DNA of 64,000 nucleotides from an uncultured Serinicoccus sp. Its GTDB lineage: Bacteria > Actinomycetota > Actinomycetes > Actinomycetales > Dermatophilaceae. The stretch lies in NCBI RefSeq assembly GCF_947500995.1, contig NZ_CANMUA010000001.1, positions 310,001 through 374,000 on the forward strand, in the 5' to 3' direction. The notes under the pieces are model-generated. The model saw nothing but the letters and a program-made list of their open reading frames with translations, had not been told where the DNA came from and searched no databases. Positions 1-64,000 of the stretch are shown here, in pieces. The position numbers were made by a program, and so were the translations under genes. Position 1 is the first letter of the stretch. The number at the start of each line of letters is the position of its first letter.

Positions 1-570
1 CTCGACGGTGCGCCGCAGCTCCTCGATCGTCATCTCCTCCTTGGTCGCGCCCGGGTCGCCGCCGAGGAGCCGGACCATGAGGTTGGTGGAGGCGGAGAGG
101 AAGAAGATGACCGGCCGCAGCAGGGTCGCGAAGATGCCCAGCGGGGGCGCCAGCGCCCGGGTGAAGCCGGCCGAGCGCTGCATCGCCAGGCGCTTGGGGG
201 TGAGCTCGCCCAGCACGAGGGACAGGTAGGCGATGACCAGCGTCATGGCGACCAGCGCCACCGGGTCGGCGACGGAGGGCGGCATACCGAGGCCCTGCAG
301 CCAGCCCGACACCGAGGGCGCGATGGTCGCGCCGCCGAACGCGGAGGAGAAGAAGCCGGCCACGGTGACGCCGACCTGCACCGCGGAGAGGAAGGTGTTG
401 GGGTCGCGGACGAGCGCGGCGATGCGCCTGCCCCGGGGCCCGGAGCGCTCGATCTCGTCGACCTGGGAGGGCCGCAGCGACACGATGGCCATCTCGGTGG
501 CGGCGAAGACGCCGCCGACGAGGACGAAGAGCAGGACCAGCGCGATGTTGGTCAGGAGGGCGGCGTCCAT
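1..570 (-). CDS. CNNM/CBS (HlyC/CorC-type) membrane protein, N-terminal part
   Basis: Reads from an ATG at 570 leftwards without a stop to position 1, so 190 codons are visible and the gene continues outside the window. The visible part is a DUF21/CNNM transmembrane domain: an N-terminal hydrophobic helix, the loop SAVQVGVTVAGFFSSAFGG (residues about 66-84), and the family motif LGELTPKRLA (about 117-126) before the linker that normally leads into paired CBS domains. The family is linked to divalent cation efflux and was misnamed hemolysin. Two more members lie at 49.5-52.0 kb. A TACCCT hexamer six bases upstream suggests a leaderless mRNA. Confidence 0.85.
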   Translation of the reverse strand, partial: MDAALLTNIALVLLFVLVGGVFAATEMAIVSLRPSQVDEIERSGPRGRRIAALVRDPNTFLSAVQVGVTVAGFFSSAFGGATIAPSVSGWLQGLGMPPSVADPVALVAMTLVIAYLSLVLGELTPKRLAMQRSAGFTRALAPPLGIFATLLRPVIFFLSASTNLMVRLLGGDPGATKEEMTIEELRRTVE

Positions 571-576
571 GCGGTC

Positions 577-582
577 AGGGTA
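577..582 (-). promoter_or_regulatory. Candidate leaderless -10 element of CNNM gene
   Basis: TACCCT on the minus strand lies 6 nt before the ATG at 570, fitting the TAnnnT consensus with transcription beginning at the start codon. No Shine-Dalgarno sequence is present. Confidence 0.5.
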
Positions 583-643
583 TGCCGGTCCTCCCCCGCG
601 GCGGCGTCGTCACCGCCACGCCGTCGTCACCGCGACGCCGTCG

Positions 644-1927
644 TCAGTCCGCCGCGGGAGCCCGGTCAGCGCCGTCGGCCAGCGCGTCGAGCTCGCGGGG
701 CAGCTCGCGCATGCGGACGAGCGGGGAGAGCAGGACCGGCAGCGCCGCGAGGACGGACAGCGTGGCCAGGCCCCAGAGGGTCGGCACCAGGCCGAGCTGC
801 TGGCCGGCCACGCCACCGAGGAAGGCCCCGATGGGCATGGGCCCCCAGACGAGGAAGCGGATCGAGGCGTTCATCCGGCCCAGCAGCGGCTTGGGGCACA
901 GCCGCTGGCGGAAGCTGACCTGAGCGATGTTGTAGACCACGACGCCCCAGGAGATGAGCAGGTTGCCGACCAGCAGCGTGGGCACCGCCGGCAGGACCGA
1001 GGCCAGCGGCACGGTGAGCATCGCCAGGCCGGAGAGCACGGCGGCGATGGGGATGGCGCGGCCCTCGCCCACCCACCGGCCGAACCATCCGGAGGTGACC
1101 GCACCGAGCAGCCCGCCGACCGCCCCGAGGGACAGGACCAGGCCCAGCGTGGTCTCGGCGAGGTCGAGGGTGGTGAGGGCATACAGCACGAAGAGGGCGA
1201 AGACCCCCGAGGAGGCGAGGTTGCTCAGGCCGGTGCACGCCACGATGCGCCGCAGGAGCGGGTGACCGAGCACGAAGGACAGCCCTTCGCGGATCTCGGT
1301 GACCAGCGGACGGCGGGCCGCCGGGTCGGGCGCCTGCTCCTGGTGCCGGATGCGGCTGACGAAGAGCGAGGACAGCCCCATGCACAGGCTGGTGACCGCG
1401 ATGGTCAGCGGGGATCCGAGCAGCCGCACCATGGCGGCGGCCGCCGCGGGACCGACCACCATGGCGGTCTGCTGGCTGGCCTGCAGCTTGCCGTTGCCGT
1501 CGGAGATCTGCTCGCCCTCGACGAGCTCGGGCAGGTAGGACTGGTTGGCCACGTCGAAGAAGACCGTGATGACCCCGACCCCCACGGCGACGACGTAGAG
1601 CTGGCCCATCGTCAGGACGTCGAGCAGCCAGGCGGCCGGCAGGGTGAGCAGCAGCAGCGCGCGCCCGACGTCGCCGAGGACGAGCACGGTCTTCTTGCGC
1701 CAGCGGTCCACCCAGGCCCCTGCCGGGAGCCCGATGAGGAGGAAGGCCAGCGACTCCAGCGTCGCGAGCAACCCCATCTGGAAGGCGTCGGCCCCCAGCA
1801 GCTGCACGGCCATGAGCGGCATCGCGAACCCGACGAACTGCGCGCCGAAGACCGACACCGTGTCGCCCATCCAGAGCTGACGGAAGTCGTGGTGGCGCCA
1901 GAGGCTGGCGGGTCGTGGGGTGGTCAC
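644..1927 (-). CDS. MFS transporter (drug-efflux type)
   Basis: A 427-residue major facilitator with twelve predicted hydrophobic segments. It opens with WRHHDFRQLWMGDTVSVFG, typical of the EntS/MdtG-like exporter group, and has the loop 2-3 motif GAWVDRWRKK (about residue 69-78) that matches the family A motif. It is divergent from an ArsR-type regulator, and a perfect inverted repeat lies 18 bases before its ATG, so it is probably repressed by that regulator and induced by its own substrate. The substrate cannot be told from sequence; hydrophobic drugs or a siderophore are possible. Confidence 0.85.
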   Translation of the reverse strand: MTTPRPASLWRHHDFRQLWMGDTVSVFGAQFVGFAMPLMAVQLLGADAFQMGLLATLESLAFLLIGLPAGAWVDRWRKKTVLVLGDVGRALLLLTLPAAWLLDVLTMGQLYVVAVGVGVITVFFDVANQSYLPELVEGEQISDGNGKLQASQQTAMVVGPAAAAAMVRLLGSPLTIAVTSLCMGLSSLFVSRIRHQEQAPDPAARRPLVTEIREGLSFVLGHPLLRRIVACTGLSNLASSGVFALFVLYALTTLDLAETTLGLVLSLGAVGGLLGAVTSGWFGRWVGEGRAIPIAAVLSGLAMLTVPLASVLPAVPTLLVGNLLISWGVVVYNIAQVSFRQRLCPKPLLGRMNASIRFLVWGPMPIGAFLGGVAGQQLGLVPTLWGLATLSVLAALPVLLSPLVRMRELPRELDALADGADRAPAAD

Positions 1928-1944
1928 GGGAACGATCCTGCGAC

Positions 1945-1970
1945 AAGTGATTGAGTTCTGTCAATCACTT
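1945..1970. promoter_or_regulatory. Operator between MFS gene and ArsR-type regulator
   Basis: A perfect 10-bp inverted repeat, AAGTGATTGA, six bases, TCAATCACTT. It is far more AT-rich than the surroundings and sits in the 59-bp divergent gap, 18 bp from one start and 17 bp from the other. This is the expected place for an autoregulated ArsR-family operator. Confidence 0.75.
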
Positions 1971-1986
1971 TGCCAGACTGGAGGGT

Positions 1987-2664
1987 ATGCAGCCCGACCC
2001 GTCCCCCACGGCGTTCCGTCCCGACGTGGGCGCCACCCCCGGTGGCCCCGCACCGAGCCACCAGCCCCTGGCGCCTCGGGGGCCCGTCGCTGCGCCCGAC
2101 CCGCACGACGGCGGGTTCGAGGCCAGCGACGCCGAGGCGAGGGCGCTGGCCTCGGGGGTGCGGCTGCGCATCCTGCGCCTGGCCCTCGACGAGCCGATGA
2201 CCAACCGCGAGCTCGCCGCTGCCCTGGACCTCAACCCGGCGACGGTCCTGCACCACGTGCGCACACTCGTCGACACCGGTTTCCTCGAGGCGCTGGAGCC
2301 CCGCCGCGGCCGCCGCGGTGCCCGCGAGATCCCCTACCGCGCCACCGGCCGCTCGTGGTGCGCCCGCACCCCCGTCACGTCCAGGGGCATGCTCGAGGCT
2401 TTCGTCGCCGAGATGGCCCAGGTGCCCGCGGACCGCGCCGACGTCACCATGACCCGGCTCGGGCTGCGGCTGCCGCCGGAGGAGCTGGAGGAGTTCCGGA
2501 CCCGGCTCGGCGAGCTGGTCGAGGAGTTCCACGGCCGAGGACGCGACCCCTCCGCCGAGCCGTGGTCGCTCTTCCTCGCCCTGCACCCGGACACGAGCGC
2601 CCGGCCCGGGTCGGCGCCCGGGGACCGGGACGATCCGGAGGGCGCCGGCGCCCAGGGCTGGTGA
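1987..2664 (+). CDS. ArsR-family winged-helix transcriptional regulator
   Basis: A 225-residue protein starting at ATG 1987. A TTG at 1951 is in frame but lies inside the operator, so it is unlikely. After a proline-rich N-terminus of about 45 residues comes a winged helix-turn-helix: LASGVRLRILRLALDEP, then TNRELAAALDLNPATVLHHV as the recognition helix, then a wing with RRGRRGARE. The C-terminal part is helical and charged and could bind a ligand or form the dimer. It lacks a clear CxC metal site, so metal sensing is unlikely. It probably represses the divergent MFS exporter and itself. Confidence 0.8.
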   Translation: MQPDPSPTAFRPDVGATPGGPAPSHQPLAPRGPVAAPDPHDGGFEASDAEARALASGVRLRILRLALDEPMTNRELAAALDLNPATVLHHVRTLVDTGFLEALEPRRGRRGAREIPYRATGRSWCARTPVTSRGMLEAFVAEMAQVPADRADVTMTRLGLRLPPEELEEFRTRLGELVEEFHGRGRDPSAEPWSLFLALHPDTSARPGSAPGDRDDPEGAGAQGW

Positions 2665-2688
2665 CGCGACCTCACCACCGCGCGACGC

Positions 2689-2705
2689 CGCGGACGACGT
2701 CCGCG
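2689..2705. terminator. Possible bidirectional terminator hairpin
   Basis: CGCGGAC, three bases, GTCCGCG in the 57-bp gap between two convergent genes. A 7-bp GC stem without a U-tract, so support is structural only. Confidence 0.35.
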
Positions 2706-2721
2706 CCGCCCGGACGGTCCC

Positions 2722-3378
2722 TCAGACGCGCAGCACCACGTGCCCGACGGCGGTGGAGACCCGCAGCCACGAACCGTTGCGGTGGACGGCCACCTGCTTC
2801 TCCCCCGGCCGCAGGAAGCCGAGGGCGTGGACGGCGAGGCCCGCCGCGGCCGGCACCTCGGTGCCCTCGACAGGCCGCTCCCAGACCCGCGCCCGCAGCG
2901 CCTCGACCGCCGCGGCGCCGGACCCCTCCGGGGCGCCGGTGGCCACCTCGGCGATCCCCGCACGCGCGGCCGCGACCAGCTGCTCGGACGGTATGCCGCC
3001 GCGCGGCTCCCAGCCCCCGCGCGGCGGGGACTGAGCGGCCCACGGCGGGGCGAGGGTGGTCGGGGGGACGGGCAGCGTCGTCGAGCTGTCGCCGGTGGCG
3101 GCCCGCCGCGCGAAGCGGTCGGTCAGCCCGGCCAGCGGCACGGTGACGTCCAGCGGCTCGCCACCCGGCGCCAGCGCCATGGTCCGCAGCCCCAGGGTCA
3201 GCCCGCTGCGCAGGAGCCCGGCACCGGGCAGGACGCAGACCCACGCCGCGAGGACGCCGCCGGCCGCCTGCAGCCGGATCGCCCCGTCCTCGTCGAGCCG
3301 TGCCGCCCGGCGCACCAGGGTGGCCAGGTCCGCGACCGACTCGCCGTCCGCCAGCGACAGGCTCCGCGGCCCGGTCAC
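2722..3378 (-). CDS. Conserved hypothetical protein, coupled to thioesterase
   Basis: A 218-residue protein starting at GTG 3378, which overlaps the stop of the upstream thioesterase in a GTGA, so the two are translationally coupled. No signal peptide or membrane helix is evident. The N-terminal half has SLADGESVADLATLVRRAA and then a run of alternating hydrophobic residues (AAWVCVLPGAGLL, GLTLGLRTMAL) that looks beta-rich. The C-terminal half is alanine- and arginine-rich and ends in VGHVVLRV. I do not recognise the family. Its coupling suggests a partner of the hotdog enzyme. The frame stays open upstream to 4359, but the overlap fixes the start. Confidence 0.65.
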   Translation of the reverse strand: MTGPRSLSLADGESVADLATLVRRAARLDEDGAIRLQAAGGVLAAWVCVLPGAGLLRSGLTLGLRTMALAPGGEPLDVTVPLAGLTDRFARRAATGDSSTTLPVPPTTLAPPWAAQSPPRGGWEPRGGIPSEQLVAAARAGIAEVATGAPEGSGAAAVEALRARVWERPVEGTEVPAAAGLAVHALGFLRPGEKQVAVHRNGSWLRVSTAVGHVVLRV

Positions 3379-3860
3379 CGGGCCACCCGGCCCCGCCCGG
3401 CGTCCCCGCGCAGCACGGGCGCCGGCCCGGTGACCGCGGCGAGCGCCTCGCGCTCCTCGGCCCCCAGACGCCGCGGCCGCTGCTCGCGCAGGTCGTAGGC
3501 GACGAGGCTGACCCGACCACGGGCATACACGGTGTCGTCGCCGACCGGGCCGGCGACGGCATACCCCAGCTCGAAGGAGGCGCCGCCGACGCCGCCGCAC
3601 CACACCGCCACGCGCGCCGGTGCATACGCGAAGGACATGGGCAGCAGGTAGTCGATGGCCTGCGACACCACGAGCATGCCCTCGTCGATGAGGTCGCGGC
3701 CCTGCCCGAACCACGCCTTGAAGGCGTAGACGCGCGCCTCCTCGAAGAGCCGGAGGTACTGGACGTTGTTGACGTGCGCGTAGGCGTCGAGGTCGGACCA
3801 GCGCACGGTGATGTCGAAGGTCGAGGCGACCTCGGGGACGTCGGGCAGGGAGGTGCTCAT
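3375..3860 (-). CDS. Acyl-CoA thioesterase, hotdog fold (4HBT/YbgC type)
   Basis: 161 residues, normal length for a single-domain 4HBT thioesterase. The signature VRWSDLDAYAHVNNVQYLRL (about residues 19-38) contains the active-site aspartate of the D-x-x-x-H-V-N-N motif. Such enzymes hydrolyse acyl-CoA thioesters in the cytosol; the chain length is not predictable. It is followed with a 4-nt overlap by a hypothetical gene and is divergent from lutA. A minus-strand CACAAT lies six bases before the ATG. Confidence 0.85.
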   Translation of the reverse strand: MSTSLPDVPEVASTFDITVRWSDLDAYAHVNNVQYLRLFEEARVYAFKAWFGQGRDLIDEGMLVVSQAIDYLLPMSFAYAPARVAVWCGGVGGASFELGYAVAGPVGDDTVYARGRVSLVAYDLREQRPRRLGAEEREALAAVTGPAPVLRGDAGRGRVAR

Positions 3861-3955
3861 GGCGCCATTGTGTCTGCCGTCGCGTCACCGACGCGACGGG
3901 CGGCCGCAACGATAGGTTGGGAGCAGCACCAGCACCGCAGAGCGGAGGAGGCACC

Positions 3956-4729
3956 GTGACCGGGTCGGCCGAGCCGTGGGTGGCGCGCCCGACGGTGGCG
4001 CTCTTCGCGACCTGCTTCAACGACACGATGTGGCCGCAGGCGCCGAGGGCGGTCGTCACCCTGCTGGAGCGGCTGGGCTGCCGGGTCGTCTTCCCGCGGG
4101 AGCAGACGTGCTGCGGGCAGATGTTCACCAACACCGGGTACGCCGACGAGGCCACCCCCCTGGTGCGCCGCTTCGTCGACGTCTTCGCCGGCGCGGACCA
4201 CGTGGTCTCACCGAGCGGCTCGTGCGTCGGGTCGGTCCGCGAGCAGCACGCCGTGCTGGCCCGCCGGGCCGGGGACGCCGGGCTGGAGCGCGAGGTGCGC
4301 TCGCTCGCGCCGCGGGTGCTGGAGCTCTCGGAGCTGCTCGTGGACGTCCTCGGCGTCACCGACGTCGGCGCCTACTACCCCCACCGGGTGACCTACCACC
4401 CGACCTGCCACAGCCTGCGGATGCTCGGGGTCGGCGACAAGCCGCTGCGGCTGCTGCGCGCGGTCCGCGGCATCGACCTCGTGGACCTGCCCTCCGCGCA
4501 GGAGTGCTGCGGCTTCGGGGGCACCTTCGCCATGAAGAACGCCGACACCTCGATCGCCATGGGCGCGGACAAGGCGCGGCACGTGCGGGAGACCGGGGCG
4601 GAGGTCGTGGTGGCCGGCGACAACTCCTGCCTCGCGCACATCGGCGGGGTGCTGGACCGGCAGCGCTCCGGGGTCCGCACGGTGCACCTGGCGCAGGTGC
4701 TCGCCTCGACGCAGGAGGTGCCGTCATGA
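3956..4729 (+). CDS. lutA: Lactate utilization protein A, (Fe-S)-binding
   Basis: 257 residues with two CCG (cysteine-rich) domains: TCCGQMFTNTGYADEA near residue 45 and QECCGFGGTFAMKN near 181, plus the paired CFND and HPTCH cysteines. This is the LutA/LldE/GlpC-like subunit of the LutABC complex that oxidises L-lactate to pyruvate. Start is GTG 3956 with GGAGGAGG upstream at good spacing; a TAGGTT at 3914 could be the -10 of a short leader. It overlaps lutB by an ATGA. The three-gene operon order is the standard one. Confidence 0.93.
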   Translation: MTGSAEPWVARPTVALFATCFNDTMWPQAPRAVVTLLERLGCRVVFPREQTCCGQMFTNTGYADEATPLVRRFVDVFAGADHVVSPSGSCVGSVREQHAVLARRAGDAGLEREVRSLAPRVLELSELLVDVLGVTDVGAYYPHRVTYHPTCHSLRMLGVGDKPLRLLRAVRGIDLVDLPSAQECCGFGGTFAMKNADTSIAMGADKARHVRETGAEVVVAGDNSCLAHIGGVLDRQRSGVRTVHLAQVLASTQEVPS

Positions 4730-6210
4730 CCGACCTCCCGGTGCAGGACACCTCTCCCACCTTCCTCGGTATGCCGTCGTTCCAGCGCTCGGCGAAGGTC
4801 GCCCTCGCCGACACCCAGCAGCGGCGCAACCTGGCCCACGCGACGGCGACGATCCGGGCCAAGCGGGCGGCCGCCGTCGGGGAGGTCGAGGGGTGGGAGG
4901 ATCTGCGGCTGGCCGGGGCCGCGGCCAAGGACGAGGCCCTGCACCACCTGCCCGACTACCTCGAGCAGCTGGAGGCCGCGCTCACCGCCCGCGGCGCGAC
5001 CGTGCACTGGGCCCGGGACGCCGCCGAGGCCAACCGGGTCGTCGTCGACCTGGCCCGGGCGAAGGGGGCCGACGAGGTGGTCAAGGTCAAGTCCATGGCC
5101 ACCCAGGAGATCGAGCTCAACGAGACGCTCGAGGCGGCCGGCATCGCGGCCTGGGAGACCGACCTCGCCGAGCTCATCGTGCAGCTGGGCGAGGACCGCC
5201 CGAGCCACATCCTCGTGCCGGCCATCCACCGCAACCGGGCCGAGATCCGGGAGATCTTCGCGCGTCGCATGGGCACGGTGGGGCGGGCCGCACCGGCCGA
5301 CCTCACCGACGAGCCGGAGCGGCTGGCGGAGGCGGCACGGCTGCACCTGCGGGAGAAGTTCCTGCGCGCCCGGGTCGCGGTCACCGGGGCCAACTTCGCC
5401 GTCGCCGACACCGGGACGCTGGTGGTCGTGGAGTCCGAGGGCAACGGGCGCATGTGCCTCACCCTCCCCGAGACGCTCATCACCGTGGTCGGGATCGAGA
5501 AGGTGCTGCCGACCTTCGCCGACCTGGCCACCATGCTGCAGCTCCTGCCGCGATCCAGCACCGGCGAGCGGATGAACCCCTACACCTCGATGTGGACCGG
5601 CGTGACCCCCGGTGACGGGCCCCAGGAGGTCCACGTCGTGCTGCTCGACAGCGGCCGCAGCCGGGTGCTGGCCGACGAGGCCGGGCGGGAGGCGCTGCGG
5701 TGCATCCGCTGCTCGGCCTGCCTCAACGTGTGCCCGGTCTACGAGCGGACGGGCGGGCACGCCTACGGCTCGGTCTACCCCGGCCCGATCGGTGCCGTGC
5801 TCAACCCGCTGCTGCGCGGCACCTCCTCGGAGGTCGACCGGAGCCTGCCCTACGCCAGCAGCCTGTGCGGGGCCTGCTTCGAGGCCTGCCCGGTGCGCAT
5901 CGACATCCCCTCGCTCCTCGTGCGGCTGCGCACCCAGGTCGTCGACGAGGCCTCCGGGCGGTCGGCCGAGGCGGCGTCGATGAAGGCCGCCGCCTGGATG
6001 TTCGGCGACCACCGGCGGCTGGAGGCGGCCCAACGGGCCGTGACCCTGGGGGGCCGGCTGCTCGGTGGCCGGACCATCCGCTCGCTGCCGGGCCTCGGTG
6101 CCTGGACCCAGGCCCGCGACGTCCCCAGCCCGCCCACCGAGACCTTCCGGCAGTGGTGGGCGCGTACGCACGGTGACGACGCACCGCACACCTCCGAGGA
6201 GACGCCGTGA
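4726..6210 (+). CDS. lutB: Lactate utilization iron-sulfur protein B
   Basis: 494 residues starting at the ATG that overlaps the lutA stop. The N-terminal two thirds form the LUD domain (with MATQEIELNETLE and GTLVVVESEGNGRMC). Two ferredoxin-like 4Fe-4S motifs follow: CIRCSACLNVCP from residue 326 and CGACFEACPVR from residue 381. LutB carries electrons from lactate oxidation in the cytosolic LutABC complex. Overlaps lutC by a GTGA, giving full translational coupling. Confidence 0.93.
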   Translation: MTDLPVQDTSPTFLGMPSFQRSAKVALADTQQRRNLAHATATIRAKRAAAVGEVEGWEDLRLAGAAAKDEALHHLPDYLEQLEAALTARGATVHWARDAAEANRVVVDLARAKGADEVVKVKSMATQEIELNETLEAAGIAAWETDLAELIVQLGEDRPSHILVPAIHRNRAEIREIFARRMGTVGRAAPADLTDEPERLAEAARLHLREKFLRARVAVTGANFAVADTGTLVVVESEGNGRMCLTLPETLITVVGIEKVLPTFADLATMLQLLPRSSTGERMNPYTSMWTGVTPGDGPQEVHVVLLDSGRSRVLADEAGREALRCIRCSACLNVCPVYERTGGHAYGSVYPGPIGAVLNPLLRGTSSEVDRSLPYASSLCGACFEACPVRIDIPSLLVRLRTQVVDEASGRSAEAASMKAAAWMFGDHRRLEAAQRAVTLGGRLLGGRTIRSLPGLGAWTQARDVPSPPTETFRQWWARTHGDDAPHTSEETP

Positions 6211-6854
6211 GCAGCCGCGAGGAGATCCTGGGGCGCCTGCGCGCCGCGACCGGTGACGTCACGTCGCGGCCCGGGGACCGCGGACCCGTCCCGGTCATCG
6301 CCGCGACGGGCGAGTCCGCGCAGGCCACGCTGGACCTGTTCGTCGCGACCGTGGCCGACTACCGCGCCAGCGTCGTGCGGTGCACGCCGGAGCAGGTCGG
6401 GGCCGAGGTGGCGGCAGCGCTGGTGCGGGCGCGGGCGCATACCGTCCTCGTCCCGCCCGGCCTCGACACCTCCTGGGTGGCGCGGGCGCGGGACGCCGGT
6501 CTCCGGCTGCGGACCGACGAGGGCGAGGACGGCGGCCCGCTCACCGCGCAGGAGCTGGACGGGATCGACGCCGTGGTCACCGCGGCCCGCGTGGCCGTCG
6601 CCACGACCGGCACCATCGTCCTGGACCACGCTCCCGACCAGGGCCGGCGCGCCCTCACCCTCGTGCCCGACCAGCACGTCTGCGTCGTCCGCGCCGACCA
6701 GGTCGTGCACGACGTGCCCGACGCGGTGGCGCTGCTCGACCCCGCGCGCCCGCTGACCTGGGTCAGTGGTCCGAGCGCCACCAGCGACATCGAGCTGGAC
6801 CGCGTGGAGGGCGTGCACGGCCCGCGCACCCTCGACGTCATCGTCGTCGGCTGA
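6207..6854 (+). CDS. lutC: Lactate utilization protein C
   Basis: 215 residues, LUD domain only, without Fe-S cysteines, as expected for LutC. The conserved GIDAVVTAARVAVATTGTIV and LVPDQHVCVV segments (about residues 116-160) resemble the LUD part of LutB. Start is the GTG that overlaps lutB's stop. It is the last gene of the operon; a strong inverted repeat follows at 6889. Confidence 0.92.
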   Translation: MSSREEILGRLRAATGDVTSRPGDRGPVPVIAATGESAQATLDLFVATVADYRASVVRCTPEQVGAEVAAALVRARAHTVLVPPGLDTSWVARARDAGLRLRTDEGEDGGPLTAQELDGIDAVVTAARVAVATTGTIVLDHAPDQGRRALTLVPDQHVCVVRADQVVHDVPDAVALLDPARPLTWVSGPSATSDIELDRVEGVHGPRTLDVIVVG

Positions 6855-6888
6855 GCCACCGCACGCCCCACGCGCCCCGTGTGACAGA

Positions 6889-6957
6889 ACCTGAGCAGAG
6901 AAGAGCTCCTCAGGCAGGGGTACAGGGCCTGCTTCGGGCGTCTTTCTCTGCTCAGGT
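6889..6957. terminator. Long 14-bp-arm inverted repeat between convergent genes
   Basis: Perfect arms ACCTGAGCAGAGAA (6889-6902) and TTCTCTGCTCAGGT (6944-6957) enclose 41 bases that hold a smaller AGGCAGG/CCTGC pairing. It lies in the 136-bp gap between lutC and the convergent peptidase gene. It may act as a terminator in both directions, but the loop is longer than a simple terminator and the AT-richer arms look like the ends of a small element. Confidence 0.55.
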
Positions 6958-6990
6958 CGCGGGACCACCGGGTATGCCTGCCCCGCCCGG

Positions 6991-7746
6991 TCACTCCCCG
7001 CGCAGCACGTCGACGTGGACGTGGTCGCGGTGGCGCAGGACCGGGTCGTCCGAGCCGCCCGGCGCCCGGTAGTCCTGCCAGCCCCGCGCGGACCCGCGCA
7101 CGCCCCAGTAGTGGTCGTCGAAGATGACGTACTGCACCGTCAGCTCGTCGGCGTGGGCCACCAGCCACTGGCTCAGCACCCACCCGTCGTCGAGGTGGTC
7201 CTCGGTCACCGGCCGGAAGAAGTAGTCCACCGCCCGGCCCTCGTAGTGCGTGGACTCCTCGCCGTGCCCGGAGTCCACACCGCCCGGGGCGAACCCCCCG
7301 ACGGGCAGGTCACCCACCTCGGTGCGCACCGCGTCGAGCACCGCCTGCGCCCTCGGGGTGAGGCCGGACCCCGTCTCCGCCTCGACGGCCGGCTCGGCCA
7401 CCGGCACCCGGCAGGTCAGCGCCGTGTCGGCGCGCGCAGCGAGCACGGCCTGGACGACCCCCTCGGGCAGCTCCGACACCGCGGCCCGGTCGCCCGCACC
7501 CGGCCCACCCAGCGAGCGGGCCGCCTCCGCGGTGGCCGCCCGCGCCTGGTCCCGGTCCAGCGGCACCCGCTGCCCGTCGACCACGACCCCGCACGGTGCC
7601 GCCACCTCGCCCACCCAGTCACCGACCGACCGCATGAACGGCCGCGCCAGCACCGCGCCCACCAGGGCGGCGAGGAGGACGAGCACGACGACGACCCCAC
7701 GTCGCGACCCGCCGCGAGCGGACGCGGGGGTCGGGCGCTGCGGCAT
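6991..7746 (-). CDS. Membrane-anchored M15-like (LAS) peptidase-related protein
   Basis: 251 residues. A basic N-terminus is followed by one hydrophobic helix (VVVVLVLLAALVGAVLA, about residues 19-35), so the rest is probably outside the cell. The C-terminal domain has STHYEGRAVD (about 165-174), which matches SxHxxGxAxD of zinc-binding LAS peptidases, and HRDHVHVDV near the end, which supplies the last His. These features fit a D-Ala-D-Ala carboxypeptidase-like fold acting on peptidoglycan, though many such actinobacterial proteins are untested. The catalytic Glu/Asp between the motifs is not obvious to me. The ATG is inside a GGTATGCC word. Confidence 0.7.
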   Translation of the reverse strand: MPQRPTPASARGGSRRGVVVVLVLLAALVGAVLARPFMRSVGDWVGEVAAPCGVVVDGQRVPLDRDQARAATAEAARSLGGPGAGDRAAVSELPEGVVQAVLAARADTALTCRVPVAEPAVEAETGSGLTPRAQAVLDAVRTEVGDLPVGGFAPGGVDSGHGEESTHYEGRAVDYFFRPVTEDHLDDGWVLSQWLVAHADELTVQYVIFDDHYWGVRGSARGWQDYRAPGGSDDPVLRHRDHVHVDVLRGE

Positions 7747-7818
7747 ACCTCATGGTCCCAAGCGCGGCTGACCCGGACCTGGGTGCGGGCCGCGGCGACC
7801 GGCCGCGCACCCCGCGCG

Positions 7819-7824
7819 TAGCGT
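7819..7824 (+). promoter_or_regulatory. Candidate leaderless -10 element, aldo/keto reductase
   Basis: TAGCGT, 7 nt before ATG 7832; no Shine-Dalgarno sequence. Confidence 0.45.
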
Positions 7825-7831
7825 GAGACCC

Positions 7832-8902
7832 ATGACCGATGCCTACTACGCCCAGGACGTCCCCGACACCCACCGGCCCTACGTCGCGGCCCCCGACCGG
7901 CACCAGAAGCTGGACTACCGCCGCGTCGGGGACAGCGGGCTGCTCCTGCCGCCGCTCTCGCTCGGGCTCTGGTACAACTTCGGCGACAACCGCCCCTTCG
8001 ACACCCAGCGGGCCATCCTGCGGCGCTCCTTCGACGAGGGCATCACCCACTTCGACCTGGCCAACAACTACGGCCCGCCCTACGGCTCCGCCGAGGAGAA
8101 CTTCGGGCGGATGATGCGCACCGACTTCGCTCCCTACCGCGACGAGATGGTGCTCTCCACCAAGGCGGGCTGGGACATGTGGCCCGGCCCCTACGGCATG
8201 CTCGGCTCCCGCAAGTACCTCCTCGCCAGCCTGGACGAGTCGCTGCAGCGCATGTGCGTCGACCACGTCGACATCTTCTACTCCCACCGCGCGGACGAGG
8301 GGACGCCCGTCGCCGAGACCGTCGGGGCGCTGGACACCGCGGTCCGCCAGGGCAAGGCGCTGTATGCCGGGATCTCCAGCTACTCCCCGGAGCGCACCGC
8401 CGAGGCGGTCGCCGTCGCCCGGGAGCTGGGCACCCCCCTGGTCATCCACCAGCCGGCCTACAACATGCTCAACCGCTGGGTCGAGGACGGCCTGCTGGAG
8501 GCCCTGCCGGGGCACGGCATGGGCTCGATCGGCTTCACCGCGCTCGCCCAGGGCCTGCTCACCGACAAGTACCTCGACCGCGACGACGCCGAGCGTGCGA
8601 CCGCCCGGCCCTCCTTCGACGCGAGCGTGCTCACCGACGCCAACCGGGAGCGGCTGCGCGGGCTGGCGAAGGTCGCCGAGGGCCGCGGGCAGAGCCTGGC
8701 GCAGATGGCCTTGTCGTGGGCGATCCGCCCCGGCGGGGTGACGTCCACGCTCATCGGGGTCTCCAGCATCGAGCAGCTGGAGGACAACCTCGCCGCGGCG
8801 CACCGCACCGACTTCACCGACGACGAGCTCGCCGAGATCGACCGCCTCTCCGGGAGCACCGAGGGCGTGGACATCTGGGCGCCGTCGGCGCGGATCGAGT
8901 GA
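7832..8902 (+). CDS. Aldo/keto reductase, YghZ-like
   Basis: 356 residues, cytosolic TIM-barrel oxidoreductase of the long AKR14 (YghZ, L-glyceraldehyde 3-phosphate reductase) type. Catalytic residues are seen as D and Y in HFDLANNYGPPYGSAEENFG (about residues 73-92), K in LSTKAGW (about 111) and H in IFYSHRADE (about 153). The cofactor-binding end GVSSIEQLEDNL is also typical. Physiological substrate is unknown; methylglyoxal detoxification is reported for the family. Start chosen at ATG 7832 over an in-frame GTG at 7823, because a -10-like hexamer lies 7 nt before the ATG. Confidence 0.88.
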   Translation: MTDAYYAQDVPDTHRPYVAAPDRHQKLDYRRVGDSGLLLPPLSLGLWYNFGDNRPFDTQRAILRRSFDEGITHFDLANNYGPPYGSAEENFGRMMRTDFAPYRDEMVLSTKAGWDMWPGPYGMLGSRKYLLASLDESLQRMCVDHVDIFYSHRADEGTPVAETVGALDTAVRQGKALYAGISSYSPERTAEAVAVARELGTPLVIHQPAYNMLNRWVEDGLLEALPGHGMGSIGFTALAQGLLTDKYLDRDDAERATARPSFDASVLTDANRERLRGLAKVAEGRGQSLAQMALSWAIRPGGVTSTLIGVSSIEQLEDNLAAAHRTDFTDDELAEIDRLSGSTEGVDIWAPSARIE

Positions 8903-8907
8903 GTCAC

Positions 8908-8913
8908 TAGGCT
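8908..8913 (+). promoter_or_regulatory. Candidate leaderless -10 element, tesB
   Basis: TAGGCT, 8 nt before GTG 8922. It supports that GTG rather than the in-frame GTG at 8916, which would be only 2 nt away. Confidence 0.5.
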
Positions 8914-8921
8914 GCGTGGTC

Positions 8922-9887
8922 GTGACCGACGCGCCGCTGGACTACCCGATCGACGACCTGCTCGACGTGCTCGACCTGCGCCGCGAGGGGTCCACCACCA
9001 TCCGGGTGGCCTCCCCCGAGGGCACCGGTGAGGACCTGGCCGACTCCCAGGGCGACGTCTTCGCCGGCCGCAGCCAGCCGATGCCCCACGGCCGGGTCTT
9101 CGGCGGGCAGGTGCTCGCGCAGTGCCTCGTCGCGGCCGGGCGGACGGTGGAGCCGGTCGAGGACGGGTCGGACGTCGAGCCCCTGGCCCGGCCGATCCAC
9201 TCCATGCACGGCTACTTCCTGCGCGCGGGCGACGCGAACCGTCCGCTGCGCTTCCTCGTCGAGCGGATGCGCGACGGGCGCAGCTTCAGCGCCCGCCGGG
9301 TGCACGCGGTGCAGGACGGCCGCATCCTCATGTCGATCATCATGTCCTTCCAGGAGGTCTCCGGGGGGCTCGAGCACCAGATCCCCATGCCGGCGGCTCC
9401 CGCCCCCGACACCCTGCGCTCGGACCGGGAGATCCTCGAGCACGTGCCGCACCCGGTGGCGCAGGAGACGGCCCGCCGCAGGCCCGTCGAGCTCCGGCAC
9501 GTGGACCCGCTGCTCCTCGGCCCTGGGGAGCCCGGGGCCAGCGAGCAGTCGGTGTGGCTGCGGATCGCGCGGGAGCTGCCGGAGGACCCGCTGCTGCACG
9601 CGGCGATCCTGGCCTACGCCTCGGACTACACCCTGCTGGAGCCGATCCTGCGGCGCCACGGCATCGGCTGGGGCGACCCCCGGCTCCGCCCGGCCAGCCT
9701 GGACCACTCCATGTGGTTCCACCGGCCCGCCCGCGTCGACGACTGGGTGCTCTACACCCAGAGCTCGCCGTCGGCCCAGTCGGGCCGCGGGCTGGGGACG
9801 GGGCACATGTTCGCCGCCGACGGCACGCTGCTCGCGACCGTCGGCCAGGAGGGGATGGTCCGGCTCAAGGGGTCCGCGGACCACTGA
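8922..9887 (+). CDS. tesB: Acyl-CoA thioesterase II
   Basis: 321 residues with the double-hotdog TesB architecture. The first hotdog has GRVFGGQVLAQCL (about 43-55) and the H-G-Y-F segment SMHGYFLRAGD; the second has ASDYTLLEPIL and SLDHSMWFHRPARVDDW (about 250-266), which carries the Asp of the Asp-Thr-Gln triad region. It hydrolyses medium and long acyl-CoA in the cytosol. A 17-bp near-perfect palindrome begins 3 nt after the stop. Confidence 0.9.
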   Translation: MTDAPLDYPIDDLLDVLDLRREGSTTIRVASPEGTGEDLADSQGDVFAGRSQPMPHGRVFGGQVLAQCLVAAGRTVEPVEDGSDVEPLARPIHSMHGYFLRAGDANRPLRFLVERMRDGRSFSARRVHAVQDGRILMSIIMSFQEVSGGLEHQIPMPAAPAPDTLRSDREILEHVPHPVAQETARRRPVELRHVDPLLLGPGEPGASEQSVWLRIARELPEDPLLHAAILAYASDYTLLEPILRRHGIGWGDPRLRPASLDHSMWFHRPARVDDWVLYTQSSPSAQSGRGLGTGHMFAADGTLLATVGQEGMVRLKGSADH

Positions 9888-9889
9888 GA

Positions 9890-9906
9890 CCTGACGCTGC
9901 GTCAGG
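9890..9906. terminator. Palindrome after tesB
   Basis: CCTGACGC, one base, GCGTCAGG, starting 3 nt after the tesB stop. The one-base loop means it would fold with a shorter stem as RNA; it could instead be a protein site for the following protease gene. A related CCTGAC/GTCAGG pair precedes tdh at 30049. Confidence 0.4.
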
Positions 9907-10068
9907 GTAACGATCCGGTCACGACGGGACCTCGTCACGATCTCCCTGTAGACACCCTGGGAACCCCGGACGATACTGCCAAGGGTCACCCCTGGGGATC
10001 ACGCGGCTCGTCGACGGAGACAGGCTGTCCAGTGGCGGCGTCCCACCGTTCCAAGCAAAGGACACACT

Positions 10069-13000
10069 GTGCACCAGCCATCTGCTCGCCGGAGGACGCG
10101 CCTGCTGGCGCTCGCCGGCGCAGGGGCCGTCGTCGCACCGCTGGCCCTGGTAGCCCCCGCAGCATGGGCGAACCCGGAGATCACGGTCAACGAGGACGGC
10201 ACCTACATCGTCATGCTCGCGGACAGCTCGCTGGCCGCCTACGAGGGCGGCGTCAGCGGCATCCCCGCGACCAAGCCCGCCGAGGGGGAGAAGCTCAGCA
10301 CCACGAGCGCCGCCGCCGAGGAGTACACCGCATACCTCGACCGGCAGCAGAACGCCGTGCTCGACTCGGTCGGTCTGGACCGGGCGGACGCCCGCTACAC
10401 CTACTCGACCTCGTTCAACGGCTTCACCGCCGAGCTGACCGGCTCCCAGGTGTCCGCCCTGCGCAAGGACCCCGCCGTCGCCGCGGTGTGGGAGGACGAG
10501 ATCCGGACCACCGACACCATCACCACCCCGGACTACCTGGGCCTGACCGGCGAGGACGGCGTCTGGAACACCCAGTTCGGCGGCGACGCCGACGCGGGTG
10601 CGGGCATGGTCGTCGGCATCATCGACACCGGCTTCTGGCCGGAGAACCCCAGCTTCGCCGCGCTCCCGGGTGACCCCGCCGCGCCGGACGGCTGGCAGGG
10701 CGAGTGCGTCGAGGGTGACGCGGCCGACGACGCCGACAACGTGACCTGCAACAGCAAGGTCATCGGCGCGCGGTACTACCCCGAGGGCAACACCACCGAC
10801 TTCGACTTCCTCTCGCCGCGCGACACCGACGGGCACGGCAGCCACGTGGGTGGCACCTCGGCCGGCAACGTCGACGTCCCCATGGACTTCGCCGGCACCG
10901 AGCTGGGCACCGGCAGCGGTATGGCGCCGGCCGCCCACCTCGCGTTCTACAAGGCGCTCTGGGCGACCGAGGACGGCGGCGGCAGCGGCACGACCGGTGG
11001 CCTGGTCGCCGCGATCGACGACGCGGTCGCGGACGGTGTGGACGTCATCAACTACTCGGTCTCCGGTTCCTCGCAGTTCGTGGTGACCCCCGACGAGCTG
11101 GCCTTCCTGGACGCCGCCAACGCGGGCGTCTTCGTGTCGACCTCGGCGGGCAACTCGGGCGACGACCTGGGTCCGGGCTCGGTGGCGCACAACTCGCCGT
11201 GGACCATGACGGTCGCCGCCTCGACGCACGACCGCACCAATTCGGCCGAGGTGGAGCTGGGCGACGGGCCACCCGTCACCCGGGTGTCCGGCACCGACCG
11301 GTACGACACCGCGGCCCAGATCGCCGCGGCCTACCCGGAGGGCGTGGACACCGTCTACATCGCCACCGGCAACCAGTTCGCCGATGCGCTGTCCGGCGCC
11401 GCGGCCGCCTCGCAGGGCCTGGTCCCCGCGACCGGCCTCGACCAGCCGGCGGTCGCTCCCGACGGCTCGCCCGCCCCTGTGCTGCTCACCAAGGTGGACG
11501 AGATCCCGGGCGCCACGATGGACGCCCTGGAGTCGATCGACCCCGACAACATCGTCGTGCTCGGCGGTGAGGTCGCGGTCTCCGACAGCGTCGCGGAGGA
11601 GCTGGAGGACTACGCCACGGTCACCCGCGTCGCGGGTGCCGACCGCTACGAGACCGCCGCCCTGGTCGCGCAGCAGTACGGCGAGGTGGACCACGTCTAC
11701 GTCGCCACCGGCCAGGACGAGGCCTTCCCGGACGCGCTGTCCGGGTCCGCGCTCGCCGGCAGCGAGGGCGTCCCGGTGCTGCTCACCAAGACCGACATGG
11801 TCCCGAGCGCCGTCACCGAGACGCTGGCCGCCATGGGTGACCCCGAGGTGCACGTCATCGGCGGCGAGGTCGCCGTGAGCGAGGACGTCTACGAGGACCT
11901 GGGCGCGAGCGCCCGGCTCTCCGGCACCAACCGGTACGGCACGTCCGTCGCCGTCGCCGAGGAGTTCGGCTTCGGCGAGGACAACCCGGCGCCCGTGGTG
12001 CACACCGCCACCGGTCGCGACTACCCGGACGCCCTCGCGGGGTCGGCGCTGGCCGGCTACCAGGGCGTGCCCGTCATGCTGAGCCGTCCCGACATGGTGC
12101 CGAGCGTCGTGCTCGACGGCATGGTGGCCCTGGCTCCCGAGTCCGCCTTCATCCTCGGTGGTGAGGGTGCGCTGGGCGAGGACGTCCAGATGCAGATCGA
12201 GGCGCTCTTCGGCGAGGACGAGACCTTCGCCGGCATCAGCTCCGGCGAGGGCGTCGGTCCGGCCCCGCTGGTCAACTCGGTCGACATCCCGGCCGCGGGC
12301 GCCACCGCCGACGACGCGGAGTTGTGCCTGCCCGGGTCGCTCGACGCGGCCGAGGCCGCGGACCACATCGTCATCTGCACCCGGGGCACCAACGCCCGGG
12401 TGGAGAAGAGCGAGACGGTCGAGGCCGCCGGTGGCGTCGGCATGATCCTGGCCAACAACACCGACGACGAGTCGCTCAACGGCGACTTCCACGCGGTGCC
12501 CACGATCCACGTCAACGGCACCGCCGGCGACGCGATCAAGGAGTACGAGGCCTCCGACCCCGACCCGATGGCCACCATCTCGGCCTCCGGCGAGGGCCCG
12601 GACATCACCGTCCCGGAGATGGCCGGCTTCAGCTCCTACGGCCCGGCGACCGCCGGTGGCGGGGACCTGCTCAAGCCGGACATCACCGCCCCGGGTGTCG
12701 ACGTCATCGCCGCGGTCTCCCCGGCCGGGTCCGCCACCGGCAGCAACTTCGACAGCCTCTCCGGCACCTCCATGTCCGCCCCGCACATCGCCGGCCTGGC
12801 CGCGCTGATGATGCAGGACAACCCGGACTGGGGCCCGATGGGCGTCAAGTCCGCCATGATGACGACGGCCGACCCGACCAACTCCGAGGGTGAGCTCATC
12901 ACCTACGCCGGTGAGCCGGCGAGCCCGCTCCACTACGGGTCGGGTGAGGTCGAGCCGGGTGCCGCCTACGACACGCCGCTGGTCTACGACTCCGGCGCGG

Positions 13001-14010
13001 TGGACTGGATCGAGTACGCCTGCGCCATCGGCCAGCTCCAGCTGGTGACGGAGCCTGGTACCTGTGACGCCTTCGACGAGACCGACCCGAGCGACCTCAA
13101 CTACCCGAGCATCGCGATCGGTGACCTGGGTGGGGCGCAGACCGTCACCCGCACGGTGACCGACGCGACGGGCGACGGTGGCACGTTCACCGCCGAGGTC
13201 GAGGCGCCCCCGGGCGTCGACGTGGTCGTCGAGCCCTCCACGGTCACCGTGGAGCCCGGTGGCACGGCGACCTTCACGGTCTCCTTCACCACCGCGGGTG
13301 CGACCCTGGACGAGTGGACCTTCGGGTCGCTCACCTGGACCGGGCCCGGCGCCGACGTGACCAGCCCGCTGGCGATCCAGCCGGTGGCGATGGGCGCGCC
13401 GGAGGAGATCCGCGGCGACACCACCGAGGGCTCGGCGACCTTCGAGGTCACCCCGGGCTTCACCGGTGAGCTCACCTCGGTGCCGCACGGCCTCGTGGCC
13501 TCGGACGTCACCGACGTCGAGGTCACCTCGGACGGCCCGAGCGGTGGCCCGGGTATCGCGGACGAGGTCGTGCCGGTCACGGTGCCCGAGGGCACCACGG
13601 CCATCCGGGTCGAGGTCGTGGCGTCGGAGTGGGCCCCGGACGGGCTCGACCTCGACCTCTACCTCGCGACCGCCGACGGCACCGTCGTCGGCCAGTCCGC
13701 CGCCGGCGGCTCGGACGAGTCGGTCACGGTGGTGGCGCCCGCCCCGGGCGACTACCTCGTCGCGATCGACTACTGGGACGGCGCCGCAGGCGACACCGCC
13801 GACGGTCCGCTGCACGTCTTCATGCCGTCCGCGGACGAGGGCAACATGTCGGTCACGCCGTCCCCGGTCGCGGTGACCGCCGGCACACCGCTGGAGCTGA
13901 CCGCCGCCTGGACCGGGCTGGAGGCCGCCACCCGCTACATGGGGGCGATCGGCTACAGCGACGGCACCGAGGAGGTCGCCTACACCCTGGTCTCGGTCAA
14001 CACGCCGTGA
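10069..14010 (+). CDS. Secreted subtilase (S8) with nested cell-wall-binding repeats
   Basis: 1313 residues, GTG start with AAAGGA nine bases upstream. Order: signal peptide (about 1-34, ending APAAWA), I9 propeptide (about 40-150), subtilisin domain with D186 (IIDTG), H256 (DGHGSH), N362 (SAGNSG) and S901 (GTSMSAPH), so the triad is complete. Between the Asn and Ser parts lie three cell-wall-binding type 2 repeats (about 402-520, 521-617, 618-716; motifs SGTDRYDTA, AGADRYETA, SGTNRYGTS, each with a P/ADAL motif and a GGE motif) and then a PA domain (about 720-835). An Fn3-like and a beta-rich domain end the protein. CWB2 repeats bind anionic wall polymers in Clostridioides, so this is likely a wall-held protease. 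Confidence 0.9.
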   Translation: MHQPSARRRTRLLALAGAGAVVAPLALVAPAAWANPEITVNEDGTYIVMLADSSLAAYEGGVSGIPATKPAEGEKLSTTSAAAEEYTAYLDRQQNAVLDSVGLDRADARYTYSTSFNGFTAELTGSQVSALRKDPAVAAVWEDEIRTTDTITTPDYLGLTGEDGVWNTQFGGDADAGAGMVVGIIDTGFWPENPSFAALPGDPAAPDGWQGECVEGDAADDADNVTCNSKVIGARYYPEGNTTDFDFLSPRDTDGHGSHVGGTSAGNVDVPMDFAGTELGTGSGMAPAAHLAFYKALWATEDGGGSGTTGGLVAAIDDAVADGVDVINYSVSGSSQFVVTPDELAFLDAANAGVFVSTSAGNSGDDLGPGSVAHNSPWTMTVAASTHDRTNSAEVELGDGPPVTRVSGTDRYDTAAQIAAAYPEGVDTVYIATGNQFADALSGAAAASQGLVPATGLDQPAVAPDGSPAPVLLTKVDEIPGATMDALESIDPDNIVVLGGEVAVSDSVAEELEDYATVTRVAGADRYETAALVAQQYGEVDHVYVATGQDEAFPDALSGSALAGSEGVPVLLTKTDMVPSAVTETLAAMGDPEVHVIGGEVAVSEDVYEDLGASARLSGTNRYGTSVAVAEEFGFGEDNPAPVVHTATGRDYPDALAGSALAGYQGVPVMLSRPDMVPSVVLDGMVALAPESAFILGGEGALGEDVQMQIEALFGEDETFAGISSGEGVGPAPLVNSVDIPAAGATADDAELCLPGSLDAAEAADHIVICTRGTNARVEKSETVEAAGGVGMILANNTDDESLNGDFHAVPTIHVNGTAGDAIKEYEASDPDPMATISASGEGPDITVPEMAGFSSYGPATAGGGDLLKPDITAPGVDVIAAVSPAGSATGSNFDSLSGTSMSAPHIAGLAALMMQDNPDWGPMGVKSAMMTTADPTNSEGELITYAGEPASPLHYGSGEVEPGAAYDTPLVYDSGAVDWIEYACAIGQLQLVTEPGTCDAFDETDPSDLNYPSIAIGDLGGAQTVTRTVTDATGDGGTFTAEVEAPPGVDVVVEPSTVTVEPGGTATFTVSFTTAGATLDEWTFGSLTWTGPGADVTSPLAIQPVAMGAPEEIRGDTTEGSATFEVTPGFTGELTSVPHGLVASDVTDVEVTSDGPSGGPGIADEVVPVTVPEGTTAIRVEVVASEWAPDGLDLDLYLATADGTVVGQSAAGGSDESVTVVAPAPGDYLVAIDYWDGAAGDTADGPLHVFMPSADEGNMSVTPSPVAVTAGTPLELTAAWTGLEAATRYMGAIGYSDGTEEVAYTLVSVNTP

Positions 14011-14051
14011 CCCACGGGCGGCCGGGCTGAGGCCCGACCGACCCTGAGCAC

Positions 14052-14085
14052 CGGGCCCGTCCCCTCTTCGGAGGGGGCGGGCCCG
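14052..14085. terminator. Strong terminator hairpin after subtilase gene
   Basis: A 15-bp stem (one G-U pair) with a TTCG tetraloop: CGGGCCCG and five more pairs close on each side. No U-run follows, as is common in high-GC actinobacteria. Confidence 0.8.
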
Positions 14086-14092
14086 ACGCATA

Positions 14093-14136
14093 CCCCCTCC
14101 CCCTCCCCCTCCCCCTCCCTCCGCTCCCCTTCCCCT
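14093..14136 (+). repeat. Polypyrimidine tract, CCCCCT hexamers
   Basis: About four CCCCCT hexamers followed by degenerate copies; a single G interrupts the pyrimidine run. It lies just after the terminator in a 475-bp gap between convergent genes. The rest of that gap holds scattered ACCGGACGC-like words and the 22-bp repeats; I see no gene in it. Confidence 0.8.
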
Positions 14137-14286
14137 GCACCGAACGCGTGGCCAGACAACACCGGACGCACCCTCAGCCCGCACAGGACGCGCGGTCAGC
14201 GCAGGGCAAGGCCACAGCGTCTATCGGCGGCGCGATGAGTCCGGCACCTCCCCCTCACGTGACTGGCATGGGCCGACCGCACGCGC

Positions 14287-14396
14287 GGTTCAACCTGACC
14301 AGGCGTCCGGTTCAACCTGACCAGGCGTCTGGTTCAACCTGACCAGGCGTCCGGTTCAACCTGACCAGGCGTCCGGTTCAACCTGACTACGCGTCC
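14287..14396 (+). repeat. Five tandem 22-bp repeats (family shared with 47.1 kb)
   Basis: Units start at 14287, 14309, 14331, 14353 and 14375 and are nearly identical; each has GGTTCAACCTGACC followed by AGGCGTCC. Read from the AGGCGTCCGG phase, the unit lines up with both halves of the 44-bp repeat at 47113-47280. Units abut, with no spacers. The array lies between the 3' ends of two convergent genes. Confidence 0.92.
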
Positions 14397-14485
14397 GGTG
14401 CGAGATGGGCGGCGGGGAGGAGGACCCGGAGAGACCACGCCGCCGTCGCCCTCGCCGCGGCCGTCGCCGTCGCCGCGGCCGTCGC

Positions 14486-16312
14486 TCAGCCAGCGGTCTC
14501 GCGCACCTGCGCGATGGCGTCGGCGGCCCGCACCAGGCCCAGGTGGCTGAACGCCTGCGGGTAGTTGCCGAGCATGCGGCGCGAGGCGGGGTCGTACTCC
14601 TCGGCCAGCAGGTCCAGGGGCTGGCCCGCGTCGACGCAGGCCTGCATGAGCGCCTCCGCCTTCTCGAGCCGGCCGCTGCGGGCGTACTGCTCGACCAGCC
14701 AGAAGGTGCAGATGAAGAAGGTCGCCTCCCCGCCCTCCAGGCCGTCCATGTTGTCCGACTCGGTCACCCGGTAGCGGTGCAGGAACCCCGCGTCGTCGAC
14801 GAGGTCCTCCTCGAGCCGTCGCACGGTCGCCAGCATCCGGGGGTCGTCGTAGCCGCAGAAGCCGGTGTGCGGGATCTGCAGCAACGAGGCGTCCACCTCG
14901 TCGTTGGCGTAGGTCTGACGGAAGGCGCCGTCCGGCCCCACGCCACGCTCCTCGATCTCCGCCCGCACGCGGTCGCGCAGCTCGCGCCAGTGGTCCACGT
15001 CGCCCGGCAGCCCGTACTCCTCCACCGCGCGGACCCCCTGGTCGAAGGCCGCCCAGATCATCACCCGGCCGTGGGTGAAGAAGTGCTTGTCCCCGCGCAT
15101 CTCCCAGATGCCGTGGTCCGGCTCCGAGAGCCGCTCGGCCTGCGTCTCCAGCATCATCTGCTGGATGCCCCAGCTGTAGCGGTCCTCCTCGATGCCACTG
15201 TCACGCAGGTCCGCGAGGGCGAGCATGACCTCGCCGATGACGTCGGCCTGGTACTGGTCCGCCGCTCCGTTGCCGATACGGACCGGGCGCGACCCGGCAT
15301 AGCCGCTCAGGTGCGGCAGCTCCCGCTCGGTCAGGTCACGCTCGCCGCCGAGCCCGTACATGATGCGCAGCTGGTTGGAGTGGCCGGCGATGGCCCGCAG
15401 CAGCCACTCCCGCCAGGCCTCCGCGCCGCCGTCGAGGCCGTGGGTCATCATCGCCTGCAGGGTCAGCGCCGAGTCCCGCAGCCAGGTGTAGCGGTAGTCC
15501 CAGTTGCGCTCCCCGCCCGGGTCCTCCGGAAGCGACGTCGTCGCGGCCGCGACGATGCCGCCGGTGTCGGCGTGGGTGAGCGCCCGGAGCACGGTGAGCG
15601 AACGGGTCACCTGGCGGGCCCACGGCCCCTCTGCCTGGATGCGCCCGGTCCAGGCCCGCCAGTCGTCGATGGTCTCCTGCAGCAGCGTCGGGGGGTCGAT
15701 GAGGGACGGCAGGGGTCGCCAGGACTCCTGACCGGTGAGCACCCAGCACAGCTCGTCACCCTCGTCGATCCGGTGCCGCCCCCGGTGGGCGTCCTCCTCG
15801 GGCACGGGCTCGGGCAGCGGACCGTGCAGGACCAGCCGGGACGGGCCGCCGACGGCGGTGAGGACCTCCTCGCCGCCGTCCTCCTCGACGCGGGTCCGGT
15901 GCACCCACGGGCGCAGGGTCGCGTAGTCGAAGCGCATGATGAGCTCGTGCTCCACCTCGACGCTGCCCGAGGTGCACCGCACCTGCCGGACGATGTCGGA
16001 GCGGCCGTCCCCCGGCGGCATGAACGTCAGCACCTCGGCGGTGCCCTCCGGTCCGCGCCAGACGGTGCGGAAGACGAAGGTGCCCTCCAGGTAGTCCCGC
16101 GACTTCACCTCGCCCTCGACGACCCGGACCAGCCACCGGCCGTCCTGCTCGGTCCCGAGCAGGGAGGCGAAGACGGACGGCGAGTCGAAGCGCGGCAGGC
16201 ACAGCCAGTCGACGCTGCCCTCCGGCGAGATCAGCGCGGCCGTGCGCATGTCGCCCACGACCGCGTAGTGGCCGATGGGGACGTCCGCGGTCGGGTCGGT
16301 GGCAGCAGGCAT
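14486..16312 (-). CDS. Glycoside hydrolase family 15 (trehalase/glucoamylase-like)
   Basis: 608 residues, the usual length for actinobacterial GH15 proteins. An N-terminal beta-sandwich (IGHYAVVGDMRTAALISPEG, WLCLPRFDSPSVFASLL) precedes an alpha/alpha barrel with NWDYRYTWLRDSALTL (about residues 285-300) and ADQYQADVIGE. Mycobacterial relatives are trehalases, others are glucoamylases; which applies here is not decided by sequence. No signal peptide, so cytosolic trehalose or oligosaccharide turnover is likely. The ATG lies inside a GGTATGCC word, and CAGACT seven bases upstream may be a leaderless -10. It is divergent from a small membrane protein gene. Confidence 0.85.
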   Translation of the reverse strand: MPAATDPTADVPIGHYAVVGDMRTAALISPEGSVDWLCLPRFDSPSVFASLLGTEQDGRWLVRVVEGEVKSRDYLEGTFVFRTVWRGPEGTAEVLTFMPPGDGRSDIVRQVRCTSGSVEVEHELIMRFDYATLRPWVHRTRVEEDGGEEVLTAVGGPSRLVLHGPLPEPVPEEDAHRGRHRIDEGDELCWVLTGQESWRPLPSLIDPPTLLQETIDDWRAWTGRIQAEGPWARQVTRSLTVLRALTHADTGGIVAAATTSLPEDPGGERNWDYRYTWLRDSALTLQAMMTHGLDGGAEAWREWLLRAIAGHSNQLRIMYGLGGERDLTERELPHLSGYAGSRPVRIGNGAADQYQADVIGEVMLALADLRDSGIEEDRYSWGIQQMMLETQAERLSEPDHGIWEMRGDKHFFTHGRVMIWAAFDQGVRAVEEYGLPGDVDHWRELRDRVRAEIEERGVGPDGAFRQTYANDEVDASLLQIPHTGFCGYDDPRMLATVRRLEEDLVDDAGFLHRYRVTESDNMDGLEGGEATFFICTFWLVEQYARSGRLEKAEALMQACVDAGQPLDLLAEEYDPASRRMLGNYPQAFSHLGLVRAADAIAQVRETAG

Positions 16313-16458
16313 ACCCCGAAGTCTGTCAGGTGGGCTGGCGGTCGCCTCGGGCGGCGCCGACGGGGACGCACATGTCCGGCACAGGTCCGCGGTGCACCAT
16401 GGGAGCAGGGGCGGCCCCGTGACGCCGCCCGCAGACGACGGACGAGAGGATCACCGGT

Positions 16459-16650
16459 ATGTGGTGGAACGACCTGCTGTGGGGGATGTGGAACGGGCTC
16501 ACCGCCTGGGTGGTGCTCATCGCCCACGTCTTCGGGGCCTGGGAGCAGTTCCCCTTCTACAACGTGGACCGCGCGGGCAACTGGTACGACCTGGGCTTCC
16601 TGCTCGGTGCCGGTTCCCCCCTGCTCGGCCTGCTCGGTCGACGCGGCTGA
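16459..16650 (+). CDS. Small membrane protein, 63 aa, unknown
   Basis: 63 residues with a good Shine-Dalgarno (GAGAGGA, 8 nt spacing). The protein is aromatic-rich at the N-terminus (MWWNDLLWGMWNG) with two hydrophobic stretches, LTAWVVLIAHVFGAW and LGFLLGAGSPLLGLLG, separated by a polar YNVDRAGNWYD loop, so it probably makes a two-helix hairpin. I recognise no family. Short hairpin proteins with this composition occur widely in actinobacteria. It is divergent from the GH15 gene and convergent with the pseudouridine synthase gene. Confidence 0.6.
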   Translation: MWWNDLLWGMWNGLTAWVVLIAHVFGAWEQFPFYNVDRAGNWYDLGFLLGAGSPLLGLLGRRG

Positions 16651-16657
16651 GCGCAGC

Positions 16658-17644
16658 TCAGACCTCGTCGGCCCCGCTCGACGGGGACGACCGGTCGACC
16701 ACGGCAGGCGCCCCCAGGACGGGCAGCGTGCGCCGTGAGGTGACAGTCCGCTCCTCGCCGCTCACGGGGTCGCGGAAGCGGACCTCCCGGGCCAGCAGCT
16801 GCAGCGGGGAGCCGAAGTCGGCGGGGTCGACCTCACGCACCACCGGGTAGAGCGGGTCGCCGACGACGGGGATCCCCAGGCCGCAGAGGTGCACGCGCAG
16901 CTGGTGGGTCCTCCCGGTGGTCGGGGTGAGGCGGTAGCGGCCGTGCCCGTCCCGCTCCTCGACGAGCTCGACGTGGGTGCGCGCGTTGGGCGTCCCGGCC
17001 ACCACGCGGGCCGTCAGCTCACCGCGCTCCTTGACGACGCGGTCGACGACCGTGGTGGGCAGCACCAGGTCGGGGCGCACGGGCGCGATCGCCTCGTAGG
17101 TCTTGGACAGCCCGCCGTCCTGCACCATCCGCTGATAGGGCCCCCGCGCGGCACGCCGGGTGGTGAGCAGGAGCACCCCGCTCGTCAGGCGGTCCAGACG
17201 ATGGACCGGGGCGAGCTCGGGCAGGTCCAGGGCACGACGCAACCGGACGAGCACCGTCTGCGCCACGTGCCCACCGCGCGGTGCGGTCGCGAGGAACGGC
17301 GGCTTGTCCACGACGAGGAGCCCGGTGTCCTCGTCGTGCAGCAGCACGTCCACCTCGAAGGGCACCGGCACCTCGACCGGCAGGTCGCGGTAGAGGTACA
17401 CCACCCCGCCCGGACGGTATGCCGTCCCTGCCGTCACCGTGCTGCCGTCACCGAGGGCGATCTCGCCGTCGGTGAGACGCCCGTCGATCCCCACGGGGTC
17501 GCCGGTCACGTGCACGAGGAAGTCGACGACTCGGCCCCAGGGCCGGCCCTCGGGGTCGGTCGCCCCGACGGGCATCCGCACCCGCGCCGGGCCCAGGCCG
17601 TCCCGCGGCGGGAGGGGCGCCCCGGGGCGGGGACGGCGCGGCAT
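16658..17644 (-). CDS. RluA-family RNA pseudouridine synthase
   Basis: 328 residues. The catalytic motif PVHRLDRLTSGVLLL with its aspartate is near residue 151, and TGRTHQLRVHLCGLGIPVVG lies near 255-275, both diagnostic of the RluA family. It isomerises uridine to pseudouridine in rRNA or tRNA; the site is not predictable. The N-terminal 80 residues are extra compared with short RluA forms but no complete S4 domain is visible. Five bases separate it from the ettA stop upstream, so the two may be co-transcribed. Confidence 0.88.
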   Translation of the reverse strand: MPRRPRPGAPLPPRDGLGPARVRMPVGATDPEGRPWGRVVDFLVHVTGDPVGIDGRLTDGEIALGDGSTVTAGTAYRPGGVVYLYRDLPVEVPVPFEVDVLLHDEDTGLLVVDKPPFLATAPRGGHVAQTVLVRLRRALDLPELAPVHRLDRLTSGVLLLTTRRAARGPYQRMVQDGGLSKTYEAIAPVRPDLVLPTTVVDRVVKERGELTARVVAGTPNARTHVELVEERDGHGRYRLTPTTGRTHQLRVHLCGLGIPVVGDPLYPVVREVDPADFGSPLQLLAREVRFRDPVSGEERTVTSRRTLPVLGAPAVVDRSSPSSGADEV

Positions 17645-17649
17645 GCTCC

Positions 17650-19332
<1,683 letters not shown>

Positions 19333-19338
19333 GCCGCC

Positions 19339-19344
19339 AGGGTA
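19339..19344 (-). promoter_or_regulatory. Candidate leaderless -10 element, ettA
   Basis: TACCCT (GATACCCT) 6 nt before the ATG at 19332. Confidence 0.5.
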
Positions 19345-19393
19345 TCGGGGCGGGCGGGCCGACTCCGAATCTCCGGCCCGTCCCGCCCTCGGC

Positions 19394-20014
19394 TCAGGCG
19401 CTGCGGGCGAGCACCCCGTCGGCCTGCGCGTCGTCGGCCACCACCCCGTCGTCGTCGACCTCGATCTCGAGGTCCCGCCCGGCGTCCTCCCCGACCGGTG
19501 CTCCCTCGCCACCGGCCCCCTGGTGGCCGCCCGCTCGGCCGTCCTCACGACGGGTACCGGTGCGCTGCTCGGCGGCACCGACCAGCCCACCGGTGAGCGC
19601 GGCGGGCGGCGTCGGGTCGTGCTCGTCGAGGCGGTCTCCGTCGTAGCCGACGCGTCCCTTGGTGAAGCGGCTCACCCCGCGCGACACGTCGTGGCCGATG
19701 GTGTCCACGTCGACCACCGCCGTCGTGCCGGCCGAGGTCTCGGTCTTCCAGTCGCGCAGCGACAGGCGGCCGTGCGCGATGACCGGGTCGCCCTTGCGGA
19801 AGCTCGCCAGGGCCAGCGCCCCGATGTGCCGGAAGCACAGCAGGTCGATGAACATCGTGTCGGCGGTGACCCAGGAGTCCTGGGCCGGGTCGAACCGGCG
19901 GCGGTTGACCGCGATCGGCACGACCGCGAAGTCCTTGCCGTTGGCGGTGCTCGTCTTGCGCTCCGGGTCACGGGTCAGGTTGCCGGACAGCGTGATCGTG
20001 GGTTCGTTCATCAT
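19394..20014 (-). CDS. Secondary single-stranded DNA-binding protein
   Basis: 206 residues. The first 105 form an OB fold of the SSB family (TITLSGNLTRDPE, VNRRRFD, SFRKGDPVIAHGRL, DWKTETSAG). The tail is long, disordered, rich in G, D and E, and ends VLARSA: it lacks the acidic DDDxPF tip that recruits partners. This fits the second SSB (SsbB type) of actinobacteria, linked to competence or chromosome segregation rather than replication. Start at ATG 20014, since GGAGGGGG lies 7 nt before it; ATG 20011 is one codon later. Confidence 0.87.
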   Translation of the reverse strand: MMNEPTITLSGNLTRDPERKTSTANGKDFAVVPIAVNRRRFDPAQDSWVTADTMFIDLLCFRHIGALALASFRKGDPVIAHGRLSLRDWKTETSAGTTAVVDVDTIGHDVSRGVSRFTKGRVGYDGDRLDEHDPTPPAALTGGLVGAAEQRTGTRREDGRAGGHQGAGGEGAPVGEDAGRDLEIEVDDDGVVADDAQADGVLARSA

Positions 20015-20194
20015 GGTGCGTCCCCCTCCTGGACGATGGGCGCCCACGGTGTCGTGGACGTCTCTCCAGGATGGGCGCCCGGCCGGGGGCCGGACCAGGG
20101 GCAGAGAGGGATCTGTGGACGACGGGGCCGGCGCGGCGAGGGTGTGGACGACGGGCCGAGGAGCGACCCGCGCGCGGACGTGGACGCCGAGCCC

Positions 20195-21832
20195 TCAGGC
20201 CGCCGCCTGCTCCAGCAGCGACCGCGTCTTCTCGTGCCGGTCCAGGACGGTCATGACCGGCTTGCGCACGTGCCGGAAGGACACCTCGTCTACCGCGTCG
20301 TCGAGCGCGTGCTGGACCTGCCGTCGTCGCCGCGCCGCTCCCACCCCGGCCGCGCCGCGCCCGACCAGGGCGAGCAGCAGACCGGCTGCGGCCCCGCCGA
20401 CGAGCAGGGCGAGCGGGATCGGCACCGGGCCCCAGAACGGCGCCTCGACCGGCAGCTGCAGCCAGCCCAGCACCACGAGCGTGGCCAGCCACAGCGCCCC
20501 GGCGACGGCGGTGGCCGCGAGCAGCAGCTGCAGGCTCCCCAGCACCGCCCACCACAGCGGGGTGCGGGTGCGCAGGGGCACGCCGACGACGGCCTGGTCG
20601 AGGGCGTCCGAGAGGGTGTCCTGCTCGGGGCTGGCGGCCTCCATCACCGCATCGGCCCAGCGCGGCGGCAGGGCCCCGCCGGTGCGCTCCCCCAGCTGCT
20701 GCGTCGCGAGCTGCACGGTGGCGCGCGCCGCGGGGGTCGGCCCCGGCAAGGAGGAGCGGCCCAGCACCGACCGGACGTCGGAGGGCGCGATCCCGGACCG
20801 CCCGGCGGTGTCGTCGCCGAGCCGCAGCCGCCGCAGGGGGTCGGGACGCAGCCCGGCGAGCCACCGGGTGAAGGGCCAGCCCGTGCGGGCGTGCGCGCGC
20901 CGGCGGTAGTCCCGGTGCACGGCGTCCAGCACCACCGGCACGCCGGCGGCGACGGTGAGGGCCTCGTGCAGCTGTCGGTCCGCCTGCTCCCCGAACTCCG
21001 GGGTCCGCTCGCCCACGCCGTCGGCGAGCACCCGGGACGCCGAGGCGCGAAGGTCGGCGGCGAGGCGCGCCTCGGCGGCGTTGCGGGCCCCGACCACGGC
21101 CCCGATGCGCGAGGCCAGCTCCCCCACCCCGTGCCGGGTGCGCGCGGACGTGGTGATGACCTCGTGGTCGCCGGCACCGTCGGCCTGCACCAGCCGCCGC
21201 AGGTCGGCGGCGACCTGCTCCACCCCGCCCTCCTCGCGGATCCGGTCCACCTGGTTGAGCACCACGAGCATCACCGCGTCGTGGTGGCGCAGGGGTCGCA
21301 GGTAGTCGTCGTGCAGGCGGGCGTCGGCATACTTCTGCGGGTCGGCGACCCAGACGAAGACGTCGGCGCGCTCCAGGATGCGGTCGGCCTCGACCCGGTG
21401 CCGCAGCTCGCGGGAGTCGACGTCGGGCAGGTCCACGAGCACGAGCCCGTCGAGCCCGCCGTTCTCCTCGGTGGGGCTGACGTGGTGCCGGTGGGCGATG
21501 CCCAGCCAGTCCAGCAGCTCGCCGGCGTCCTCCTCGCCCCAGACGGCGGCACCGGACTCCGCGGTCGTCGGCCGCCGCGGGCTGATGGCCGAGACGTCCT
21601 CCCCCACGAGGGCGTTGAACAGGCTGGACTTGCCCGAACCGGTCGCGCCGGCCAGCGCGACCACGGTCCGGCCCCCGGCGATGGCCCACCGCTCGTCGAC
21701 CCGGCCCAGCACCTCCCGGGCGGTGCCGGCGCTCCCCGGCTCCAGCTGCTCCCCGCCCACGTCCAGCGCCGTGGCCAGCCGCGCCGAGCGCTGCGGGATG
21801 TCCAGCGGTGTCTCGCGCCGCCGGCGGCTCAC
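20195..21832 (-). CDS. Dynamin-like/YfjP-type membrane GTPase, second of pair
   Basis: 545 residues, GTG start overlapping the stop of the preceding GTPase (GTGA). P-loop GATGSGKSS near residue 61, G2/G3 region VLVDLPDVDSRE near 134, and G4 VVLNQVDR near 192, so it should bind and hydrolyse GTP. Two strong hydrophobic segments near residues 420-480 (LLLAATAVAGALWLATLVVL, ALLVGGAAAGLLLALV) anchor it in the membrane. A long helical region lies between. Coupled actinobacterial GTPases of this build resemble the DynA/DynB pair that stabilises the division ring in Streptomyces; that role here is inference. Confidence 0.75.
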   Translation of the reverse strand: MSRRRRETPLDIPQRSARLATALDVGGEQLEPGSAGTAREVLGRVDERWAIAGGRTVVALAGATGSGKSSLFNALVGEDVSAISPRRPTTAESGAAVWGEEDAGELLDWLGIAHRHHVSPTEENGGLDGLVLVDLPDVDSRELRHRVEADRILERADVFVWVADPQKYADARLHDDYLRPLRHHDAVMLVVLNQVDRIREEGGVEQVAADLRRLVQADGAGDHEVITTSARTRHGVGELASRIGAVVGARNAAEARLAADLRASASRVLADGVGERTPEFGEQADRQLHEALTVAAGVPVVLDAVHRDYRRRAHARTGWPFTRWLAGLRPDPLRRLRLGDDTAGRSGIAPSDVRSVLGRSSLPGPTPAARATVQLATQQLGERTGGALPPRWADAVMEAASPEQDTLSDALDQAVVGVPLRTRTPLWWAVLGSLQLLLAATAVAGALWLATLVVLGWLQLPVEAPFWGPVPIPLALLVGGAAAGLLLALVGRGAAGVGAARRRRQVQHALDDAVDEVSFRHVRKPVMTVLDRHEKTRSLLEQAAA

Positions 21833-23529
21833 CGGGCGCCCTCCACGGCGGCGGCCGACGACTCCAGCTCGGCCAGCGCGTCCTCCGACACGGCCACCTC
21901 CTGCAGCGCGGCGTCGAAGCGGGACCGCTGCGCGGCATACAGCTCCTCCACCCGGCCCAGGAGCGACTGGCGCGCCTTGAGCGCCATGGCGCGGACGGCC
22001 TGGTCGCCGAAGACGGCCTCGAGCAGCCGTTGGGCGAGCACGGCGGACCCGGCGCCCACGGCCACCTCGGCGCCGGTGGGGATGAAGGCGGTGGCGCTGA
22101 AGACGACGAGCATGAGGAGCACCCCCAGACCGTTGACGCCGAAGGCGAGGTAGCGCGCCGTGGTGCGCCGCGAGCCTGCCTCCTCCCGGACCATCTCCAG
22201 GATGTCGCGCTGCCAGTCGCGGATGAGCCGCTCCACCTGCTCGGCGAGGTCGGGGGTGGACCGGCCCAGCTCGAGGTGGGCCTCGACCAACGACCGCCCG
22301 CCCGGCGCCTGCCTCCAGGAGCGGGCCGCGGTGCTCGCGGCCACCTGGCCGTGGGAGGTGATGAGGGCGGCCGCGCCGCTCTGGAGCGCCTCGCCCAGCG
22401 GCTCGGAGGAGACCTCCTTGCCCGTGAGGAAGGAGGTCACCCGGTCGCGGACCCGGCCGACGCCGACCTCGACCGAGCGCAGGAACTCCCCGGTCCCGAC
22501 CAGCTCGTGCCAGCGCGCGAGCACCTCGCCCCGCAGCAACGAGCCGTCCTGGACACCCTGGCCGACCGACTCCAGCGCGTCCTGGTATGCCGTCCGCGGC
22601 CCCTGCTCGAGGACCCGCCACGCCTCGACCTGCTCGCGTCCGGCGCCCGCGAGCGCGGTGGCGCGCCCGCCGAGCGACCCGAGCGTGCCGTCGAGGGTGC
22701 GCCTGATGACCACGGCCCGGGCGCGGGCGTCCAGGGCGAGCGAGTGCAGCCACCCGCGCACCCGTCCGGCGTGCCGTTCGGGGATGCGGCCCTCCTCGAG
22801 CTCGTCCTCGGGGACGGTGAAGATCGGGGACTGCCCCAGCCCCTGGTCCCGGAGCATGGTCGCCAGGTGCACCCGGACCTGCTGGAGGGCCTCGGGCGGC
22901 ACCCGGTTGAGCACGACCGCGACCGACGTGCCGCGCTGGCTGGCCTCCCGGAGCAGGTCCCACGGCACGGCGTCGCCGTAGCGGGCCGCGGTCGTGACGA
23001 ACACCCACAGGTCGGCGGCCGAGAGCAGCTGGCGGGAGAGCTGGCGGTTGGCCTGCACGACCGAGTCGATGTCAGGGGCGTCCAGCAGCGCCAGCCCGGC
23101 CGGGAGATCCGGCGTCGGCACGAGCCGCACGGCGCCCGGGTCCTCGACCCCGGCGGCGTCCCCACCGACCCGGGCGAGCCCGGGCAGCACGCGGGTGCCG
23201 GTGAACCACCGCGCGTCGTCCGGGTGGTGCACCAGCACCGAGGCGCGGGTGGTGGGCCGCAGGACCCCCGCCCGGCTGACCTCGTGACCCACGACGGAGT
23301 TGACCAGGGTCGACTTGCCGGCGCCGGTGGACCCGCCGACGACCGCCAGCAGGGGTGCGTCGAGCGAGCGCAGCCGGGGCAGGACGTAGTCGTCGAGCTG
23401 CTGCTCGAGCTCGCGCCGCGCGGTCCGCGCCGGCGCAGCCCGCTCGAGGTCCAGCGGCAGGCGCACCTCCCCCGCGGAGGACCGCAGCCTCTCGACGGCC
23501 TCGAGCAGCACGGCAGGGTCGGTGGTCAC
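21829..23529 (-). CDS. Dynamin-like membrane GTPase, first of pair
   Basis: 566 residues from GTG 23529. P-loop GGSTGAGKST near 62, LLDAPDIDS near 150 as G3, and VVLNRVPPE near 205 as a weak G4 (R instead of KxD). Membrane segments lie near residues 480-530 (FGVNGLGVLLMLVVFSATAF, AEVAVGAGSAVLAQ). The C-terminus is helical and likely coiled-coil. The weak G4 suggests altered nucleotide specificity compared with its partner. The partner gene overlaps by 4 nt, so the two proteins are likely made 1:1. Confidence 0.75.
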   Translation of the reverse strand: MTTDPAVLLEAVERLRSSAGEVRLPLDLERAAPARTARRELEQQLDDYVLPRLRSLDAPLLAVVGGSTGAGKSTLVNSVVGHEVSRAGVLRPTTRASVLVHHPDDARWFTGTRVLPGLARVGGDAAGVEDPGAVRLVPTPDLPAGLALLDAPDIDSVVQANRQLSRQLLSAADLWVFVTTAARYGDAVPWDLLREASQRGTSVAVVLNRVPPEALQQVRVHLATMLRDQGLGQSPIFTVPEDELEEGRIPERHAGRVRGWLHSLALDARARAVVIRRTLDGTLGSLGGRATALAGAGREQVEAWRVLEQGPRTAYQDALESVGQGVQDGSLLRGEVLARWHELVGTGEFLRSVEVGVGRVRDRVTSFLTGKEVSSEPLGEALQSGAAALITSHGQVAASTAARSWRQAPGGRSLVEAHLELGRSTPDLAEQVERLIRDWQRDILEMVREEAGSRRTTARYLAFGVNGLGVLLMLVVFSATAFIPTGAEVAVGAGSAVLAQRLLEAVFGDQAVRAMALKARQSLLGRVEELYAAQRSRFDAALQEVAVSEDALAELESSAAAVEGAR

Positions 23530-23582
23530 GGCCCCAGTGTGGACGCCGCGGGGCCGACCTCCAAGACGAACCGCCGCCCGGG

Positions 23583-24725
23583 TCAGGCGCGGGAGGCGTC
23601 GGCGTGCGCGAGCAGCGCCTTGGACTCCCCGAGGAAGCGTCCGGCGTGCTCGCCGAACCACTGCTCGACCTCGCCGAACTGCCGGACGAAGGCCTCCCGG
23701 TCACCCGTGCGGAGCAGCTCGATGGCGGTGGCGTAGCGCTCGTGGTAGCGCTCGATGAGGTCCAGCGCGTCGGAGGAGCCGGTGATGATGTCGAAGTAGA
23801 GCTCGGCGTCCTGCGCGAAGAGCCGGCCGACCATGATGAGCTCGAGCCGGTAGATCGGCGAGGACAGCGCCAGGAGGGTGTCGAGGTTGCGGTCCTCGTG
23901 GGCCAGGTGCCAGCCGTAGGCGAAGGTCGAGAAGTGGCGCAGCGCCTGGATGAGCCCCATCGCGTGGTCGTGCTCGTCGGCGTCGACCTCGTGCACCCGC
24001 GCCCCCCAGAGCCGGATCTGCTCGAGCAGCCAGGTGCTGGCGTCCGCGTCGCGGCCGGGCACCGCGGCGACGACCTGCTTGGCGAAGCTGTCGACGTCCG
24101 GCCCGAACATCGGGTGTAGCCCGAGCACCGGACCGGCGTGCGCGCTCATCATGGCCTGCATGACGGCCCGCTTGGTCGAGGTGAGGTCCACCAGTAGGCA
24201 GTCGTCCGGCAGGGCGGGCAGGTCCTGCACGACCCGCACGGTGTCGTGGATGGGGACCGACACGAGCACCATCCCGGCGCCCTCGACCGCCGCGGCCACC
24301 TGCTCGGGGGTGTCCTCGCGCTCGACGACGCGCACCGCATACCCGGACAGGGCGAACATCCGGCCCCACAGCGCGCCCATCCGGCCGCCGCCGCCGACCA
24401 CCACGACGGGCCCGAGGTCCGGCGCCTGGCGGGTGAAACCCATGTTCTTCTCGTGGGTGTATGCCTCGCGCATGCACCGGCGCAGGACGTCCTCGACGAG
24501 GTCCGGCGACAGCCCGCGCTCGGCCGCGCGCTCGCGCTTGGTCGCGATCATGGCCCGCTCGCGCTCCGGGTCGTAGATCGGCAGGCCGTGCCGACCCTTG
24601 ACCTCCCCGACCTGGGAGACGAGCTCGAGGCGGCGCGCCAGCAGCTCCATGACCTGGGCGTCGACGTCGTCGATCTCGGTCCGCAACCGGGCCAGGGGAT
24701 CCGGTGCCCCCGAGGGTGTGGTCAT
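23583..24725 (-). CDS. tyrA: Bifunctional chorismate mutase/prephenate dehydrogenase (T-protein)
   Basis: 380 residues (E. coli TyrA has 373). An AroQ chorismate mutase domain (1-90; [40 protein letters not shown]) is fused to prephenate dehydrogenase (about 100-380; [11 protein letters not shown] as NAD site, [25 protein letters not shown]). It makes 4-hydroxyphenylpyruvate for tyrosine synthesis. The match to the enterobacterial T-protein is close along the whole length, from memory well above 50%. Most actinobacteria use separate enzymes, so transfer is likely. TAGGAT eight bases before the ATG may give a leaderless mRNA. A tRNA-Arg gene is divergent 45 bp away. Confidence 0.9.
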
Positions 24726-24733
24726 GGCGCCCG

Positions 24734-24739
24734 ATCCTA
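24734..24739 (-). promoter_or_regulatory. Candidate leaderless -10 element, tyrA
   Basis: TAGGAT 8 nt before the ATG at 24725. Confidence 0.45.
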
Positions 24740-24770
24740 GAGGAGCCAGGTCCTAGACTGGGAGGCTGTG

Positions 24771-24843
<73 letters not shown>

Positions 24844-24925
24844 CGTGGCGGTGTCCGGCGGACGCCGCGGACCGCCGGTGCAGGTCCAGGTCGCCCCTGT
24901 CGACCTCATCGGCGAGTCTGGTGCC

Positions 24926-25156
24926 ATGACCAAGCACACCCTGACCATCACCCTGGACGCCGACATCACCGACGAGGACGCCCTCGTCGAGTCGGTCGAG
25001 CAGGACACCCCCGAGGACTCCCTGTCGCCCCAGGACATCCGCGAGGAGGAGCGCGCGGCCTCCAGCCTGGTGGCCGGCGTCTCCAAGGCCCTCAAGGACC
25101 TCTCGGTCCCCGGCGTCGAGATCAGCCAGCCCAAGGTGGAGGCGCGCGACGCCTGA
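24926..25156 (+). CDS. Small acidic hypothetical protein
   Basis: 76 residues from ATG 24926. An in-frame GTG at 24845 would begin two bases after the tRNA and is less likely. The protein starts MTKHTLTITLDADITDEDA, a beta strand followed by acidic helix, has SLSPQDIREEERAASSLVAG and ends in a strand (VPGVEISQPKVEARDA). No membrane or signal segment. I do not recognise it. Codon use is normal for the window, which supports that it is real. Confidence 0.5.
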   Translation: MTKHTLTITLDADITDEDALVESVEQDTPEDSLSPQDIREEERAASSLVAGVSKALKDLSVPGVEISQPKVEARDA

Positions 25157-25209
25157 CCGGCTTCGTCGCCCCGGGCACGCCCGTGTCACGAGAGGTGGCA
25201 CAGGCGTGC

Positions 25210-26448
25210 TCAGGCCTGCGGCACGAAGACCCTCCGGTGGGCGGTGACCGCCCCGAGGATGCGCTGCTCCCGCGCCAGCCACACGGCGTCCGGGCCGTCG
25301 TGCACGAGGTGCTTGCGCACCATCGCCAGCTCGCCGCTCTCGTCCTGGAACGCCTCCATCGCCCGCTCGGCCTGCCGCCCGCCGACACCGCGCGCCCACC
25401 TGCGCGCCCGGCGCCGTTCCCCGGGGCTGGCGAGCATGGCGACCTCGGCGGGGGTGTACCACCCCGCCATGCCGTAGCCGGTCAGCACGTCCCGCAGCAG
25501 CCGGGACTCGCGGTTGCGGGCCCAGCGCAGCAGGAGCAGGAAGCCGACGAACAACGGGACCTGCACGAGCGCGAAGAGCACGAGGTAGTTCTGCGAGGCG
25601 GCCACGGCGCTGTAGTTGAACAGGGCGTGCAGGAAGACCGCGCAGGCGAAGCCCACGAGCACCACCCCCGCCGAGCTGGCCCGGCGCCGGTGGGTGACCA
25701 GACCGAGGGCCAGCCCGATGCAGACGGTGAACATCGGGTGGGCGAAGGGGCTCACCAGGCAGCGCATGATGAAGATCCCGACCAGGCCGGCGGTTCCCGC
25801 CTCGAGGTACATCTGCCCCAGGTAGATGATGTTCTCGACGAACGCGAAGCCGGCGGCGACGATGCCGGCATACACGATCCCGTCGGTGACGCCGTTGAAC
25901 TCCCGGCGCGCGACGAGGAAGATCAGCAGCACCCCCAGCCCCTTGAAGAACTCCTCGGTGAGCGGCGCCACGACCACGGCGCCGACGACGAGGGGATCGG
26001 CGTGCCTCCCCGCGAAGAAGGCGACACCCAGCTCGTTCAGCACGACGGCGCCGAGCGTCGAGATGAGCGCACCCCAGAGGAAGGCGAACCACAGCAGCCT
26101 CGTCGGCTCGGCCTCGAGGCGGTCGACCCAGATGAAGAGGGGTATGACGATGCCCAGGGCGAGCGAGGCGCTCAGCATCCCCAGGATCGCGGCCTGCAGC
26201 CCCACCGCGGTCGTGACGAGCAGGGTCATGGCGAGCGCCGCGAGCCCGAAGACGGTCACCACGACGCTCCACAGCAGCAGCCGGCGGACGGCGGGCCGGC
26301 GCGTGGCGTTGGGTGTCGACCCGGTCGGCGACTGCGGTAGGAAGGTCATGACCTGGTGCCAGTCACCCCCCGGCCCGGGGTCGGGCATAGGGCGCTGACC
26401 TGGGGCGTCGGGCACCGAGCTCGTCGGCGGCCGCGGCTGGGGGACCAT
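25210..26448 (-). CDS. PrsW-family intramembrane metalloprotease
   Basis: 412 residues with about eight membrane helices. The PrsW signatures are all present: EE in APLTEEFFKGLGV, E and N in GFAFVENIIYLGQ, H in FAHPMFTVCIG, and H in FLHALFNYSA (about residues 165-300). PrsW of Bacillus performs site-1 cleavage of an anti-sigma factor; the substrate here is unknown. The N-terminal 60 residues are proline-rich and cytosolic. Start taken at ATG 26448, with TACTCT seven bases upstream. It is divergent from orn with only 43 bp between starts. Confidence 0.85.
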   Translation of the reverse strand: MVPQPRPPTSSVPDAPGQRPMPDPGPGGDWHQVMTFLPQSPTGSTPNATRRPAVRRLLLWSVVVTVFGLAALAMTLLVTTAVGLQAAILGMLSASLALGIVIPLFIWVDRLEAEPTRLLWFAFLWGALISTLGAVVLNELGVAFFAGRHADPLVVGAVVVAPLTEEFFKGLGVLLIFLVARREFNGVTDGIVYAGIVAAGFAFVENIIYLGQMYLEAGTAGLVGIFIMRCLVSPFAHPMFTVCIGLALGLVTHRRRASSAGVVLVGFACAVFLHALFNYSAVAASQNYLVLFALVQVPLFVGFLLLLRWARNRESRLLRDVLTGYGMAGWYTPAEVAMLASPGERRRARRWARGVGGRQAERAMEAFQDESGELAMVRKHLVHDGPDAVWLAREQRILGAVTAHRRVFVPQA

Positions 26449-26455
26449 GGGGCGA

Positions 26456-26461
26456 AGAGTA
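26456..26461 (-). promoter_or_regulatory. Candidate leaderless -10 element, prsW-like gene
   Basis: TACTCT 7 nt before the ATG at 26448. Confidence 0.45.
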
Positions 26462-26477
26462 CCGGGGGGACGGGGCA

Positions 26478-26483
26478 TACCCT
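26478..26483 (+). promoter_or_regulatory. Candidate leaderless -10 element, orn
   Basis: TACCCT, inside a GCATACCCT word, 8 nt before GTG 26492; no Shine-Dalgarno. Confidence 0.5.
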
Positions 26484-26491
26484 TGTCTGCC

Positions 26492-27103
26492 GTGAGTGGT
26501 GAACGCATCGTCTGGATCGACTGCGAGATGACGGGCCTGGACCTCGTCGCCGACGCCTTGGTGGAGGTGGCCTGCCTGGTCACCGACTCCGAGCTGACCG
26601 TGCTGGGTGAGGGGGTCGACGTCGTCGTGCGGCCGCCGGCCGCCGCCGTGGAGCAGATGGGGGACTTCGTCCGCGGGATGCACACGGACTCGGGGCTCCT
26701 CCCCCAGCTGGACGACGGGGTGACCCTCGAGGAGGCGCAGCGCCGGGTGCTGGCCTACGTCCGGGAGCACGTCCCCGAGGGCCGCAAGGCCCCGCTGGGC
26801 GGCAACACGGTGAGCACCGACCGGGCCTTCCTCGCCCGGGACATGCCCGAGCTGGAGTCGTACCTGCACTACCGGATCATCGACGTGTCGTCCGTCAAGG
26901 AGCTGGCCAAGCGCTGGTTCCCCCGCGCCTACTACATGGCGCCGAAGAAGACCGGTGGTCACCGCGCGCTCGGGGACATCAGGGACTCCATCGCCGAGCT
27001 GCGCTACTACCGGGAGGCGGTCTTCCGCGAGCTCCCGGGCCTGGACAGCGACACCCTCAAGGAGATCGCCGCCCGGCACACCGCCGCACCGGACGCGCCG
27101 TAG
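26492..27103 (+). CDS. orn: Oligoribonuclease
   Basis: 203 residues. DEDDh 3'-5' exonuclease: D10 and E12 in WIDCEMTGLD, D112 region in NTVSTDRAFLARD, and H/D in KKTGGHRALGDIRDSI (about 155-170). It degrades 2-5 nt RNA and pGpG in the cytosol and is essential in many bacteria. Start at GTG 26492 because the family begins just before the WIDCEMTGLD strand. The last residues (AAPDAP) are encoded by a CACCGGACGCG word that belongs to the dispersed repeat family described below. Confidence 0.94.
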   Translation: MSGERIVWIDCEMTGLDLVADALVEVACLVTDSELTVLGEGVDVVVRPPAAAVEQMGDFVRGMHTDSGLLPQLDDGVTLEEAQRRVLAYVREHVPEGRKAPLGGNTVSTDRAFLARDMPELESYLHYRIIDVSSVKELAKRWFPRAYYMAPKKTGGHRALGDIRDSIAELRYYREAVFRELPGLDSDTLKEIAARHTAAPDAP

Positions 27104-27161
27104 GACCACACCGGACGCGCGGTCCGGCCCCACCCCGACGGTATGCCGTCGGCCCCTGCAC

Positions 27162-27196
27162 GACGAAGGCCCCGGCACGATGCCGGGGCCTTCGTC
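27162..27196. terminator. Strong bidirectional terminator (orn / tRNA-His)
   Basis: A perfect 16-bp stem beginning GACGAAGGCCCCGGCA with a CGA loop. It lies between the end of orn and the 3' end of the convergent tRNA-His, so one hairpin can serve both. Confidence 0.88.
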
Positions 27197-27204
27197 CTGC
27201 CTGG

Positions 27205-27278
27205 GGTGAGCGACGGGGTTTGAACCCGCGACCCTCGCGACCACAACGCGATGCTCTACCTGCTGAGCTACGCCCACC
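27205..27278 (-). tRNA. tRNA-His (anticodon GUG)
   Basis: Includes the extra 5' G(-1) at 27278 opposite discriminator C at 27205, the identity mark of tRNA-His. Acceptor GTGGGCG/CGCTCAC (one G-U pair), anticodon loop TTGTGGT, T arm GCGGG TTCAAAC CCCGT. The CCA end is encoded at 27202-27204. Confidence 0.95.
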
Positions 27279-27424
27279 ATGCTGCGCCGGACACGTCCGG
27301 GCAACGCCGTCCATCGTAGCGCCTCCGACCCGGTGCTCCGAAACCGACGACGCCGTGGTCGGCACGACCGGTGTGCGCGGCCGGCGCGCACGCCTGCCTG
27401 GGCCGGCCGACGCACGAGGGTCCG

Positions 27425-28489
27425 TCAGCGACGCGCGTCCTCGCGCCCCTCGAGGCCCGTCTCCTGCCCGTGCGCGCGCAGCTCGGCTGCCGCCTGCATC
27501 CGCACCTCACGGGCCTCCCGGACCGCCTCGGCCTGCTTGGCCTCCTTCTTCTCCGTGCCGACGACGTCGCGCGGCGGCAGGAGGATCTCCTCCTCGGCGG
27601 CCATGCCGGCGGCCAGCTCCCGGCCACGCTCGATCTCGGCGTCCAGCTCGGCCCCGAGCACCAGCACGTTGTTGATGATGTAGAGCAGCAGCAGCAGGAT
27701 GATGACGCCACCGATCGCGCCGTAGGTGCCGTTGTAGCTGTCCTGGCCGCCGAACCCGGTGAGGTAGATGTAGAAGCCTGCGGCCGCGACGATGGCGGTG
27801 AGGACGGCGAGCGCCGCACCCGGGGACAGCCACCGGAAGGACGGGTGCTGGACGTTGGGGGTGCCCCAGTAGAGCAGGCCCACGATGACGACGAGGATGA
27901 GCAGGATCACCGGCCACTTGGCGATGTTCCACACCGTCGTGAAGGTGCCCGACAGACCGACGGCCCCGAAGATCGCCTCGGACACAGGCCCGGACAGGGT
28001 CACCGAGAAGATGATGAGCATGAGCCCGCCGATGAGCACCAGGGTGAGCCCCAGGAGCCAGGGCCGCAGCTTCCACACCGGGCGCCCCTCGTCGATCTCG
28101 TAGACCTTGTTCATCATGCGGCTGAACGCGTTGACGTAGTTGGAGGCCGACCAGAGGGAGCCGAGCAGGCCGACGACCAGGATGATGCCGCTGCCGCTGG
28201 AGTCGGCCATGGTGCCGAGGTAGCCGTTGACCGTCGTGATGGTCTGCTCCTGCATCCCCAGCTGCCCGCCCAGCTCCTCCACCACCTGCTGGGTGCCCCC
28301 GCTCTGACCGAGGAAGGTCAGCAGGGTGGACAGCGCCAGCACCATCGGCGCCAGCGAGAGGATCGCGAAGTAGGTCAGGGCCGCCGCGAGGTCGGGGCCG
28401 CCGTCCTCGAGGAACTCGGACACGGTGCGCTTGGCGACGGCCTTCCAGTCCGTCCGCGCTGTGGTCGTCTTCGCCTGGTCGCTGCTCAC
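27425..28489 (-). CDS. YihY/BrkB family membrane protein
   Basis: 354 residues. N-terminal AVAKRTVSEFLEDGGPDLAA then AALTYFAILSLAPMVLAL, followed by five more membrane helices, including WPVILLILVVIVGLLYWGTP and the family segment SPGAALAVLTAI; the conserved NGTYGAIGGVIILLLLLYI is present. The C-terminal 60 residues are charged and helical (KKEAKQAEAVREAREVRMQA), probably cytosolic coiled coil. The family was once taken for RNase BN; its true role is unknown. Start uncertain: GTG 28489 chosen; ATG 28540 within GGTATGCC is possible. Confidence 0.82.
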   Translation of the reverse strand: MSSDQAKTTTARTDWKAVAKRTVSEFLEDGGPDLAAALTYFAILSLAPMVLALSTLLTFLGQSGGTQQVVEELGGQLGMQEQTITTVNGYLGTMADSSGSGIILVVGLLGSLWSASNYVNAFSRMMNKVYEIDEGRPVWKLRPWLLGLTLVLIGGLMLIIFSVTLSGPVSEAIFGAVGLSGTFTTVWNIAKWPVILLILVVIVGLLYWGTPNVQHPSFRWLSPGAALAVLTAIVAAAGFYIYLTGFGGQDSYNGTYGAIGGVIILLLLLYIINNVLVLGAELDAEIERGRELAAGMAAEEEILLPPRDVVGTEKKEAKQAEAVREAREVRMQAAAELRAHGQETGLEGREDARR

Positions 28490-28552
28490 GTCGTCAGTCT
28501 GGCACGCGGGCCCTGGACCGGCAGGGCGGATGATCGGCATACCCCGAGCACG

Positions 28553-28588
28553 CGAGAGGCGCCCTGGCCGGAGCCAGGACGCCTCTCG
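28553..28588 (-). terminator. Terminator of tRNA-Lys
   Basis: Outer stem CGAGAGGCG/CGCCTCTCG and inner stem CCTGGC/GCCAGG with a four-base loop, directly after the tRNA-Lys 3' end on the minus strand. Confidence 0.82.
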
Positions 28589-28594
28589 AGGTGG

Positions 28595-28667
<73 letters not shown>

Positions 28668-28793
28668 GCAACAGCCATGAACTCTACCACCGGGCCTCGG
28701 ACCCCACGAAATCCTGCGACGGTCGCCAGAGCGACCGTGATGCTGCTGCCGGGGCGGCACTTTCGCGGTCTGGCTCGATGGGTGACCGCGGTT

Positions 28794-28811
28794 CTGCTGC
28801 CGGGGCAGCAG
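28794..28811. terminator. Palindrome after Nudix-kinase gene
   Basis: CTGCTGCC, GG, GGCAGCAG. A near-copy (CTGCTGCCGGGGCGGCAC) begins at 28742, and GCGGTC/GACCGC pairs between them. The 140-bp gap after the minus-strand gene is therefore highly structured and may terminate it. Confidence 0.45.
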
Positions 28812-28819
28812 GTCGACGG

Positions 28820-29902
28820 TCAGCCCGCCCCCGGTGAGGTGTCGACGACGAGATCGGCGCGCCCGCGGGTGCCGTCGGCGGCGAAGACCTGCGCCTCCTG
28901 CGCGGCCCAGCGCTCCCAGTGCGGCCGGAAGGCCTCGCCGTCGCGCGCGACCCCCCGCCGCATCCGCAGCGCCGGCTCGGCGTCCACCCACACCCGCACC
29001 GCGGCACGCTCCCCCGCCGGCCCGACGCTGCTGCCGCACCCCTCGACGACGAGCACCCCGCCGGGCGGCTCGGGCACCTCGACCGGGTCGCTCGCCCAGT
29101 CGCCCGCGTGCCAGTCCCACCGCCGGTATGCCGCCCGCTCACCTCGCGCGAGCGGGTCCAGCACCTGGTCGGCCAGGAGGGCGGGGCTGGCGGCGAGGCC
29201 GTCCCACCCGGGGTAGAGGTCGTCCATGTGCAGGAGGGGGGCGCCCAGGTCGCGGGCCAGCGCGCGGGCGAGCACGGTCTTGCCCGAGCCGCTCGGCCCG
29301 TCCACCGCCACGACGGTGACGCCAGGACGCACTCCGGTCTCCCCCGGCCCCGGCTCCCCCGGCACGGCCCTCGCCTGGCGCGCCCGCTCGACCAGCGACC
29401 GCATCCGGCCCACGGTGGCCTCGTCGACGGGCCCGACGCCGAGGGCGGTCTCGGGCAGCCCCGGGCCTCCCGCCGCCCGCCAGGCCGTGTCGACCAGGCT
29501 GAGGCACGGCAGGGTGGCCAGCTCCCCGAGCGGCACCCAGGCCACGTCGTCGCTGCTGCCCTCCTCCTCCACGGTGAGCTGGCCACTCTCGACCTCGGCG
29601 GTGAAGACGATCCGGACGGCCTGCCACACCCGTCGGCCGGCCGGGTCGCGGTCGTCCACGCCGCTCCAGGCGTCGGTGGTGAGCACGCCGGTGAGGCGGA
29701 CGGCATACCCGCTCTCCTCGTGCACCTCGCGCACCGCCGCCTGCTCGGGCGTCTCCCCCGGCTCGATCCCGCCCCCGACCAGCGTCCAGCCCGGTCGCGC
29801 GACCCGGCCGTCCGGCAGGGTCATGCCCCGCCACCGGCTCAGCAGCACCGCACCGTCCCGCTCGATCCAGGCGTAGCACCCCACCCGCGTCCGCACGTCC
29901 AC
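28820..29902 (-). CDS. Nudix hydrolase fused to uridine-kinase-like P-loop domain
   Basis: 360 residues. Residues 1-150 are a Nudix domain with a complete box: G at GGGIEPGETPEQAAVREVHE and the EESGY that follows (about 48-70). Residues 195-360 are a P-loop kinase domain: VVAVDGPSGSGKTVLARAL (about 196-214), LLHMDDLYPGWDG, and DWHAGDWASD, as in uridine kinase-like proteins. Substrates are unknown: one half would cleave a nucleoside diphosphate derivative and the other phosphorylate a nucleoside or small molecule. The linker near 160-190 is proline- and glycine-rich. Divergent from tdh across a tandem-repeat gap. Confidence 0.82.
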   Translation of the reverse strand: MDVRTRVGCYAWIERDGAVLLSRWRGMTLPDGRVARPGWTLVGGGIEPGETPEQAAVREVHEESGYAVRLTGVLTTDAWSGVDDRDPAGRRVWQAVRIVFTAEVESGQLTVEEEGSSDDVAWVPLGELATLPCLSLVDTAWRAAGGPGLPETALGVGPVDEATVGRMRSLVERARQARAVPGEPGPGETGVRPGVTVVAVDGPSGSGKTVLARALARDLGAPLLHMDDLYPGWDGLAASPALLADQVLDPLARGERAAYRRWDWHAGDWASDPVEVPEPPGGVLVVEGCGSSVGPAGERAAVRVWVDAEPALRMRRGVARDGEAFRPHWERWAAQEAQVFAADGTRGRADLVVDTSPGAG

Positions 29903-29913
29903 CGCGCCACCCT

Positions 29914-30040
29914 AACCATTCACGACGCTCGGTCAGGTGGGGAACAACCATTCACGACGCTCGGTCAGGTGGGGAACAACCATTCACGACGCTCGGTCAG
30001 GTGGGGAGCAACCATTCACGACGCTCGGTCGGGCGGGTGG
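29914..30040. repeat. Four tandem 32-bp repeats upstream of tdh
   Basis: Units start at 29914, 29946, 29978 and 30010; the first three are almost identical and contain AACCATTCACGACGCTCGG, then TCAGGTGGGGAAC. The array fills the gap between divergent genes, so it may hold the promoters or a multi-copy protein site. Units abut without spacers. Confidence 0.92.
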
Positions 30041-30048
30041 CTCGCAAG

Positions 30049-30066
30049 CCTGACCGATACGTCAGG
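30049..30066. promoter_or_regulatory. Inverted repeat before tdh
   Basis: CCTGAC, six bases, GTCAGG, ending 8 bp before the tdh GTG; CAGGAT within it is spaced like a -10. Could be an operator for the tdh-kbl operon. Confidence 0.45.
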
Positions 30067-30074
30067 ATGGACCC

Positions 30075-31127
30075 GTGCGCGCCCTCATCAAGCCCACCGC
30101 CGGGCCAGGCCTGGAGCTGACCGACGTCCCCGAGCCCACCCCGGGGCCCGGCGAGGTCAAGATCCGGGTGCTGCGGGCCGGGCTGTGCGGCACCGACCTG
30201 CACATCGAGGCCTGGGACGACTGGGCGGCCTCCATGCTCGAGCCGCCGCTCGTGGTGGGGCACGAGTTCTACGGCGAGATCGTCGAGCTCGGGCCGGGGG
30301 TGCCGACCGAGGACGAGGACGGCCTGGCGGTGGGCCAGCGGTGCTCGGTCGAGGGCCACGTCGTCTGCGGCACCTGCCGCAACTGCCGCGCGGGGCGCCG
30401 ACACATGTGCGTGCGCACCTCGAACCTCGGCGTCAACCGCGACGGGTGCTTCGCCGACCACGTCGTGGTGCCGCACACCAACGTCTGGGTGCAGCCCGAG
30501 GTCATCGACCCCGACCTCGGCGCCGTCTTCGACCCCCTGGGCAACGCCGTGCACACCGCGCTGTCGTTCCCGCTGGAGGGCGAGGACGTGCTCATCACCG
30601 GCTCCGGTCCGATCGGGGTCATGGCGACCGCCATCGCCCGGCACGCCGGCGCCCGCTACGTCGTGGCGACCGACCTCTCCGACTCCCGGCTCGAGCTCGC
30701 GCTCGCCGCCGGCGCCGACCTCGGGATCAACGTCGGCAGGGAGCGGATCGCGAGCGCCCAGGACCGGCTGGGGATGTCCGAGGGCTTCGACCTGGTGCTC
30801 GAGATGTCCGGCAACCCGGCCGCGATGGCCGAGCTCATCGACAACTGCACCCACGGCGCGCGGGTGGCGATGCTGGGGCTGCCCGCCGAGCCGTTCGCGA
30901 TCGACTGGGGCAAGGTGATCACCCACATGATCACGCTCAAGGGGATCTACGGGCGCGAGATGTACGAGACGTGGTACAAGATGACCGCCATGCTGCAGAC
31001 CTCCGAGCTGCTGCGCGACCGGATCCGGTCGGTCATCACCCACCGCTTCCCCGCCGAGCAGTGGGAGGACGCCTTCGCGGCGGCCCGCTCCGGCGAGGGT
31101 GGCAAGGTCGTCATGGACTGGAGCTGA
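30075..31127 (+). CDS. tdh: L-threonine 3-dehydrogenase
   Basis: 350 residues, zinc alcohol dehydrogenase fold. Catalytic zinc ligands C38 in GLCGTDLH and H-E in VVGHEFYGE (about 62), structural zinc cysteines in [15 protein letters not shown] (about 97-111), and the nucleotide fold [10 protein letters not shown] (about 175). It oxidises L-threonine to 2-amino-3-ketobutyrate with NAD+. Eleven bases before kbl, so the two form the standard threonine-to-glycine operon. GTG start. Both threonine biosynthesis (thrC-thrB at 38-40 kb) and degradation are in the window. Confidence 0.93.
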
Positions 31128-31137
31128 GGAGACACAC

Positions 31138-32331
31138 ATGTATGCGGACGTCAAGGACCAGCTGGCGCAGGAGCTGGCGCAGATCGAGGCCGACGGGCTG
31201 ACCAAGACCGAGCGGCAGATCACCACGCCCCAGAGCGCGCACATCGCGACGACGGCGGGGCGGGCGCTGAACTTCTGCGCCAACAACTACCTCGGTCTGG
31301 CCGACCACCCCGAGGTGGTCGACGCCGCCCGGCAGGCGCTGGACGAGTGGGGCTTCGGCATGGCCTCGGTCCGGTTCATCTGCGGCACCCAGACCCAGCA
31401 CCGCGACCTGGAGCGCGCGATCGCCGACTTCACCGGGATGGAGGACTCGATCCTCTTCCCGTCCTGCTTCGACGCCAACGGCGGCATCTTCGAGGTCATC
31501 TGCGGCCCGGAGGACGCGATCATCTCCGACCAGCTCAACCACGCCTCGATCATCGACGGGGTGCGGCTGTCCAAGGCGAAGCGCTTCCGCTACGCCAACC
31601 GGGACATGGACGACCTGCGCACCCAGCTCGAGGCGGCACGGGAGGCGGGCGCGCGGCGGGTGCTCGTCGTCACCGACGGCGCGTTCTCGATGGACGGCTA
31701 CCTCGCGCCGCTGGAGGAGATCTGCGACCTGGCCGAGGAGTTCGGCGCGATGGTCATGGTGGACGACAGCCACGCGACCGGCTTCGTCGGTGCGAGCGGG
31801 CGCGGCTCGCACGAGGCGTGCGGGGTCGTGGACCGGATCGACATCATGACGGGCACCCTCGGCAAGGCGCTCGGGGGCGGCAGCGGCGGGTACGTCGCGG
31901 CCCACACCGAGATCGTCGAGCTGCTCAAGCAGCGGGCGCGGCCCTACCTCTTCTCCAACGCCGTCGCGCCCTCGGTGGTCGCCGGGTCGCTCAAGGCGCT
32001 GGAGATCGCGCGCGACAGCGACGAGCCCCGGGCCCAGCTGCGGCGCAACGCCGAGCTCTTCCGCTCCCTCATGGACGAGGCCGGCTTCGAGCTGCTGCCC
32101 GGCGAGCACCCGATCGTGCCGGTGATGTTCCCGGGCGAGGACGGCGCCCGCCGGGCCAGCCAGGTCGCCGACGCGATGCTGGAGCGGGGCGTCTACGTCA
32201 TCGCCTTCTCCTACCCCGTCGTCCCCAAGGGCCAGGCCCGCATCCGGGTCCAGCTCTCCGCCTCGCACAGCGAGGAGGACGTCCGCGCCTGCGTCGACGC
32301 CTTCGTCGCGGCGCGGGACGAGGTGGGCTGA
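31138..32331 (+). CDS. kbl: Glycine C-acetyltransferase (2-amino-3-ketobutyrate CoA ligase)
   Basis: 397 residues, PLP-dependent alpha-oxoamine synthase. PLP lysine K243 in [23 protein letters not shown] with the PLP-contacting Asp/His near 210; SFCDANGG-like loop at CFDANGG. Converts 2-amino-3-ketobutyrate and CoA to glycine and acetyl-CoA, and pairs with Tdh to prevent escape of the unstable intermediate. ATG 31138 follows GAGGAG. Confidence 0.94.
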
Positions 32332-32396
32332 TCCCACGCGGACAGGCCGAGCAGCAGGCGCTGGCCCTGCTGCGCAGGAGCACCGACCCCCTGGGG

Positions 32397-32897
32397 ATGT
32401 GGGTCGTGCTGGCGTCCATGTTCGTGGGGCTGACCCTGCTCATGCTGCTGTTCCAGCGGTTCCTCAGCGGCGAGGGATGGGGCCCGGCCCTGTTCTTCTC
32501 CCTCGTGTACGCCTCGGTCTTCGTCCTCCTCTGGGGCTGGGGTGAGAGCCGGCGCCGTCGGCGTCGCCGGCACGTCGCGGGCACCACGAGCCTCGAGCGC
32601 GGCGTCGTCACGGGCAAGGAGGGGCGACGGCTGACCGTCCGCGGCGACGACCACGAGGTGAGCTGGCGCGCCGAGGCTGCCCTCGGCCTGGGCGAGGGCG
32701 ACGCGGTCTGGGCGGCACCGCGGATCGCGCCGGGCGAGCACATCGTGCTGGTCCGTGCGACGCCGACCCACGGTCTGCTCCAGGACGTCCTCGGCCCCCG
32801 CACCGAGGCGGTCGCGGCCGACGCCGCGCCGCCGCACCAGCCGTCAGCCGACCCGCCTCCACCGACCGACGGCCCCGAGCGAGGGCATACCCCGTGA
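32397..32897 (+). CDS. Two-helix membrane protein, unknown (first of tandem pair)
   Basis: 166 residues from ATG 32397. Two membrane helices at the start (WVVLASMFVGLTLLMLLF and ALFFSLVYASVFVLLWGW), then an arginine-rich turn (ESRRRRRRRH), then about 75 residues of beta-type sequence (GVVTGKEGRRLTVRGDDHEV, DAVWAAPRIAPGEHIVLV) and a proline-rich tail. The open frame continues upstream to the kbl stop with LLRRSTDPLG, so a non-ATG start nearer kbl is possible. Unknown family. Overlaps the next gene by GTGA; that protein has the same two-helix plus beta layout. Confidence 0.6.
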   Translation: MWVVLASMFVGLTLLMLLFQRFLSGEGWGPALFFSLVYASVFVLLWGWGESRRRRRRRHVAGTTSLERGVVTGKEGRRLTVRGDDHEVSWRAEAALGLGEGDAVWAAPRIAPGEHIVLVRATPTHGLLQDVLGPRTEAVAADAAPPHQPSADPPPPTDGPERGHTP

Positions 32898-33364
32898 CCG
32901 AGGAGCGGGCGAGGGAGGTGCTGCGGGCCGAAGGTCGACGAGGCAGGGTGATCGTGCTGATCATGCTCGTCGTCATCTACCTCGGTTATCTCGCCGTGCA
33001 GGTCTGGATTCTGGACCGCTCCGTACCGGTGGCCCTCGGGGTCGGCGCCGTCCTGGTGGTCGGGATCGGGGCGATGCAGTACTTCTTCTTCGCAGCACCG
33101 TGGGTCCGGCGCCCCGATGCGTCGGTCGAGAGGGTCGAGGTCCTCCAGTCGACCACCACCGGACATGGTGCACAGGCCGTCACGCTCGGCAACGGACGAG
33201 CGCGGGTACGGGTGGGGCTGTCACGCACGACTCCGATCTTTGGGGTGGGAGACACCGTCTTCGTCTCCCCGTGCCTGCGCCCACACGGCTCCATGGGCCT
33301 GGTGATGCCCGAGAACGTCAGCAGACTGCCGCGCGTGCTCGCCGTCAATGGCGACCCCGCCTGA
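32894..33364 (+). CDS. Two-helix membrane protein, unknown (second of tandem pair)
   Basis: 156 residues, GTG start in a 4-nt overlap with the preceding gene. Two membrane helices (VIVLIMLVVIYLGYLAV and VALGVGAVLVVGIGAMQYFFF) are followed by a beta-type cytosolic domain: VTLGNGRARVRVGLSRTTPI, FGVGDTVFVSPCLRP. Same architecture as its neighbour, so the pair probably forms a hetero-oligomer from an old duplication. Function unknown. Slightly less GC-rich than its neighbours. Confidence 0.6.
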   Translation: MTEERAREVLRAEGRRGRVIVLIMLVVIYLGYLAVQVWILDRSVPVALGVGAVLVVGIGAMQYFFFAAPWVRRPDASVERVEVLQSTTTGHGAQAVTLGNGRARVRVGLSRTTPIFGVGDTVFVSPCLRPHGSMGLVMPENVSRLPRVLAVNGDPA

Positions 33365-33422
33365 ACGACCTGCACGCCTACCCCTGCGCACCTCCGTCCG
33401 TGGGGCTTGCCGCTCGTCCTTG

Positions 33423-33439
33423 ATACCCCCATGGGGTAT
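33423..33439. promoter_or_regulatory. CsoR-type copper operator
   Basis: ATACCCC, three bases, GGGGTAT, 11 bp before the copper ATPase ATG. GTAT-rich ends around C/G runs are the pattern bound by CsoR. No CsoR gene is in this window. Confidence 0.72.
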
Positions 33440-33450
33440 ACGATGGGGCC

Positions 33451-35532
33451 ATGCAGCACGACAGCACGCACCACACCGCACCGGGCGAGGACGCTCCGGC
33501 CACCCAGGGCCACGACGGCCACGGTCACGGGGGTGGCCACGGCGGTCACGACGATCACGTCGGGCAGTACCGACGGCTCTTCTGGGTCATGCTGGTCCTC
33601 TCGGTGCCCACCGTGCTGGCCAGCCGTATGTTCGGGCACCTGGTGGGCTACGAGCTGCCCGACCTCCCCGGGCTGACCTGGGTCTCCCCCGTTCTCGGGA
33701 CGGTGATGTACGCCTGGGGCGGGCGGCCCTTCCTCACCGGCGCGGTCTCGGAGATCCGTGACCGCCGACCGGGGATGATGCTGCTCATCGGCATGGCCAT
33801 CACCGTCGCCTTCCTCGCGTCGTGGGGGTCCACCCTGGGGGTGCTCGACGAGCGGCTCGACTTCTGGTGGGAGCTGGCGCTGCTCGTCGTCATCATGCTG
33901 CTGGGCCACTGGGTCGAGATGCGGTCGCTGGCGGCCACGAGCTCGGCGCTGGACTCGCTGGCGGCGCTGCTGCCGGACGAGGCGGAGCGGGTCGAGGGCG
34001 ACGGCACGGTCACCGTCGCCCCTGCCGACCTGCAGGTCGGCGATGTGGTGGTGGTCCGGCCGGGCGCCTCGGTGCCGGTCGACGGCAGCATCGTCGACGG
34101 CTCGGCGAGCATGGACGAGTCGATGGTGACCGGGGAGTCCACCCCGGTGCGTCGCGAGCAGGGCGACGACGTCGTGGCCGGCACCGTGGCGACCGACTCC
34201 GGCCTGCGGGTCGAGGTCACCGCGACCGGTGAGGAGACCACGCTCGCCGGCATCCAGAAGCTGGTCTCGCAGGCGCAGTCCTCCTCCACCCGCACCCAGC
34301 GGCTCGCCGACCGGGCGGCGGCGTGGTTGTTCTGGTTCGCCCTGGGAGCCGCGGTCGTCACCGCGGTCGTGTGGTCCTCCTTCGGTATGCCCGACGCCGC
34401 CGTGGTGCGCGCGATCACCGTCCTCGTCATCGCCTGCCCGCACGCGCTGGGTCTGGCGATCCCGCTCGTCGTCTCGATCGCCACCGAGCGCGCGGCGCGG
34501 GGCGGGGTCCTCGTCACCGACCGGATGGCGCTGGAGTCCATGCGCTCGGTGGACACGGTGCTCTTCGACAAGACGGGGACGCTCACCCGGGGTGAGCCGA
34601 CCGTGACGGCTGTCGAGCCCGCCGGGAACCGCAGCGAGGAGGACGTCCTTCGCCTGGCGGCCGCCGCCGAGGCGGACAGCGAGCACCCCCTCGCCCGGGC
34701 GATCGTCGGCACCGCGGTCGAGCGCGAGCTCGACGTGCCCCGGGCGGAGGACTTCGTCTCCTCCCCGGCGGTCGGCGTCCGTGCCCTCGTCGACGGGGTG
34801 GTGGTGCAGGTGGGCGGCCCCTCGCTGCTGGAGCAGGAGGAGGTGCGCGAGCTCGACGTGGCGCAGGGGTGGCGGGCGGACGGGGCGATCATCCTCCACA
34901 CCGTCGCGGACGGTGAGGTGGTCGGCGCCCTGCGGCTCGCCGACGGCATCCGGGACGAGTCCCGCGAGGCCGTCGACGCCCTGCACGCGGCGGGTGTGGA
35001 CGTGGTGATGATCACCGGTGACGCGCAGGCGGTGGCCGACGCCGTGGCGCAGGAGCTGGGCGTCGACCGCGTGTTCGCCGGCGTCCGCCCCGAGGACAAG
35101 TCGGCGAAGGTCGCCGAGCTCCAGGCCGAGGGGCGCACGGTGGCCATGGTCGGCGACGGCGTCAACGACGCACCGGCGCTCGCCCAGGCCGACGTCGGCC
35201 TGGCCATCGGCGCCGGCACCGACGTGGCGATCGGGTCCGCCGGCGTCGTGCTCGCCGGCTCCGACCCCCGCTCGGTGCTGGCGGTGATGGACCTCTCCCG
35301 GGCCAGCTACCGGAGGATGAGCCAGAACCTCTGGTGGGCCGCGGGCTACAACCTGCTCGCCGTCCCCCTCGCGGCCGGCGTGCTCGCGCCCGTCGGGTTC
35401 GTGCTGCCGATGAGCGTGGGAGCCCTGCTCATGTCGGCCTCGACGGTGGTCGTCGCCCTCAACGCCCAGCTGCTGCGACGCCTCGACCTCTCCCCCGAGG
35501 CCAGCACCCGTCGCGCTCTCGGCGCCGGCTGA
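33451..35532 (+). CDS. copB: Copper-transporting P1B-type ATPase (CopB class)
   Basis: 693 residues. N-terminus is rich in histidine (GHDGHGHGGGHGGHDDH, residues 20-36) in place of a Cys-type HMA domain. Then helices, the actuator loop with TGES (about 228), the CPH motif C329-P330-H331, phosphorylation site D373 in FDKTGTLT, the SEHPLARAI HP motif and GDGVNDAPALAQADVG. CPH plus His-rich N-terminus marks the P1B-3 CopB class, which exports Cu(II)/Cu(I). Silver or zinc is less likely. ATG has a CsoR-type operator directly upstream. No chaperone gene follows. Confidence 0.9.
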   Translation: MQHDSTHHTAPGEDAPATQGHDGHGHGGGHGGHDDHVGQYRRLFWVMLVLSVPTVLASRMFGHLVGYELPDLPGLTWVSPVLGTVMYAWGGRPFLTGAVSEIRDRRPGMMLLIGMAITVAFLASWGSTLGVLDERLDFWWELALLVVIMLLGHWVEMRSLAATSSALDSLAALLPDEAERVEGDGTVTVAPADLQVGDVVVVRPGASVPVDGSIVDGSASMDESMVTGESTPVRREQGDDVVAGTVATDSGLRVEVTATGEETTLAGIQKLVSQAQSSSTRTQRLADRAAAWLFWFALGAAVVTAVVWSSFGMPDAAVVRAITVLVIACPHALGLAIPLVVSIATERAARGGVLVTDRMALESMRSVDTVLFDKTGTLTRGEPTVTAVEPAGNRSEEDVLRLAAAAEADSEHPLARAIVGTAVERELDVPRAEDFVSSPAVGVRALVDGVVVQVGGPSLLEQEEVRELDVAQGWRADGAIILHTVADGEVVGALRLADGIRDESREAVDALHAAGVDVVMITGDAQAVADAVAQELGVDRVFAGVRPEDKSAKVAELQAEGRTVAMVGDGVNDAPALAQADVGLAIGAGTDVAIGSAGVVLAGSDPRSVLAVMDLSRASYRRMSQNLWWAAGYNLLAVPLAAGVLAPVGFVLPMSVGALLMSASTVVVALNAQLLRRLDLSPEASTRRALGAG

Positions 35533-35538
35533 CGCCGC

Positions 35539-35817
35539 TCAGCCGCGGTAGAAGATGCGGCGCATGCCCCCCAGGGCGAGCGCCACGGCGGCGACGCCGC
35601 CCAGGGCGGTGGCGAGCCGGTCATACCTCGGGTTGCCGTCGGCGTCCAGGGTGGCGCTCTCGACCTTGCCCTTGATCGTCGCGATCGTGTTGGCCTTGAT
35701 GGTGTCCGGGCTGACCCGGTAGGTCAGCTCGTCGACGGTGCGCGCGAGGCGGCTGCGGGTCGCGGCGATGTCGGCCTCGATCTCCTTGACGGAGCGAGCA
35801 GGCTGCGTGTTGGCCAT
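35539..35817 (-). CDS. DUF3618 domain protein
   Basis: 92 residues. The family motif EIEADIAATRSRLARTVDEL (about 12-31) is at the start, then YRVSPDTIKANTIATIKGKV, and a C-terminal membrane helix (LATALGGVAAVALALGGM). Actinobacterial DUF3618 proteins have an amphipathic helix and one membrane helix and often lie with phage-shock or DUF1269-like genes. Function unknown. Start at ATG 35817 because the family motif begins a few residues later; the frame stays open a further 20 codons. Convergent with copB with 6 bp between stops. Confidence 0.85.
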   Translation of the reverse strand: MANTQPARSVKEIEADIAATRSRLARTVDELTYRVSPDTIKANTIATIKGKVESATLDADGNPRYDRLATALGGVAAVALALGGMRRIFYRG

Positions 35818-35913
35818 CAGCGGTGGGTCCCTTGGGTCGTCGGACGGTGGTCGTGCCTCCCGCAGACGATAACGCACCGGGGCACCGCGGGCGCCGCCGA
35901 ACGACCCGGCACC

Positions 35914-36951
35914 TCACAACCATCCGGACCGGCGGAAGGCGCGGTGCAGCAGGGTGACCGCGAGCGCCATCAGCCCGAGCACCAGCGGGTAGCCGAAGGT
36001 CCAGTGCAGCTCGGGCATGTGGTCGAAGTTCATCCCGTAGATGCCCGCCACGAGGGTCGGGACGGCGATCATCGCGGCCCACGCGGAGATCCGTCGCATG
36101 TCGGCGTTCTGCTGCACCCCGATCTGCGACAGGTGCGCCCCGAGGATGTCGCTGAGCAGGGTGTCGAAGCTCTCGACGTCCTGCAGGACGGCGGCCAGGT
36201 GGTCGGCCACGTCCCGGAAGTGCAGCCGCAGCTCCCGGCTGCGCACCAGCCCGTCCTTCTGCGTCAGCGCCTCGAGCACCGGGCCCAGCGGGGTCGCCGC
36301 GCGCCGGAACTCGAGCACCTCGCGCTTGAGCCGGTAGATCGTGGTGGAGTGGGTCCGGTTGCCGCCGCCGAAGACGTCGCGCTCGATGGTCTCCAGGTCG
36401 TCCGCGACGGCGTCGTCGATGGCGCTGTAGGTGTCGACGACCGTGTCCAGGACGCCGTGCAGGACGCTGAGGGGGCCGTAGGAGAGCAGGGCCTGCCGGC
36501 GCTCCTGCTCCATCCGCTGCCGCACCCCGCGCAGCGGGGCGACCTCGCCGTGGCGCAGGGTGACGGCGACGTGCGGGCCGAGGATGACGCTGACCTCCCC
36601 GGTCTCGATGTCGGAGGTGGCGGGGTCGTAGTCCAGGGTCTTGACGACGGCGTAGATGCCGGTGTCGTAGACCTCGAGCTTGGCCCGCTGGTCGCCGTCG
36701 AGGGCGTCCTCGACCGCGAGCGGGTGCAGGTCGAGGGCGCGCCGGACCACCTCGAACTCCTCCGGCGTGGGGTCCTTGAGCCCGATCCAGAGGAAGTCGT
36801 GGTCCGGAGCCCCGTCGGCGCGCAGCCGCTCCAGCTCGTGAGCGAGCGTGTCGACGTCGCAGGACTCTCGGACGCCGTCTCGGTAGACGGCCTGGTCGAC
36901 GATCACCTCGGTGGCATCCTCCCGGTCGGGGTCGCGGTCTGAGACGATCAT
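35914..36951 (-). CDS. corA: CorA-family magnesium/cobalt channel
   Basis: 345 residues. Long N-terminal cytosolic funnel domain (DFLWIGLKDPTPEEFEVV, HPLAVEDALDGDQRAKLEVY), then the long stalk helix (IGVQQNADMRRISAWAAMI) and two C-terminal membrane helices with the selectivity motif YGMNF between them (about 313) and the basic end RRSGWL. It carries Mg2+ and Co2+ inward. Start at ATG 36951 chosen; an in-frame ATG at 36984 would overlap the divergent bcp start. Confidence 0.9.
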   Translation of the reverse strand: MIVSDRDPDREDATEVIVDQAVYRDGVRESCDVDTLAHELERLRADGAPDHDFLWIGLKDPTPEEFEVVRRALDLHPLAVEDALDGDQRAKLEVYDTGIYAVVKTLDYDPATSDIETGEVSVILGPHVAVTLRHGEVAPLRGVRQRMEQERRQALLSYGPLSVLHGVLDTVVDTYSAIDDAVADDLETIERDVFGGGNRTHSTTIYRLKREVLEFRRAATPLGPVLEALTQKDGLVRSRELRLHFRDVADHLAAVLQDVESFDTLLSDILGAHLSQIGVQQNADMRRISAWAAMIAVPTLVAGIYGMNFDHMPELHWTFGYPLVLGLMALAVTLLHRAFRRSGWL

Positions 36952-36982
36952 CCAGCACGCCCGCCCCGTCCGAAAGGTCACC

Positions 36983-37468
36983 ATGACGCGCCTCGAGCCC
37001 GGTCAGCCCGCCCCCGCCTGGACCCTGCCCACCGCCGACGGCTCGCAGCTCAGCCTCGGCGACCTGGCCGGGCGCAAGGTCGTCCTCTACGTCTACCCCG
37101 CGGCCATGACGCCCGGGTGCACGACGCAGGCCTGCGACTTCCGCGACAACGAGGCGGTCTTCACCCGCGAGGGGTATGCCGTCGTCGGGGTCTCCCCCGA
37201 CCCCGTCGAGAAGCTGGCGCGCTTCGCGGAGAAGGAGGGACTCGCCTTCCCGCTCGTCTCCGACGAGGACAAGGAGATGCTCACCGCCTACGGCGCCTAC
37301 GGCGAGAAGAAGAACTACGGCAAGACCGTGGTAGGCGTCATCCGGTCCACCTTCGTCCTCGACAAGCAGGGCGTCGTCGAGGTGGCGAAGTACAACGTGC
37401 GCGCCAAGGGCCACGTCGCCTCGCTGGCCACGCAGCTCGGGGTGGAGCTCCCGGGCGGCCCGGCCTGA
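36983..37468 (+). CDS. bcp: Thioredoxin-dependent thiol peroxidase
   Basis: 161 residues, atypical 2-Cys peroxiredoxin of the Bcp/PrxQ group. Peroxidatic and resolving cysteines lie five residues apart in PGCTTQACDFRDN (about 44-56). Conserved RSTFVLDKQGVVE near 125. Reduces hydroperoxides with electrons from thioredoxin in the cytosol. ATG 36983 is preceded by GAAAGG. Divergent from corA. Confidence 0.93.
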   Translation: MTRLEPGQPAPAWTLPTADGSQLSLGDLAGRKVVLYVYPAAMTPGCTTQACDFRDNEAVFTREGYAVVGVSPDPVEKLARFAEKEGLAFPLVSDEDKEMLTAYGAYGEKKNYGKTVVGVIRSTFVLDKQGVVEVAKYNVRAKGHVASLATQLGVELPGGPA

Positions 37469-37507
37469 GGCAGACCCGCACCGGGGCCGCCGCGGTGTGG
37501 TCGCTGG

Positions 37508-37589
37508 TGCGCCCGGCGGGACTCGAACCCGCACACCGTGAGGCACAGGAACCTAAATCCTGCGTGTCTACCAGTTCCACCACGGGCGC
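37508..37589 (-). tRNA. tRNA-Leu (anticodon UAG)
   Basis: 82 nt with the long variable arm typical of tRNA-Leu. Acceptor GCGCCCG/CGGGCGC, anticodon stem CAGGA/TCCTG with loop TTTAGGT, T arm GCGGG TTCGAGT CCCGC. CCA is encoded at 37505-37507. TAGGCT at 37598-37603 on the minus strand may be the -10. Confidence 0.94.
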
Positions 37590-37643
37590 GCGCGAGCCAG
37601 CCTAGCGAGCGGCCCCGACCCTGCCGCGGACCCGTCGTCGGAG

Positions 37644-37649
37644 TAGGTT
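37644..37649 (+). promoter_or_regulatory. Candidate leaderless -10 element, SGNH gene
   Basis: TAGGTT 6 nt before ATG 37656. Confidence 0.5.
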
Positions 37650-37655
37650 GACGGG

Positions 37656-38450
37656 ATGAGCACCCCCACCCGGCTGGCCGTGGCCGCCCTGGGCACCGTG
37701 GCGATGGGGATGGGTCTGACCCTGGCCGCACCGGCCACGGCCGCGCCCGACGAGGTGGTCTACGACGCTCTCGGCGACTCCTACGCCGCCGGGTTCGGCG
37801 CCGGCGCGGTGCTCCAGGACACCGGCGGGTGCTCGCGCACCGACGCGGCCGCCCCGCTGCGCCTGGACGGGCGCCAGCGGATCGCGCTGGACGACTTCGT
37901 CGCCTGCAGCGGCGCCACGACCGCCGACCTCGCCGGGCAGCTGCCCGCGCTGGATGCCGACACCGACCTCGTCACCCTCACCATCGGCGGCAACGACATC
38001 GGCTGGACCCAGGCGATCGGCGCGTGCCTGCTGCTCGACGACCCGACCTGCGCGCAGGCCCTCGCCGGCTCCCGGCTGCTCGTCCAGGGGCTGCTCCCGG
38101 CCCGGTTGGACGCGGCCCTCACCGCGGTCGGGCGGGCGGCCCCGGACGCTCACGTGGTGGTCACCGGCTACCCGCACCTCTTCACCCCGGAGGCCGGCGG
38201 CTTCGTCAACGCCTCCCCCGAGGAGCAGGAGGCGCTCAACGAGGGTGCCGACCTGCTCAACGCGACGGTCGCGGCCGCCGCCCAGCGCCGGGGCTTCGAC
38301 TACGTCGACGTGGTGCGCAGGTTCGACGGCCACGGCGTCAACGCCCCGGACCCGTGGGTCGACCCGACCACGTTCCACCCGACCGTGGCGGGGCAGGAGA
38401 CCTACGCCGCGGCGCTGACCGCCGCGGTGGCGCCGCAGCGCCGGCGCTGA
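37656..38450 (+). CDS. Secreted SGNH/GDSL hydrolase
   Basis: 264 residues. Signal peptide of about 30 residues (LAVAALGTVAMGMGLTLAAP, cut near ATAAP). SGNH blocks: GDSYAAGFG (Ser about 42), G in block II near SGATTADLAG, GGNDIGW (about 110) and the final DPTTFHPTVAGQ with Asp and His (about 236-244). Six cysteines could make three disulphides, like the Streptomyces lipase group. It is an extracellular esterase or lipase of unknown substrate. Confidence 0.88.
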   Translation: MSTPTRLAVAALGTVAMGMGLTLAAPATAAPDEVVYDALGDSYAAGFGAGAVLQDTGGCSRTDAAAPLRLDGRQRIALDDFVACSGATTADLAGQLPALDADTDLVTLTIGGNDIGWTQAIGACLLLDDPTCAQALAGSRLLVQGLLPARLDAALTAVGRAAPDAHVVVTGYPHLFTPEAGGFVNASPEEQEALNEGADLLNATVAAAAQRRGFDYVDVVRRFDGHGVNAPDPWVDPTTFHPTVAGQETYAAALTAAVAPQRRR

Positions 38451-38457
38451 GGCGGGG

Positions 38458-39411
38458 TCAGCGCGGCTCCGGTGCGGCCGGGACGTGCAGGCCCCGCCCA
38501 GGTATGCCGGGGGTCAGGACCCGCCAGCCACGGCCCCACGTGCGGGCCTCGGCGACGACGGTGGGGGCCAGGTCGGTCGTGGTGAGGCAGAGCACCGTCG
38601 GACCGGCGCCGGAGACGACGGCGGCGTGGCCCAGCCCGCGCAGCGTGTCGACCGCGCCCATGGTCACCGGGTACGCCGCCCGCCGCTGCTCCTGGTGCAG
38701 CCAGTCGCTCGTCGCGTCGAGCAGCAGCGCCGGCTCGGTGGTGAGCGCGTGCACGAGCAGCGCGGCCCGACCCGCCTGGCGCACCGCGTCCGGCCGGGGC
38801 ACCGTCGGGCCGAGCACCGCTCGCGCGGTGGCGGTGTCGAGCCGCTGGTCGGCGGGCACGAGCACCACCGGCACCACGTCGGGGTGCACGGCCGGCCGGG
38901 CGGTGCGCACGACCTGCGGGCCGGGCATCCACGACACGGTGAGGCCGCCCCACACCGACGCCGAGGAGTTGTCCGGGTGCCCCTCCGCGACGCCCGCGTG
39001 GGTGTTGACCAGGCCCAGGTCGGCATCGGTGAGCCCACCCTCGCGGACGAGGGCGAAGCCCAGCCCGAGGCCACCGACGATGGCCGAGGCCGAGCTGCCC
39101 ATCCCCGCCGACATCGGGATGGTGTTGGCGCAGGTCAGCCGCAGCCCGTAGCCCTGCAGCCACCCCACGCCGCACGCCTCCAGGGCCTCCCGCAGCCGGG
39201 CGGCCACGAGGTGGCGCCCGTCGGTGGCCAGCTCCCCGGCACCCTGCCCGGCGAGCACGACCTCGAGGCGACCGGCCTCGGGGAGGACCTCGACGGCATA
39301 CTCGTCCCAGAGGCCCAGCGCGAGCCCGACGCTGTCGAAACCGGGGCCGAGGTTGGCGCTGCTCGCGGGGACCCGCACCCGGGCGGCCGCGCCCGGGGTC
39401 AGCGCGCCCAT
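38458..39411 (-). CDS. thrB: Homoserine kinase
   Basis: 317 residues, GHMP kinase. Substrate loop VPASSANLGPGFDSVGLALG (about 13-32), ATP loop PMSAGMGSSASAIVGGLGLG (about 95-114), and third motif VVSGAGPTVLCL (about 270). Phosphorylates homoserine to O-phosphohomoserine. ATG shares one base with the thrC stop (TGATG), so translation is coupled. The usual hom gene is not next to it in this window. Confidence 0.94.
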   Translation of the reverse strand: MGALTPGAAARVRVPASSANLGPGFDSVGLALGLWDEYAVEVLPEAGRLEVVLAGQGAGELATDGRHLVAARLREALEACGVGWLQGYGLRLTCANTIPMSAGMGSSASAIVGGLGLGFALVREGGLTDADLGLVNTHAGVAEGHPDNSSASVWGGLTVSWMPGPQVVRTARPAVHPDVVPVVLVPADQRLDTATARAVLGPTVPRPDAVRQAGRAALLVHALTTEPALLLDATSDWLHQEQRRAAYPVTMGAVDTLRGLGHAAVVSGAGPTVLCLTTTDLAPTVVAEARTWGRGWRVLTPGIPGRGLHVPAAPEPR

Positions 39412-40505
39412 CACTCCAGCCCGAGGGCGTCGGCGACGCTCACGACGTCGACCGACACGCGCACCGGGTCGACGTCGCTGCCGTCGGCGCCCTTGAGCGC
39501 CCACTGCGGGTCCTTGAGGCCGTGGCCGGTGACCGTGCAGACGATCGTCGCTCCGGTCGGCACCTGGCCCGCGGCGTGCCGCTTCAGCAGCCCGGCGACC
39601 GAGGCCGCCGACGCCGGCTCGACGAAGATCCCCTCGCGCGAGGACAGCAGCCGGTGCGCCGCGAGGATCTCCTCGTCGGTGACCGCCTCGATGACCCCGC
39701 CGGACTCCTCGCGCGCAGCTTCCGCCTGCGACCACGACGCCGGGTTGCCGATGCGGATGGCGGTGGCGATGGTCTCCGGGTCGTCGACCGGGTGGCCCCT
39801 GACGATCGGGGCCGCGCCCGCGGCCTGGAAGCCCCACATCCGCGGACGCCGGGTCGCGGGGGCGTGACCCCCCGCCCCGGGGGCGTGCGGGTCGGCGTAC
39901 TCCCCGTAGCCCTTCCAGTAGGCGGTGATGTTGCCCGCGTTGCCGACCGGAAGGCAGTGGATGTCCGGCGCATCCCCGAGCGCGTCGACGACCTCGAAGG
40001 CGGCGGTCTTCTGCCCCTCGATGCGGGCCGGGTTGACCGAGTTGACCAGCTCGACGGGGTAGGCCTCGGCCAGCTTGCGGGCGAGGGTGAGGCAGTCGTC
40101 GAAGTTGCCGCGCACCTGGATGAGGGTCGCGCCCCCGGCGATGGCCTGGCTGAGCTTGCCCATGGCGATCTTGCCGTCCGGCACGAGGACGCCGCACTCC
40201 ATCCCGGCCTTGGTGGCGTAGGCCGCGGCGCTGGCGCTGGTGTTGCCCGTCGACGCGCAGATCACCGCCTTCGCGCCCTGCCGCGCGGCGTCGCTGATGG
40301 CCGCGGTCATGCCGCGGTCCTTGAACGAGCCGGTGGGGTTGAGCCCCTCGTACTTGACGTGCACCTGCGCTCCGACGAGCTCGCTCAGGTGCTCGGCGGG
40401 GATGAGCGGGGTGCCGCCCTCGCGCAGCGTGACCACGTGCTCGGTGATCGACGCGGGCAGACGGTCGGCATACTCGGCGATCACGCCGCGCCACTGGTGG
40501 GGCAT
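39411..40505 (-). CDS. thrC: Threonine synthase
   Basis: 364 residues, PLP fold type II. PLP lysine in [14 protein letters not shown] (about 55-68), phosphate loop [14 protein letters not shown] (about 185-198), [14 protein letters not shown] near 89. Converts O-phosphohomoserine to threonine. ATG 40505; a leader of about 45 bases with TACCCT upstream (40546-40551) could be the promoter. Order thrC-thrB matches other actinobacteria. Confidence 0.94.
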
Positions 40506-40582
40506 GGAGGTTTCGTTCCTTCGTCCTTGACCACGGGTCAGGGGACCAGGGTATGGGGTGGCCGGGTCGTCGCCGACCGCGG

Positions 40583-41290
40583 TCAGGTCAGGAGGTCGGC
40601 GAGGTCGCGGCCCAGGGCCCGGAAGGCCTCGCCGCGGTGGGAGATCGCGTGCTTCTCGGCGCTGGTGTGCTCGGCCAGGGTCCGTCCGTCGGGGCGGACC
40701 AGCAGCGGGTCGTAGCCGAAGCCGCGGGTCCCCCGGGGCTCCCGACCGATCACGCCGCGGCACCGGCCCTCCCGGACCCACTCGACGTCCGGGAGCTGCG
40801 GGGCGGTGCCACCGGCGGCGACGACGTCCTCGGGGGTGCGGGCGTCCGGGAGCACGAGCGCCGCGGCGCAGACGAACCCGGCGCCCCGGTGCTCGTCGGG
40901 CACGTCGGCGAGCTGGGCGAGCAGGAGGTCGTTGTTGGCCTCGTCCGTGGTGCGCCCGGTGGCCTTCGCGAGCGGGCCGGACCAGCGGGCCGAGAAGATC
41001 CCCGGGGCGCCGCCCAGGACGTCGACCGCGAGGCCGGAGTCGTCGGCGAGCGCGGGGAGGCCGGTGGCGGCCGCGGCGTACCGGGCCTTGAGCAGGGCGT
41101 TCTGCGCGAAGGTGACCCCCGTCTCCGCGACGTCCTCGAGGTCCGGGAAGGCGTCCAGCCCGACGAGCTCGAGCCCGGCCCGGTCGAGCGCGTCGGCGAG
41201 GATGTCGCGCAGCTCGCCGACCTTGCCCGCGTTGCGGGTCGCCAGGACGATGCGGCGGTCCGGCTCCGCAGGGGTCGTGGACCCGTTCAC
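40583..41290 (-). CDS. rdgB: Non-canonical purine NTP pyrophosphatase (RdgB/HAM1)
   Basis: 235 residues. N-terminal [17 protein letters not shown] (about 16-32), [20 protein letters not shown] (about 77-96), [12 protein letters not shown] and [10 protein letters not shown] near the end are all family signatures. Cleaves (d)ITP and XTP to keep them out of DNA and RNA. It has an insert near 145-160. GTG start overlaps the rph stop in GTGA. rph-rdgB is a common actinobacterial pair. Confidence 0.93.
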
Positions 41291-42081
41291 CACGTCGGCG
41301 GGCCCTGGTCGACGTCCGCCCCCGCGGCGTGGCTGTCGGCACCGCCGATGTCGTCGGCGCCGAACGCCGCGGCCTGGCGGGCGGTGAGCTCGGCGCAGCC
41401 CTCGGCGGCGAGGTCGAGCAGGGCGTCGAGGAGCTCCCGGTCGAAGGGGGTGCCCTCGGCGGTGCCCTGCACCTCGATGAACCGCCCGTCGCCGGTCATG
41501 ACGACGTTCATGTCGGTCTCGGCGGTGGAGTCCTCGGGGTAGTCCAGGTCCAGCACCGGCTCCCCGTCGACCACCCCGACGCTGACGGCCGCGACCGAGC
41601 CGGTGATGGGCTCGGCCTTCTTGGCGATGAGGCCCTTGGCGCGGGCGGTCTCGACCGCGTCGACCAGGGCGACGTAGGCACCGGTGATCGCCGCGGTGCG
41701 GGTGCCGCCGTCGGCCTGGAGGACGTCGCAGTCGAGCTGGATGGTGTTCTCCCCCAACGCATCCAGGTCGACGACCGCCCGCAGGGAGCGGCCGATGAGC
41801 CGGCTGATCTCGTGCGTGCGGCCCCCCAGCCGGCCCTTGACCGACTCGCGGTCCGAACGGGTGTGGGTGGAGCGCGGGAGCATGGCGTACTCCGCGGTCG
41901 TCCAGCCCTTGCCGCTGCCCTTGCGCCAGCGGGGCACGCCGCCGGTGAACGACGCGGCGCACAGCACCCTGGTCCGCCCGAACTCCACCAGGACGCTGCC
42001 CTCGGCGTGGTCGAGCCAGTTGCGGGTGATGCGGATCTCGCGGAGCTGGTCGGCGCTGCGGCCGTCGTGGCGTGAGGTCAT
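41287..42081 (-). CDS. rph: Ribonuclease PH
   Basis: 264 residues, about 20 longer than E. coli RNase PH at the C-terminus. Signatures: [18 protein letters not shown] (about 29-46), [20 protein letters not shown]-like [20 protein letters not shown] (about 85-104), [21 protein letters not shown] phosphate-dependent 3'-5' exonuclease that trims tRNA. ATG 42081 with TACCCT seven bases upstream points to a leaderless mRNA. Followed by rdgB with a 4-nt overlap. Confidence 0.94.
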
Positions 42082-42088
42082 GCCAGCC

Positions 42089-42094
42089 AGGGTA
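42089..42094 (-). promoter_or_regulatory. Candidate leaderless -10 element, rph
   Basis: TACCCT in GCATACCCTGG, 7 nt before the ATG at 42081. Confidence 0.5.
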
Positions 42095-42117
42095 TGCCGA
42101 GCGGGGGACGCCCGGGG

Positions 42118-42918
42118 TCAGGCGTTGTGCTCGTCCCGCCAGGTGAGCCAGGCGTCCAGCTCGTCCAGGGGGTGGTCGGGGCCGCTGGTGTGCACCGTGA
42201 ACAGGCGCGCGCCCGCGGCGTACTTCGCCTCGGCGTCCTCCCCGGGGCCCTGGTCCAGGGACCCGGCGGCCGCGACCGACACCTCGATCTCGCCCGGGTC
42301 GCGCCCGACGTCCGCGCAGTGCCGGCCCAGGACCCCCAGCTTGTGCCGCAGGGTGTCGGCGTCGCCGAAGGAGTGCCAGATCGTCGCGTGCTCGGCCACG
42401 ATGCGCAGCGTCTTCTTCTCCCCGCCGCCGCCGATCATCACGGGGATCGGCCGGGTCGGCGCCGGGTTGAGCCGCGCCCAGCGCTCGCGGATGCGCGGCA
42501 TCGCGGCGGCCAGGTCGTCGAGCCGCGAGCCGGCGGTGCCGAACTCGTAGCCGTACTCGTCGTAGTCCCGCTCGAACCAGCCCGAGCCGATCCCCAGGAT
42601 GAGCCGCCCCTCGCTGACGTGGTCGACGGTGCGCGCCATGTCGGCGAGCAGGTCGGGGTTGCGGTAGGAGTTGCACGTGACGAGCGCGCCGATCTCCACC
42701 CGCGACGTCTGCTCCGCCCAGGCGCCGAGGGTGGTCCAGCACTCGAAGTGCAGGCCGTCCGGCTCACCGTTGAGCGGGAAGAAGTGGTCCCAGTTCATGA
42801 CGACGTCGACACCCGCCTCCTCGAGGCGGGTGACGGTGTCGCGGATCTGCTGGTAGGTCGCGTGCTGCGGCTGGACCTGCACGCCGAGACGGACCGGACG
42901 GTCGGGGGTGTTCGCCAT
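42118..42918 (-). CDS. LLM-class F420-dependent oxidoreductase
   Basis: 266 residues, luciferase-like TIM barrel. RLGVQVQPQHATYQQIRDT at the start, VDVVMNWDHFFPL (about 33-45), SRVEIGALVTCNSYRNP, and LILGIGSGWFERDY (about 108-121), which are typical of the F420 branch rather than the FMN branch. A hydride-transfer enzyme with unknown substrate; mycobacterial homologues are similar in length. Start at ATG 42918, 35 bp from the divergent Rho_N gene start. Confidence 0.85.
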   Translation of the reverse strand: MANTPDRPVRLGVQVQPQHATYQQIRDTVTRLEEAGVDVVMNWDHFFPLNGEPDGLHFECWTTLGAWAEQTSRVEIGALVTCNSYRNPDLLADMARTVDHVSEGRLILGIGSGWFERDYDEYGYEFGTAGSRLDDLAAAMPRIRERWARLNPAPTRPIPVMIGGGGEKKTLRIVAEHATIWHSFGDADTLRHKLGVLGRHCADVGRDPGEIEVSVAAAGSLDQGPGEDAEAKYAAGARLFTVHTSGPDHPLDELDAWLTWRDEHNA

Positions 42919-42939
42919 GCGACCCAGCCTGGCACGGCA

Positions 42940-42945
42940 TACCGT
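42940..42945 (+). promoter_or_regulatory. Candidate leaderless -10 element, Rho_N gene
   Basis: TACCGT in GGCATACCGT, 7 nt before ATG 42953. Confidence 0.45.
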
Positions 42946-42952
42946 CGGGCGC

Positions 42953-43234
42953 ATGGCAGGTGAGAAGAAGACCGAGGACCCGGGCCCGAGCGTCAAGGAC
43001 CCCGAGGTCTACGAGGCCGTCCGCGAGGACGGCGCCAGCAAGGAGAAGGCCGCGCGGATCGCCAACGCGGCCGCCGCGTCCTCACGCTCGGACGTCGGCG
43101 AGCGCGGCGGCGAGGCCGAGAACTACGAGGACCGGACCGTGGACGAGCTGCGCGAGCGCGCGGCCGAGCTCGACATCGAGGGTCGGTCCTCGATGACCAA
43201 GGACGAGCTCATCGACGCCCTGCGCCACCACTGA
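42953..43234 (+). CDS. Rho N-terminal-like (SAP-type) small protein
   Basis: 93 residues. The first half (SVKDPEVYEAVREDGASKEK, RIANAAAA) is the DUF7218-like motif seen in actinobacterial proteins; the second half, DRTVDELRERAAELDIEGRS then MTKDELIDALRHH, is a Rho_N/SAP helix-turn-helix-like motif that may bind nucleic acid. Charged throughout, cytosolic. Role unknown. Confidence 0.8.
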   Translation: MAGEKKTEDPGPSVKDPEVYEAVREDGASKEKAARIANAAAASSRSDVGERGGEAENYEDRTVDELRERAAELDIEGRSSMTKDELIDALRHH

Positions 43235-43252
43235 GGCAGGTCTGCCCCGGGC

Positions 43253-43268
43253 CGCGCCGGCCGGCGCG
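43253..43268. terminator. GC palindrome between convergent genes
   Basis: CGCGCCGGCCGGCGCG, a 16-bp perfect palindrome between the Rho_N gene and the convergent YczE gene. With no loop it would need to open in the centre; weak support as a terminator. Confidence 0.3.
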
Positions 43269-43269
43269 C

Positions 43270-44004
43270 CTACCGCACGTCCGGCGCAGAGAGGTCGACC
43301 GTGAACCAGGGCAGCAGCGCCTGGGTCAGCGGGCCGATCGCGACGGCGTAGAGCACCGTCCCGACGCCCACGACCCCGCCGAGCAGCCAGCCCAGGGCGA
43401 TGACCGTGACCTCGATGCCCGTCCGGACCACCCGCAGCGACCAGCCGGTGCGGCGGGCCACGCCCGTCATGAGGCCGTCGCGGGGCCCGGGGCCGAGCTG
43501 GGCGCCGATATACATCGCGCTCGCCACCCCGTTGAGCAGGACCCCCCCGGCCATGAGGGCCACCCGCTCGAGCCACCCCTCCCCGGGCGGGACGAGCCAC
43601 AGCGTCGCGTCGGCCGCCACCCCCACGAGCAGCGCGTTGGCCACCGTGCCCAGGCCGGGCGATTGCCGCAGCGGCACCCACAGCAGCAGCACGACGACCG
43701 ACGCGACCACGATGATCGTGCCCAGGCTCAGAGGGACGTGCCGCGCGATGCCCTGGTGCAGGACGTCCCACGGCATGTTGCCCAGCACGCCACGGACCAT
43801 GAAGCCGATCGACGCGCCGTAGAGCGCGAGACCGAGGAGCAGCTGGGCGACCCGTCGCCCGAGGCGACCCGCACGCAGCTGCTCCACCGGGCCGAGGGCA
43901 GCCAGCTGGCGGCGGGGGTCGCGGGCCCGGGTCCTGGCCCCCTGGAGGGCACGACGACCGGTCTGTCCCATCTTGCTGCTCGAGATGCTCACGCTCTTCA
44001 GCAT
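43270..44004 (-). CDS. yczE: YczE/YitT-type membrane protein
   Basis: 244 residues from ATG 44004 with GAGGGA upstream. Five or six helices: LLLGLALYGASIGFMVRG, LGTIIVVASVVVLLLWVPL, and the conserved QLGPGPRDGLMTGVARRTGW (about 145-164) with WLLGGVVGVGTVLYA. The GPRDGLM segment is diagnostic of the YczE family. It is divergent from a MocR-type regulator, the conserved YczE-YczR pairing. Substrate is unknown. The start could also be ATG 43971. Confidence 0.8.
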   Translation of the reverse strand: MLKSVSISSSKMGQTGRRALQGARTRARDPRRQLAALGPVEQLRAGRLGRRVAQLLLGLALYGASIGFMVRGVLGNMPWDVLHQGIARHVPLSLGTIIVVASVVVLLLWVPLRQSPGLGTVANALLVGVAADATLWLVPPGEGWLERVALMAGGVLLNGVASAMYIGAQLGPGPRDGLMTGVARRTGWSLRVVRTGIEVTVIALGWLLGGVVGVGTVLYAVAIGPLTQALLPWFTVDLSAPDVR

Positions 44005-44025
44005 GCGACCAGGTGGTCCCTCCAT

Positions 44026-44066
44026 CCATAGCCACCTGACCCCGGGTGGACACCAAGTGGCTATGG
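44026..44066. promoter_or_regulatory. MocR (YczR-type) operator
   Basis: Perfect 10-bp arms CCATAGCCAC (44026-44035) and GTGGCTATGG (44057-44066) with 21 bases between, in the divergent yczE-regulator gap. The wide spacing suits a MocR dimer contacting two half sites. Confidence 0.72.
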
Positions 44067-44098
44067 ACGAGAGGGCCACTCCACGGTCACAGTGGGGT

Positions 44099-45568
44099 AT
44101 GCCTTCTCTCGCCCCCGCCTCCCGCGTCGCCGACCTCGTGCTGCCGGCGCTGGCCGGGGACGGCCCCGCCTACGCCCGGCTGGCGGAGGCGCTCCGGCGC
44201 ACGATCGTCGACGGCCGGCTGCCGCAGGGCGTGCGGCTGCCCAGCGAGCGCGACCTCACCGGACCGGTCGGACTGAGCCGGACCACGGTGACCCGGGCGT
44301 ACGCCGAGCTGCGGACCCAGGGCTATCTCGCCACCCGCCGCGGCTCGGGCAGCGTCGTCCAGGTGCCGCGGGTGCCGGGGGGCCGGGTCGACCACCTCCT
44401 CACCCCGGCGGCGCTGGACGAGGGGGCGCTGGACCTCACGATCACCGCCCCGGGCGCCCCGGCCGGCATCGCGGACGCCTACGCCCGCGCGGCGGAGGAC
44501 CTGGGGGCCTACCTGTGCGGCACCGGCTACTACCCCAGCGGCCTGCCGGTGCTCCGGCAGCGCATCGCCGACCGCTTCACCACCCGGGGACTGGCCACCA
44601 CACCGGACCAGGTGCTCGTCACCCCCGGCGCCCTCGCCGCGGTCGCCATCGCGCTGCGCGCGCTGATCCAGCGACGCGACCGGGTGCTCGTCGAGACTCC
44701 GACGTACCCCAACGCCATCGCCACCCTGGAGGGGGCCGGGGCGAGGATCGTCCCGCACCCGATCGACCACGTGGACCACGACTGGGAGGTCGACGCCCTG
44801 GCGCGGACGGTGCAGCAGTCGGGCGTCCGGGCCGCCTACCTCATCCCCGACTTCCACAACCCGACCGGCGCGCTCATGAGCAGCGCCCAGCGCGGGGAGG
44901 TGGGTCGGCTGCTGCGGCGCCACGGTGTCGTGCCGGTCATCGACGAGTCACCCGCCGAGCTCGCGCTGGAGGGTCAGCACATGCCGGAGCCGCTGGGGGC
45001 GCACGTGCCGACCGCGGTGACCGCCGGCAGCGCCAGCAAGTCGTTCTGGGGCGGGCTGCGGGTCGGCTGGCTGCGGGTCCCGCGCTCGCGGATGGAGGAG
45101 ATGGCCGCCAGCCGGCTGCGGCTCGATCTGGGGGTCCCGGTCCTCGAGCAGCTGGTGCTCGTCCACCTGCTCGACCGCGCCGACGACATCCTGCTCGAGC
45201 ACCGGGCGCGGCTGCGCGAGCGGCGGGACATCCTCCTGCTGGCCCTGCGCGCCCAGCTGCCCGACTGGCAGGTGCGGGTGCCGGCGGGTGGGATGTCGCT
45301 CTGGTGCCGGTTGCCGGAGGGGTCCTCGACCGCCCTGGCGGCCGCCGCCCGCCGCTACGACGTGGCGCTGGCAGCCGGGCCCAACTTCGCCGCCGGCGGC
45401 GGGCTGGACGGCTGGATCCGGCTGCCCTTCGTGCTGCCTCCCGAGCAGCTGGAGCAGGTGGTCCCCCGCCTCGTCCTGGCCTGGGAGGACGTGCTGGCCG
45501 GCCGTTCGGGAGGTGGAGGGGTCGACGCCTCGGACCGTGGCGGCCGGCAACGTCGGATCATCACCTGA
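44099..45568 (+). CDS. yczR: MocR-family PLP-dependent regulator (YczR-like)
   Basis: 489 residues from ATG 44099; in-frame ATG 44063 lies within the operator. N-terminal GntR-type winged helix (GVRLPSERDLTGPVGLSRTT, YLATRRGSGSVVQV, about 35-85) fused to a fold-type-I aminotransferase domain (about 115-460) with ETPTYPNAIATLEGA, PDFHNPTGALMSS and the PLP lysine in TAGSASKSFWGGLRVGW. The domain binds PLP but such proteins act as regulators. Likely controls the divergent yczE and itself. A serine- and glycine-rich tail follows. Confidence 0.87.
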   Translation: MPSLAPASRVADLVLPALAGDGPAYARLAEALRRTIVDGRLPQGVRLPSERDLTGPVGLSRTTVTRAYAELRTQGYLATRRGSGSVVQVPRVPGGRVDHLLTPAALDEGALDLTITAPGAPAGIADAYARAAEDLGAYLCGTGYYPSGLPVLRQRIADRFTTRGLATTPDQVLVTPGALAAVAIALRALIQRRDRVLVETPTYPNAIATLEGAGARIVPHPIDHVDHDWEVDALARTVQQSGVRAAYLIPDFHNPTGALMSSAQRGEVGRLLRRHGVVPVIDESPAELALEGQHMPEPLGAHVPTAVTAGSASKSFWGGLRVGWLRVPRSRMEEMAASRLRLDLGVPVLEQLVLVHLLDRADDILLEHRARLRERRDILLLALRAQLPDWQVRVPAGGMSLWCRLPEGSSTALAAAARRYDVALAAGPNFAAGGGLDGWIRLPFVLPPEQLEQVVPRLVLAWEDVLAGRSGGGGVDASDRGGRQRRIIT

Positions 45569-45698
45569 CCGCTGCGGCTCGCTCCGCCCCGTCGCACGGC
45601 GGCTCCGGGGGTCGGGGCCGGGGTAGGATGGAGGTGCTTGACAAGGGTTCTGCGCGCCGGGTGGCTGGGACGGCGCGCACGTCCGTGCAGACGGACCG

Positions 45699-47009
45699 AT
45701 GCGAGAGGCATACCCCTTGTCCCCCGTGCAGTCCTACCGTCGTCTCTTCGCCCTGACCGGGCCCCTCTACGTCGTCATCGCCTTCCTCGGCCGGCTGCCG
45801 CTGGCCATGTCGCAGATCGCCGCCCTGCTGGCGGTGTCCGGGGCGACCGGGTCGTATGCCGCCGGCGGCGCCACCGCCGGTGCCGTCGCCGTCGCCAACG
45901 CCGTCGGCTCGCCCCTCGCGGGAGCCCTCACCGACCGGGTGGGCCAACGACCGGTCCTGCTGGTGCAGAGTCTCGTCGGCACCGTCGGGCTGCTCGTGCT
46001 GGCCGCCCAGACGTGGGCCCTGGCCCCGGGGCAGGCGTGGTGGCCGCTGCTGGTCACCGCCGCCTGGACGGGGGTGTTCCTGCCGCAGGTCGGGACGATG
46101 GCGCGGGTGCGCTGGCGGCCGATCAGCACGGCGACCCCCGGGTCGGACCCGCGCGTCATGGACGCCGCGTTCTCCTACGAGGGGTCGGCGGACGAGGCGT
46201 CCTTCGTGCTGGGCCCGGCCCTCGTCGGTGTCATCGTGGCCGTGGCGGCGCCGGTGACCTCGCTCGTCGTCGCGGCCCTGCTGCTCGGGGCGTTCGGCAC
46301 GTGGTTCGCGCTCCACCCGACGGTGGCGCTCGTCGGTGCGGCCCGCTCGGCGGGGGTCCGCCCGGCCCGCCTGCTCACGCCGGCGCTGCTGGTGCTCGCC
46401 GGGACGCAGCTGGGGATCGGCATGGTGTTCGGGTCCATCCAGACGGGCACCTCGGTGCTCGCGACGCAGGCCGGTCAGCCGGGCCTGACCGGGCTGCTGC
46501 ACGCGCTGCTCGGGGTCGGGAGCGTGCTCGCCGGGCTGGCCGTCGTCGCCCTGCCGGAGAGCGTCGGGCACGTGCGCCGGCTGCGCGTCTTCACCAGCGG
46601 GATGGTCCTGCTCTCCCTGCCCCTGCTGCTCGTGGGCTCGCTGGGGTCGCTGGCGCTCGCCCTGCTGTGCCTGGGGGTGGCGATCGCGCCGTCGATGATC
46701 ACGACCTTCACCCTGGCCGAGCGCACCACCCCCGCCCGCCGGCTGGGCGCCGCGATGACGATCCTCGCGGCGATGACCGGGACCGGGTATGCCGTGGGCG
46801 CCGCCCTCGCCGGCCGTCTCGCCGACCTCGGCGGCCACCAGCCGGCCTTCGCGGTGACCGTCCTCGCCACCCTCGTCGCCGCCACCCTGGCCTGGGCCGG
46901 CGCCCGCCCGGTGCGTCGCGCCCTCACCACGGCCACCACCACCACACGCACCGGACGTCTCGTCGAGCCGCACGGGACGCGTCCTCAGGACGCACCGAAC
47001 GCGCGGTAG
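45699..47009 (+). CDS. MFS transporter
   Basis: 436 residues, twelve predicted helices. SPLAGALTDRVGQRPVLLVQ (about 69-88) is the MFS loop 2-3 motif; TPARRLGAAMTILAAMTGTG is in the C-half. No close functional match is clear; similar actinobacterial genes are drug or sugar exporters. Start uncertain: ATG 45699 taken; TTG 45717 and GTG 45726 are possible and no Shine-Dalgarno is seen. The last 25 codons (46935-47009) consist of ACCGGACG/GACGCG words from the neighbouring repeat family, so the C-terminus has been replaced or extended. Confidence 0.8.
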   Translation: MREAYPLSPVQSYRRLFALTGPLYVVIAFLGRLPLAMSQIAALLAVSGATGSYAAGGATAGAVAVANAVGSPLAGALTDRVGQRPVLLVQSLVGTVGLLVLAAQTWALAPGQAWWPLLVTAAWTGVFLPQVGTMARVRWRPISTATPGSDPRVMDAAFSYEGSADEASFVLGPALVGVIVAVAAPVTSLVVAALLLGAFGTWFALHPTVALVGAARSAGVRPARLLTPALLVLAGTQLGIGMVFGSIQTGTSVLATQAGQPGLTGLLHALLGVGSVLAGLAVVALPESVGHVRRLRVFTSGMVLLSLPLLLVGSLGSLALALLCLGVAIAPSMITTFTLAERTTPARRLGAAMTILAAMTGTGYAVGAALAGRLADLGGHQPAFAVTVLATLVAATLAWAGARPVRRALTTATTTTRTGRLVEPHGTRPQDAPNAR

Positions 47010-47112
47010 GACACGACAGGACGGCCGGTCCGCGTCGACCGGACGTCCGCCACGCACACCCGACGGGTATGACGTGCCGCTGTGTGCCTGGCGCGCCCGA
47101 GGTCGGCCCGAC

Positions 47113-47280
47113 GCGCGCCCGGAGTGCGCTGACCACGCGTCCGGTGCGGCCGGACCACGCGCCCGGAGTGCGCTGACCACGCGTCCGGTGCGGCCGGACC
47201 ACGCGCCCGGAGTGCGCTGACCACGCGTCTGGTGCGGCTGGACCACGCGTCCGGAGTGCGCTGAGGGCGCGTCCGGTGCG
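47113..47280. repeat. Tandem 44-bp repeats (two 22-bp halves), 3.8 copies
   Basis: Units start at 47113, 47157, 47201 and 47245 (partial) and run to the stop codon of the next gene. Each 44-bp unit is two related 22-bp halves, one with ACGCGCCCGGAG and one with ACGCGTCCGGTG, both ending GACC. They align with the 22-bp units at 14287. GTCCGG and CCGGAC within a half can form a hairpin with a five-base loop. Confidence 0.92.
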
Positions 47281-47281
47281 G

Positions 47282-48907
47282 TCAGGCGACGGAGAAGTCG
47301 ACCGTGTGCCAGCCGCTGGCGCCGTTCGGGGCCGGGGCGGCGGTCTGCTCGGTCTGGGTCTCGCCGGTCGCGTCGGTCGCGCGCACGCGCACCTGGTGGT
47401 TGCCGGGGACGGCGTCGGACCACGTGTAGGTCCACAGCCGCCAGGAGTCCACGCTCGGCTCGGCGAGCAGGGTGGCCTCCTGCCACTCCCCGTCGTCGAC
47501 CTGCAGCTCGACCCGGTCGACGCCCCGGTGCTGCGCCCAGGCGACCCCGGCCAGCGTGACCGCGCCGTCGGCGTCCGGCGCGAGCTCGCCGCCGGAGCGC
47601 GGCACGTCGATGCGCGAGGCCGTCTTGATCGGGCCGCGCTCGGACCACCCTCGGGGGGTCCAGTAGCCCTCGTCCTCGTCGAAGCGGGTGACCTTGAGCT
47701 CGGTGACCCACTTGGTGGCCGAGACGTAGCCGTAGAGCCCCGGCACGACCAGCCGTACCGGGTAGCCGTGCTCGGCCGGGAGGGGCTCACCGTTCATGGC
47801 CACGGCCAGCAGGGAGTCGCGGTCATCGGTGAGCGCCTCGATCGGCGTGCCCGCGGTCCAGCCGTCGACGCTGCGCGAGAGCACCATGTCGGCCTCCGGC
47901 CGCACCCCCGCCCGGGCGAGCAGCTCACGGACCGGCCAGCCCTGCCAGCGCGAGTTGCCGACGAGGTCGCCGCCGACCTGGTTGGACACGCAGGTCAGGG
48001 TCACCAGGGCCTCGACGTGCTCCTCGGCGAGCAGGTCGTCGTAGCTGATCTCGATCTCCTCGTCGACCATGCCGGTGACCCGCAGGGTCCACCCCTGCGC
48101 GTCGACCCGCGGCACGCGCAGGGCCGTGTCGATCCGGTAGAAGTCGGCGTTGGCGGTCAGGTAGTCCGAGTGGCCGGTGATGTCGCTGGACGCGTCGGCA
48201 GGAACGCTCACCGTGCTCACGGGGGTGGGCAGGCCGATGGCCTGCGCCGTCCGGGTCGCGGCCTGCCCGACGGTGCTGAGCAGCTGCCCGGCGAGGACGC
48301 CGAGCGCCCCGACGCCGGTGACACCTCCGGTCGTCAGCAGCACCTGACGCCGGGAGGCCCCGCCCGCACGGGTGGCGGCCGGGTGGGGCGGGCTGCCGGG
48401 GGCGGCCGTCCGCAGGCCGGCCACCATGCCGGTGAGCCGGCGCAGGACTTGGATGCCGACCACGACGCCGATCGCGGTGGGGACGAGGTCGACCACCCCG
48501 GTCGCAGGGCGGCTGAGCACGGCCAGCAGCCCGACGACGCCCACCGCCGCGAAGGCGCCCACCCCGAGCGTGGGGCGGCGCCAGGCGAGCACACCCAGCA
48601 GCGCGCACGCCACGGTGAGGGTGATCGCCATACCCACCCCGAGGGCCAGCTTGTCGGCCGTGCCGAAGGTCGCGACCGCCCAGTCCTTGAGCCAGGGCGG
48701 GGTGCGGTCGACGAACGCGCCCCCGACCGCCAGCAGCGGTGAGGACGTGCCGGCCGAGCCGAGCCACCGGGTCCAGAGGGCGGCCAGCAGCTCGGCCGTG
48801 CCGAGGGTGGCGGCACCTGCGGCCACCCCGGCGAGAGCGGCGAGCGGGCCGCGCCGGACCGGTCGTCGGTCGCCGGTTCCGGTCCCCGCCTCGGGGTCGC
48901 GCGTCAT
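47282..48907 (-). CDS. Membrane-bound molybdopterin oxidoreductase (sulfite oxidase family)
   Basis: 541 residues. Start fixed by GGAGG seven bases before ATG 48907. Four to five helices (about 20-170) precede a short Arg-rich linker (GASRRQVLLTTGG) and a fifth helix that puts the catalytic part outside. The Moco domain (about 245-440) has the cysteine in LVTLTCVSNQVGG (about 323) and GYPVRLVVPGLYGYVSATKW; a C-terminal Ig-like dimer domain (about 445-541) has GVDRVELQVDDGEW. It resembles YedY/MsrP and sulfite oxidase; probable roles are sulfite oxidation or methionine sulfoxide repair. No heme partner in view. Confidence 0.87.
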   Translation of the reverse strand: MTRDPEAGTGTGDRRPVRRGPLAALAGVAAGAATLGTAELLAALWTRWLGSAGTSSPLLAVGGAFVDRTPPWLKDWAVATFGTADKLALGVGMAITLTVACALLGVLAWRRPTLGVGAFAAVGVVGLLAVLSRPATGVVDLVPTAIGVVVGIQVLRRLTGMVAGLRTAAPGSPPHPAATRAGGASRRQVLLTTGGVTGVGALGVLAGQLLSTVGQAATRTAQAIGLPTPVSTVSVPADASSDITGHSDYLTANADFYRIDTALRVPRVDAQGWTLRVTGMVDEEIEISYDDLLAEEHVEALVTLTCVSNQVGGDLVGNSRWQGWPVRELLARAGVRPEADMVLSRSVDGWTAGTPIEALTDDRDSLLAVAMNGEPLPAEHGYPVRLVVPGLYGYVSATKWVTELKVTRFDEDEGYWTPRGWSERGPIKTASRIDVPRSGGELAPDADGAVTLAGVAWAQHRGVDRVELQVDDGEWQEATLLAEPSVDSWRLWTYTWSDAVPGNHQVRVRATDATGETQTEQTAAPAPNGASGWHTVDFSVA

Positions 48908-48996
48908 GACCATGCCTCCATCATGCGCGCCGACCCCGGCGCCCGCCCGCCCGAGCCGGACATCGTCATACTCTCGTAACCACGGCCCGACGGGCC

Positions 48997-49536
48997 TCAG
49001 CCCGCTCCGACCTCCCACTCCTGGCCGGGGGCCGCACACGTGTCGGTGTCGCCGGTGTAGGCGAGCACGGCGTCACCGCAGGCGAGCCGCAGCCCGAAGG
49101 CGGGGACCGGGTGCCGGACGGCGTACGGCGTGACCACGAACGGCCCGATGCGCAGCGGTGATCCGTGCGACAGCTCGCCGAAGCGGAACCCGGGCAGGGG
49201 CTCCGCCTGCCGCACCCCGTGCACCCGGGCCATCCGCTCGGCCACGCCCGGAGGACCCCACACGGGGAGGTCGGTCGTCGCCGGCACCGGGCCGTGCCGG
49301 CGCAGCACGGACAGCCCGCTGAGGTCGAGGCAGTGGTCCGGGTGCAGGTGGGACAGCAGGACGGCGTCGAGGGCCAGCGGGTCGGTATGCCGTTGCAGCG
49401 GCCCGAGCGCGCCCGACCCGAGGTCGAGCAGCACCCGCCAGCGACGCTCCCCGTCGTCGGCGGTGACGAGGTAGCAGCTGGCCGCGGCCTCCGGCCCGGG
49501 CACCGACCCGGAGCAGCCCACGACGGTGAGCCTCAC
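48997..49536 (-). pseudogene. Truncated metallo-beta-lactamase-fold hydrolase
   Basis: 179 residues, GTG start overlapping the stop of the CNNM gene upstream. N-terminal strand RLTVVGCSGSVPGPEAAASC, the metal motif SHLHPDHCLDL (about 74-84), AVRHPVPAFGLRL and GDTD (about 162) are present. Family members run to about 250 residues and carry a last His metal ligand about 60 residues after GDTD; here the protein ends 17 residues after it (CAAPGQEWEVGAG). Only 89 bases remain before the next gene, so the missing part is deleted, not shifted. It may be inactive or may use a shorter fold. Confidence 0.6.
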
Positions 49537-50549
49537 TGCGGCTGGCGCTCCCGGGGCAGCACGCGATGCATGATGTCCGCGATGCTCACCAGCCCGGTCA
49601 GCCGCTCGTCGCTGCGCAGCACGACGAGCTGCTCGCCCGACCCGCGCATGAGGGTGAGCGCCTCGTAGACCGGGGTGGCGGCGGGCAGGACGAACGCGGG
49701 GCGCGCCACCGGCTCGGCCGGCTCCTCGCCGCGGTGCAGGAGGGTGTCGCGGACGTGCACGACGCGCGGGTCGGTGGTGTCGTCGTCCAGCATGAGGATC
49801 CGCTTGTGCCCGGTGCGCGCCGCGACCGCCTGGACCTGCTCGACGGAGGCGTCGGAGCCGACGGCGGCCAGGTCGACGTGCTCGGGCGCCAGCTCGCCCA
49901 GGGTGAGGTCCTGCAGCTCGAGAGCATCGGAGATCTGCTCCTGGTAGCTGCTCTCCAGCGCACCCTCGGCGGCGGACTGCTCGACGAGCACCCGGATGGT
50001 GTGCGCGTCCTGGCCACCCACCATCGCGCGGTCGACCGGGGTGATGCCGCTGGCGCTGACCAGCCGGTTGGCGAGGGAGTTGACCCAGACCAGGAGCGGC
50101 CGCACGACGGCGATGAAGCCGCGCATGGGCAGCGAGACCAGCTTGGCGGCGCGCTCCGGGTGGGCGATCGCCCACGACTTCGGCGCCATCTCCCCCACCA
50201 CGAGGTGCAGGAAGGTGACGAGCAGCAGGGAGATCGCGAACGACATACCTCCGGCGATCCACCCGGGCAGACCCAGGTCCGCCAGGACCGGTCCGAGCCG
50301 GTAGTCGACGGCCGGCTTGGTGACCGCGCCGAGCGCGAAGGTGCAGGCCGTGATGCCGAGCTGTGCACCGGCCAGCATGACCGTGAGCTCGTTCATGCTG
50401 CGCAGGGCGGCCCGCGCGGACGGCGAGTGCTCGGCCTCGTGCTCCAGCCGGCTGCGCCGCGCGCCGAGCAGCGAGAACTCCACGATGACGAAGATCGCGC
50501 TGAGGACGATGAGACCGATGGTGACGAGGACGACGGTGAGCGCGTTCAT
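49533..50549 (-). CDS. CNNM/CBS membrane protein (338 aa)
   Basis: 338 residues. DUF21 membrane domain (1-190) with GAQLGITACTFALGAVTKP (about 62-80) and VVGEMAPKSW, then a CBS pair (about 205-330; HKRILMLDDD, LVVLRSDERLTGLVSIADIM). It lacks the C-terminal CorC_HlyC domain of its neighbour, so it is a shorter paralogue. Overlaps the upstream paralogue by ATGA and the truncated hydrolase downstream by GTGA. Probably forms a heterodimer with the 490-residue protein. Confidence 0.87.
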   Translation of the reverse strand: MNALTVVLVTIGLIVLSAIFVIVEFSLLGARRSRLEHEAEHSPSARAALRSMNELTVMLAGAQLGITACTFALGAVTKPAVDYRLGPVLADLGLPGWIAGGMSFAISLLLVTFLHLVVGEMAPKSWAIAHPERAAKLVSLPMRGFIAVVRPLLVWVNSLANRLVSASGITPVDRAMVGGQDAHTIRVLVEQSAAEGALESSYQEQISDALELQDLTLGELAPEHVDLAAVGSDASVEQVQAVAARTGHKRILMLDDDTTDPRVVHVRDTLLHRGEEPAEPVARPAFVLPAATPVYEALTLMRGSGEQLVVLRSDERLTGLVSIADIMHRVLPRERQPQ

Positions 50550-52018
50550 CGCTGCTCCTCCCTGCTCCCGGCGTCGCCGTCCCGGAGCCGGTCGTCACCG
50601 CCGTCGCCGTCGTCGTCGTCACGGTCGTTGCCGTCGTCCTCCGACGAGGGCTCGTCGGCCTCGGCCTCGTCCAGCGAGCGCTCGACCAGGCGGACCCGCA
50701 GCAGGCTCGGCACGTGGCGGTCGATCTCGAGGACCTCGATCTCGACGCAGCGCGTCACCCGCTCCTCCAGCACGAGCTCGCTCGGGTTCTCGGCGAGGTC
50801 CACGACGACGGTCTGCCCGATGTCCGGCAGGGCACCGAGCTCGGCGATGACCAGACCCGACACGGTCTCGTAGTCACCCTCGGGCAGGTCGTGGCCCAGG
50901 GCCCGCTGCAGCTCGTCCACGTGCACGTCGCCGTCCATGCGCCACACGTCCTCCCCCTCGCCGACGATGCCCTCGGGCACCTCGTCGTCGTGCTCGTCGG
51001 TGATCTCGCCGAGCAGCTCCTCCGCGAGGTCCTCCAGGGTGAGGACCCCGGCGAAGCCGCCGTACTCGTCCACGACGCAGGCCAGCTGCTGGCCCGAGCC
51101 GGTCAGCTCGGCCACCGCGTCCGGCAGCGGCATGAGCGTGGGCACGATGACGGGCTCGCGCATGATCTGGTCGGCCCGTCCGGCCGCGGGGTTGCGCAGC
51201 AGGTCCACGAGGCTGACCACGCCGACCGGTTGTCCGTCGCCGTCGACGACGGGATAGCGGGTATGCCCCTGGGCCATGAGCTGACGCAGCTCCTCCACGG
51301 GGGTCTCGGGGTCGATGACGTCGACCCGGGAGCGCGGCACCTGGGCGTGCTCCACGTCCTGGTCCGGGAAGTCGAGGATCCGGTCGAGGAGCACGGACAG
51401 CTCGGCCGGCAGGTCGCCGCTGTCGCGGGAGTCGGCCACGATCCGCTCGAGGTCCTCGGCGGTCGCGGTGGTGTCGAGGTCGTGGATGGGCTCGATCCGC
51501 ACCAGCCGCAGCAGGGCGTTGGCGGACCAGTCGAAGACCTTGATGAGCCAGCCGAAGACCGCGAGGTAGAGGAGCGTGGACCGGGCCAGGGCGCGGGCCA
51601 GCGGCCCGGCGTTGGCGATGGCGAGGTTCTTGGGGTAGAGCTCGCCGAAGACCATCTGGACCACGGTCGCGATGGCCAGCGCCGCCACCGTGCCCACCGT
51701 GATGCTCAGGGCCTCGGGCACCCCGGTGCCGCCGAGGATGATCGAGAGCCCGCGGCCGACGAGCGGCTCGGCGACGTAGCCGACGAGCAGACCGGTGACG
51801 GTGATCCCCAGCTGCGCGCCGGAGAGCATGAAGGACGTGCGCCGGGTGACCTTGAGGGCCCGCGCGGCCGCCTCGTCACCGGCGTCGGCCTCGGCGGAGA
51901 GCCGCAGCCGGTCGACCGACATGTAGGCGAACTCCTGCGCGACGAAGTAGCCGTTGGCCGCGATGATGACGGCGATCGCCAGGACGCCGACGAGGAGCAG
52001 GATGATGGCGGTGGTCAC
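50546..52018 (-). CDS. CNNM/CBS/CorC membrane protein (490 aa)
   Basis: 490 residues. DUF21 domain (SGAQLGITVTGLLVGYVAEP about 66-85; VVQMVFGELYPKNLAIA), CBS pair (about 220-340; TRYPVVDGDGQPVGVVSLVD, LACVVDEYGGFAGVLTLEDL) and CorC_HlyC domain (about 350-440). The tail is an acidic low-complexity run (SSEDDGNDRDDDDGDGGDD), probably disordered. Family role: divalent cation efflux. First gene of a two-gene operon. Confidence 0.88.
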   Translation of the reverse strand: MTTAIILLLVGVLAIAVIIAANGYFVAQEFAYMSVDRLRLSAEADAGDEAAARALKVTRRTSFMLSGAQLGITVTGLLVGYVAEPLVGRGLSIILGGTGVPEALSITVGTVAALAIATVVQMVFGELYPKNLAIANAGPLARALARSTLLYLAVFGWLIKVFDWSANALLRLVRIEPIHDLDTTATAEDLERIVADSRDSGDLPAELSVLLDRILDFPDQDVEHAQVPRSRVDVIDPETPVEELRQLMAQGHTRYPVVDGDGQPVGVVSLVDLLRNPAAGRADQIMREPVIVPTLMPLPDAVAELTGSGQQLACVVDEYGGFAGVLTLEDLAEELLGEITDEHDDEVPEGIVGEGEDVWRMDGDVHVDELQRALGHDLPEGDYETVSGLVIAELGALPDIGQTVVVDLAENPSELVLEERVTRCVEIEVLEIDRHVPSLLRVRLVERSLDEAEADEPSSEDDGNDRDDDDGDGGDDRLRDGDAGSREEQR

Positions 52019-52172
52019 GACTCACCCCTCCGCCCGGTGGAGCGTGCGGGTGAGCCGTAGGTACAGCCAGGGTCCATGGGTCCGTTTCTCTGGGTATGCA
52101 GCGGGTGGGGCACGAACCTCCAGGATACGGGACCCGGGCGAGGGGCCGGTGCGTCGCGCCGCGCGCAGGCCG

Positions 52173-53327
52173 CTAGACCGCGGCCTCGCGCGGGCGCGAC
52201 TCGAGCGGGAAGGACTGGTCGTGGAAGAGCACGGCGCGCGCCGCAGCCCGGCCGGCGGGGGTGCGCAGCAGCGCGAACCCCGCCTCGTGGACCCAGGGCG
52301 CGCGCAGGTGCGCGAGCACGGTCCGCAGGCCCAGGCGGCCGGTGAGGCGACGGCGCAGGGCGCGTCCGTCGTAGCCGTCCAGGGACCCGCGCCCGCCGGC
52401 CCGCAGGGCGTCGTCGAGGGACTCGACCGCCCGGTCGGACAGCCGCAGGCAGGGATCGAGCCCTCCGGCGGTGAGCGGGGAGACGGCTCCGGCGGCGTCG
52501 CCGACGAGCAGCCCGTCGGGCCCGCTGATCCGACGCAGCAGACCCCCGACGGGGATGGGCCCGGCCCGCTGCTCCACCGGACCGGTCCTGCGCACGCCGG
52601 CCAGGCCCGGCGGGTCGGCCCGCAGGTCGTCCAGGGCACGCCGCAGACCACCCTCGAAGCGGGTCGGGTAGCCGGCGGTGCCGAGGTGCACGTGCTCACC
52701 GTCGTCGACCACCCAGGCGAGGTACCCCGGGGCGAGGCGCGGGTCCAGGACGCAGTGGAAGGCCGGCGTCGACCCCGGCCGCGCAGCGATCGGGTAGACC
52801 TCCTCCGCCCCGACGAGCAGCTGCCGGTTGCGGTCCAGCCCGAGGTCACGGGCGACCCGGGACCTCGCCCCGTCCGCGCCCACGACGTAACGGGCGCGGA
52901 CGCGCAGGTCACCACGCGGACCCTCGAGGTGGCAGACCCCGCCGGCGCGGCCGGCATACCGGGTCGACAGCCGCAGGTCGACGCCCGCACGCAGCGCCTG
53001 CTCCCCGGCCGCCTCGTAGATCAGCCCCATGCGGCCCACGCGGAACTCCTCGCGGGCGCTGACCAGCTCGACCGGGCGCCGCCGACCGGGCGGGTAAAGG
53101 ACCATCCGGCGGATCGGGGGGCCGAGGGTGCCGTCCGGGAAGCTGTAGTCCTGCAGCGTGCGGTGGACGAAGATGCCGGTCGTGCGGATGTTGGCGGACA
53201 GGCTCGGCCGGGCCTCGGCCAGGAGGACGTCGTGACCGCGCCGGGCGAGCCCTGTCGCGACCCGCAGCCCGGCCAGCCCGGCTCCCACCACGAGGACGTC
53301 GAGGTCCGGTATGCGCGCGGCGCCCAC
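52173..53327 (-). CDS. FAD-dependent oxidoreductase (geranylgeranyl reductase-like)
   Basis: 384 residues. Rossmann start DVLVVGAGLAGLRVATGLARR (about 9-29, shown in part), second FAD motif YVVGADGARSRVARDLGL (about 148-165) and third GLLVGDAAGAVSPLTAGGLD (about 268-287). This order fits the GGR/p-hydroxybenzoate hydroxylase superfamily. It may reduce polyprenyl chains or hydroxylate a small molecule. It lies just after the XRE/DUF2975 pair with 3 bases between, so it may belong to that operon. Confidence 0.83.
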   Translation of the reverse strand: MGAARIPDLDVLVVGAGLAGLRVATGLARRGHDVLLAEARPSLSANIRTTGIFVHRTLQDYSFPDGTLGPPIRRMVLYPPGRRRPVELVSAREEFRVGRMGLIYEAAGEQALRAGVDLRLSTRYAGRAGGVCHLEGPRGDLRVRARYVVGADGARSRVARDLGLDRNRQLLVGAEEVYPIAARPGSTPAFHCVLDPRLAPGYLAWVVDDGEHVHLGTAGYPTRFEGGLRRALDDLRADPPGLAGVRRTGPVEQRAGPIPVGGLLRRISGPDGLLVGDAAGAVSPLTAGGLDPCLRLSDRAVESLDDALRAGGRGSLDGYDGRALRRRLTGRLGLRTVLAHLRAPWVHEAGFALLRTPAGRAAARAVLFHDQSFPLESRPREAAV

Positions 53328-53330
53328 CCG

Positions 53331-53606
53331 TCACCCGCTCCGGGTCTGGTCGGCGGGCTGTCGTCGGTCGCCGGCGGAGTCGGTGTCGTCGGTGTCGTCG
53401 GTGTCGTCCTCCCACCGCAGCAGGTCGCCGGGCTGGCACTGCAGGACCTGGCAGAGGGCTTCCAGGGTGGTGAAGCGGACCGCCTTGGCGCGGCCGTTCT
53501 TGAGGACCGCGAGGTTGGCCGGGGTGATGCCGACGCGTTCGGCGAGCGTCCCGACCGCCATCTTGCGCCGCGCGAGCATGACGTCGATGTCGACGACGAT
53601 GGGCAT
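53331..53606 (-). CDS. XRE-family (YozG-like) regulator
   Basis: 91 residues. A short HTH: MLARRKMAVGTLAERVGITP then ANLAVLKNGRAKAVRFTTLE and LCQVLQCQPGDLLRW, the classic YozG/Cro type. The acidic end DDTDDTDDTDS is coded by three exact 9-bp repeats (53379-53405), so its length may vary between strains. ATG shares one base with the DUF2975 stop (TGATG). The pairing with DUF2975 is widespread and the regulator usually represses the operon. Confidence 0.88.
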   Translation of the reverse strand: MPIVVDIDVMLARRKMAVGTLAERVGITPANLAVLKNGRAKAVRFTTLEALCQVLQCQPGDLLRWEDDTDDTDDTDSAGDRRQPADQTRSG

Positions 53607-54112
53607 CAGATGACCTCGTCGAGCTCGGACTGCAGCGAGCGGGCCTCGACGCCGAGCGAGATGGCCTGCGCGAGCAGCGTTTGCATGACGTAGACCAGCA
53701 GCGCGACGCCGCCGACGACCAGACCGGCCCCGCCGATGAGGCCCACCACGCCGGGGGCGACCGCATCCCCTTCGACGGCGTGGTTGGCGTTCCTGGCGAC
53801 GACGGCGAGCGCCAGGAGGAGCAGCGCACCGGTGCCGATGGCGCCGATGGCCACGTCCACCCAGCGGAACGCCGCAGGGCTGAAGACGGTGTGCCGCGAC
53901 ACCATGGTCAGCAGGCGCCAGACGCAGACACCGACGACCTGCAGCGTCAGCACCCCGAGCACGCCGATCACCGCGAGGCTGGTCCGGATCCCCGGAGGCG
54001 CGCCCTCCAGGTCCAGCCACAGCAGCGGCACGATCACCAGCTGCACGACGAGCGAGCCCAGCAGCGCCACGGCGATCACGCCCTGCAGCACCCGGACGAC
54101 CCAGCGGTCCAT
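53606..54112 (-). CDS. DUF2975 membrane protein
   Basis: 168 residues with four helices (GVIAVALLGSLVVQLVIVPL, IGVLGVLTLQVVGVCVWRLL, GAIGTGALLLLALAVV, GGAGLVVGGVALLVYVM) and the family segment HTVFSPAAFRWVD (about 73-85). Function unknown; always linked to a small XRE regulator. It heads the operon, with an AT-rich inverted repeat 35 bp upstream. Confidence 0.87.
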   Translation of the reverse strand: MDRWVVRVLQGVIAVALLGSLVVQLVIVPLLWLDLEGAPPGIRTSLAVIGVLGVLTLQVVGVCVWRLLTMVSRHTVFSPAAFRWVDVAIGAIGTGALLLLALAVVARNANHAVEGDAVAPGVVGLIGGAGLVVGGVALLVYVMQTLLAQAISLGVEARSLQSELDEVI

Positions 54113-54146
54113 GGTTCCTCCCAGATGTCGACCAACGAGAAGAATC

Positions 54147-54161
54147 TATCGCATATCGATA
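54147..54161. promoter_or_regulatory. Operator for DUF2975/XRE operon
   Basis: TATCG, five bases, CGATA in the most AT-rich stretch of the region (ATCTATCGCATATCGATAC). Its arm sequence and place fit an XRE operator overlapping the promoter. The 220-bp gap also has GTCCGT/ACGGAC near 54281; nothing else is seen there. Confidence 0.65.
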
Positions 54162-54332
54162 CAGCGGGCAAGGACGGACCCGCAGCCCTCATCCGTCGCA
54201 CCTGCACCAGCAGTCACACCGTGCGGAGAAGATGACGCATGCCGGAGATATACCGCGCGCCGGCAGACACGTCTCCGCAGTCCGTGACGGACGGGGCCTC
54301 CGGGAGAGGAGTGACCTGTCCGCGCTGGACCG

Positions 54333-55160
54333 TCAGCCCGCCGAGACCCGTTCCTCCGGCCGGCCGACGAAGGCCCGGTGGACCTGCTCGACCTCGGGCC
54401 CGAGGAAGCGCCGGGCGAGGTAGTGGAAGCCGTCCGGGTCGCCGGTGGTGAGCCACTGGTGCACCGGCACGTTGCCCTGGGCGGCGAGCAGCCCGCCGTC
54501 GGTGAGGACCCGGAAGAGGTCCGCCGCGGTCGCCGCGGCCGAGGAGACGAGCTGCACCTGCTCCCCCAGGACGTACTGCAGCGCCTGCGTGAGCAGCGGG
54601 TAGTGGGTGCACCCGAGGATGAGGGTGTCGATGTCGCGCTCCTGCAGCGGCGCGAGGTAGGCCTGCGCCACCTCGATGACCTCCGGCCCGCTGGTGACCC
54701 CCGCCTCGACGAGCTCGACGAAGCGCGGGCAGGGCTGGCTCGCCACCCGCACCGACGGCGGGGCGGCGACGAAGGAGTCGACGTAGGCCCGAGACTGGTG
54801 GGTCGCCGCAGTCGAGATGACGCCGATCTGGCCGTTGCGGGTCACGGCCATCGCCCGCCGGACGGCCGGCCGGATGACCTCGACGACGGGCACGGCATAC
54901 CGCTCGCGCGCGTCGGCGAGCACCGCGGCGGAGGCGCTGTTGCACGCGATGACCAGCGCCTTCACCCCGTGCTCGACGAGCCGGTCCAGGCACTCGAGGG
55001 AGAACTCGCGGACCTGCGCGATCGGCCGCGGCCCGTAGGGCGTGCGCGCGGTGTCGCCGAGGTAGAGCACCGACTCGTGCGGCAACTGGTCGAGGACCTC
55101 GCGCGCGACGGTCAGCCCGCCGAAGCCGGAGTCGAAGACCCCGATGGGCGCCTCGGTCAT
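54333..55160 (-). CDS. murI: Glutamate racemase
   Basis: 275 residues. FDSGFGGLTVAREVL (about 9-23), catalytic ALVIACNSASAA (Cys about 74) and LILGCTHYPLL (Cys about 184), with the general features of Asp/Glu racemases. Makes D-glutamate for peptidoglycan. It begins one base after the stop of the FAH gene. Actinobacterial order is often murI followed by a metallo-beta-lactamase and rph; here rph is 13 kb away. Confidence 0.94.
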   Translation of the reverse strand: MTEAPIGVFDSGFGGLTVAREVLDQLPHESVLYLGDTARTPYGPRPIAQVREFSLECLDRLVEHGVKALVIACNSASAAVLADARERYAVPVVEVIRPAVRRAMAVTRNGQIGVISTAATHQSRAYVDSFVAAPPSVRVASQPCPRFVELVEAGVTSGPEVIEVAQAYLAPLQERDIDTLILGCTHYPLLTQALQYVLGEQVQLVSSAAATAADLFRVLTDGGLLAAQGNVPVHQWLTTGDPDGFHYLARRFLGPEVEQVHRAFVGRPEERVSAG

Positions 55161-55161
55161 C

Positions 55162-55944
55162 TCAGAGGTCGTCGTCCGCCGCCACGAACGGGTTGGCGAG
55201 CGCCCCGATCCCCTCGACCTCGACCTCGCAGCGCTGCCCGGCCGTGATCGGCCCGACGCCGGCAGGGGTGCCGGTGAGGATGACGTCCCCGGGGAGCAGG
55301 GTGAAGGCCGCGGACGCGTGCGCGATGAGCTCGGGGATCCCGAAGTGCAGGTCGGCGGTCGTGCCGTCCTGGCGCAGCTCTCCGTCCACGGTCGAGCGCA
55401 CCGACAGGTCCGCGGTGTCCAGGTCGGTCTCGATCCAGGGTCCGAGCGGGGTGAACGTGTCCATCCCCTTGGCCCGCGCCCACTGCCCGTCGCCGCGCTG
55501 CAGGTCGCGCGCGGTGACGTCGTTGGCGCAGGTGTAGCCGAAGACCACCGAGCCCGCGTCCTGGGCCGGGACGTCCTTGCACATCCTCCCGATGACGACC
55601 GCGAGCTCGGCCTCGTAGGAGATCTCGGTCGCGAAGGACGGGATGACCACCGGGTCGCCGGGCCCGCAGACCGAGGTGTTGGGGATGAAGAACATCATCG
55701 GCTCGGCCGGCAGCTCGCTGCCCATCTCGCGCGCGTGGTCGGCGTAGTTGCGGCCGATGGCCACGACCTTGCTGCGCGGGATGACCGGCGCGAGCAGGCG
55801 CACGTCCGCGACGTCGAAGGTCTGCCCGGTCAGGTCGATCTTGGTATAGAGCGGGTCGCCGGAGATCTCGGCGATCCGCTCCCCGGCCCCGTCGACGAGG
55901 CCGAAGCGGGGGTCGTCACCGTCGGTGAAGCGGCAGATACGCAT
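55162..55944 (-). CDS. Fumarylacetoacetate hydrolase-family protein
   Basis: 260 residues. Metal ligands seen as E in SFATEISYEAELAVVIG (about 109-125) and D in GYTCANDVTARDLQ; substrate loop KVVAIGRNYADHAREMG (about 64-80), end GDVILTGTPAGVGP. The family includes FAA hydrolase, acylpyruvases and 5-oxopent-3-ene decarboxylases; acylpyruvase/oxaloacetate decarboxylase activity is common for this short form. Start at ATG 55944 with TACCCT six bases upstream. Operon with murI. Confidence 0.87.
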   Translation of the reverse strand: MRICRFTDGDDPRFGLVDGAGERIAEISGDPLYTKIDLTGQTFDVADVRLLAPVIPRSKVVAIGRNYADHAREMGSELPAEPMMFFIPNTSVCGPGDPVVIPSFATEISYEAELAVVIGRMCKDVPAQDAGSVVFGYTCANDVTARDLQRGDGQWARAKGMDTFTPLGPWIETDLDTADLSVRSTVDGELRQDGTTADLHFGIPELIAHASAAFTLLPGDVILTGTPAGVGPITAGQRCEVEVEGIGALANPFVAADDDL

Positions 55945-55950
55945 GGCGCC

Positions 55951-55956
55951 AGGGTA
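55951..55956 (-). promoter_or_regulatory. Candidate leaderless -10 element, FAH gene
   Basis: TACCCT in GCATACCCTGG, 6 nt before the ATG at 55944. Confidence 0.5.
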
Positions 55957-56031
55957 TGCCGTGCCCCCCACCTCGTCCGAAGTGGACATCGGCTTCCGGG
56001 CCTCGGCCCCCGGAAGACGATGCCCAGGACG

Positions 56032-56367
56032 TCAGTGGGCGCCGCCCGAGGTGAGCTTGAGACCGACGATCCCGGCGATGATCGCGACCAGGCACAGCAC
56101 GCGCGCGACCGTGGCCGGCTCCCCCAGCGCGACGATGCCGTAGGCCGCGGTGCCCACGACGCCGATCCCGACCCACACGGCATACCCGGTGCCGAGCGGG
56201 ATCGTGCGCAGCGACCACCCCAGGCCGGCCATGCTGAGGGCCAGGGCCACCCCGAAGACGACGCTCGGCCACAGGCGGGTGAACCCCTCGGAGCGGGTGA
56301 GCGCCCCGGCCCACACGGCCTCGAGGACGCCGGAGACGACGAGAACGATCCATGACAGCGCAACCAT
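56032..56367 (-). CDS. gdx: Small multidrug resistance protein, guanidinium exporter (Gdx/SugE)
   Basis: 111 residues with four helices. SWIVLVVSGVLEAVWAGALT carries the membrane glutamate (E15 region) and the W of the Gdx motif; PLGTGYAVWVGIGVVGTAAY is the family signature (about 65-84). SugE-type proteins exchange guanidinium for protons. A guanidine-III riboswitch lies directly upstream, which supports guanidinium rather than general drugs as the substrate. ATG 56367 follows AGGGAGG. Confidence 0.9.
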   Translation of the reverse strand: MVALSWIVLVVSGVLEAVWAGALTRSEGFTRLWPSVVFGVALALSMAGLGWSLRTIPLGTGYAVWVGIGVVGTAAYGIVALGEPATVARVLCLVAIIAGIVGLKLTSGGAH

Positions 56368-56385
56368 GATGACGCCCTCCCTGGG

Positions 56386-56433
56386 GCGTGCCACGTCGTC
56401 GTCGGTGCCGGGTACGACGTGCCTCGTCCGGGG
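56386..56433 (-). promoter_or_regulatory. Guanidine-III (ykkC-III) riboswitch
   Basis: Minus strand reads CCGGACGAGG, CACGTCGTACCCGG, then ACGACGTG. CCGG (56428-56431) pairs with CCGG (56408-56411) and CACGTCGT (56414-56421) with ACGACGTG (56392-56399), an H-type pseudoknot as in ykkC-III RNAs. Next, ACGCCC (56384-56389) can pair with GGGCGT (56372-56377) and hold most of the Shine-Dalgarno AGGGAGG in its loop, giving translational control. Confidence 0.85.
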
Positions 56434-56526
56434 ATCCGCCCCTGCCGGGCGGCCACCTCCAGGTTCTCACAGGCGGGGCGCCCGGGCCAGCCTCGCGGCA
56501 GGCGCCGGGGCGGGGGCGAGCGCGGT

Positions 56527-56532
56527 TAGGCT
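56527..56532 (+). promoter_or_regulatory. Candidate leaderless -10 element
   Basis: TAGGCT 8 nt before GTG 56541. Confidence 0.45.
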
Positions 56533-56540
56533 TGCTGGTC

Positions 56541-57428
56541 GTGCAGACCCCGGCGACCGTTCTCAAGGTGCTCGACGCACCGGTATGGCGCGCCCGCGCC
56601 GCCGCGCACGCGCGCACCGTCGAGGCGCTCACCGCGGACCGGTTGGCACGCCGGGTCGAGGGGCGCACGCACCCGGTCGACGACTTCCTGTGGGAGTACT
56701 ACGCCTTCCGCCCCGCACAGCTCGCCCGCTGGCACCCCGGGCCGGGCGTCGGCCTGGCGGACGGGCACGAGCGCGAGGGGTGGAGCGGCTACCTCGTCGA
56801 CGGGGCGGGCACGGCATACCTCGACCTAGAGCGGTTCGTGCAGCGGCGTGGACGCACCGTCGCCTTCGTCCGTGACCTGCTGCGTGCCACGCTGTCGCGG
56901 CCCGGCAGGTTCGGCTGCTTCGGGCTGCACGAGTGGGCGATGGTCTACCGGGCCGACCGCGAGGACGTGCGCCACGACTGGCCGTTGCGGCTCGGCGCCG
57001 AGGGCACCGACGCGGTCGTCGAGAGCCACCAGGTCGCCTGCTCGCACTTCGACGCCCACCGGTTCTTCACCCCCGAGGCCGCGCCGCGCAACACGCTGCG
57101 ACCGACCAGGGAGGGCCAGCTCGACCTCGAGCAGCCGGGGTGCCTGCACGCGGGGATGGACCTCTACAAGTGGTGCTTCAAGCTCGCTCCGGCGGTGCCG
57201 AGCGACCTGACGCTGGAGGCCTTCCACCTGGCCCGCGACATCCGCGAGCTGGACATGCGCGCCGCCCCCTACGACCTGCGCGACCTCGGCTACGAGCCGG
57301 TGCGCATCGAGACGACGGAGGGCAAGCGGGAGTACGCCGAGGCCCAGCGCGCGTTCTCCCGCCGCTCCAACGCGCTGCGCCGACGGCTGCTGGAGGTGCT
57401 CGACCCGCTGGCTCAGACCAGCTGGTAG
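56541..57428 (+). CDS. Conserved actinobacterial protein (labelled 3-methyladenine DNA glycosylase)
   Basis: 295 residues, GTG start. [20 protein letters not shown] (about 53-72, in part), [13 protein letters not shown] (about 126-138), [18 protein letters not shown] and [17 protein letters not shown] (about 205-221) are strongly conserved in actinobacteria. Homologues are labelled 3-methyladenine DNA glycosylase in databases, but I see no HhH-GPD or AlkD motif, so the activity is unproven. The invariant H, D, W and C residues suggest an enzyme. The 3' end overlaps convergent ilvE by 16 bp. Confidence 0.75.
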
Positions 57429-58513
57429 AGCCAGCCGTGGCGGTCCTCGGCCCGGCCGTACTGGATGTCGAGCAGCTCGGAGCGCAGGTCCTCGGTGACC
57501 TTGTGCTCGTCCGGCATCTCGAGCTCCCCGCCGCTCCACGCGAGCCGGCCGACGGGGGTGATGACGGCCGCGGTGCCGCAGGCGAACACCTCGGTGATCT
57601 CGCCGGAGGCCACCCCGTCGCGCCACTCGTCGATGGTGAAGCGGCGCTCCTCGACCTGGTGGCCGCGCTCGCGCAGCAGGTCGAGCAGGGAGGAGCGGGT
57701 CACGCCGGGCAGGATCGTGCCGGTCAGCTCGGGGGTGACCACCCGACCGTCGGCATACAGGAAGAAGAGGTTCATGCCGCCCAGCTCCTCGACGAACCGG
57801 TGCTCGACCGCGTCGAGGAACACGACCTGGTCGCACCCGTGCTCGATGCCCTCGGCCTGGCTGGCCAGCGACGCCGCGTAGTTGCCGCCGCACTTCGCCG
57901 CGCCGGTGCCGCCGGCGGCCGCGCGGACGTACTGGTCGCTGACCCACAGGCTGACCGGCTCGAGCCCGCCCGGGAAGTAGGAGCCGGCCGGGGAGGCGAT
58001 GACGCTGAAGAGGTAGCGGTTGCTCGGGCGCACCCCCAGCGCCTCCTCCGTGGCGATCATGAAGGGCCGCAGGTAGAGCGACATCTCACCGGCGTCCGCG
58101 GGCGGCACCCACCCCTGGTCGAGGGTGACGAGCTCCTTGATCGCGTCGAGGAACAGCGTCGGCGGCAGCTCGGGCATGGCCAGACGACGGGCCGAGCTGT
58201 TGAAGCGCTCGGCGTTGCGCTCGGGGCGGAAGGTCCAGACCGTGCCGTCCGCGTGGCGGTAGGCCTTCATGCCCTCGAAGATCTCCTGGGCGTAGTGGAA
58301 CACCGCGGCGGAGGGGTCGAGCGGGATGGGGCCGTAGGGCACCACCCGCGCGTCGTGCCACCCCTGCTCCTTGTCCCACTCCACCATCACCATGTGGTCG
58401 GTGAAGATGCTGCCGAAGCCGGGGTTGGCGAGCAGCTGGGCGATCTGCTCGGGGCCGCGGCGCTCGGGCGCCTCGGTGACGGCGAAGGAGGTGGACGTCG
58501 CTGTCTGGCTCAT
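57413..58513 (-). CDS. ilvE: Branched-chain amino acid aminotransferase
   Basis: 366 residues, the long actinobacterial/eukaryotic type. PLP lysine in [12 protein letters not shown] (about 205), [15 protein letters not shown] (about 75-89), [25 protein letters not shown] and [12 protein letters not shown] (about 313-324). Interconverts Leu/Ile/Val with 2-oxo acids in the cytosol. ATG 58513; TACGCT six bases upstream suggests a leaderless mRNA. The stop overlaps the 3' end of the convergent gene. Confidence 0.94.
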
Positions 58514-58519
58514 GGCCGC

Positions 58520-58525
58520 AGCGTA
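58520..58525 (-). promoter_or_regulatory. Candidate leaderless -10 element, ilvE
   Basis: TACGCT 6 nt before the ATG at 58513. Confidence 0.45.
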
Positions 58526-58684
58526 GCCGCCTGACGCCTCGTCACCGCCAGGGGTGGACCTGACGTCGTGGCAAGGACGAGGGGTATGCAGCGGCGCGCC
58601 GGCGCGAGCACGAGCACGAGCACAGAGTGGAGGCGGACCCGCGTGCCTGTGGGCCGGACGCGGGTGTGGACGGCGTGGCGCTGT

Positions 58685-58704
58685 TCGAACACGTGTGCTA
58701 ATAT
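58685..58704 (+). promoter_or_regulatory. Probable LexA (SOS) box overlapping -10
   Basis: TCGAAC, ACGT, GTGCTA (58685-58700): the left half matches the actinobacterial SOS box TCGAACn4GTTCGA exactly, the right half in 4 of 6 bases. It overlaps a strong -10, TAATAT (58699-58704), 35 bp before the DUF222 gene. Confidence 0.6.
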
Positions 58705-58738
58705 GGGTCAACGACACATCACCGGGGGGTGAGGGGTA

Positions 58739-60859
58739 GTGAGCACGACGGAGGCCGAGGGGCGACCGAGACCTGACGAGGGGTCGGGTGGCGGTTCGGG
58801 CCTGGCGACGCTGGACGACGAGCAGCTGCTCGCCCTGACCCGCCGCGCCGCCTCCGGGACCACCGACCTCAGCCCTGAGGACTGCCTCGAGACGATCGAG
58901 GCCCTGCACCTGCTGTCCCGCCGGCTGGAGGGGATCCGGCTGCACGCCACCCGCGAGCTGGCGGCCCGGACCGGCGAGGAGCTCCTGGCGCGGCAGGACG
59001 TGGCCGATCCCGCCGAGCTGTCCCGGACCGCGCGGGACCGGTGGCGAGCCCGGGCGAAGTCGGTGACGGCGACCGAGATCTCCGTGCTCACCGGCATGGG
59101 CCGCGGGGCGGCGCGGCAGCTGGTGGCCGTGGCCCTCGCCCCCGTCAGCACGGCTGGTCCGGTGCGTGATGCCCTGGCGGCGGGCGTGGCGACGTGGGCG
59201 CAGGTGGAGCACTTCTGGCGCAAGGCGTCCCAGCTGCCGCACGAGCAGGCGGGGACCGTCTCGCAGGCGCTCTTCACGACCACACGGAGCCGGCCCAGGG
59301 AAGGCGCGGGAGCTGAGGACCAGAGTTCCGGGGACGGGGAACAGGCAGCGGGTCAGGCCGACGACGACCCGGGCGCGGCAGCGCTCGACGTCGCCGTGGA
59401 GCGCCTGGACCCCGAGGGCAGCCTGACCGACACACCGTGGCACGCCCAACAGTTCGTGCAGGCGGTCCAGCGGGAGGTCACCCGAGCCCGGGCGAGGGAC
59501 CCGGAGGCCGAGGCGGCGGAGCGTGCGCAGCACCACCGCGCCCGGACCGCCTACGGCCTCGTCGACGACGACGGCACCGGTCAGATCGTCATCACCGGCG
59601 ACGCCGTCTCGACCTCGGCGTGCCTCGACCGCCTCTACGTCCTGGCCAGGCGGGCGCGGGCTGCGGGCGACGAACGCTCCGAGAGCCAGCTGCGCTCCGA
59701 CCTGGCCACAGCCCTGCTGCTGCACGGCACGCTGCCCCTGCCCGCCGGCCTGCGACCAGGCCCGGGCACTCCCTCGTCGGAGACCACCGTCGACGCACCG
59801 GCTCGGCCCACGACCGGCTGCTCCACGACGCCGGACGAGTTGGCCGATCTGGTCACACCCGACGACATCTCCTCCCTGGCGCAGATCCTGGCCGGGGCCC
59901 CCAGCTGCGAGCTGCAGGTCGTCGTTCCTTGGACGACGCTCATCCCGGGCACGAGCACGGGCACGGGCACGGCCACGGGCATGGGCTCGGCAGGCTCGGG
60001 GCCAGCAGACCCTCCCCTGCCCCCCGGCGTGAGTCGGGTGGTGGGCCGGGCCCCCCACTTCCTGACGCCGCAGGCGACCCGTGACCTCCTCAGGACGCCG
60101 GGGACGACGATGCACCGGCTGCTGACCGATCCGCGCGACGGCCGCTGCGTCGAGCGCTCGGTCGCGAGGTACCGGCCCGATGCGGCGATGAGGGCCCAGG
60201 TGCGGGCCGCCGACCTGCTGTCGCGCGCACCGGACGGCACCCTGCCGGTGCGGGACGCCCAGCTGGACCACGTCACCGAGTACCTCCTGGGCGGCGCGAC
60301 CGCGGAGACCAACCTGCAGGGCGTCGACACCGTCTTCCACGCCCTCAAGACGCAGAAGTTCTGGGACGCCGAGATCGACGCCACCCGCACCGTCACCTGG
60401 ACGTCGTTGTTCGGGCGGAGCTACCGCACCCGCCCGCACGACTACCGGCAGTACCTCGGCTACCCCGAGCCCGGTTCCACCAGTGCTACGAGCACCTCGG
60501 GGTCCGGGGCGCCCAGCGTGGCCGAGCGCCGGCACCTCGCCTCACTGCTCGTGTATGCCGCACTCGCGCACCGAGCCGTCCGGGGCCGCCTGGAGGCTCC
60601 GGACGACGACCCGGACAGCGACAGCCACCTCCTCGACGACGGTCACCGCGCCGTCTGGGTCAGGCATACCCGGCAGCGCGACGGCCGCCGGGTCACCGGA
60701 GCTCGACCCGGCACGCCCAGCCCCGACCGGCTCCTGCGTACCCCTCACGGCGCCGTGCTGAGGTCCGCCCACTGGACCGACCCGTTCACCCGCCCCGCCC
60801 CCGAGAGCGGCGCCCGGCCGCCGGTCCGCGAGGACGAGGACGATGCACCGCCGTTCTGA
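58739..60859 (+). CDS. DUF222/HNH-family (13E12-like) protein
   Basis: 706 residues, GTG start after a G-rich run. Residues 20-180 are DUF222 helices ([20 protein letters not shown]); a disordered acidic part follows (180-235), then more DUF222 ([38 protein letters not shown]) and an HNH-like end near 475-560 ([30 protein letters not shown]). D-H and one later H are kept, but the zinc cysteines of usual family members are absent. Linkers hold GC-rich 6-bp repeats coding ST/GT runs (59950-59984). Mycobacterial 13E12 relatives are LexA-regulated; role unknown, DNA processing likely. Confidence 0.82.
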
Positions 60860-60873
60860 GCTCGACCGATCCA

Positions 60874-60960
60874 CCCGCTCGCCGCCCGTGCCCACGCTCC
60901 CACCCGGTCGCCGCCCGTGGCCACGCTCCCACCCGGTCGCCGCCCGTGGCCACGCGTCCA
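60874..60960 (+). repeat. Three tandem 29-bp repeats
   Basis: Units at 60874, 60903 and 60932 contain CCCGGTCGCCGCCCGTGG then CCACGCTCCCA, followed by a partial copy. They fill the gap between the HNH gene stop and the promoter of the KARI-like gene. No spacers. Confidence 0.9.
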
Positions 60961-60968
60961 CCGGTCGA

Positions 60969-60974
60969 TAGGCT
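60969..60974 (+). promoter_or_regulatory. Candidate leaderless -10 element, KARI-like gene
   Basis: TAGGCT 6 nt before GTG 60981, directly after the 29-bp repeats. Confidence 0.5.
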
Positions 60975-60980
60975 GTCGAC

Positions 60981-61847
60981 GTGAGCACCCTGGACCCGAG
61001 CAGCGCCGATCTGACCCTGCTGCAGGACCGCCAGGTGGCGGTCCTGGGCTTCGACGCCATGGGCGCCGCGCACGCGCTCAACCTGCGCGACAGCGGCGTG
61101 GACGTCTGGGTGGGCACGGACCCCGACAGCCGGCTCGCGGCCCGCGCGGAGCTCGAAGGGCTGCCCGTGTCGCCGCCGGAGGAGGCCGTCGGGCGCTGCG
61201 ACATCATCCTCGTCCCGGGCACCGGCCGGGGCGAGAACGATCCCCGCCGGGTGACCGCCCTGGTCGAGGACCACACGGAGCCCGGCGATCTCGTCATCGT
61301 CACCAGCGCCACCGCCGTCCGCGAGGGCCGGCTCACCGTCCCCGAGGGCGTGGACCTGGCCATGCTGCGCAGCATCGGCAGCGGCGAGCGGGTGCGCGAG
61401 GAGTACCTCGACGGTCGCGGCTGCCCCGCCCTCGTCGCGGTCGCCCACGACCGCAGCGGCGCCGCCTGGGCGACGCTCACGGCATACGCGGCGGCGATGG
61501 GGGCCCTGCGCTCCGGTGCCGTCGTCACGACCGTCGAGCACGAGAGCACGGCCATGGCGACCGCGCGCGACCGCATCCAGGTGCCGCTGCAGAAGGCCCT
61601 GGAGACCACCTTCGAGGACCTGGTGGGCCGTGGCGTGGAGCCCGAGGTCGCCTACGTCGCCCTGGTGCACGAGCTCAAGACCCAGGTCGACCAGATCTAC
61701 GCGGCGGGTTTCGCCACCCAGCACGGGCCGTCCGGCCAGGCGGGGGGCGACCCTGCGGCGAGCAGCCGTCGCGAGGCGGCGGCCGGAGCCCACGCCCTGG
61801 AGCACGCAGGACGCCAGGTCCGCGCCATGACGAGCTGGCTGCGCTGA
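60981..61847 (+). CDS. Ketol-acid reductoisomerase-like protein lacking catalytic residues
   Basis: 288 residues (class I KARI has about 330-340). Both KARI domains can be aligned: VAVLGFDAMGAAHALNLRDS (about 19-38), SGERVREEYLDGRGCPALVA, and YVALVHELKTQVDQIYAAG (about 222-240). Changes at key places: the dinucleotide loop GYGSQG is GFDAMG; in the metal motif ETDLFGE the Asp and Glu positions are M192 and R196; the ECLHE first Glu is A227, with only E231 kept. It should not catalyse the normal Mg-dependent reaction. The C-terminus is alanine-rich. It may bind a cofactor or regulate branched-chain synthesis; ilvE is 2.5 kb upstream. Confidence 0.8.
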   Translation: MSTLDPSSADLTLLQDRQVAVLGFDAMGAAHALNLRDSGVDVWVGTDPDSRLAARAELEGLPVSPPEEAVGRCDIILVPGTGRGENDPRRVTALVEDHTEPGDLVIVTSATAVREGRLTVPEGVDLAMLRSIGSGERVREEYLDGRGCPALVAVAHDRSGAAWATLTAYAAAMGALRSGAVVTTVEHESTAMATARDRIQVPLQKALETTFEDLVGRGVEPEVAYVALVHELKTQVDQIYAAGFATQHGPSGQAGGDPAASSRREAAAGAHALEHAGRQVRAMTSWLR

Positions 61848-61862
61848 CCCGAGCCCGCCCGC

Positions 61863-62744
61863 TCAGCGGAGGAAGAGCGCGCGCAGCCGCAGGGTGGTCA
61901 GCACGAGGCCGACGAGCGTCATGCCGACGAAGTAGAGCGCGTGCACCCCGCTCAGGGCGTCGAGGTGGCCGACCGACAGCTGCCGCATGAGCTCCACCCC
62001 GTGCCACAGCGGCATCGCCATGATGACCCACTGGATCCACTCGGGGTAGACCGCGATCGGGTAGAGCGTCGCGGAGAAGAGGAACATCGGCAGCAGCGCG
62101 AAGTTGATGAGGTCCATCTGCTGGAAGCTGGTGAGGTAGCTCGTCACCCCCATGCCCAGCGCGGCGAACCCCAGCGCGATGAGCACCGCGGCGGGCACCA
62201 TGAGCAACGACCACCACGACGTCACCAGGCCCAGGGCCGCGATGACGCCGAGGAAGCCCAGGGCGTAGAGGAACCCGCGGAAGAGCGCCATGAGGATCTC
62301 GCCGAGCGCGACGTCCAACGGCCCGAGCGAGGTCTGCAACATCGCCTGGTAGAGCTTGGCGAAGCGCAGCTTGAAGAAGACGTTCCACGTCGAGTCGTAG
62401 ATCGCCCCGTTCATCGCCGAGGTCGCGAGGAGGGCGGGGGCGATGTAGGCGGCGTACTCCACCGGCTGGCCGCCCGGCCCGGTGACCGTCCCGACCAGCG
62501 ACCCCATCCCCACACCCATGGCCAGCAGGTAGAACACCGGCTCGAAGAACCCGGAGGCGAGCACCATCCAGTTCTGGTTGCGGACCACGGCGAGGCCACG
62601 CTCCAGGACGGCGCCGACGTTGCCGGACGCCGACGACGAGAGCCACGCGGGCCGCGGTATGCCGTGCCTCGGCACCGCGAGGTCGCGGCCGGGCTCACCG
62701 GCACCTCCACCGCCGGGCGCGAGGCCCCGCCCCGGCGCGCTCAC
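61863..62744 (-). CDS. ABC-2 type transporter permease (second)
   Basis: 293 residues, GTG start overlapping the previous permease stop (GTGA). Six helices of the ABC-2 (NodJ/DrrB-like) fold: WMVLASGFFEPVFYLLAMGV, STWNVFFKLRFAKLYQAML, FLGVIAALGLVTSWWSLLMV and the NodJ-type end LPMFLFSATLYPIAVYPEWI (about 205-224). Two different permeases with one ATPase gives a heteromeric exporter. Substrate unknown; drug, polysaccharide or lipid export are all possible. Confidence 0.86.
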   Translation of the reverse strand: MSAPGRGLAPGGGGAGEPGRDLAVPRHGIPRPAWLSSSASGNVGAVLERGLAVVRNQNWMVLASGFFEPVFYLLAMGVGMGSLVGTVTGPGGQPVEYAAYIAPALLATSAMNGAIYDSTWNVFFKLRFAKLYQAMLQTSLGPLDVALGEILMALFRGFLYALGFLGVIAALGLVTSWWSLLMVPAAVLIALGFAALGMGVTSYLTSFQQMDLINFALLPMFLFSATLYPIAVYPEWIQWVIMAMPLWHGVELMRQLSVGHLDALSGVHALYFVGMTLVGLVLTTLRLRALFLR

Positions 62745-63631
62745 GAGTGCAGCCTGCGGGTGTAGGAGCGGGTCGCCCAGACGACACCGCCGACCGTGCA
62801 GGCCAGCAGGAAGGCCAGGTGCACCGCGATCATCACCGGGGACACGTCCGCGCCGTAGGACGCCACCCGGGCGAGCTGGGTGCCGTGCCACACCGGGCTG
62901 ACCCACCCGATCCAGTGCAACCACACCGGCATCGCCGAGAGCGGGAAGAACGTGCCCGCGAAGAGGAACATCGGCATGACGACGAAGCGCTGGATGAAGG
63001 CGAACTGGTAGGCCTCGTCCTCGATGGTCGAGGCGTAGGCCTGCAGGGGCGTGCCGAACGCGGTCGCGGTCAGCACCCCGACCGGCACGACGAGCACGGA
63101 CTGCCACCACCCGGACGGGGCGGCACCGAAGGCCTCCATGATCACCCAGAAGACGCCGCCCTGGAGGACGAAGCGCAGGACCACGGCGAGGAGGTGGCCC
63201 CTCGCGATCTGCCCCGGCTCCAGGGGCGAGGCGGCGGGGCCGTAGTAGAGCCGCTGCCACGTGAAGCCGCTCATGACGGGGTAGGTCATCTCGGCGGTCA
63301 CCGACATGACGACCGTCGACACGAGCAGGGCCGGCGCGACGAAGGTGAGGTAGTCGACGCCGTCGACGGGTCCGCTGCCCCGGTCGACGAGCTCGCCGAG
63401 GCCGACCCCGAGGGCGACCATGTAGAGCAGCGGCTGGAGCACGGCATACACCGCGATCGGGAGCGCGAAGGCGCGCATGCCGCGCAGCGTCGTCTCGGCG
63501 TAGAACCAGGAGCCGGACCGCCGGGTCCGCGCCGCCATCTCGGTGTGGGGCGGCACCCGGCCCGAGGCGACGAGCCCGGCGGCGTCGAACTCCGGCGCGT
63601 CGAGGCCGGTGCCGTGGGTGGGGTCAGTCAA
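62741..63631 (-). CDS. ABC-2 type transporter permease (first)
   Basis: 296 residues, six helices. LPIAVYAVLQPLLYMVALGV (about 57-76), TAEMTYPVMSGFTWQRLYYG (about 110-129) and RFVVMPMFLFAGTFFPLSAM (about 212-231), matching the same NodJ-like pattern as its partner. About 35% of residues look shared between the two permeases by eye. ATG 63631 overlaps the ATPase stop by 8 bp, so ATPase and both permeases are one operon. Confidence 0.87.
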   Translation of the reverse strand: MTDPTHGTGLDAPEFDAAGLVASGRVPPHTEMAARTRRSGSWFYAETTLRGMRAFALPIAVYAVLQPLLYMVALGVGLGELVDRGSGPVDGVDYLTFVAPALLVSTVVMSVTAEMTYPVMSGFTWQRLYYGPAASPLEPGQIARGHLLAVVLRFVLQGGVFWVIMEAFGAAPSGWWQSVLVVPVGVLTATAFGTPLQAYASTIEDEAYQFAFIQRFVVMPMFLFAGTFFPLSAMPVWLHWIGWVSPVWHGTQLARVASYGADVSPVMIAVHLAFLLACTVGGVVWATRSYTRRLHS

Positions 63632-64000
63632 CGAGCGACCTCCCGGTGAGCCGCAGGAAGACGTCCTCGAGGGAGGCCCGCCGCACCAGGGAGGTGACGG
63701 GATGCAGGCCCCGGGAGGTGACCTGCTCCAGGGCGGCCTCGCCGTCGTGGGCGTAGACGAGGATACGGTCGGGCAGCACCTCCTGGCGCTCGCCCACGCC
63801 CTCGAGCTGGGCCACGACGGAGGCGTTGCGGGCCGAGCCGAACCGCAGCTCCAGCACCTCCCGGGTCGAGTGCTCGCGGATGAGCGAGGCCGGGCTCCCC
63901 TGCGCCATGATCCGGCCGTGGTCGACCACGATCAGGCGGTCGCACAGCTGCTCGGCCTCGTCCATGAAGTGGGTCGTGACGACGAGGGTGGTGCCGGCCT
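63624..64000 (-). CDS. ABC transporter ATP-binding protein, C-terminal part
   Basis: 125 codons visible; the gene continues past 64000. The switch-region end TTHFMDEAEQLCDRLIVVDH has the H-loop histidine, followed by GRIMAQGSPASLIREHSTRE and a C-terminal regulatory extension (SLVRRASLEDVFLRLTGRSL) of the DrrA/NodI type. Walker A, B and the signature lie outside the window. It drives the two ABC-2 permeases that follow. Confidence 0.9.
   Translation of the reverse strand, partial: AGTTLVVTTHFMDEAEQLCDRLIVVDHGRIMAQGSPASLIREHSTREVLELRFGSARNASVVAQLEGVGERQEVLPDRILVYAHDGEAALEQVTSRGLHPVTSLVRRASLEDVFLRLTGRSLVD

What the first reader, a model, noticed from the sequence alone, without database searches (positions are those of the whole stretch)
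282..63448. Word GTATGC/GCATAC is about fourfold over-represented and overrides codon choice in all frames
I counted about 57 copies by eye (e.g. 580, 3559, 8361, 10329, 24457, 34386, 46787, 54895, 61480), against roughly 15 expected from base composition near 73% GC. The word is produced by different rare codons according to frame: Tyr-Ala as TAT GCC (3559, 8361, 37172, 45857, 54895, 57751, 63443), Ala-Tyr as GCA TAC (10329, 22586, 29125, 56812, 61480), Gly-Met-Pro as GGT ATG CC (4769, 34386), and Gly-Ile-Pro as GGC ATA CC with the very rare ATA codon (38500, 62658). It is also common between genes and around start codons. One word favoured in every frame and on both strands argues for a DNA-level cause: a nucleoid or segregation protein site, a methylation target, or a biased repair system. 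No strand preference is seen here (27 versus 30).
Basis: seen in the sequence. Interest (0 to 1): 0.8.

Follow-up and report, generated by a model that had tools for sequence, protein, structure and literature searches.

The report
Strand-read repeated word in actinomycete chromosomes
A short DNA word is repeated well over a thousand times across this bacterium's chromosome, is kept in place over evolution, changes its spelling between related groups and alternates in direction, which suggests a signal that some moving DNA enzyme, perhaps a repair enzyme, reads along one strand.

Summary
GTATGC/GCATAC occurs exactly 57 times (27/30) in the window, against 7-10 expected from short-word models. 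The true word is (G)GTATGCC(G): 1415 GGTATGCC in the 3.8 Mb genome versus 8 for the reversed control. It tops my ranking of 8-mers against a synonymous-codon shuffle in the own sample and a congener, in six frames, and is denser between genes. It is kept at orthologous sites: A/T third codon positions are 90% conserved inside it and 30% elsewhere. In 149 family genomes counts run from background to 2228; several low genomes carry other, mostly similar words (GGATGCCG, CGAAGGGG, CGATGCGG, GTACGGCG). The new finding is that same-orientation copies avoid each other up to about 1.2 kb while opposite-orientation copies do not, so neighbours alternate. 102 control words do not do this; Neisseria uptake sequences alternate only through close inverted pairs; E. 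coli Chi does not. This points to a signal read on one strand by a moving machine. My leading candidate is a Chi-like site, perhaps of the AdnAB helicase-nuclease, whose Chi is unknown (about 0.4). Strand-specific DNA uptake is the main rival.

The parts
579..586 (+). GGTATGCC
   Evidence: kept in G145, G080, G127, G047
2990..2997 (+). GGTATGCC
4768..4775 (+). GGTATGCC
6971..6978 (+). GGTATGCC
17416..17423 (+). GGTATGCC within GACGGTATGCCGTC
   Evidence: kept in G145, G080, G127, G119
22584..22591 (+). GGTATGCC
27140..27147 (+). GGTATGCC
29125..29132 (+). GGTATGCC
34384..34391 (+). GGTATGCC
37173..37180 (+). GGTATGCC
38501..38508 (+). GGTATGCC
42091..42098 (+). GGTATGCC
44096..44103 (+). GGTATGCC
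   Evidence: kept in G145, G127, G119, G047
46786..46793 (+). GGTATGCC
49384..49391 (+). GGTATGCC
51260..51267 (+). GGTATGCC
55953..55960 (+). GGTATGCC
62656..62663 (+). GGTATGCC
281..288 (-). GGTATGCC
3558..3565 (-). GGTATGCC
7742..7749 (-). GGTATGCC
16308..16315 (-). GGTATGCC
26474..26481 (-). GGTATGCC
28536..28543 (-). GGTATGCC
29702..29709 (-). GGTATGCC
32884..32891 (-). GGTATGCC
42936..42943 (-). GGTATGCC
45707..45714 (-). GGTATGCC
52953..52960 (-). GGTATGCC
54894..54901 (-). GGTATGCC
56179..56186 (-). GGTATGCC
56813..56820 (-). GGTATGCC
60663..60670 (-). GGTATGCC
8362..8368 (+). GTATGCC (base before it not G)
24459..24465 (+). GTATGCC (base before it not G)
45854..45860 (+). GTATGCC (base before it not G)
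60553..60559 (+). GTATGCC (base before it not G)
1178..1184 (-). GTATGCC (base before it not G)
3522..3528 (-). GTATGCC (base before it not G)
21326..21332 (-). GTATGCC (base before it not G)
21934..21940 (-). GTATGCC (base before it not G)
25867..25873 (-). GTATGCC (base before it not G)
39295..39301 (-). GTATGCC (base before it not G)
40467..40473 (-). GTATGCC (base before it not G)
57752..57758 (-). GTATGCC (base before it not G)
61481..61487 (-). GTATGCC (base before it not G)
63443..63449 (-). GTATGCC (base before it not G)
1985..1990 (+). GTATGC only; nine more hexamers without the final C begin at 3622-, 6437-, 10330-, 14088-, 24337-, 31140+, 52094+, 53309+, 58584+

Best explanation
(G)GTATGCC(G) is a genome-wide signal that is read in one direction on one DNA strand by a machine moving along DNA, and each strand needs its own copy about every kilobase. 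The most likely machine is a helicase-nuclease that resects broken DNA ends, so the word would work like Chi: the enzyme enters at a break, unwinds and degrades, meets the word in the correct orientation, and switches to making a 3' end for RecA. AdnAB is the leading candidate reader because it is found in all 22 genomes asked, while RecBCD is missing from many word-rich genomes. SHOWN: the excess, the independence of reading frame, site-level maintenance, the dialects, orientation-specific avoidance, absence of replication-strand polarity in one congener. INFERRED: directional reading.
For: Same-orientation copies are depleted at 100-600 bp in G127 (89 versus 167 expected) while opposite-orientation copies are not (195 versus 167). 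The deficit reaches about 1.2 kb, and convergent and divergent pairs are alike. 219 of 715 neighbour pairs have the same orientation, against 365 (s.d. 13) when orientation is redrawn from gene-class frequencies; inside genes 64 of 269, against 140 (s.d. 7.6). All 102 control 7-mers within 15% of its abundance have a same/opposite pair ratio of at least 0.88 at 20-600 bp; the motif has 0.40. Counting neighbours at least 20 bp apart, the lowest control has 45% same, the motif 33% (214 of 651). Alternation recurs in the own genome (25 same, 47 opposite, p=0.013) and in other dialects: G026 26/53 (p=0.003), Janibacter 28/65 (p=0.0002), g38 56/87 (p=0.012); in Agromyces same-orientation pairs under 300 bp are 10, opposite 30, 21 expected. 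A known duplex uptake sequence (N. gonorrhoeae, 313 sites) shows orientation-blind avoidance at 100-600 bp (54 same, 52 opposite, 70 expected), and its neighbours 100 bp or more apart do not alternate (112/121), whereas those of G127 do (213/409). Retention between species rises with distance to the nearest same-orientation copy (0.54, 0.63, 0.70, 0.81). Two PDDEXK matches 3-4 kb apart on one strand lie in 22 of 22 genomes; the own stronger-matching protein aligns to chain A of PDB 6PPJ/6PPU over about 720 residues (that these entries are M. smegmatis AdnAB is recalled). A Chi without strand polarity is reported for Pseudomonas (1119/1122 in P. fluorescens; PMC5959072, passages). One dialect, GATGCGG, differs by one base from the S. 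aureus Chi-like GAAGCGG (PMC8022716, passage).
Against: E. coli Chi itself shows no same-orientation avoidance and is strongly polarised (86 sites, 68+/18-), so no known Chi was shown to have the signature; the S. aureus yardstick gave only 5 sites, all on one strand. The patchy distribution within genera looks more like uptake sequences. Several samples gave no significant alternation by neighbour counts: G080 21 same/16 opposite, G119 27/42 (p=0.09), G047 32/50 (p=0.06), G069 40/53, G057 58/71, Agromyces 53/65; own, G145, G080, G119 and G047 cover orthologous DNA, so they are not independent. Retention also depends on the nearest opposite-orientation copy (logit 0.28 versus 0.36 for same).
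Confidence: 0.4

Rival explanations
1. A DNA uptake sequence: a competence receptor prefers DNA carrying the word, and repeated transformation spreads it by molecular drive. Dialects then follow receptor evolution as in Neisseriaceae. In its strongest form recognition acts on the single strand being imported.
For: Density (about 1 GGTATGCC per 1.7-2.7 kb in own, G127 and G071), non-palindromic word, no replication polarity, enrichment between genes, patchy gain and loss, dialects. A comEA-comEC operon and a Tad/Flp pilus locus occur in the genus and relatives, and Flp pili serve transformation in the actinobacterium M. luteus (PMC4322843, passages). G049, one of the genomes without a clear word, has no ComEA hit at the locus and its ComEC aligns only from residue 266.
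Against: Avoidance between copies is orientation-specific, unlike Neisseria DUS; in H. influenzae uptake did not depend on word orientation (PMC1939737, passages). ComEC is in 145 of 149 genomes irrespective of the word, and comEA and comEC are both found in other genomes without a clear word (G010, G058, G045, G083, G134). PilM in only 5 of 149.
Confidence: 0.25
2. Another directional system: a translocase, loop-extruding or anchoring complex that needs oppositely oriented sites about every kilobase.
For: Alternation, with a mild excess of opposite-orientation pairs at 600-1200 bp (226 versus 197).
Against: I know of no bacterial system of this kind (recalled); convergent and divergent pairs are about equal, which suggests independent strands rather than pairing.
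Confidence: 0.15
3. An epigenetic, HIP1-like word tied to a methyltransferase that marks one strand, for example to tell new from old strand in repair.
For: All dialect words keep an A at position 3 or 4 (inspection words); a one-strand mark would need copies in both orientations.
Against: Five genomes with 1104-1259 copies (G065, G032, G039, G042, G098; copies) have no match to PF01555 or PF02384. PF07669 and cytosine methylases (PF00145) were not searched.
Confidence: 0.07
4. KOPS-type segregation signal.
For: Copy number.
Against: No polarity in 20 segments of G127, 138 leading versus 134 lagging (by hand).
Confidence: 0.02
5. A compositional, codon or mutational by-product.
For: GGCATGCC, one C-to-T step away, is scarce (0 versus 7.5 in the window; 12 versus 40 in G127).
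Against: About 15-fold over the synonymous shuffle, raised in six frames; individual sites conserved, with losses at many positions; GGCATGCC is scarce also in a genome without the word (G083, 0 versus 8.2).
Confidence: 0.02

Closest known systems
Chi (RecBCD) and Chi-like words (AddAB/RexAB)
   Same: Short non-palindromic GC-rich word, genome-wide, species-specific spellings that are near neighbours, read on one strand while a helicase-nuclease moves
   Different: No leading-strand polarity (though Pseudomonas Chi is reported unpolarised, PMC5959072, passage); E. coli Chi shows no same-orientation avoidance; whether AdnAB has a Chi was stated unknown (PMC4824097, passage) and its analogue of Chi recognition unclear (PMC13309787, passage)
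DNA uptake sequences (DUS of Neisseriaceae, USS of Pasteurellaceae)
   Same: Copy number, lack of polarity, intergenic enrichment, dialects, patchy distribution
   Different: DUS forms close inverted pairs (43 opposite versus 2 same at 20-100 bp) and beyond these its avoidance is orientation-blind and neighbours do not alternate; here avoidance is only between same-orientation copies
HIP1 of cyanobacteria
   Same: Very high iteration with lineage variants
   Different: HIP1 is a palindrome with orphan methylases as a clue to function (PMC4390886, abstract start in the search listing); this word is not a palindrome and the methylase families tested are not constant
KOPS/FtsK polar sequences (recalled)
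   Same: Short directional word
   Different: No chromosome-arm polarity

Membership tests
Chi / Chi-like | over-representation beyond composition | tested here: met
Chi / Chi-like | polarised on leading strand (E. coli criterion) | tested here: not met
   (one congener); reported not universal (PMC5959072)
Chi / Chi-like | cognate helicase-nuclease present | tested here: inconclusive
   AdnAB-type pair in 22 of 22 genomes, with and without the word; RecC in 30 of 67 and uncorrelated
Chi / Chi-like | orientation-dependent switch of the enzyme in vitro | not testable with these tools
   needs biochemistry
DNA uptake sequence | hundreds to thousands of unpolarised copies | tested here: met
DNA uptake sequence | copies mutually redundant regardless of orientation (Neisseria yardstick) | tested here: not met
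DNA uptake sequence | competence machinery present | tested here: met
   ComEC 145 of 149, ComEA beside ComEC in 15 of 16 loci, T2SSF proteins in 59 of 60 genomes
DNA uptake sequence | preferential uptake of DNA with the word | not testable with these tools
   needs transformation assay
KOPS | polarity from origin to terminus | tested here: not met
HIP1-like methylation word | cognate methyltransferase constant in word-rich genomes | tested here: inconclusive
   PF01555 and PF02384 both absent in 5 high-copy genomes of 32 asked; PF07669 and PF00145 not tested
HIP1-like methylation word | palindrome | tested here: not met
   GGTATGCC is not its own reverse complement

The most novel reading that the evidence does not exclude
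A so far undescribed class of strand-read chromosome signal that spans at least two actinomycete families, is kept on each strand separately about once per kilobase, and changes spelling in small steps as its reader evolves: the first Chi of an AdnAB-type helicase-nuclease, or a new kind of directional signal with no known counterpart.
Probability: 0.5. Interest if true: 0.9.

Novelty: new variant of a known kind. Interest (0 to 1): 0.75.

Why it matters
Whether AdnAB, a break-resecting enzyme of mycobacteria and streptomycetes, answers to a Chi sequence was called unknown in 2016 (PMC4824097, passage) and its analogue of Chi recognition was still called unclear in 2026 (PMC13309787, passage). 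This gives exact candidate words with dialects, so one strand-labelled resection assay could settle it. If it is instead an uptake word, it would be the first I know of in Gram-positive bacteria (recalled). The orientation-spacing test (same- versus opposite-orientation pair counts) is a cheap way to separate strand-read from duplex-read genome words in any species.

Tried and rejected
Chi via RecBCD: RecC is absent from many high-copy genomes and present in G010, G088, G058 and G045, which have no clear word. Type IV pilus receptor: PilM in only 5 of 149. ComEC or T2SSF presence as discriminator: both nearly universal. Codon or composition artefact. Gene-structure cause of the alternation (words near starts or stops): redrawing orientation within gene-position classes does not reproduce it. 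Alternation as a trait of any frequent word: a few control words have few same-orientation neighbours (lowest 35%, CGCGCGC), but they overlap their own reverse complement; at 20 bp or more apart the lowest is 45%. Neisseria DUS neighbours also alternate in the raw count (113 same, 199 opposite), through inverted pairs under 100 bp (112/121 beyond). Host phage: Microbacterium phage Min1 has GGATGCCG at background, 5 versus 5.4; the dialect of its host was not checked. Literature: the words GGTATGCC/GGCATACC and GGATGCCG, CGGATGCC, CGGCATACC, GTATGCCG, GCGAAGGGG hit no paper in this library; searches for actinobacterial or Gram-positive uptake sequences and for Chi in actinobacteria listed none that, by title and abstract start, reports such a word. 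Own errors: the ComEA query was out of frame and was redone; gene calls are from my own simple caller, which mis-called comEA.


Full report
1. The observation. The window (64 kb, 73.5% GC) holds exactly 57 GTATGC/GCATAC, 27 and 30 by strand, with 14.8 expected from base composition and 7.4 to 9.8 from di- and trinucleotide models. Aligning the 57 copies shows a longer word: a preceding G in 41, a following C in 47, then G in 41. GGTATGCC has 33 copies against 1.5 expected, GGTATGCCGT 15 against 0.09. In the whole genome GGTATGCC has 752+663 copies and the pattern read backwards 4+4. In the congener G127 the first base is loose (A 42/10.7, C 83/24, T 76/9 observed/expected) and a final T is avoided (0/23.6; the model contains the word itself, so this expectation is inflated), so the core is GTATGCC.

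2. It is not codon usage. With genes called by my own codon model, and codons permuted among synonymous positions within each gene, the coding copies of GGTATGCC are 32 versus 1.9 in 104 kb of the own genome and 387 versus 26 in 700 kb of G127, raised in all six frames; density outside genes is 1.68 and 1.26 per kb versus 0.34 and 0.61 inside. Among 8-mers with at least 8 copies it ranks first in both genomes by a score that sums the excess over frames and intergenic DNA.

3. Sites are maintained. Between the window and orthologous DNA of congeners, GGTATGCC is intact at 22 of 25 aligned sites in G145, 9 of 11 in G080, 16 of 24 in G119, 20 of 30 in G047 and 20 of 26 in G127, but 0 of 5 in the more distant G133 (33 sites in all; unaligned ones dropped); all aligned 8-mers are intact at 62, 44, 34, 28, 32 and 20%, and those with the same GC count at 67, 51, 41, 35, 39 and 27%. 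A/T-ending third codon positions are identical in 67 of 74 comparisons inside the word and 765 of 2535 outside (five relatives). Losses fall on many different positions of the word, which speaks against a single mutational bias. The comparisons share sites and relatives and are not independent.

4. Distribution and dialects. In 149 genomes of the family (53 genera) GGTATGCC runs from background to 2228 copies (G071), with large differences inside genera (g26: 347, 11 and 1694 for G025, G069 and G096). I then asked 49 of the 80 named loci (48 held): the count is strongly raised in Intrasporangium oryzae (657), an Intrasporangium MAG (687), Intrasporangiaceae URHB0013 (508), a Dermatophilaceae MAG (415) and Janibacter sp. 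HTCC2649 (1105), moderately in the MAG of L069 (139), and is 43 in Mobilicoccus caccae, 39 in Janibacter sp. Soil728 and at most 119 in the rest (the family name Dermatophilaceae is inferred from these). Sampling 60-160 kb of low genomes and ranking 8-mers against the synonymous shuffle gave other words that are also raised in several frames and in most cases between genes: CGGATGCCG in G026; GCGAAGGGG in g38 and in Janibacter (g39); GTACGGCG/CGTACGGC in G069; CGTACGCC and relatives in G040 and G024; CGATGCGG/CGATGGGG, mainly inside genes, in G057. Agromyces, in another family, has CGGATGCCGC; single 20-kb loci of Mycetocola, Salinibacterium and Pseudoclavibacter also show it, those of Leifsonia, Agrococcus and Planctomonas do not. 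No clear word appeared in G010, G088, G058, G049, G045 and G083, and only a weak one in G134. In 256 genomes of the class, GGATGCCG exceeds its control most in family f4, up to 4831 versus 248 (G328) and 4491 versus 159 (G275), with 485 versus 149 in a congener, G301; other families show about 1- to 6-fold (I take f4 to be Microbacteriaceae because of Agromyces, the tool does not name it). Most words form a chain of small changes, CGAAGGGG, CGATGGGG, CGATGCGG, CGATGCCG, GGATGCCG, then GGTATGCCG by one inserted T; this is my reading of the list, not a tested phylogeny, and the CGTACG-type words lie two or more steps away.

5. Orientation. There is no polarity along G127: by hand from the 20 segments, 138 copies leading and 134 lagging, with origin and terminus guessed from GC skew. 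But neighbours alternate. In G127 the same-orientation pairs are 89 against 167 expected at 100-600 bp and opposite pairs 195 against 167; the deficit fades near 1.2 kb and convergent and divergent pairs are alike. Of 715 neighbour pairs 219 have the same orientation, and within genes 64 of 269; redrawing orientation from gene-position classes gives 365 (s.d. 13) and 140 (s.d. 7.6) in 1000 runs. All 102 control 7-mers within 15% of its count have same/opposite pair ratios of at least 0.88; the word has 0.40. By neighbour fraction a few control words come close (35-39% same), but these overlap their own reverse complement; at 20 bp or more apart the lowest control is 45% and the word 33%. The signature is significant (p<0.05) in the own genome, G145, G026, Janibacter and g38, marginal in G119 and G047 (p=0.09, 0.06), and not significant by neighbour counts in G080, G069, G057 and Agromyces, although Agromyces shows it in pairs below 300 bp (10 same, 30 opposite, 21 expected).

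6. Yardsticks. Neisseria DUS (313 sites in 350 kb) alternates in the raw neighbour count (113 same, 199 opposite), but through close inverted pairs (at 20-100 bp 43 opposite, 2 same); at 100-600 bp its avoidance is orientation-blind (54 same, 52 opposite, 70 expected), and neighbours 100 bp or more apart are 112 same and 121 opposite, against 213 and 409 in G127. E. coli Chi (86 sites in 400 kb, 68+/18-) has no avoidance. Neither known system reproduces the pattern. The simplest reading is that copies on one strand are redundant only with copies on that strand, as expected for a signal met by a machine moving along DNA in one direction. A retention test is mixed: sites are kept more often the farther the nearest same-orientation copy (0.54 to 0.81), but distance to the nearest opposite copy matters too (0.58, 0.75, 0.73, 0.42; logit 0.36 and 0.28; 1147 non-independent comparisons), and lost sites had no more same-orientation copies within 600 bp than expected (27% versus 37% by Poisson).

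7. Candidate readers. RecC is in 30 of 67 genomes and uncorrelated. Two PDDEXK matches 3-4 kb apart on one strand are in 22 of 22 genomes with and without the word; the own stronger-matching protein aligns to PDB 6PPJ/6PPU chain A, which I recall to be mycobacterial AdnAB. ComEC is in 145 of 149; ComEA lies beside it in 15 of 16 loci, the exception being G049, a genome without a clear word, whose ComEC alignment also starts only at residue 266; T2SSF is in 59 of 60; and a Tad/Flp-like locus is seen in own, G127, G126, G134 and G068 (names by inspection of the sequences, not searched). Methylases PF01555 and PF02384 are both absent from five high-copy genomes. So none of the protein families tested separates genomes with and without the word.

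8. Verdict. The feature is real, large, maintained and, as far as my searches show, not in print in this library. What it works like: a strand-read signal; Chi-like with AdnAB as reader is my first choice at 0.4, uptake second at 0.25. It is not filed as a member of either family: the Chi polarity criterion and the DUS-like orientation-blind redundancy were tested and not met, and the biochemical criteria could not be tested.

Noticed in passing
window 56390-56456 (-) and 56032-56367 (-): Guanidine-III riboswitch (40.9 bits) directly upstream of a 111-aa small multidrug resistance protein (PF00893): an ordinary guanidine exporter arrangement.
   Followed up: partly
window 24771-24843 (+), 27205-27277 (-), 28595-28667 (-), 37508-37589 (-): Four tRNA genes.
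   Followed up: no
G127 stretches (L007-L026, L050, L054-L067): GGTATGCT is absent (0 versus 23.6 expected by a model that contains the word) although it is one base from the word; unexplained.
   Followed up: no
window and G127: The palindrome GGCATGCC is scarce (0 versus 7.5; 12 versus 40), but it is scarce also in the genome G083 without the word.
   Followed up: partly
L190 (G049): No ComEA hit at the locus and ComEC aligned only from residue 266 in a genome without a clear word: possible loss of competence.
   Followed up: partly
PLSDB records NZ_CP119142.1, NZ_OL790696.1 and others: Records of 2-12 Mb carrying rpoB, evidently whole chromosomes, are filed as plasmids in the collection.
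   Followed up: partly
L272, L274-L279: Neisseria DUS copies, beyond the known inverted pairs, avoid each other at 100-600 bp regardless of orientation; a useful contrast for spacing tests.
   Followed up: yes
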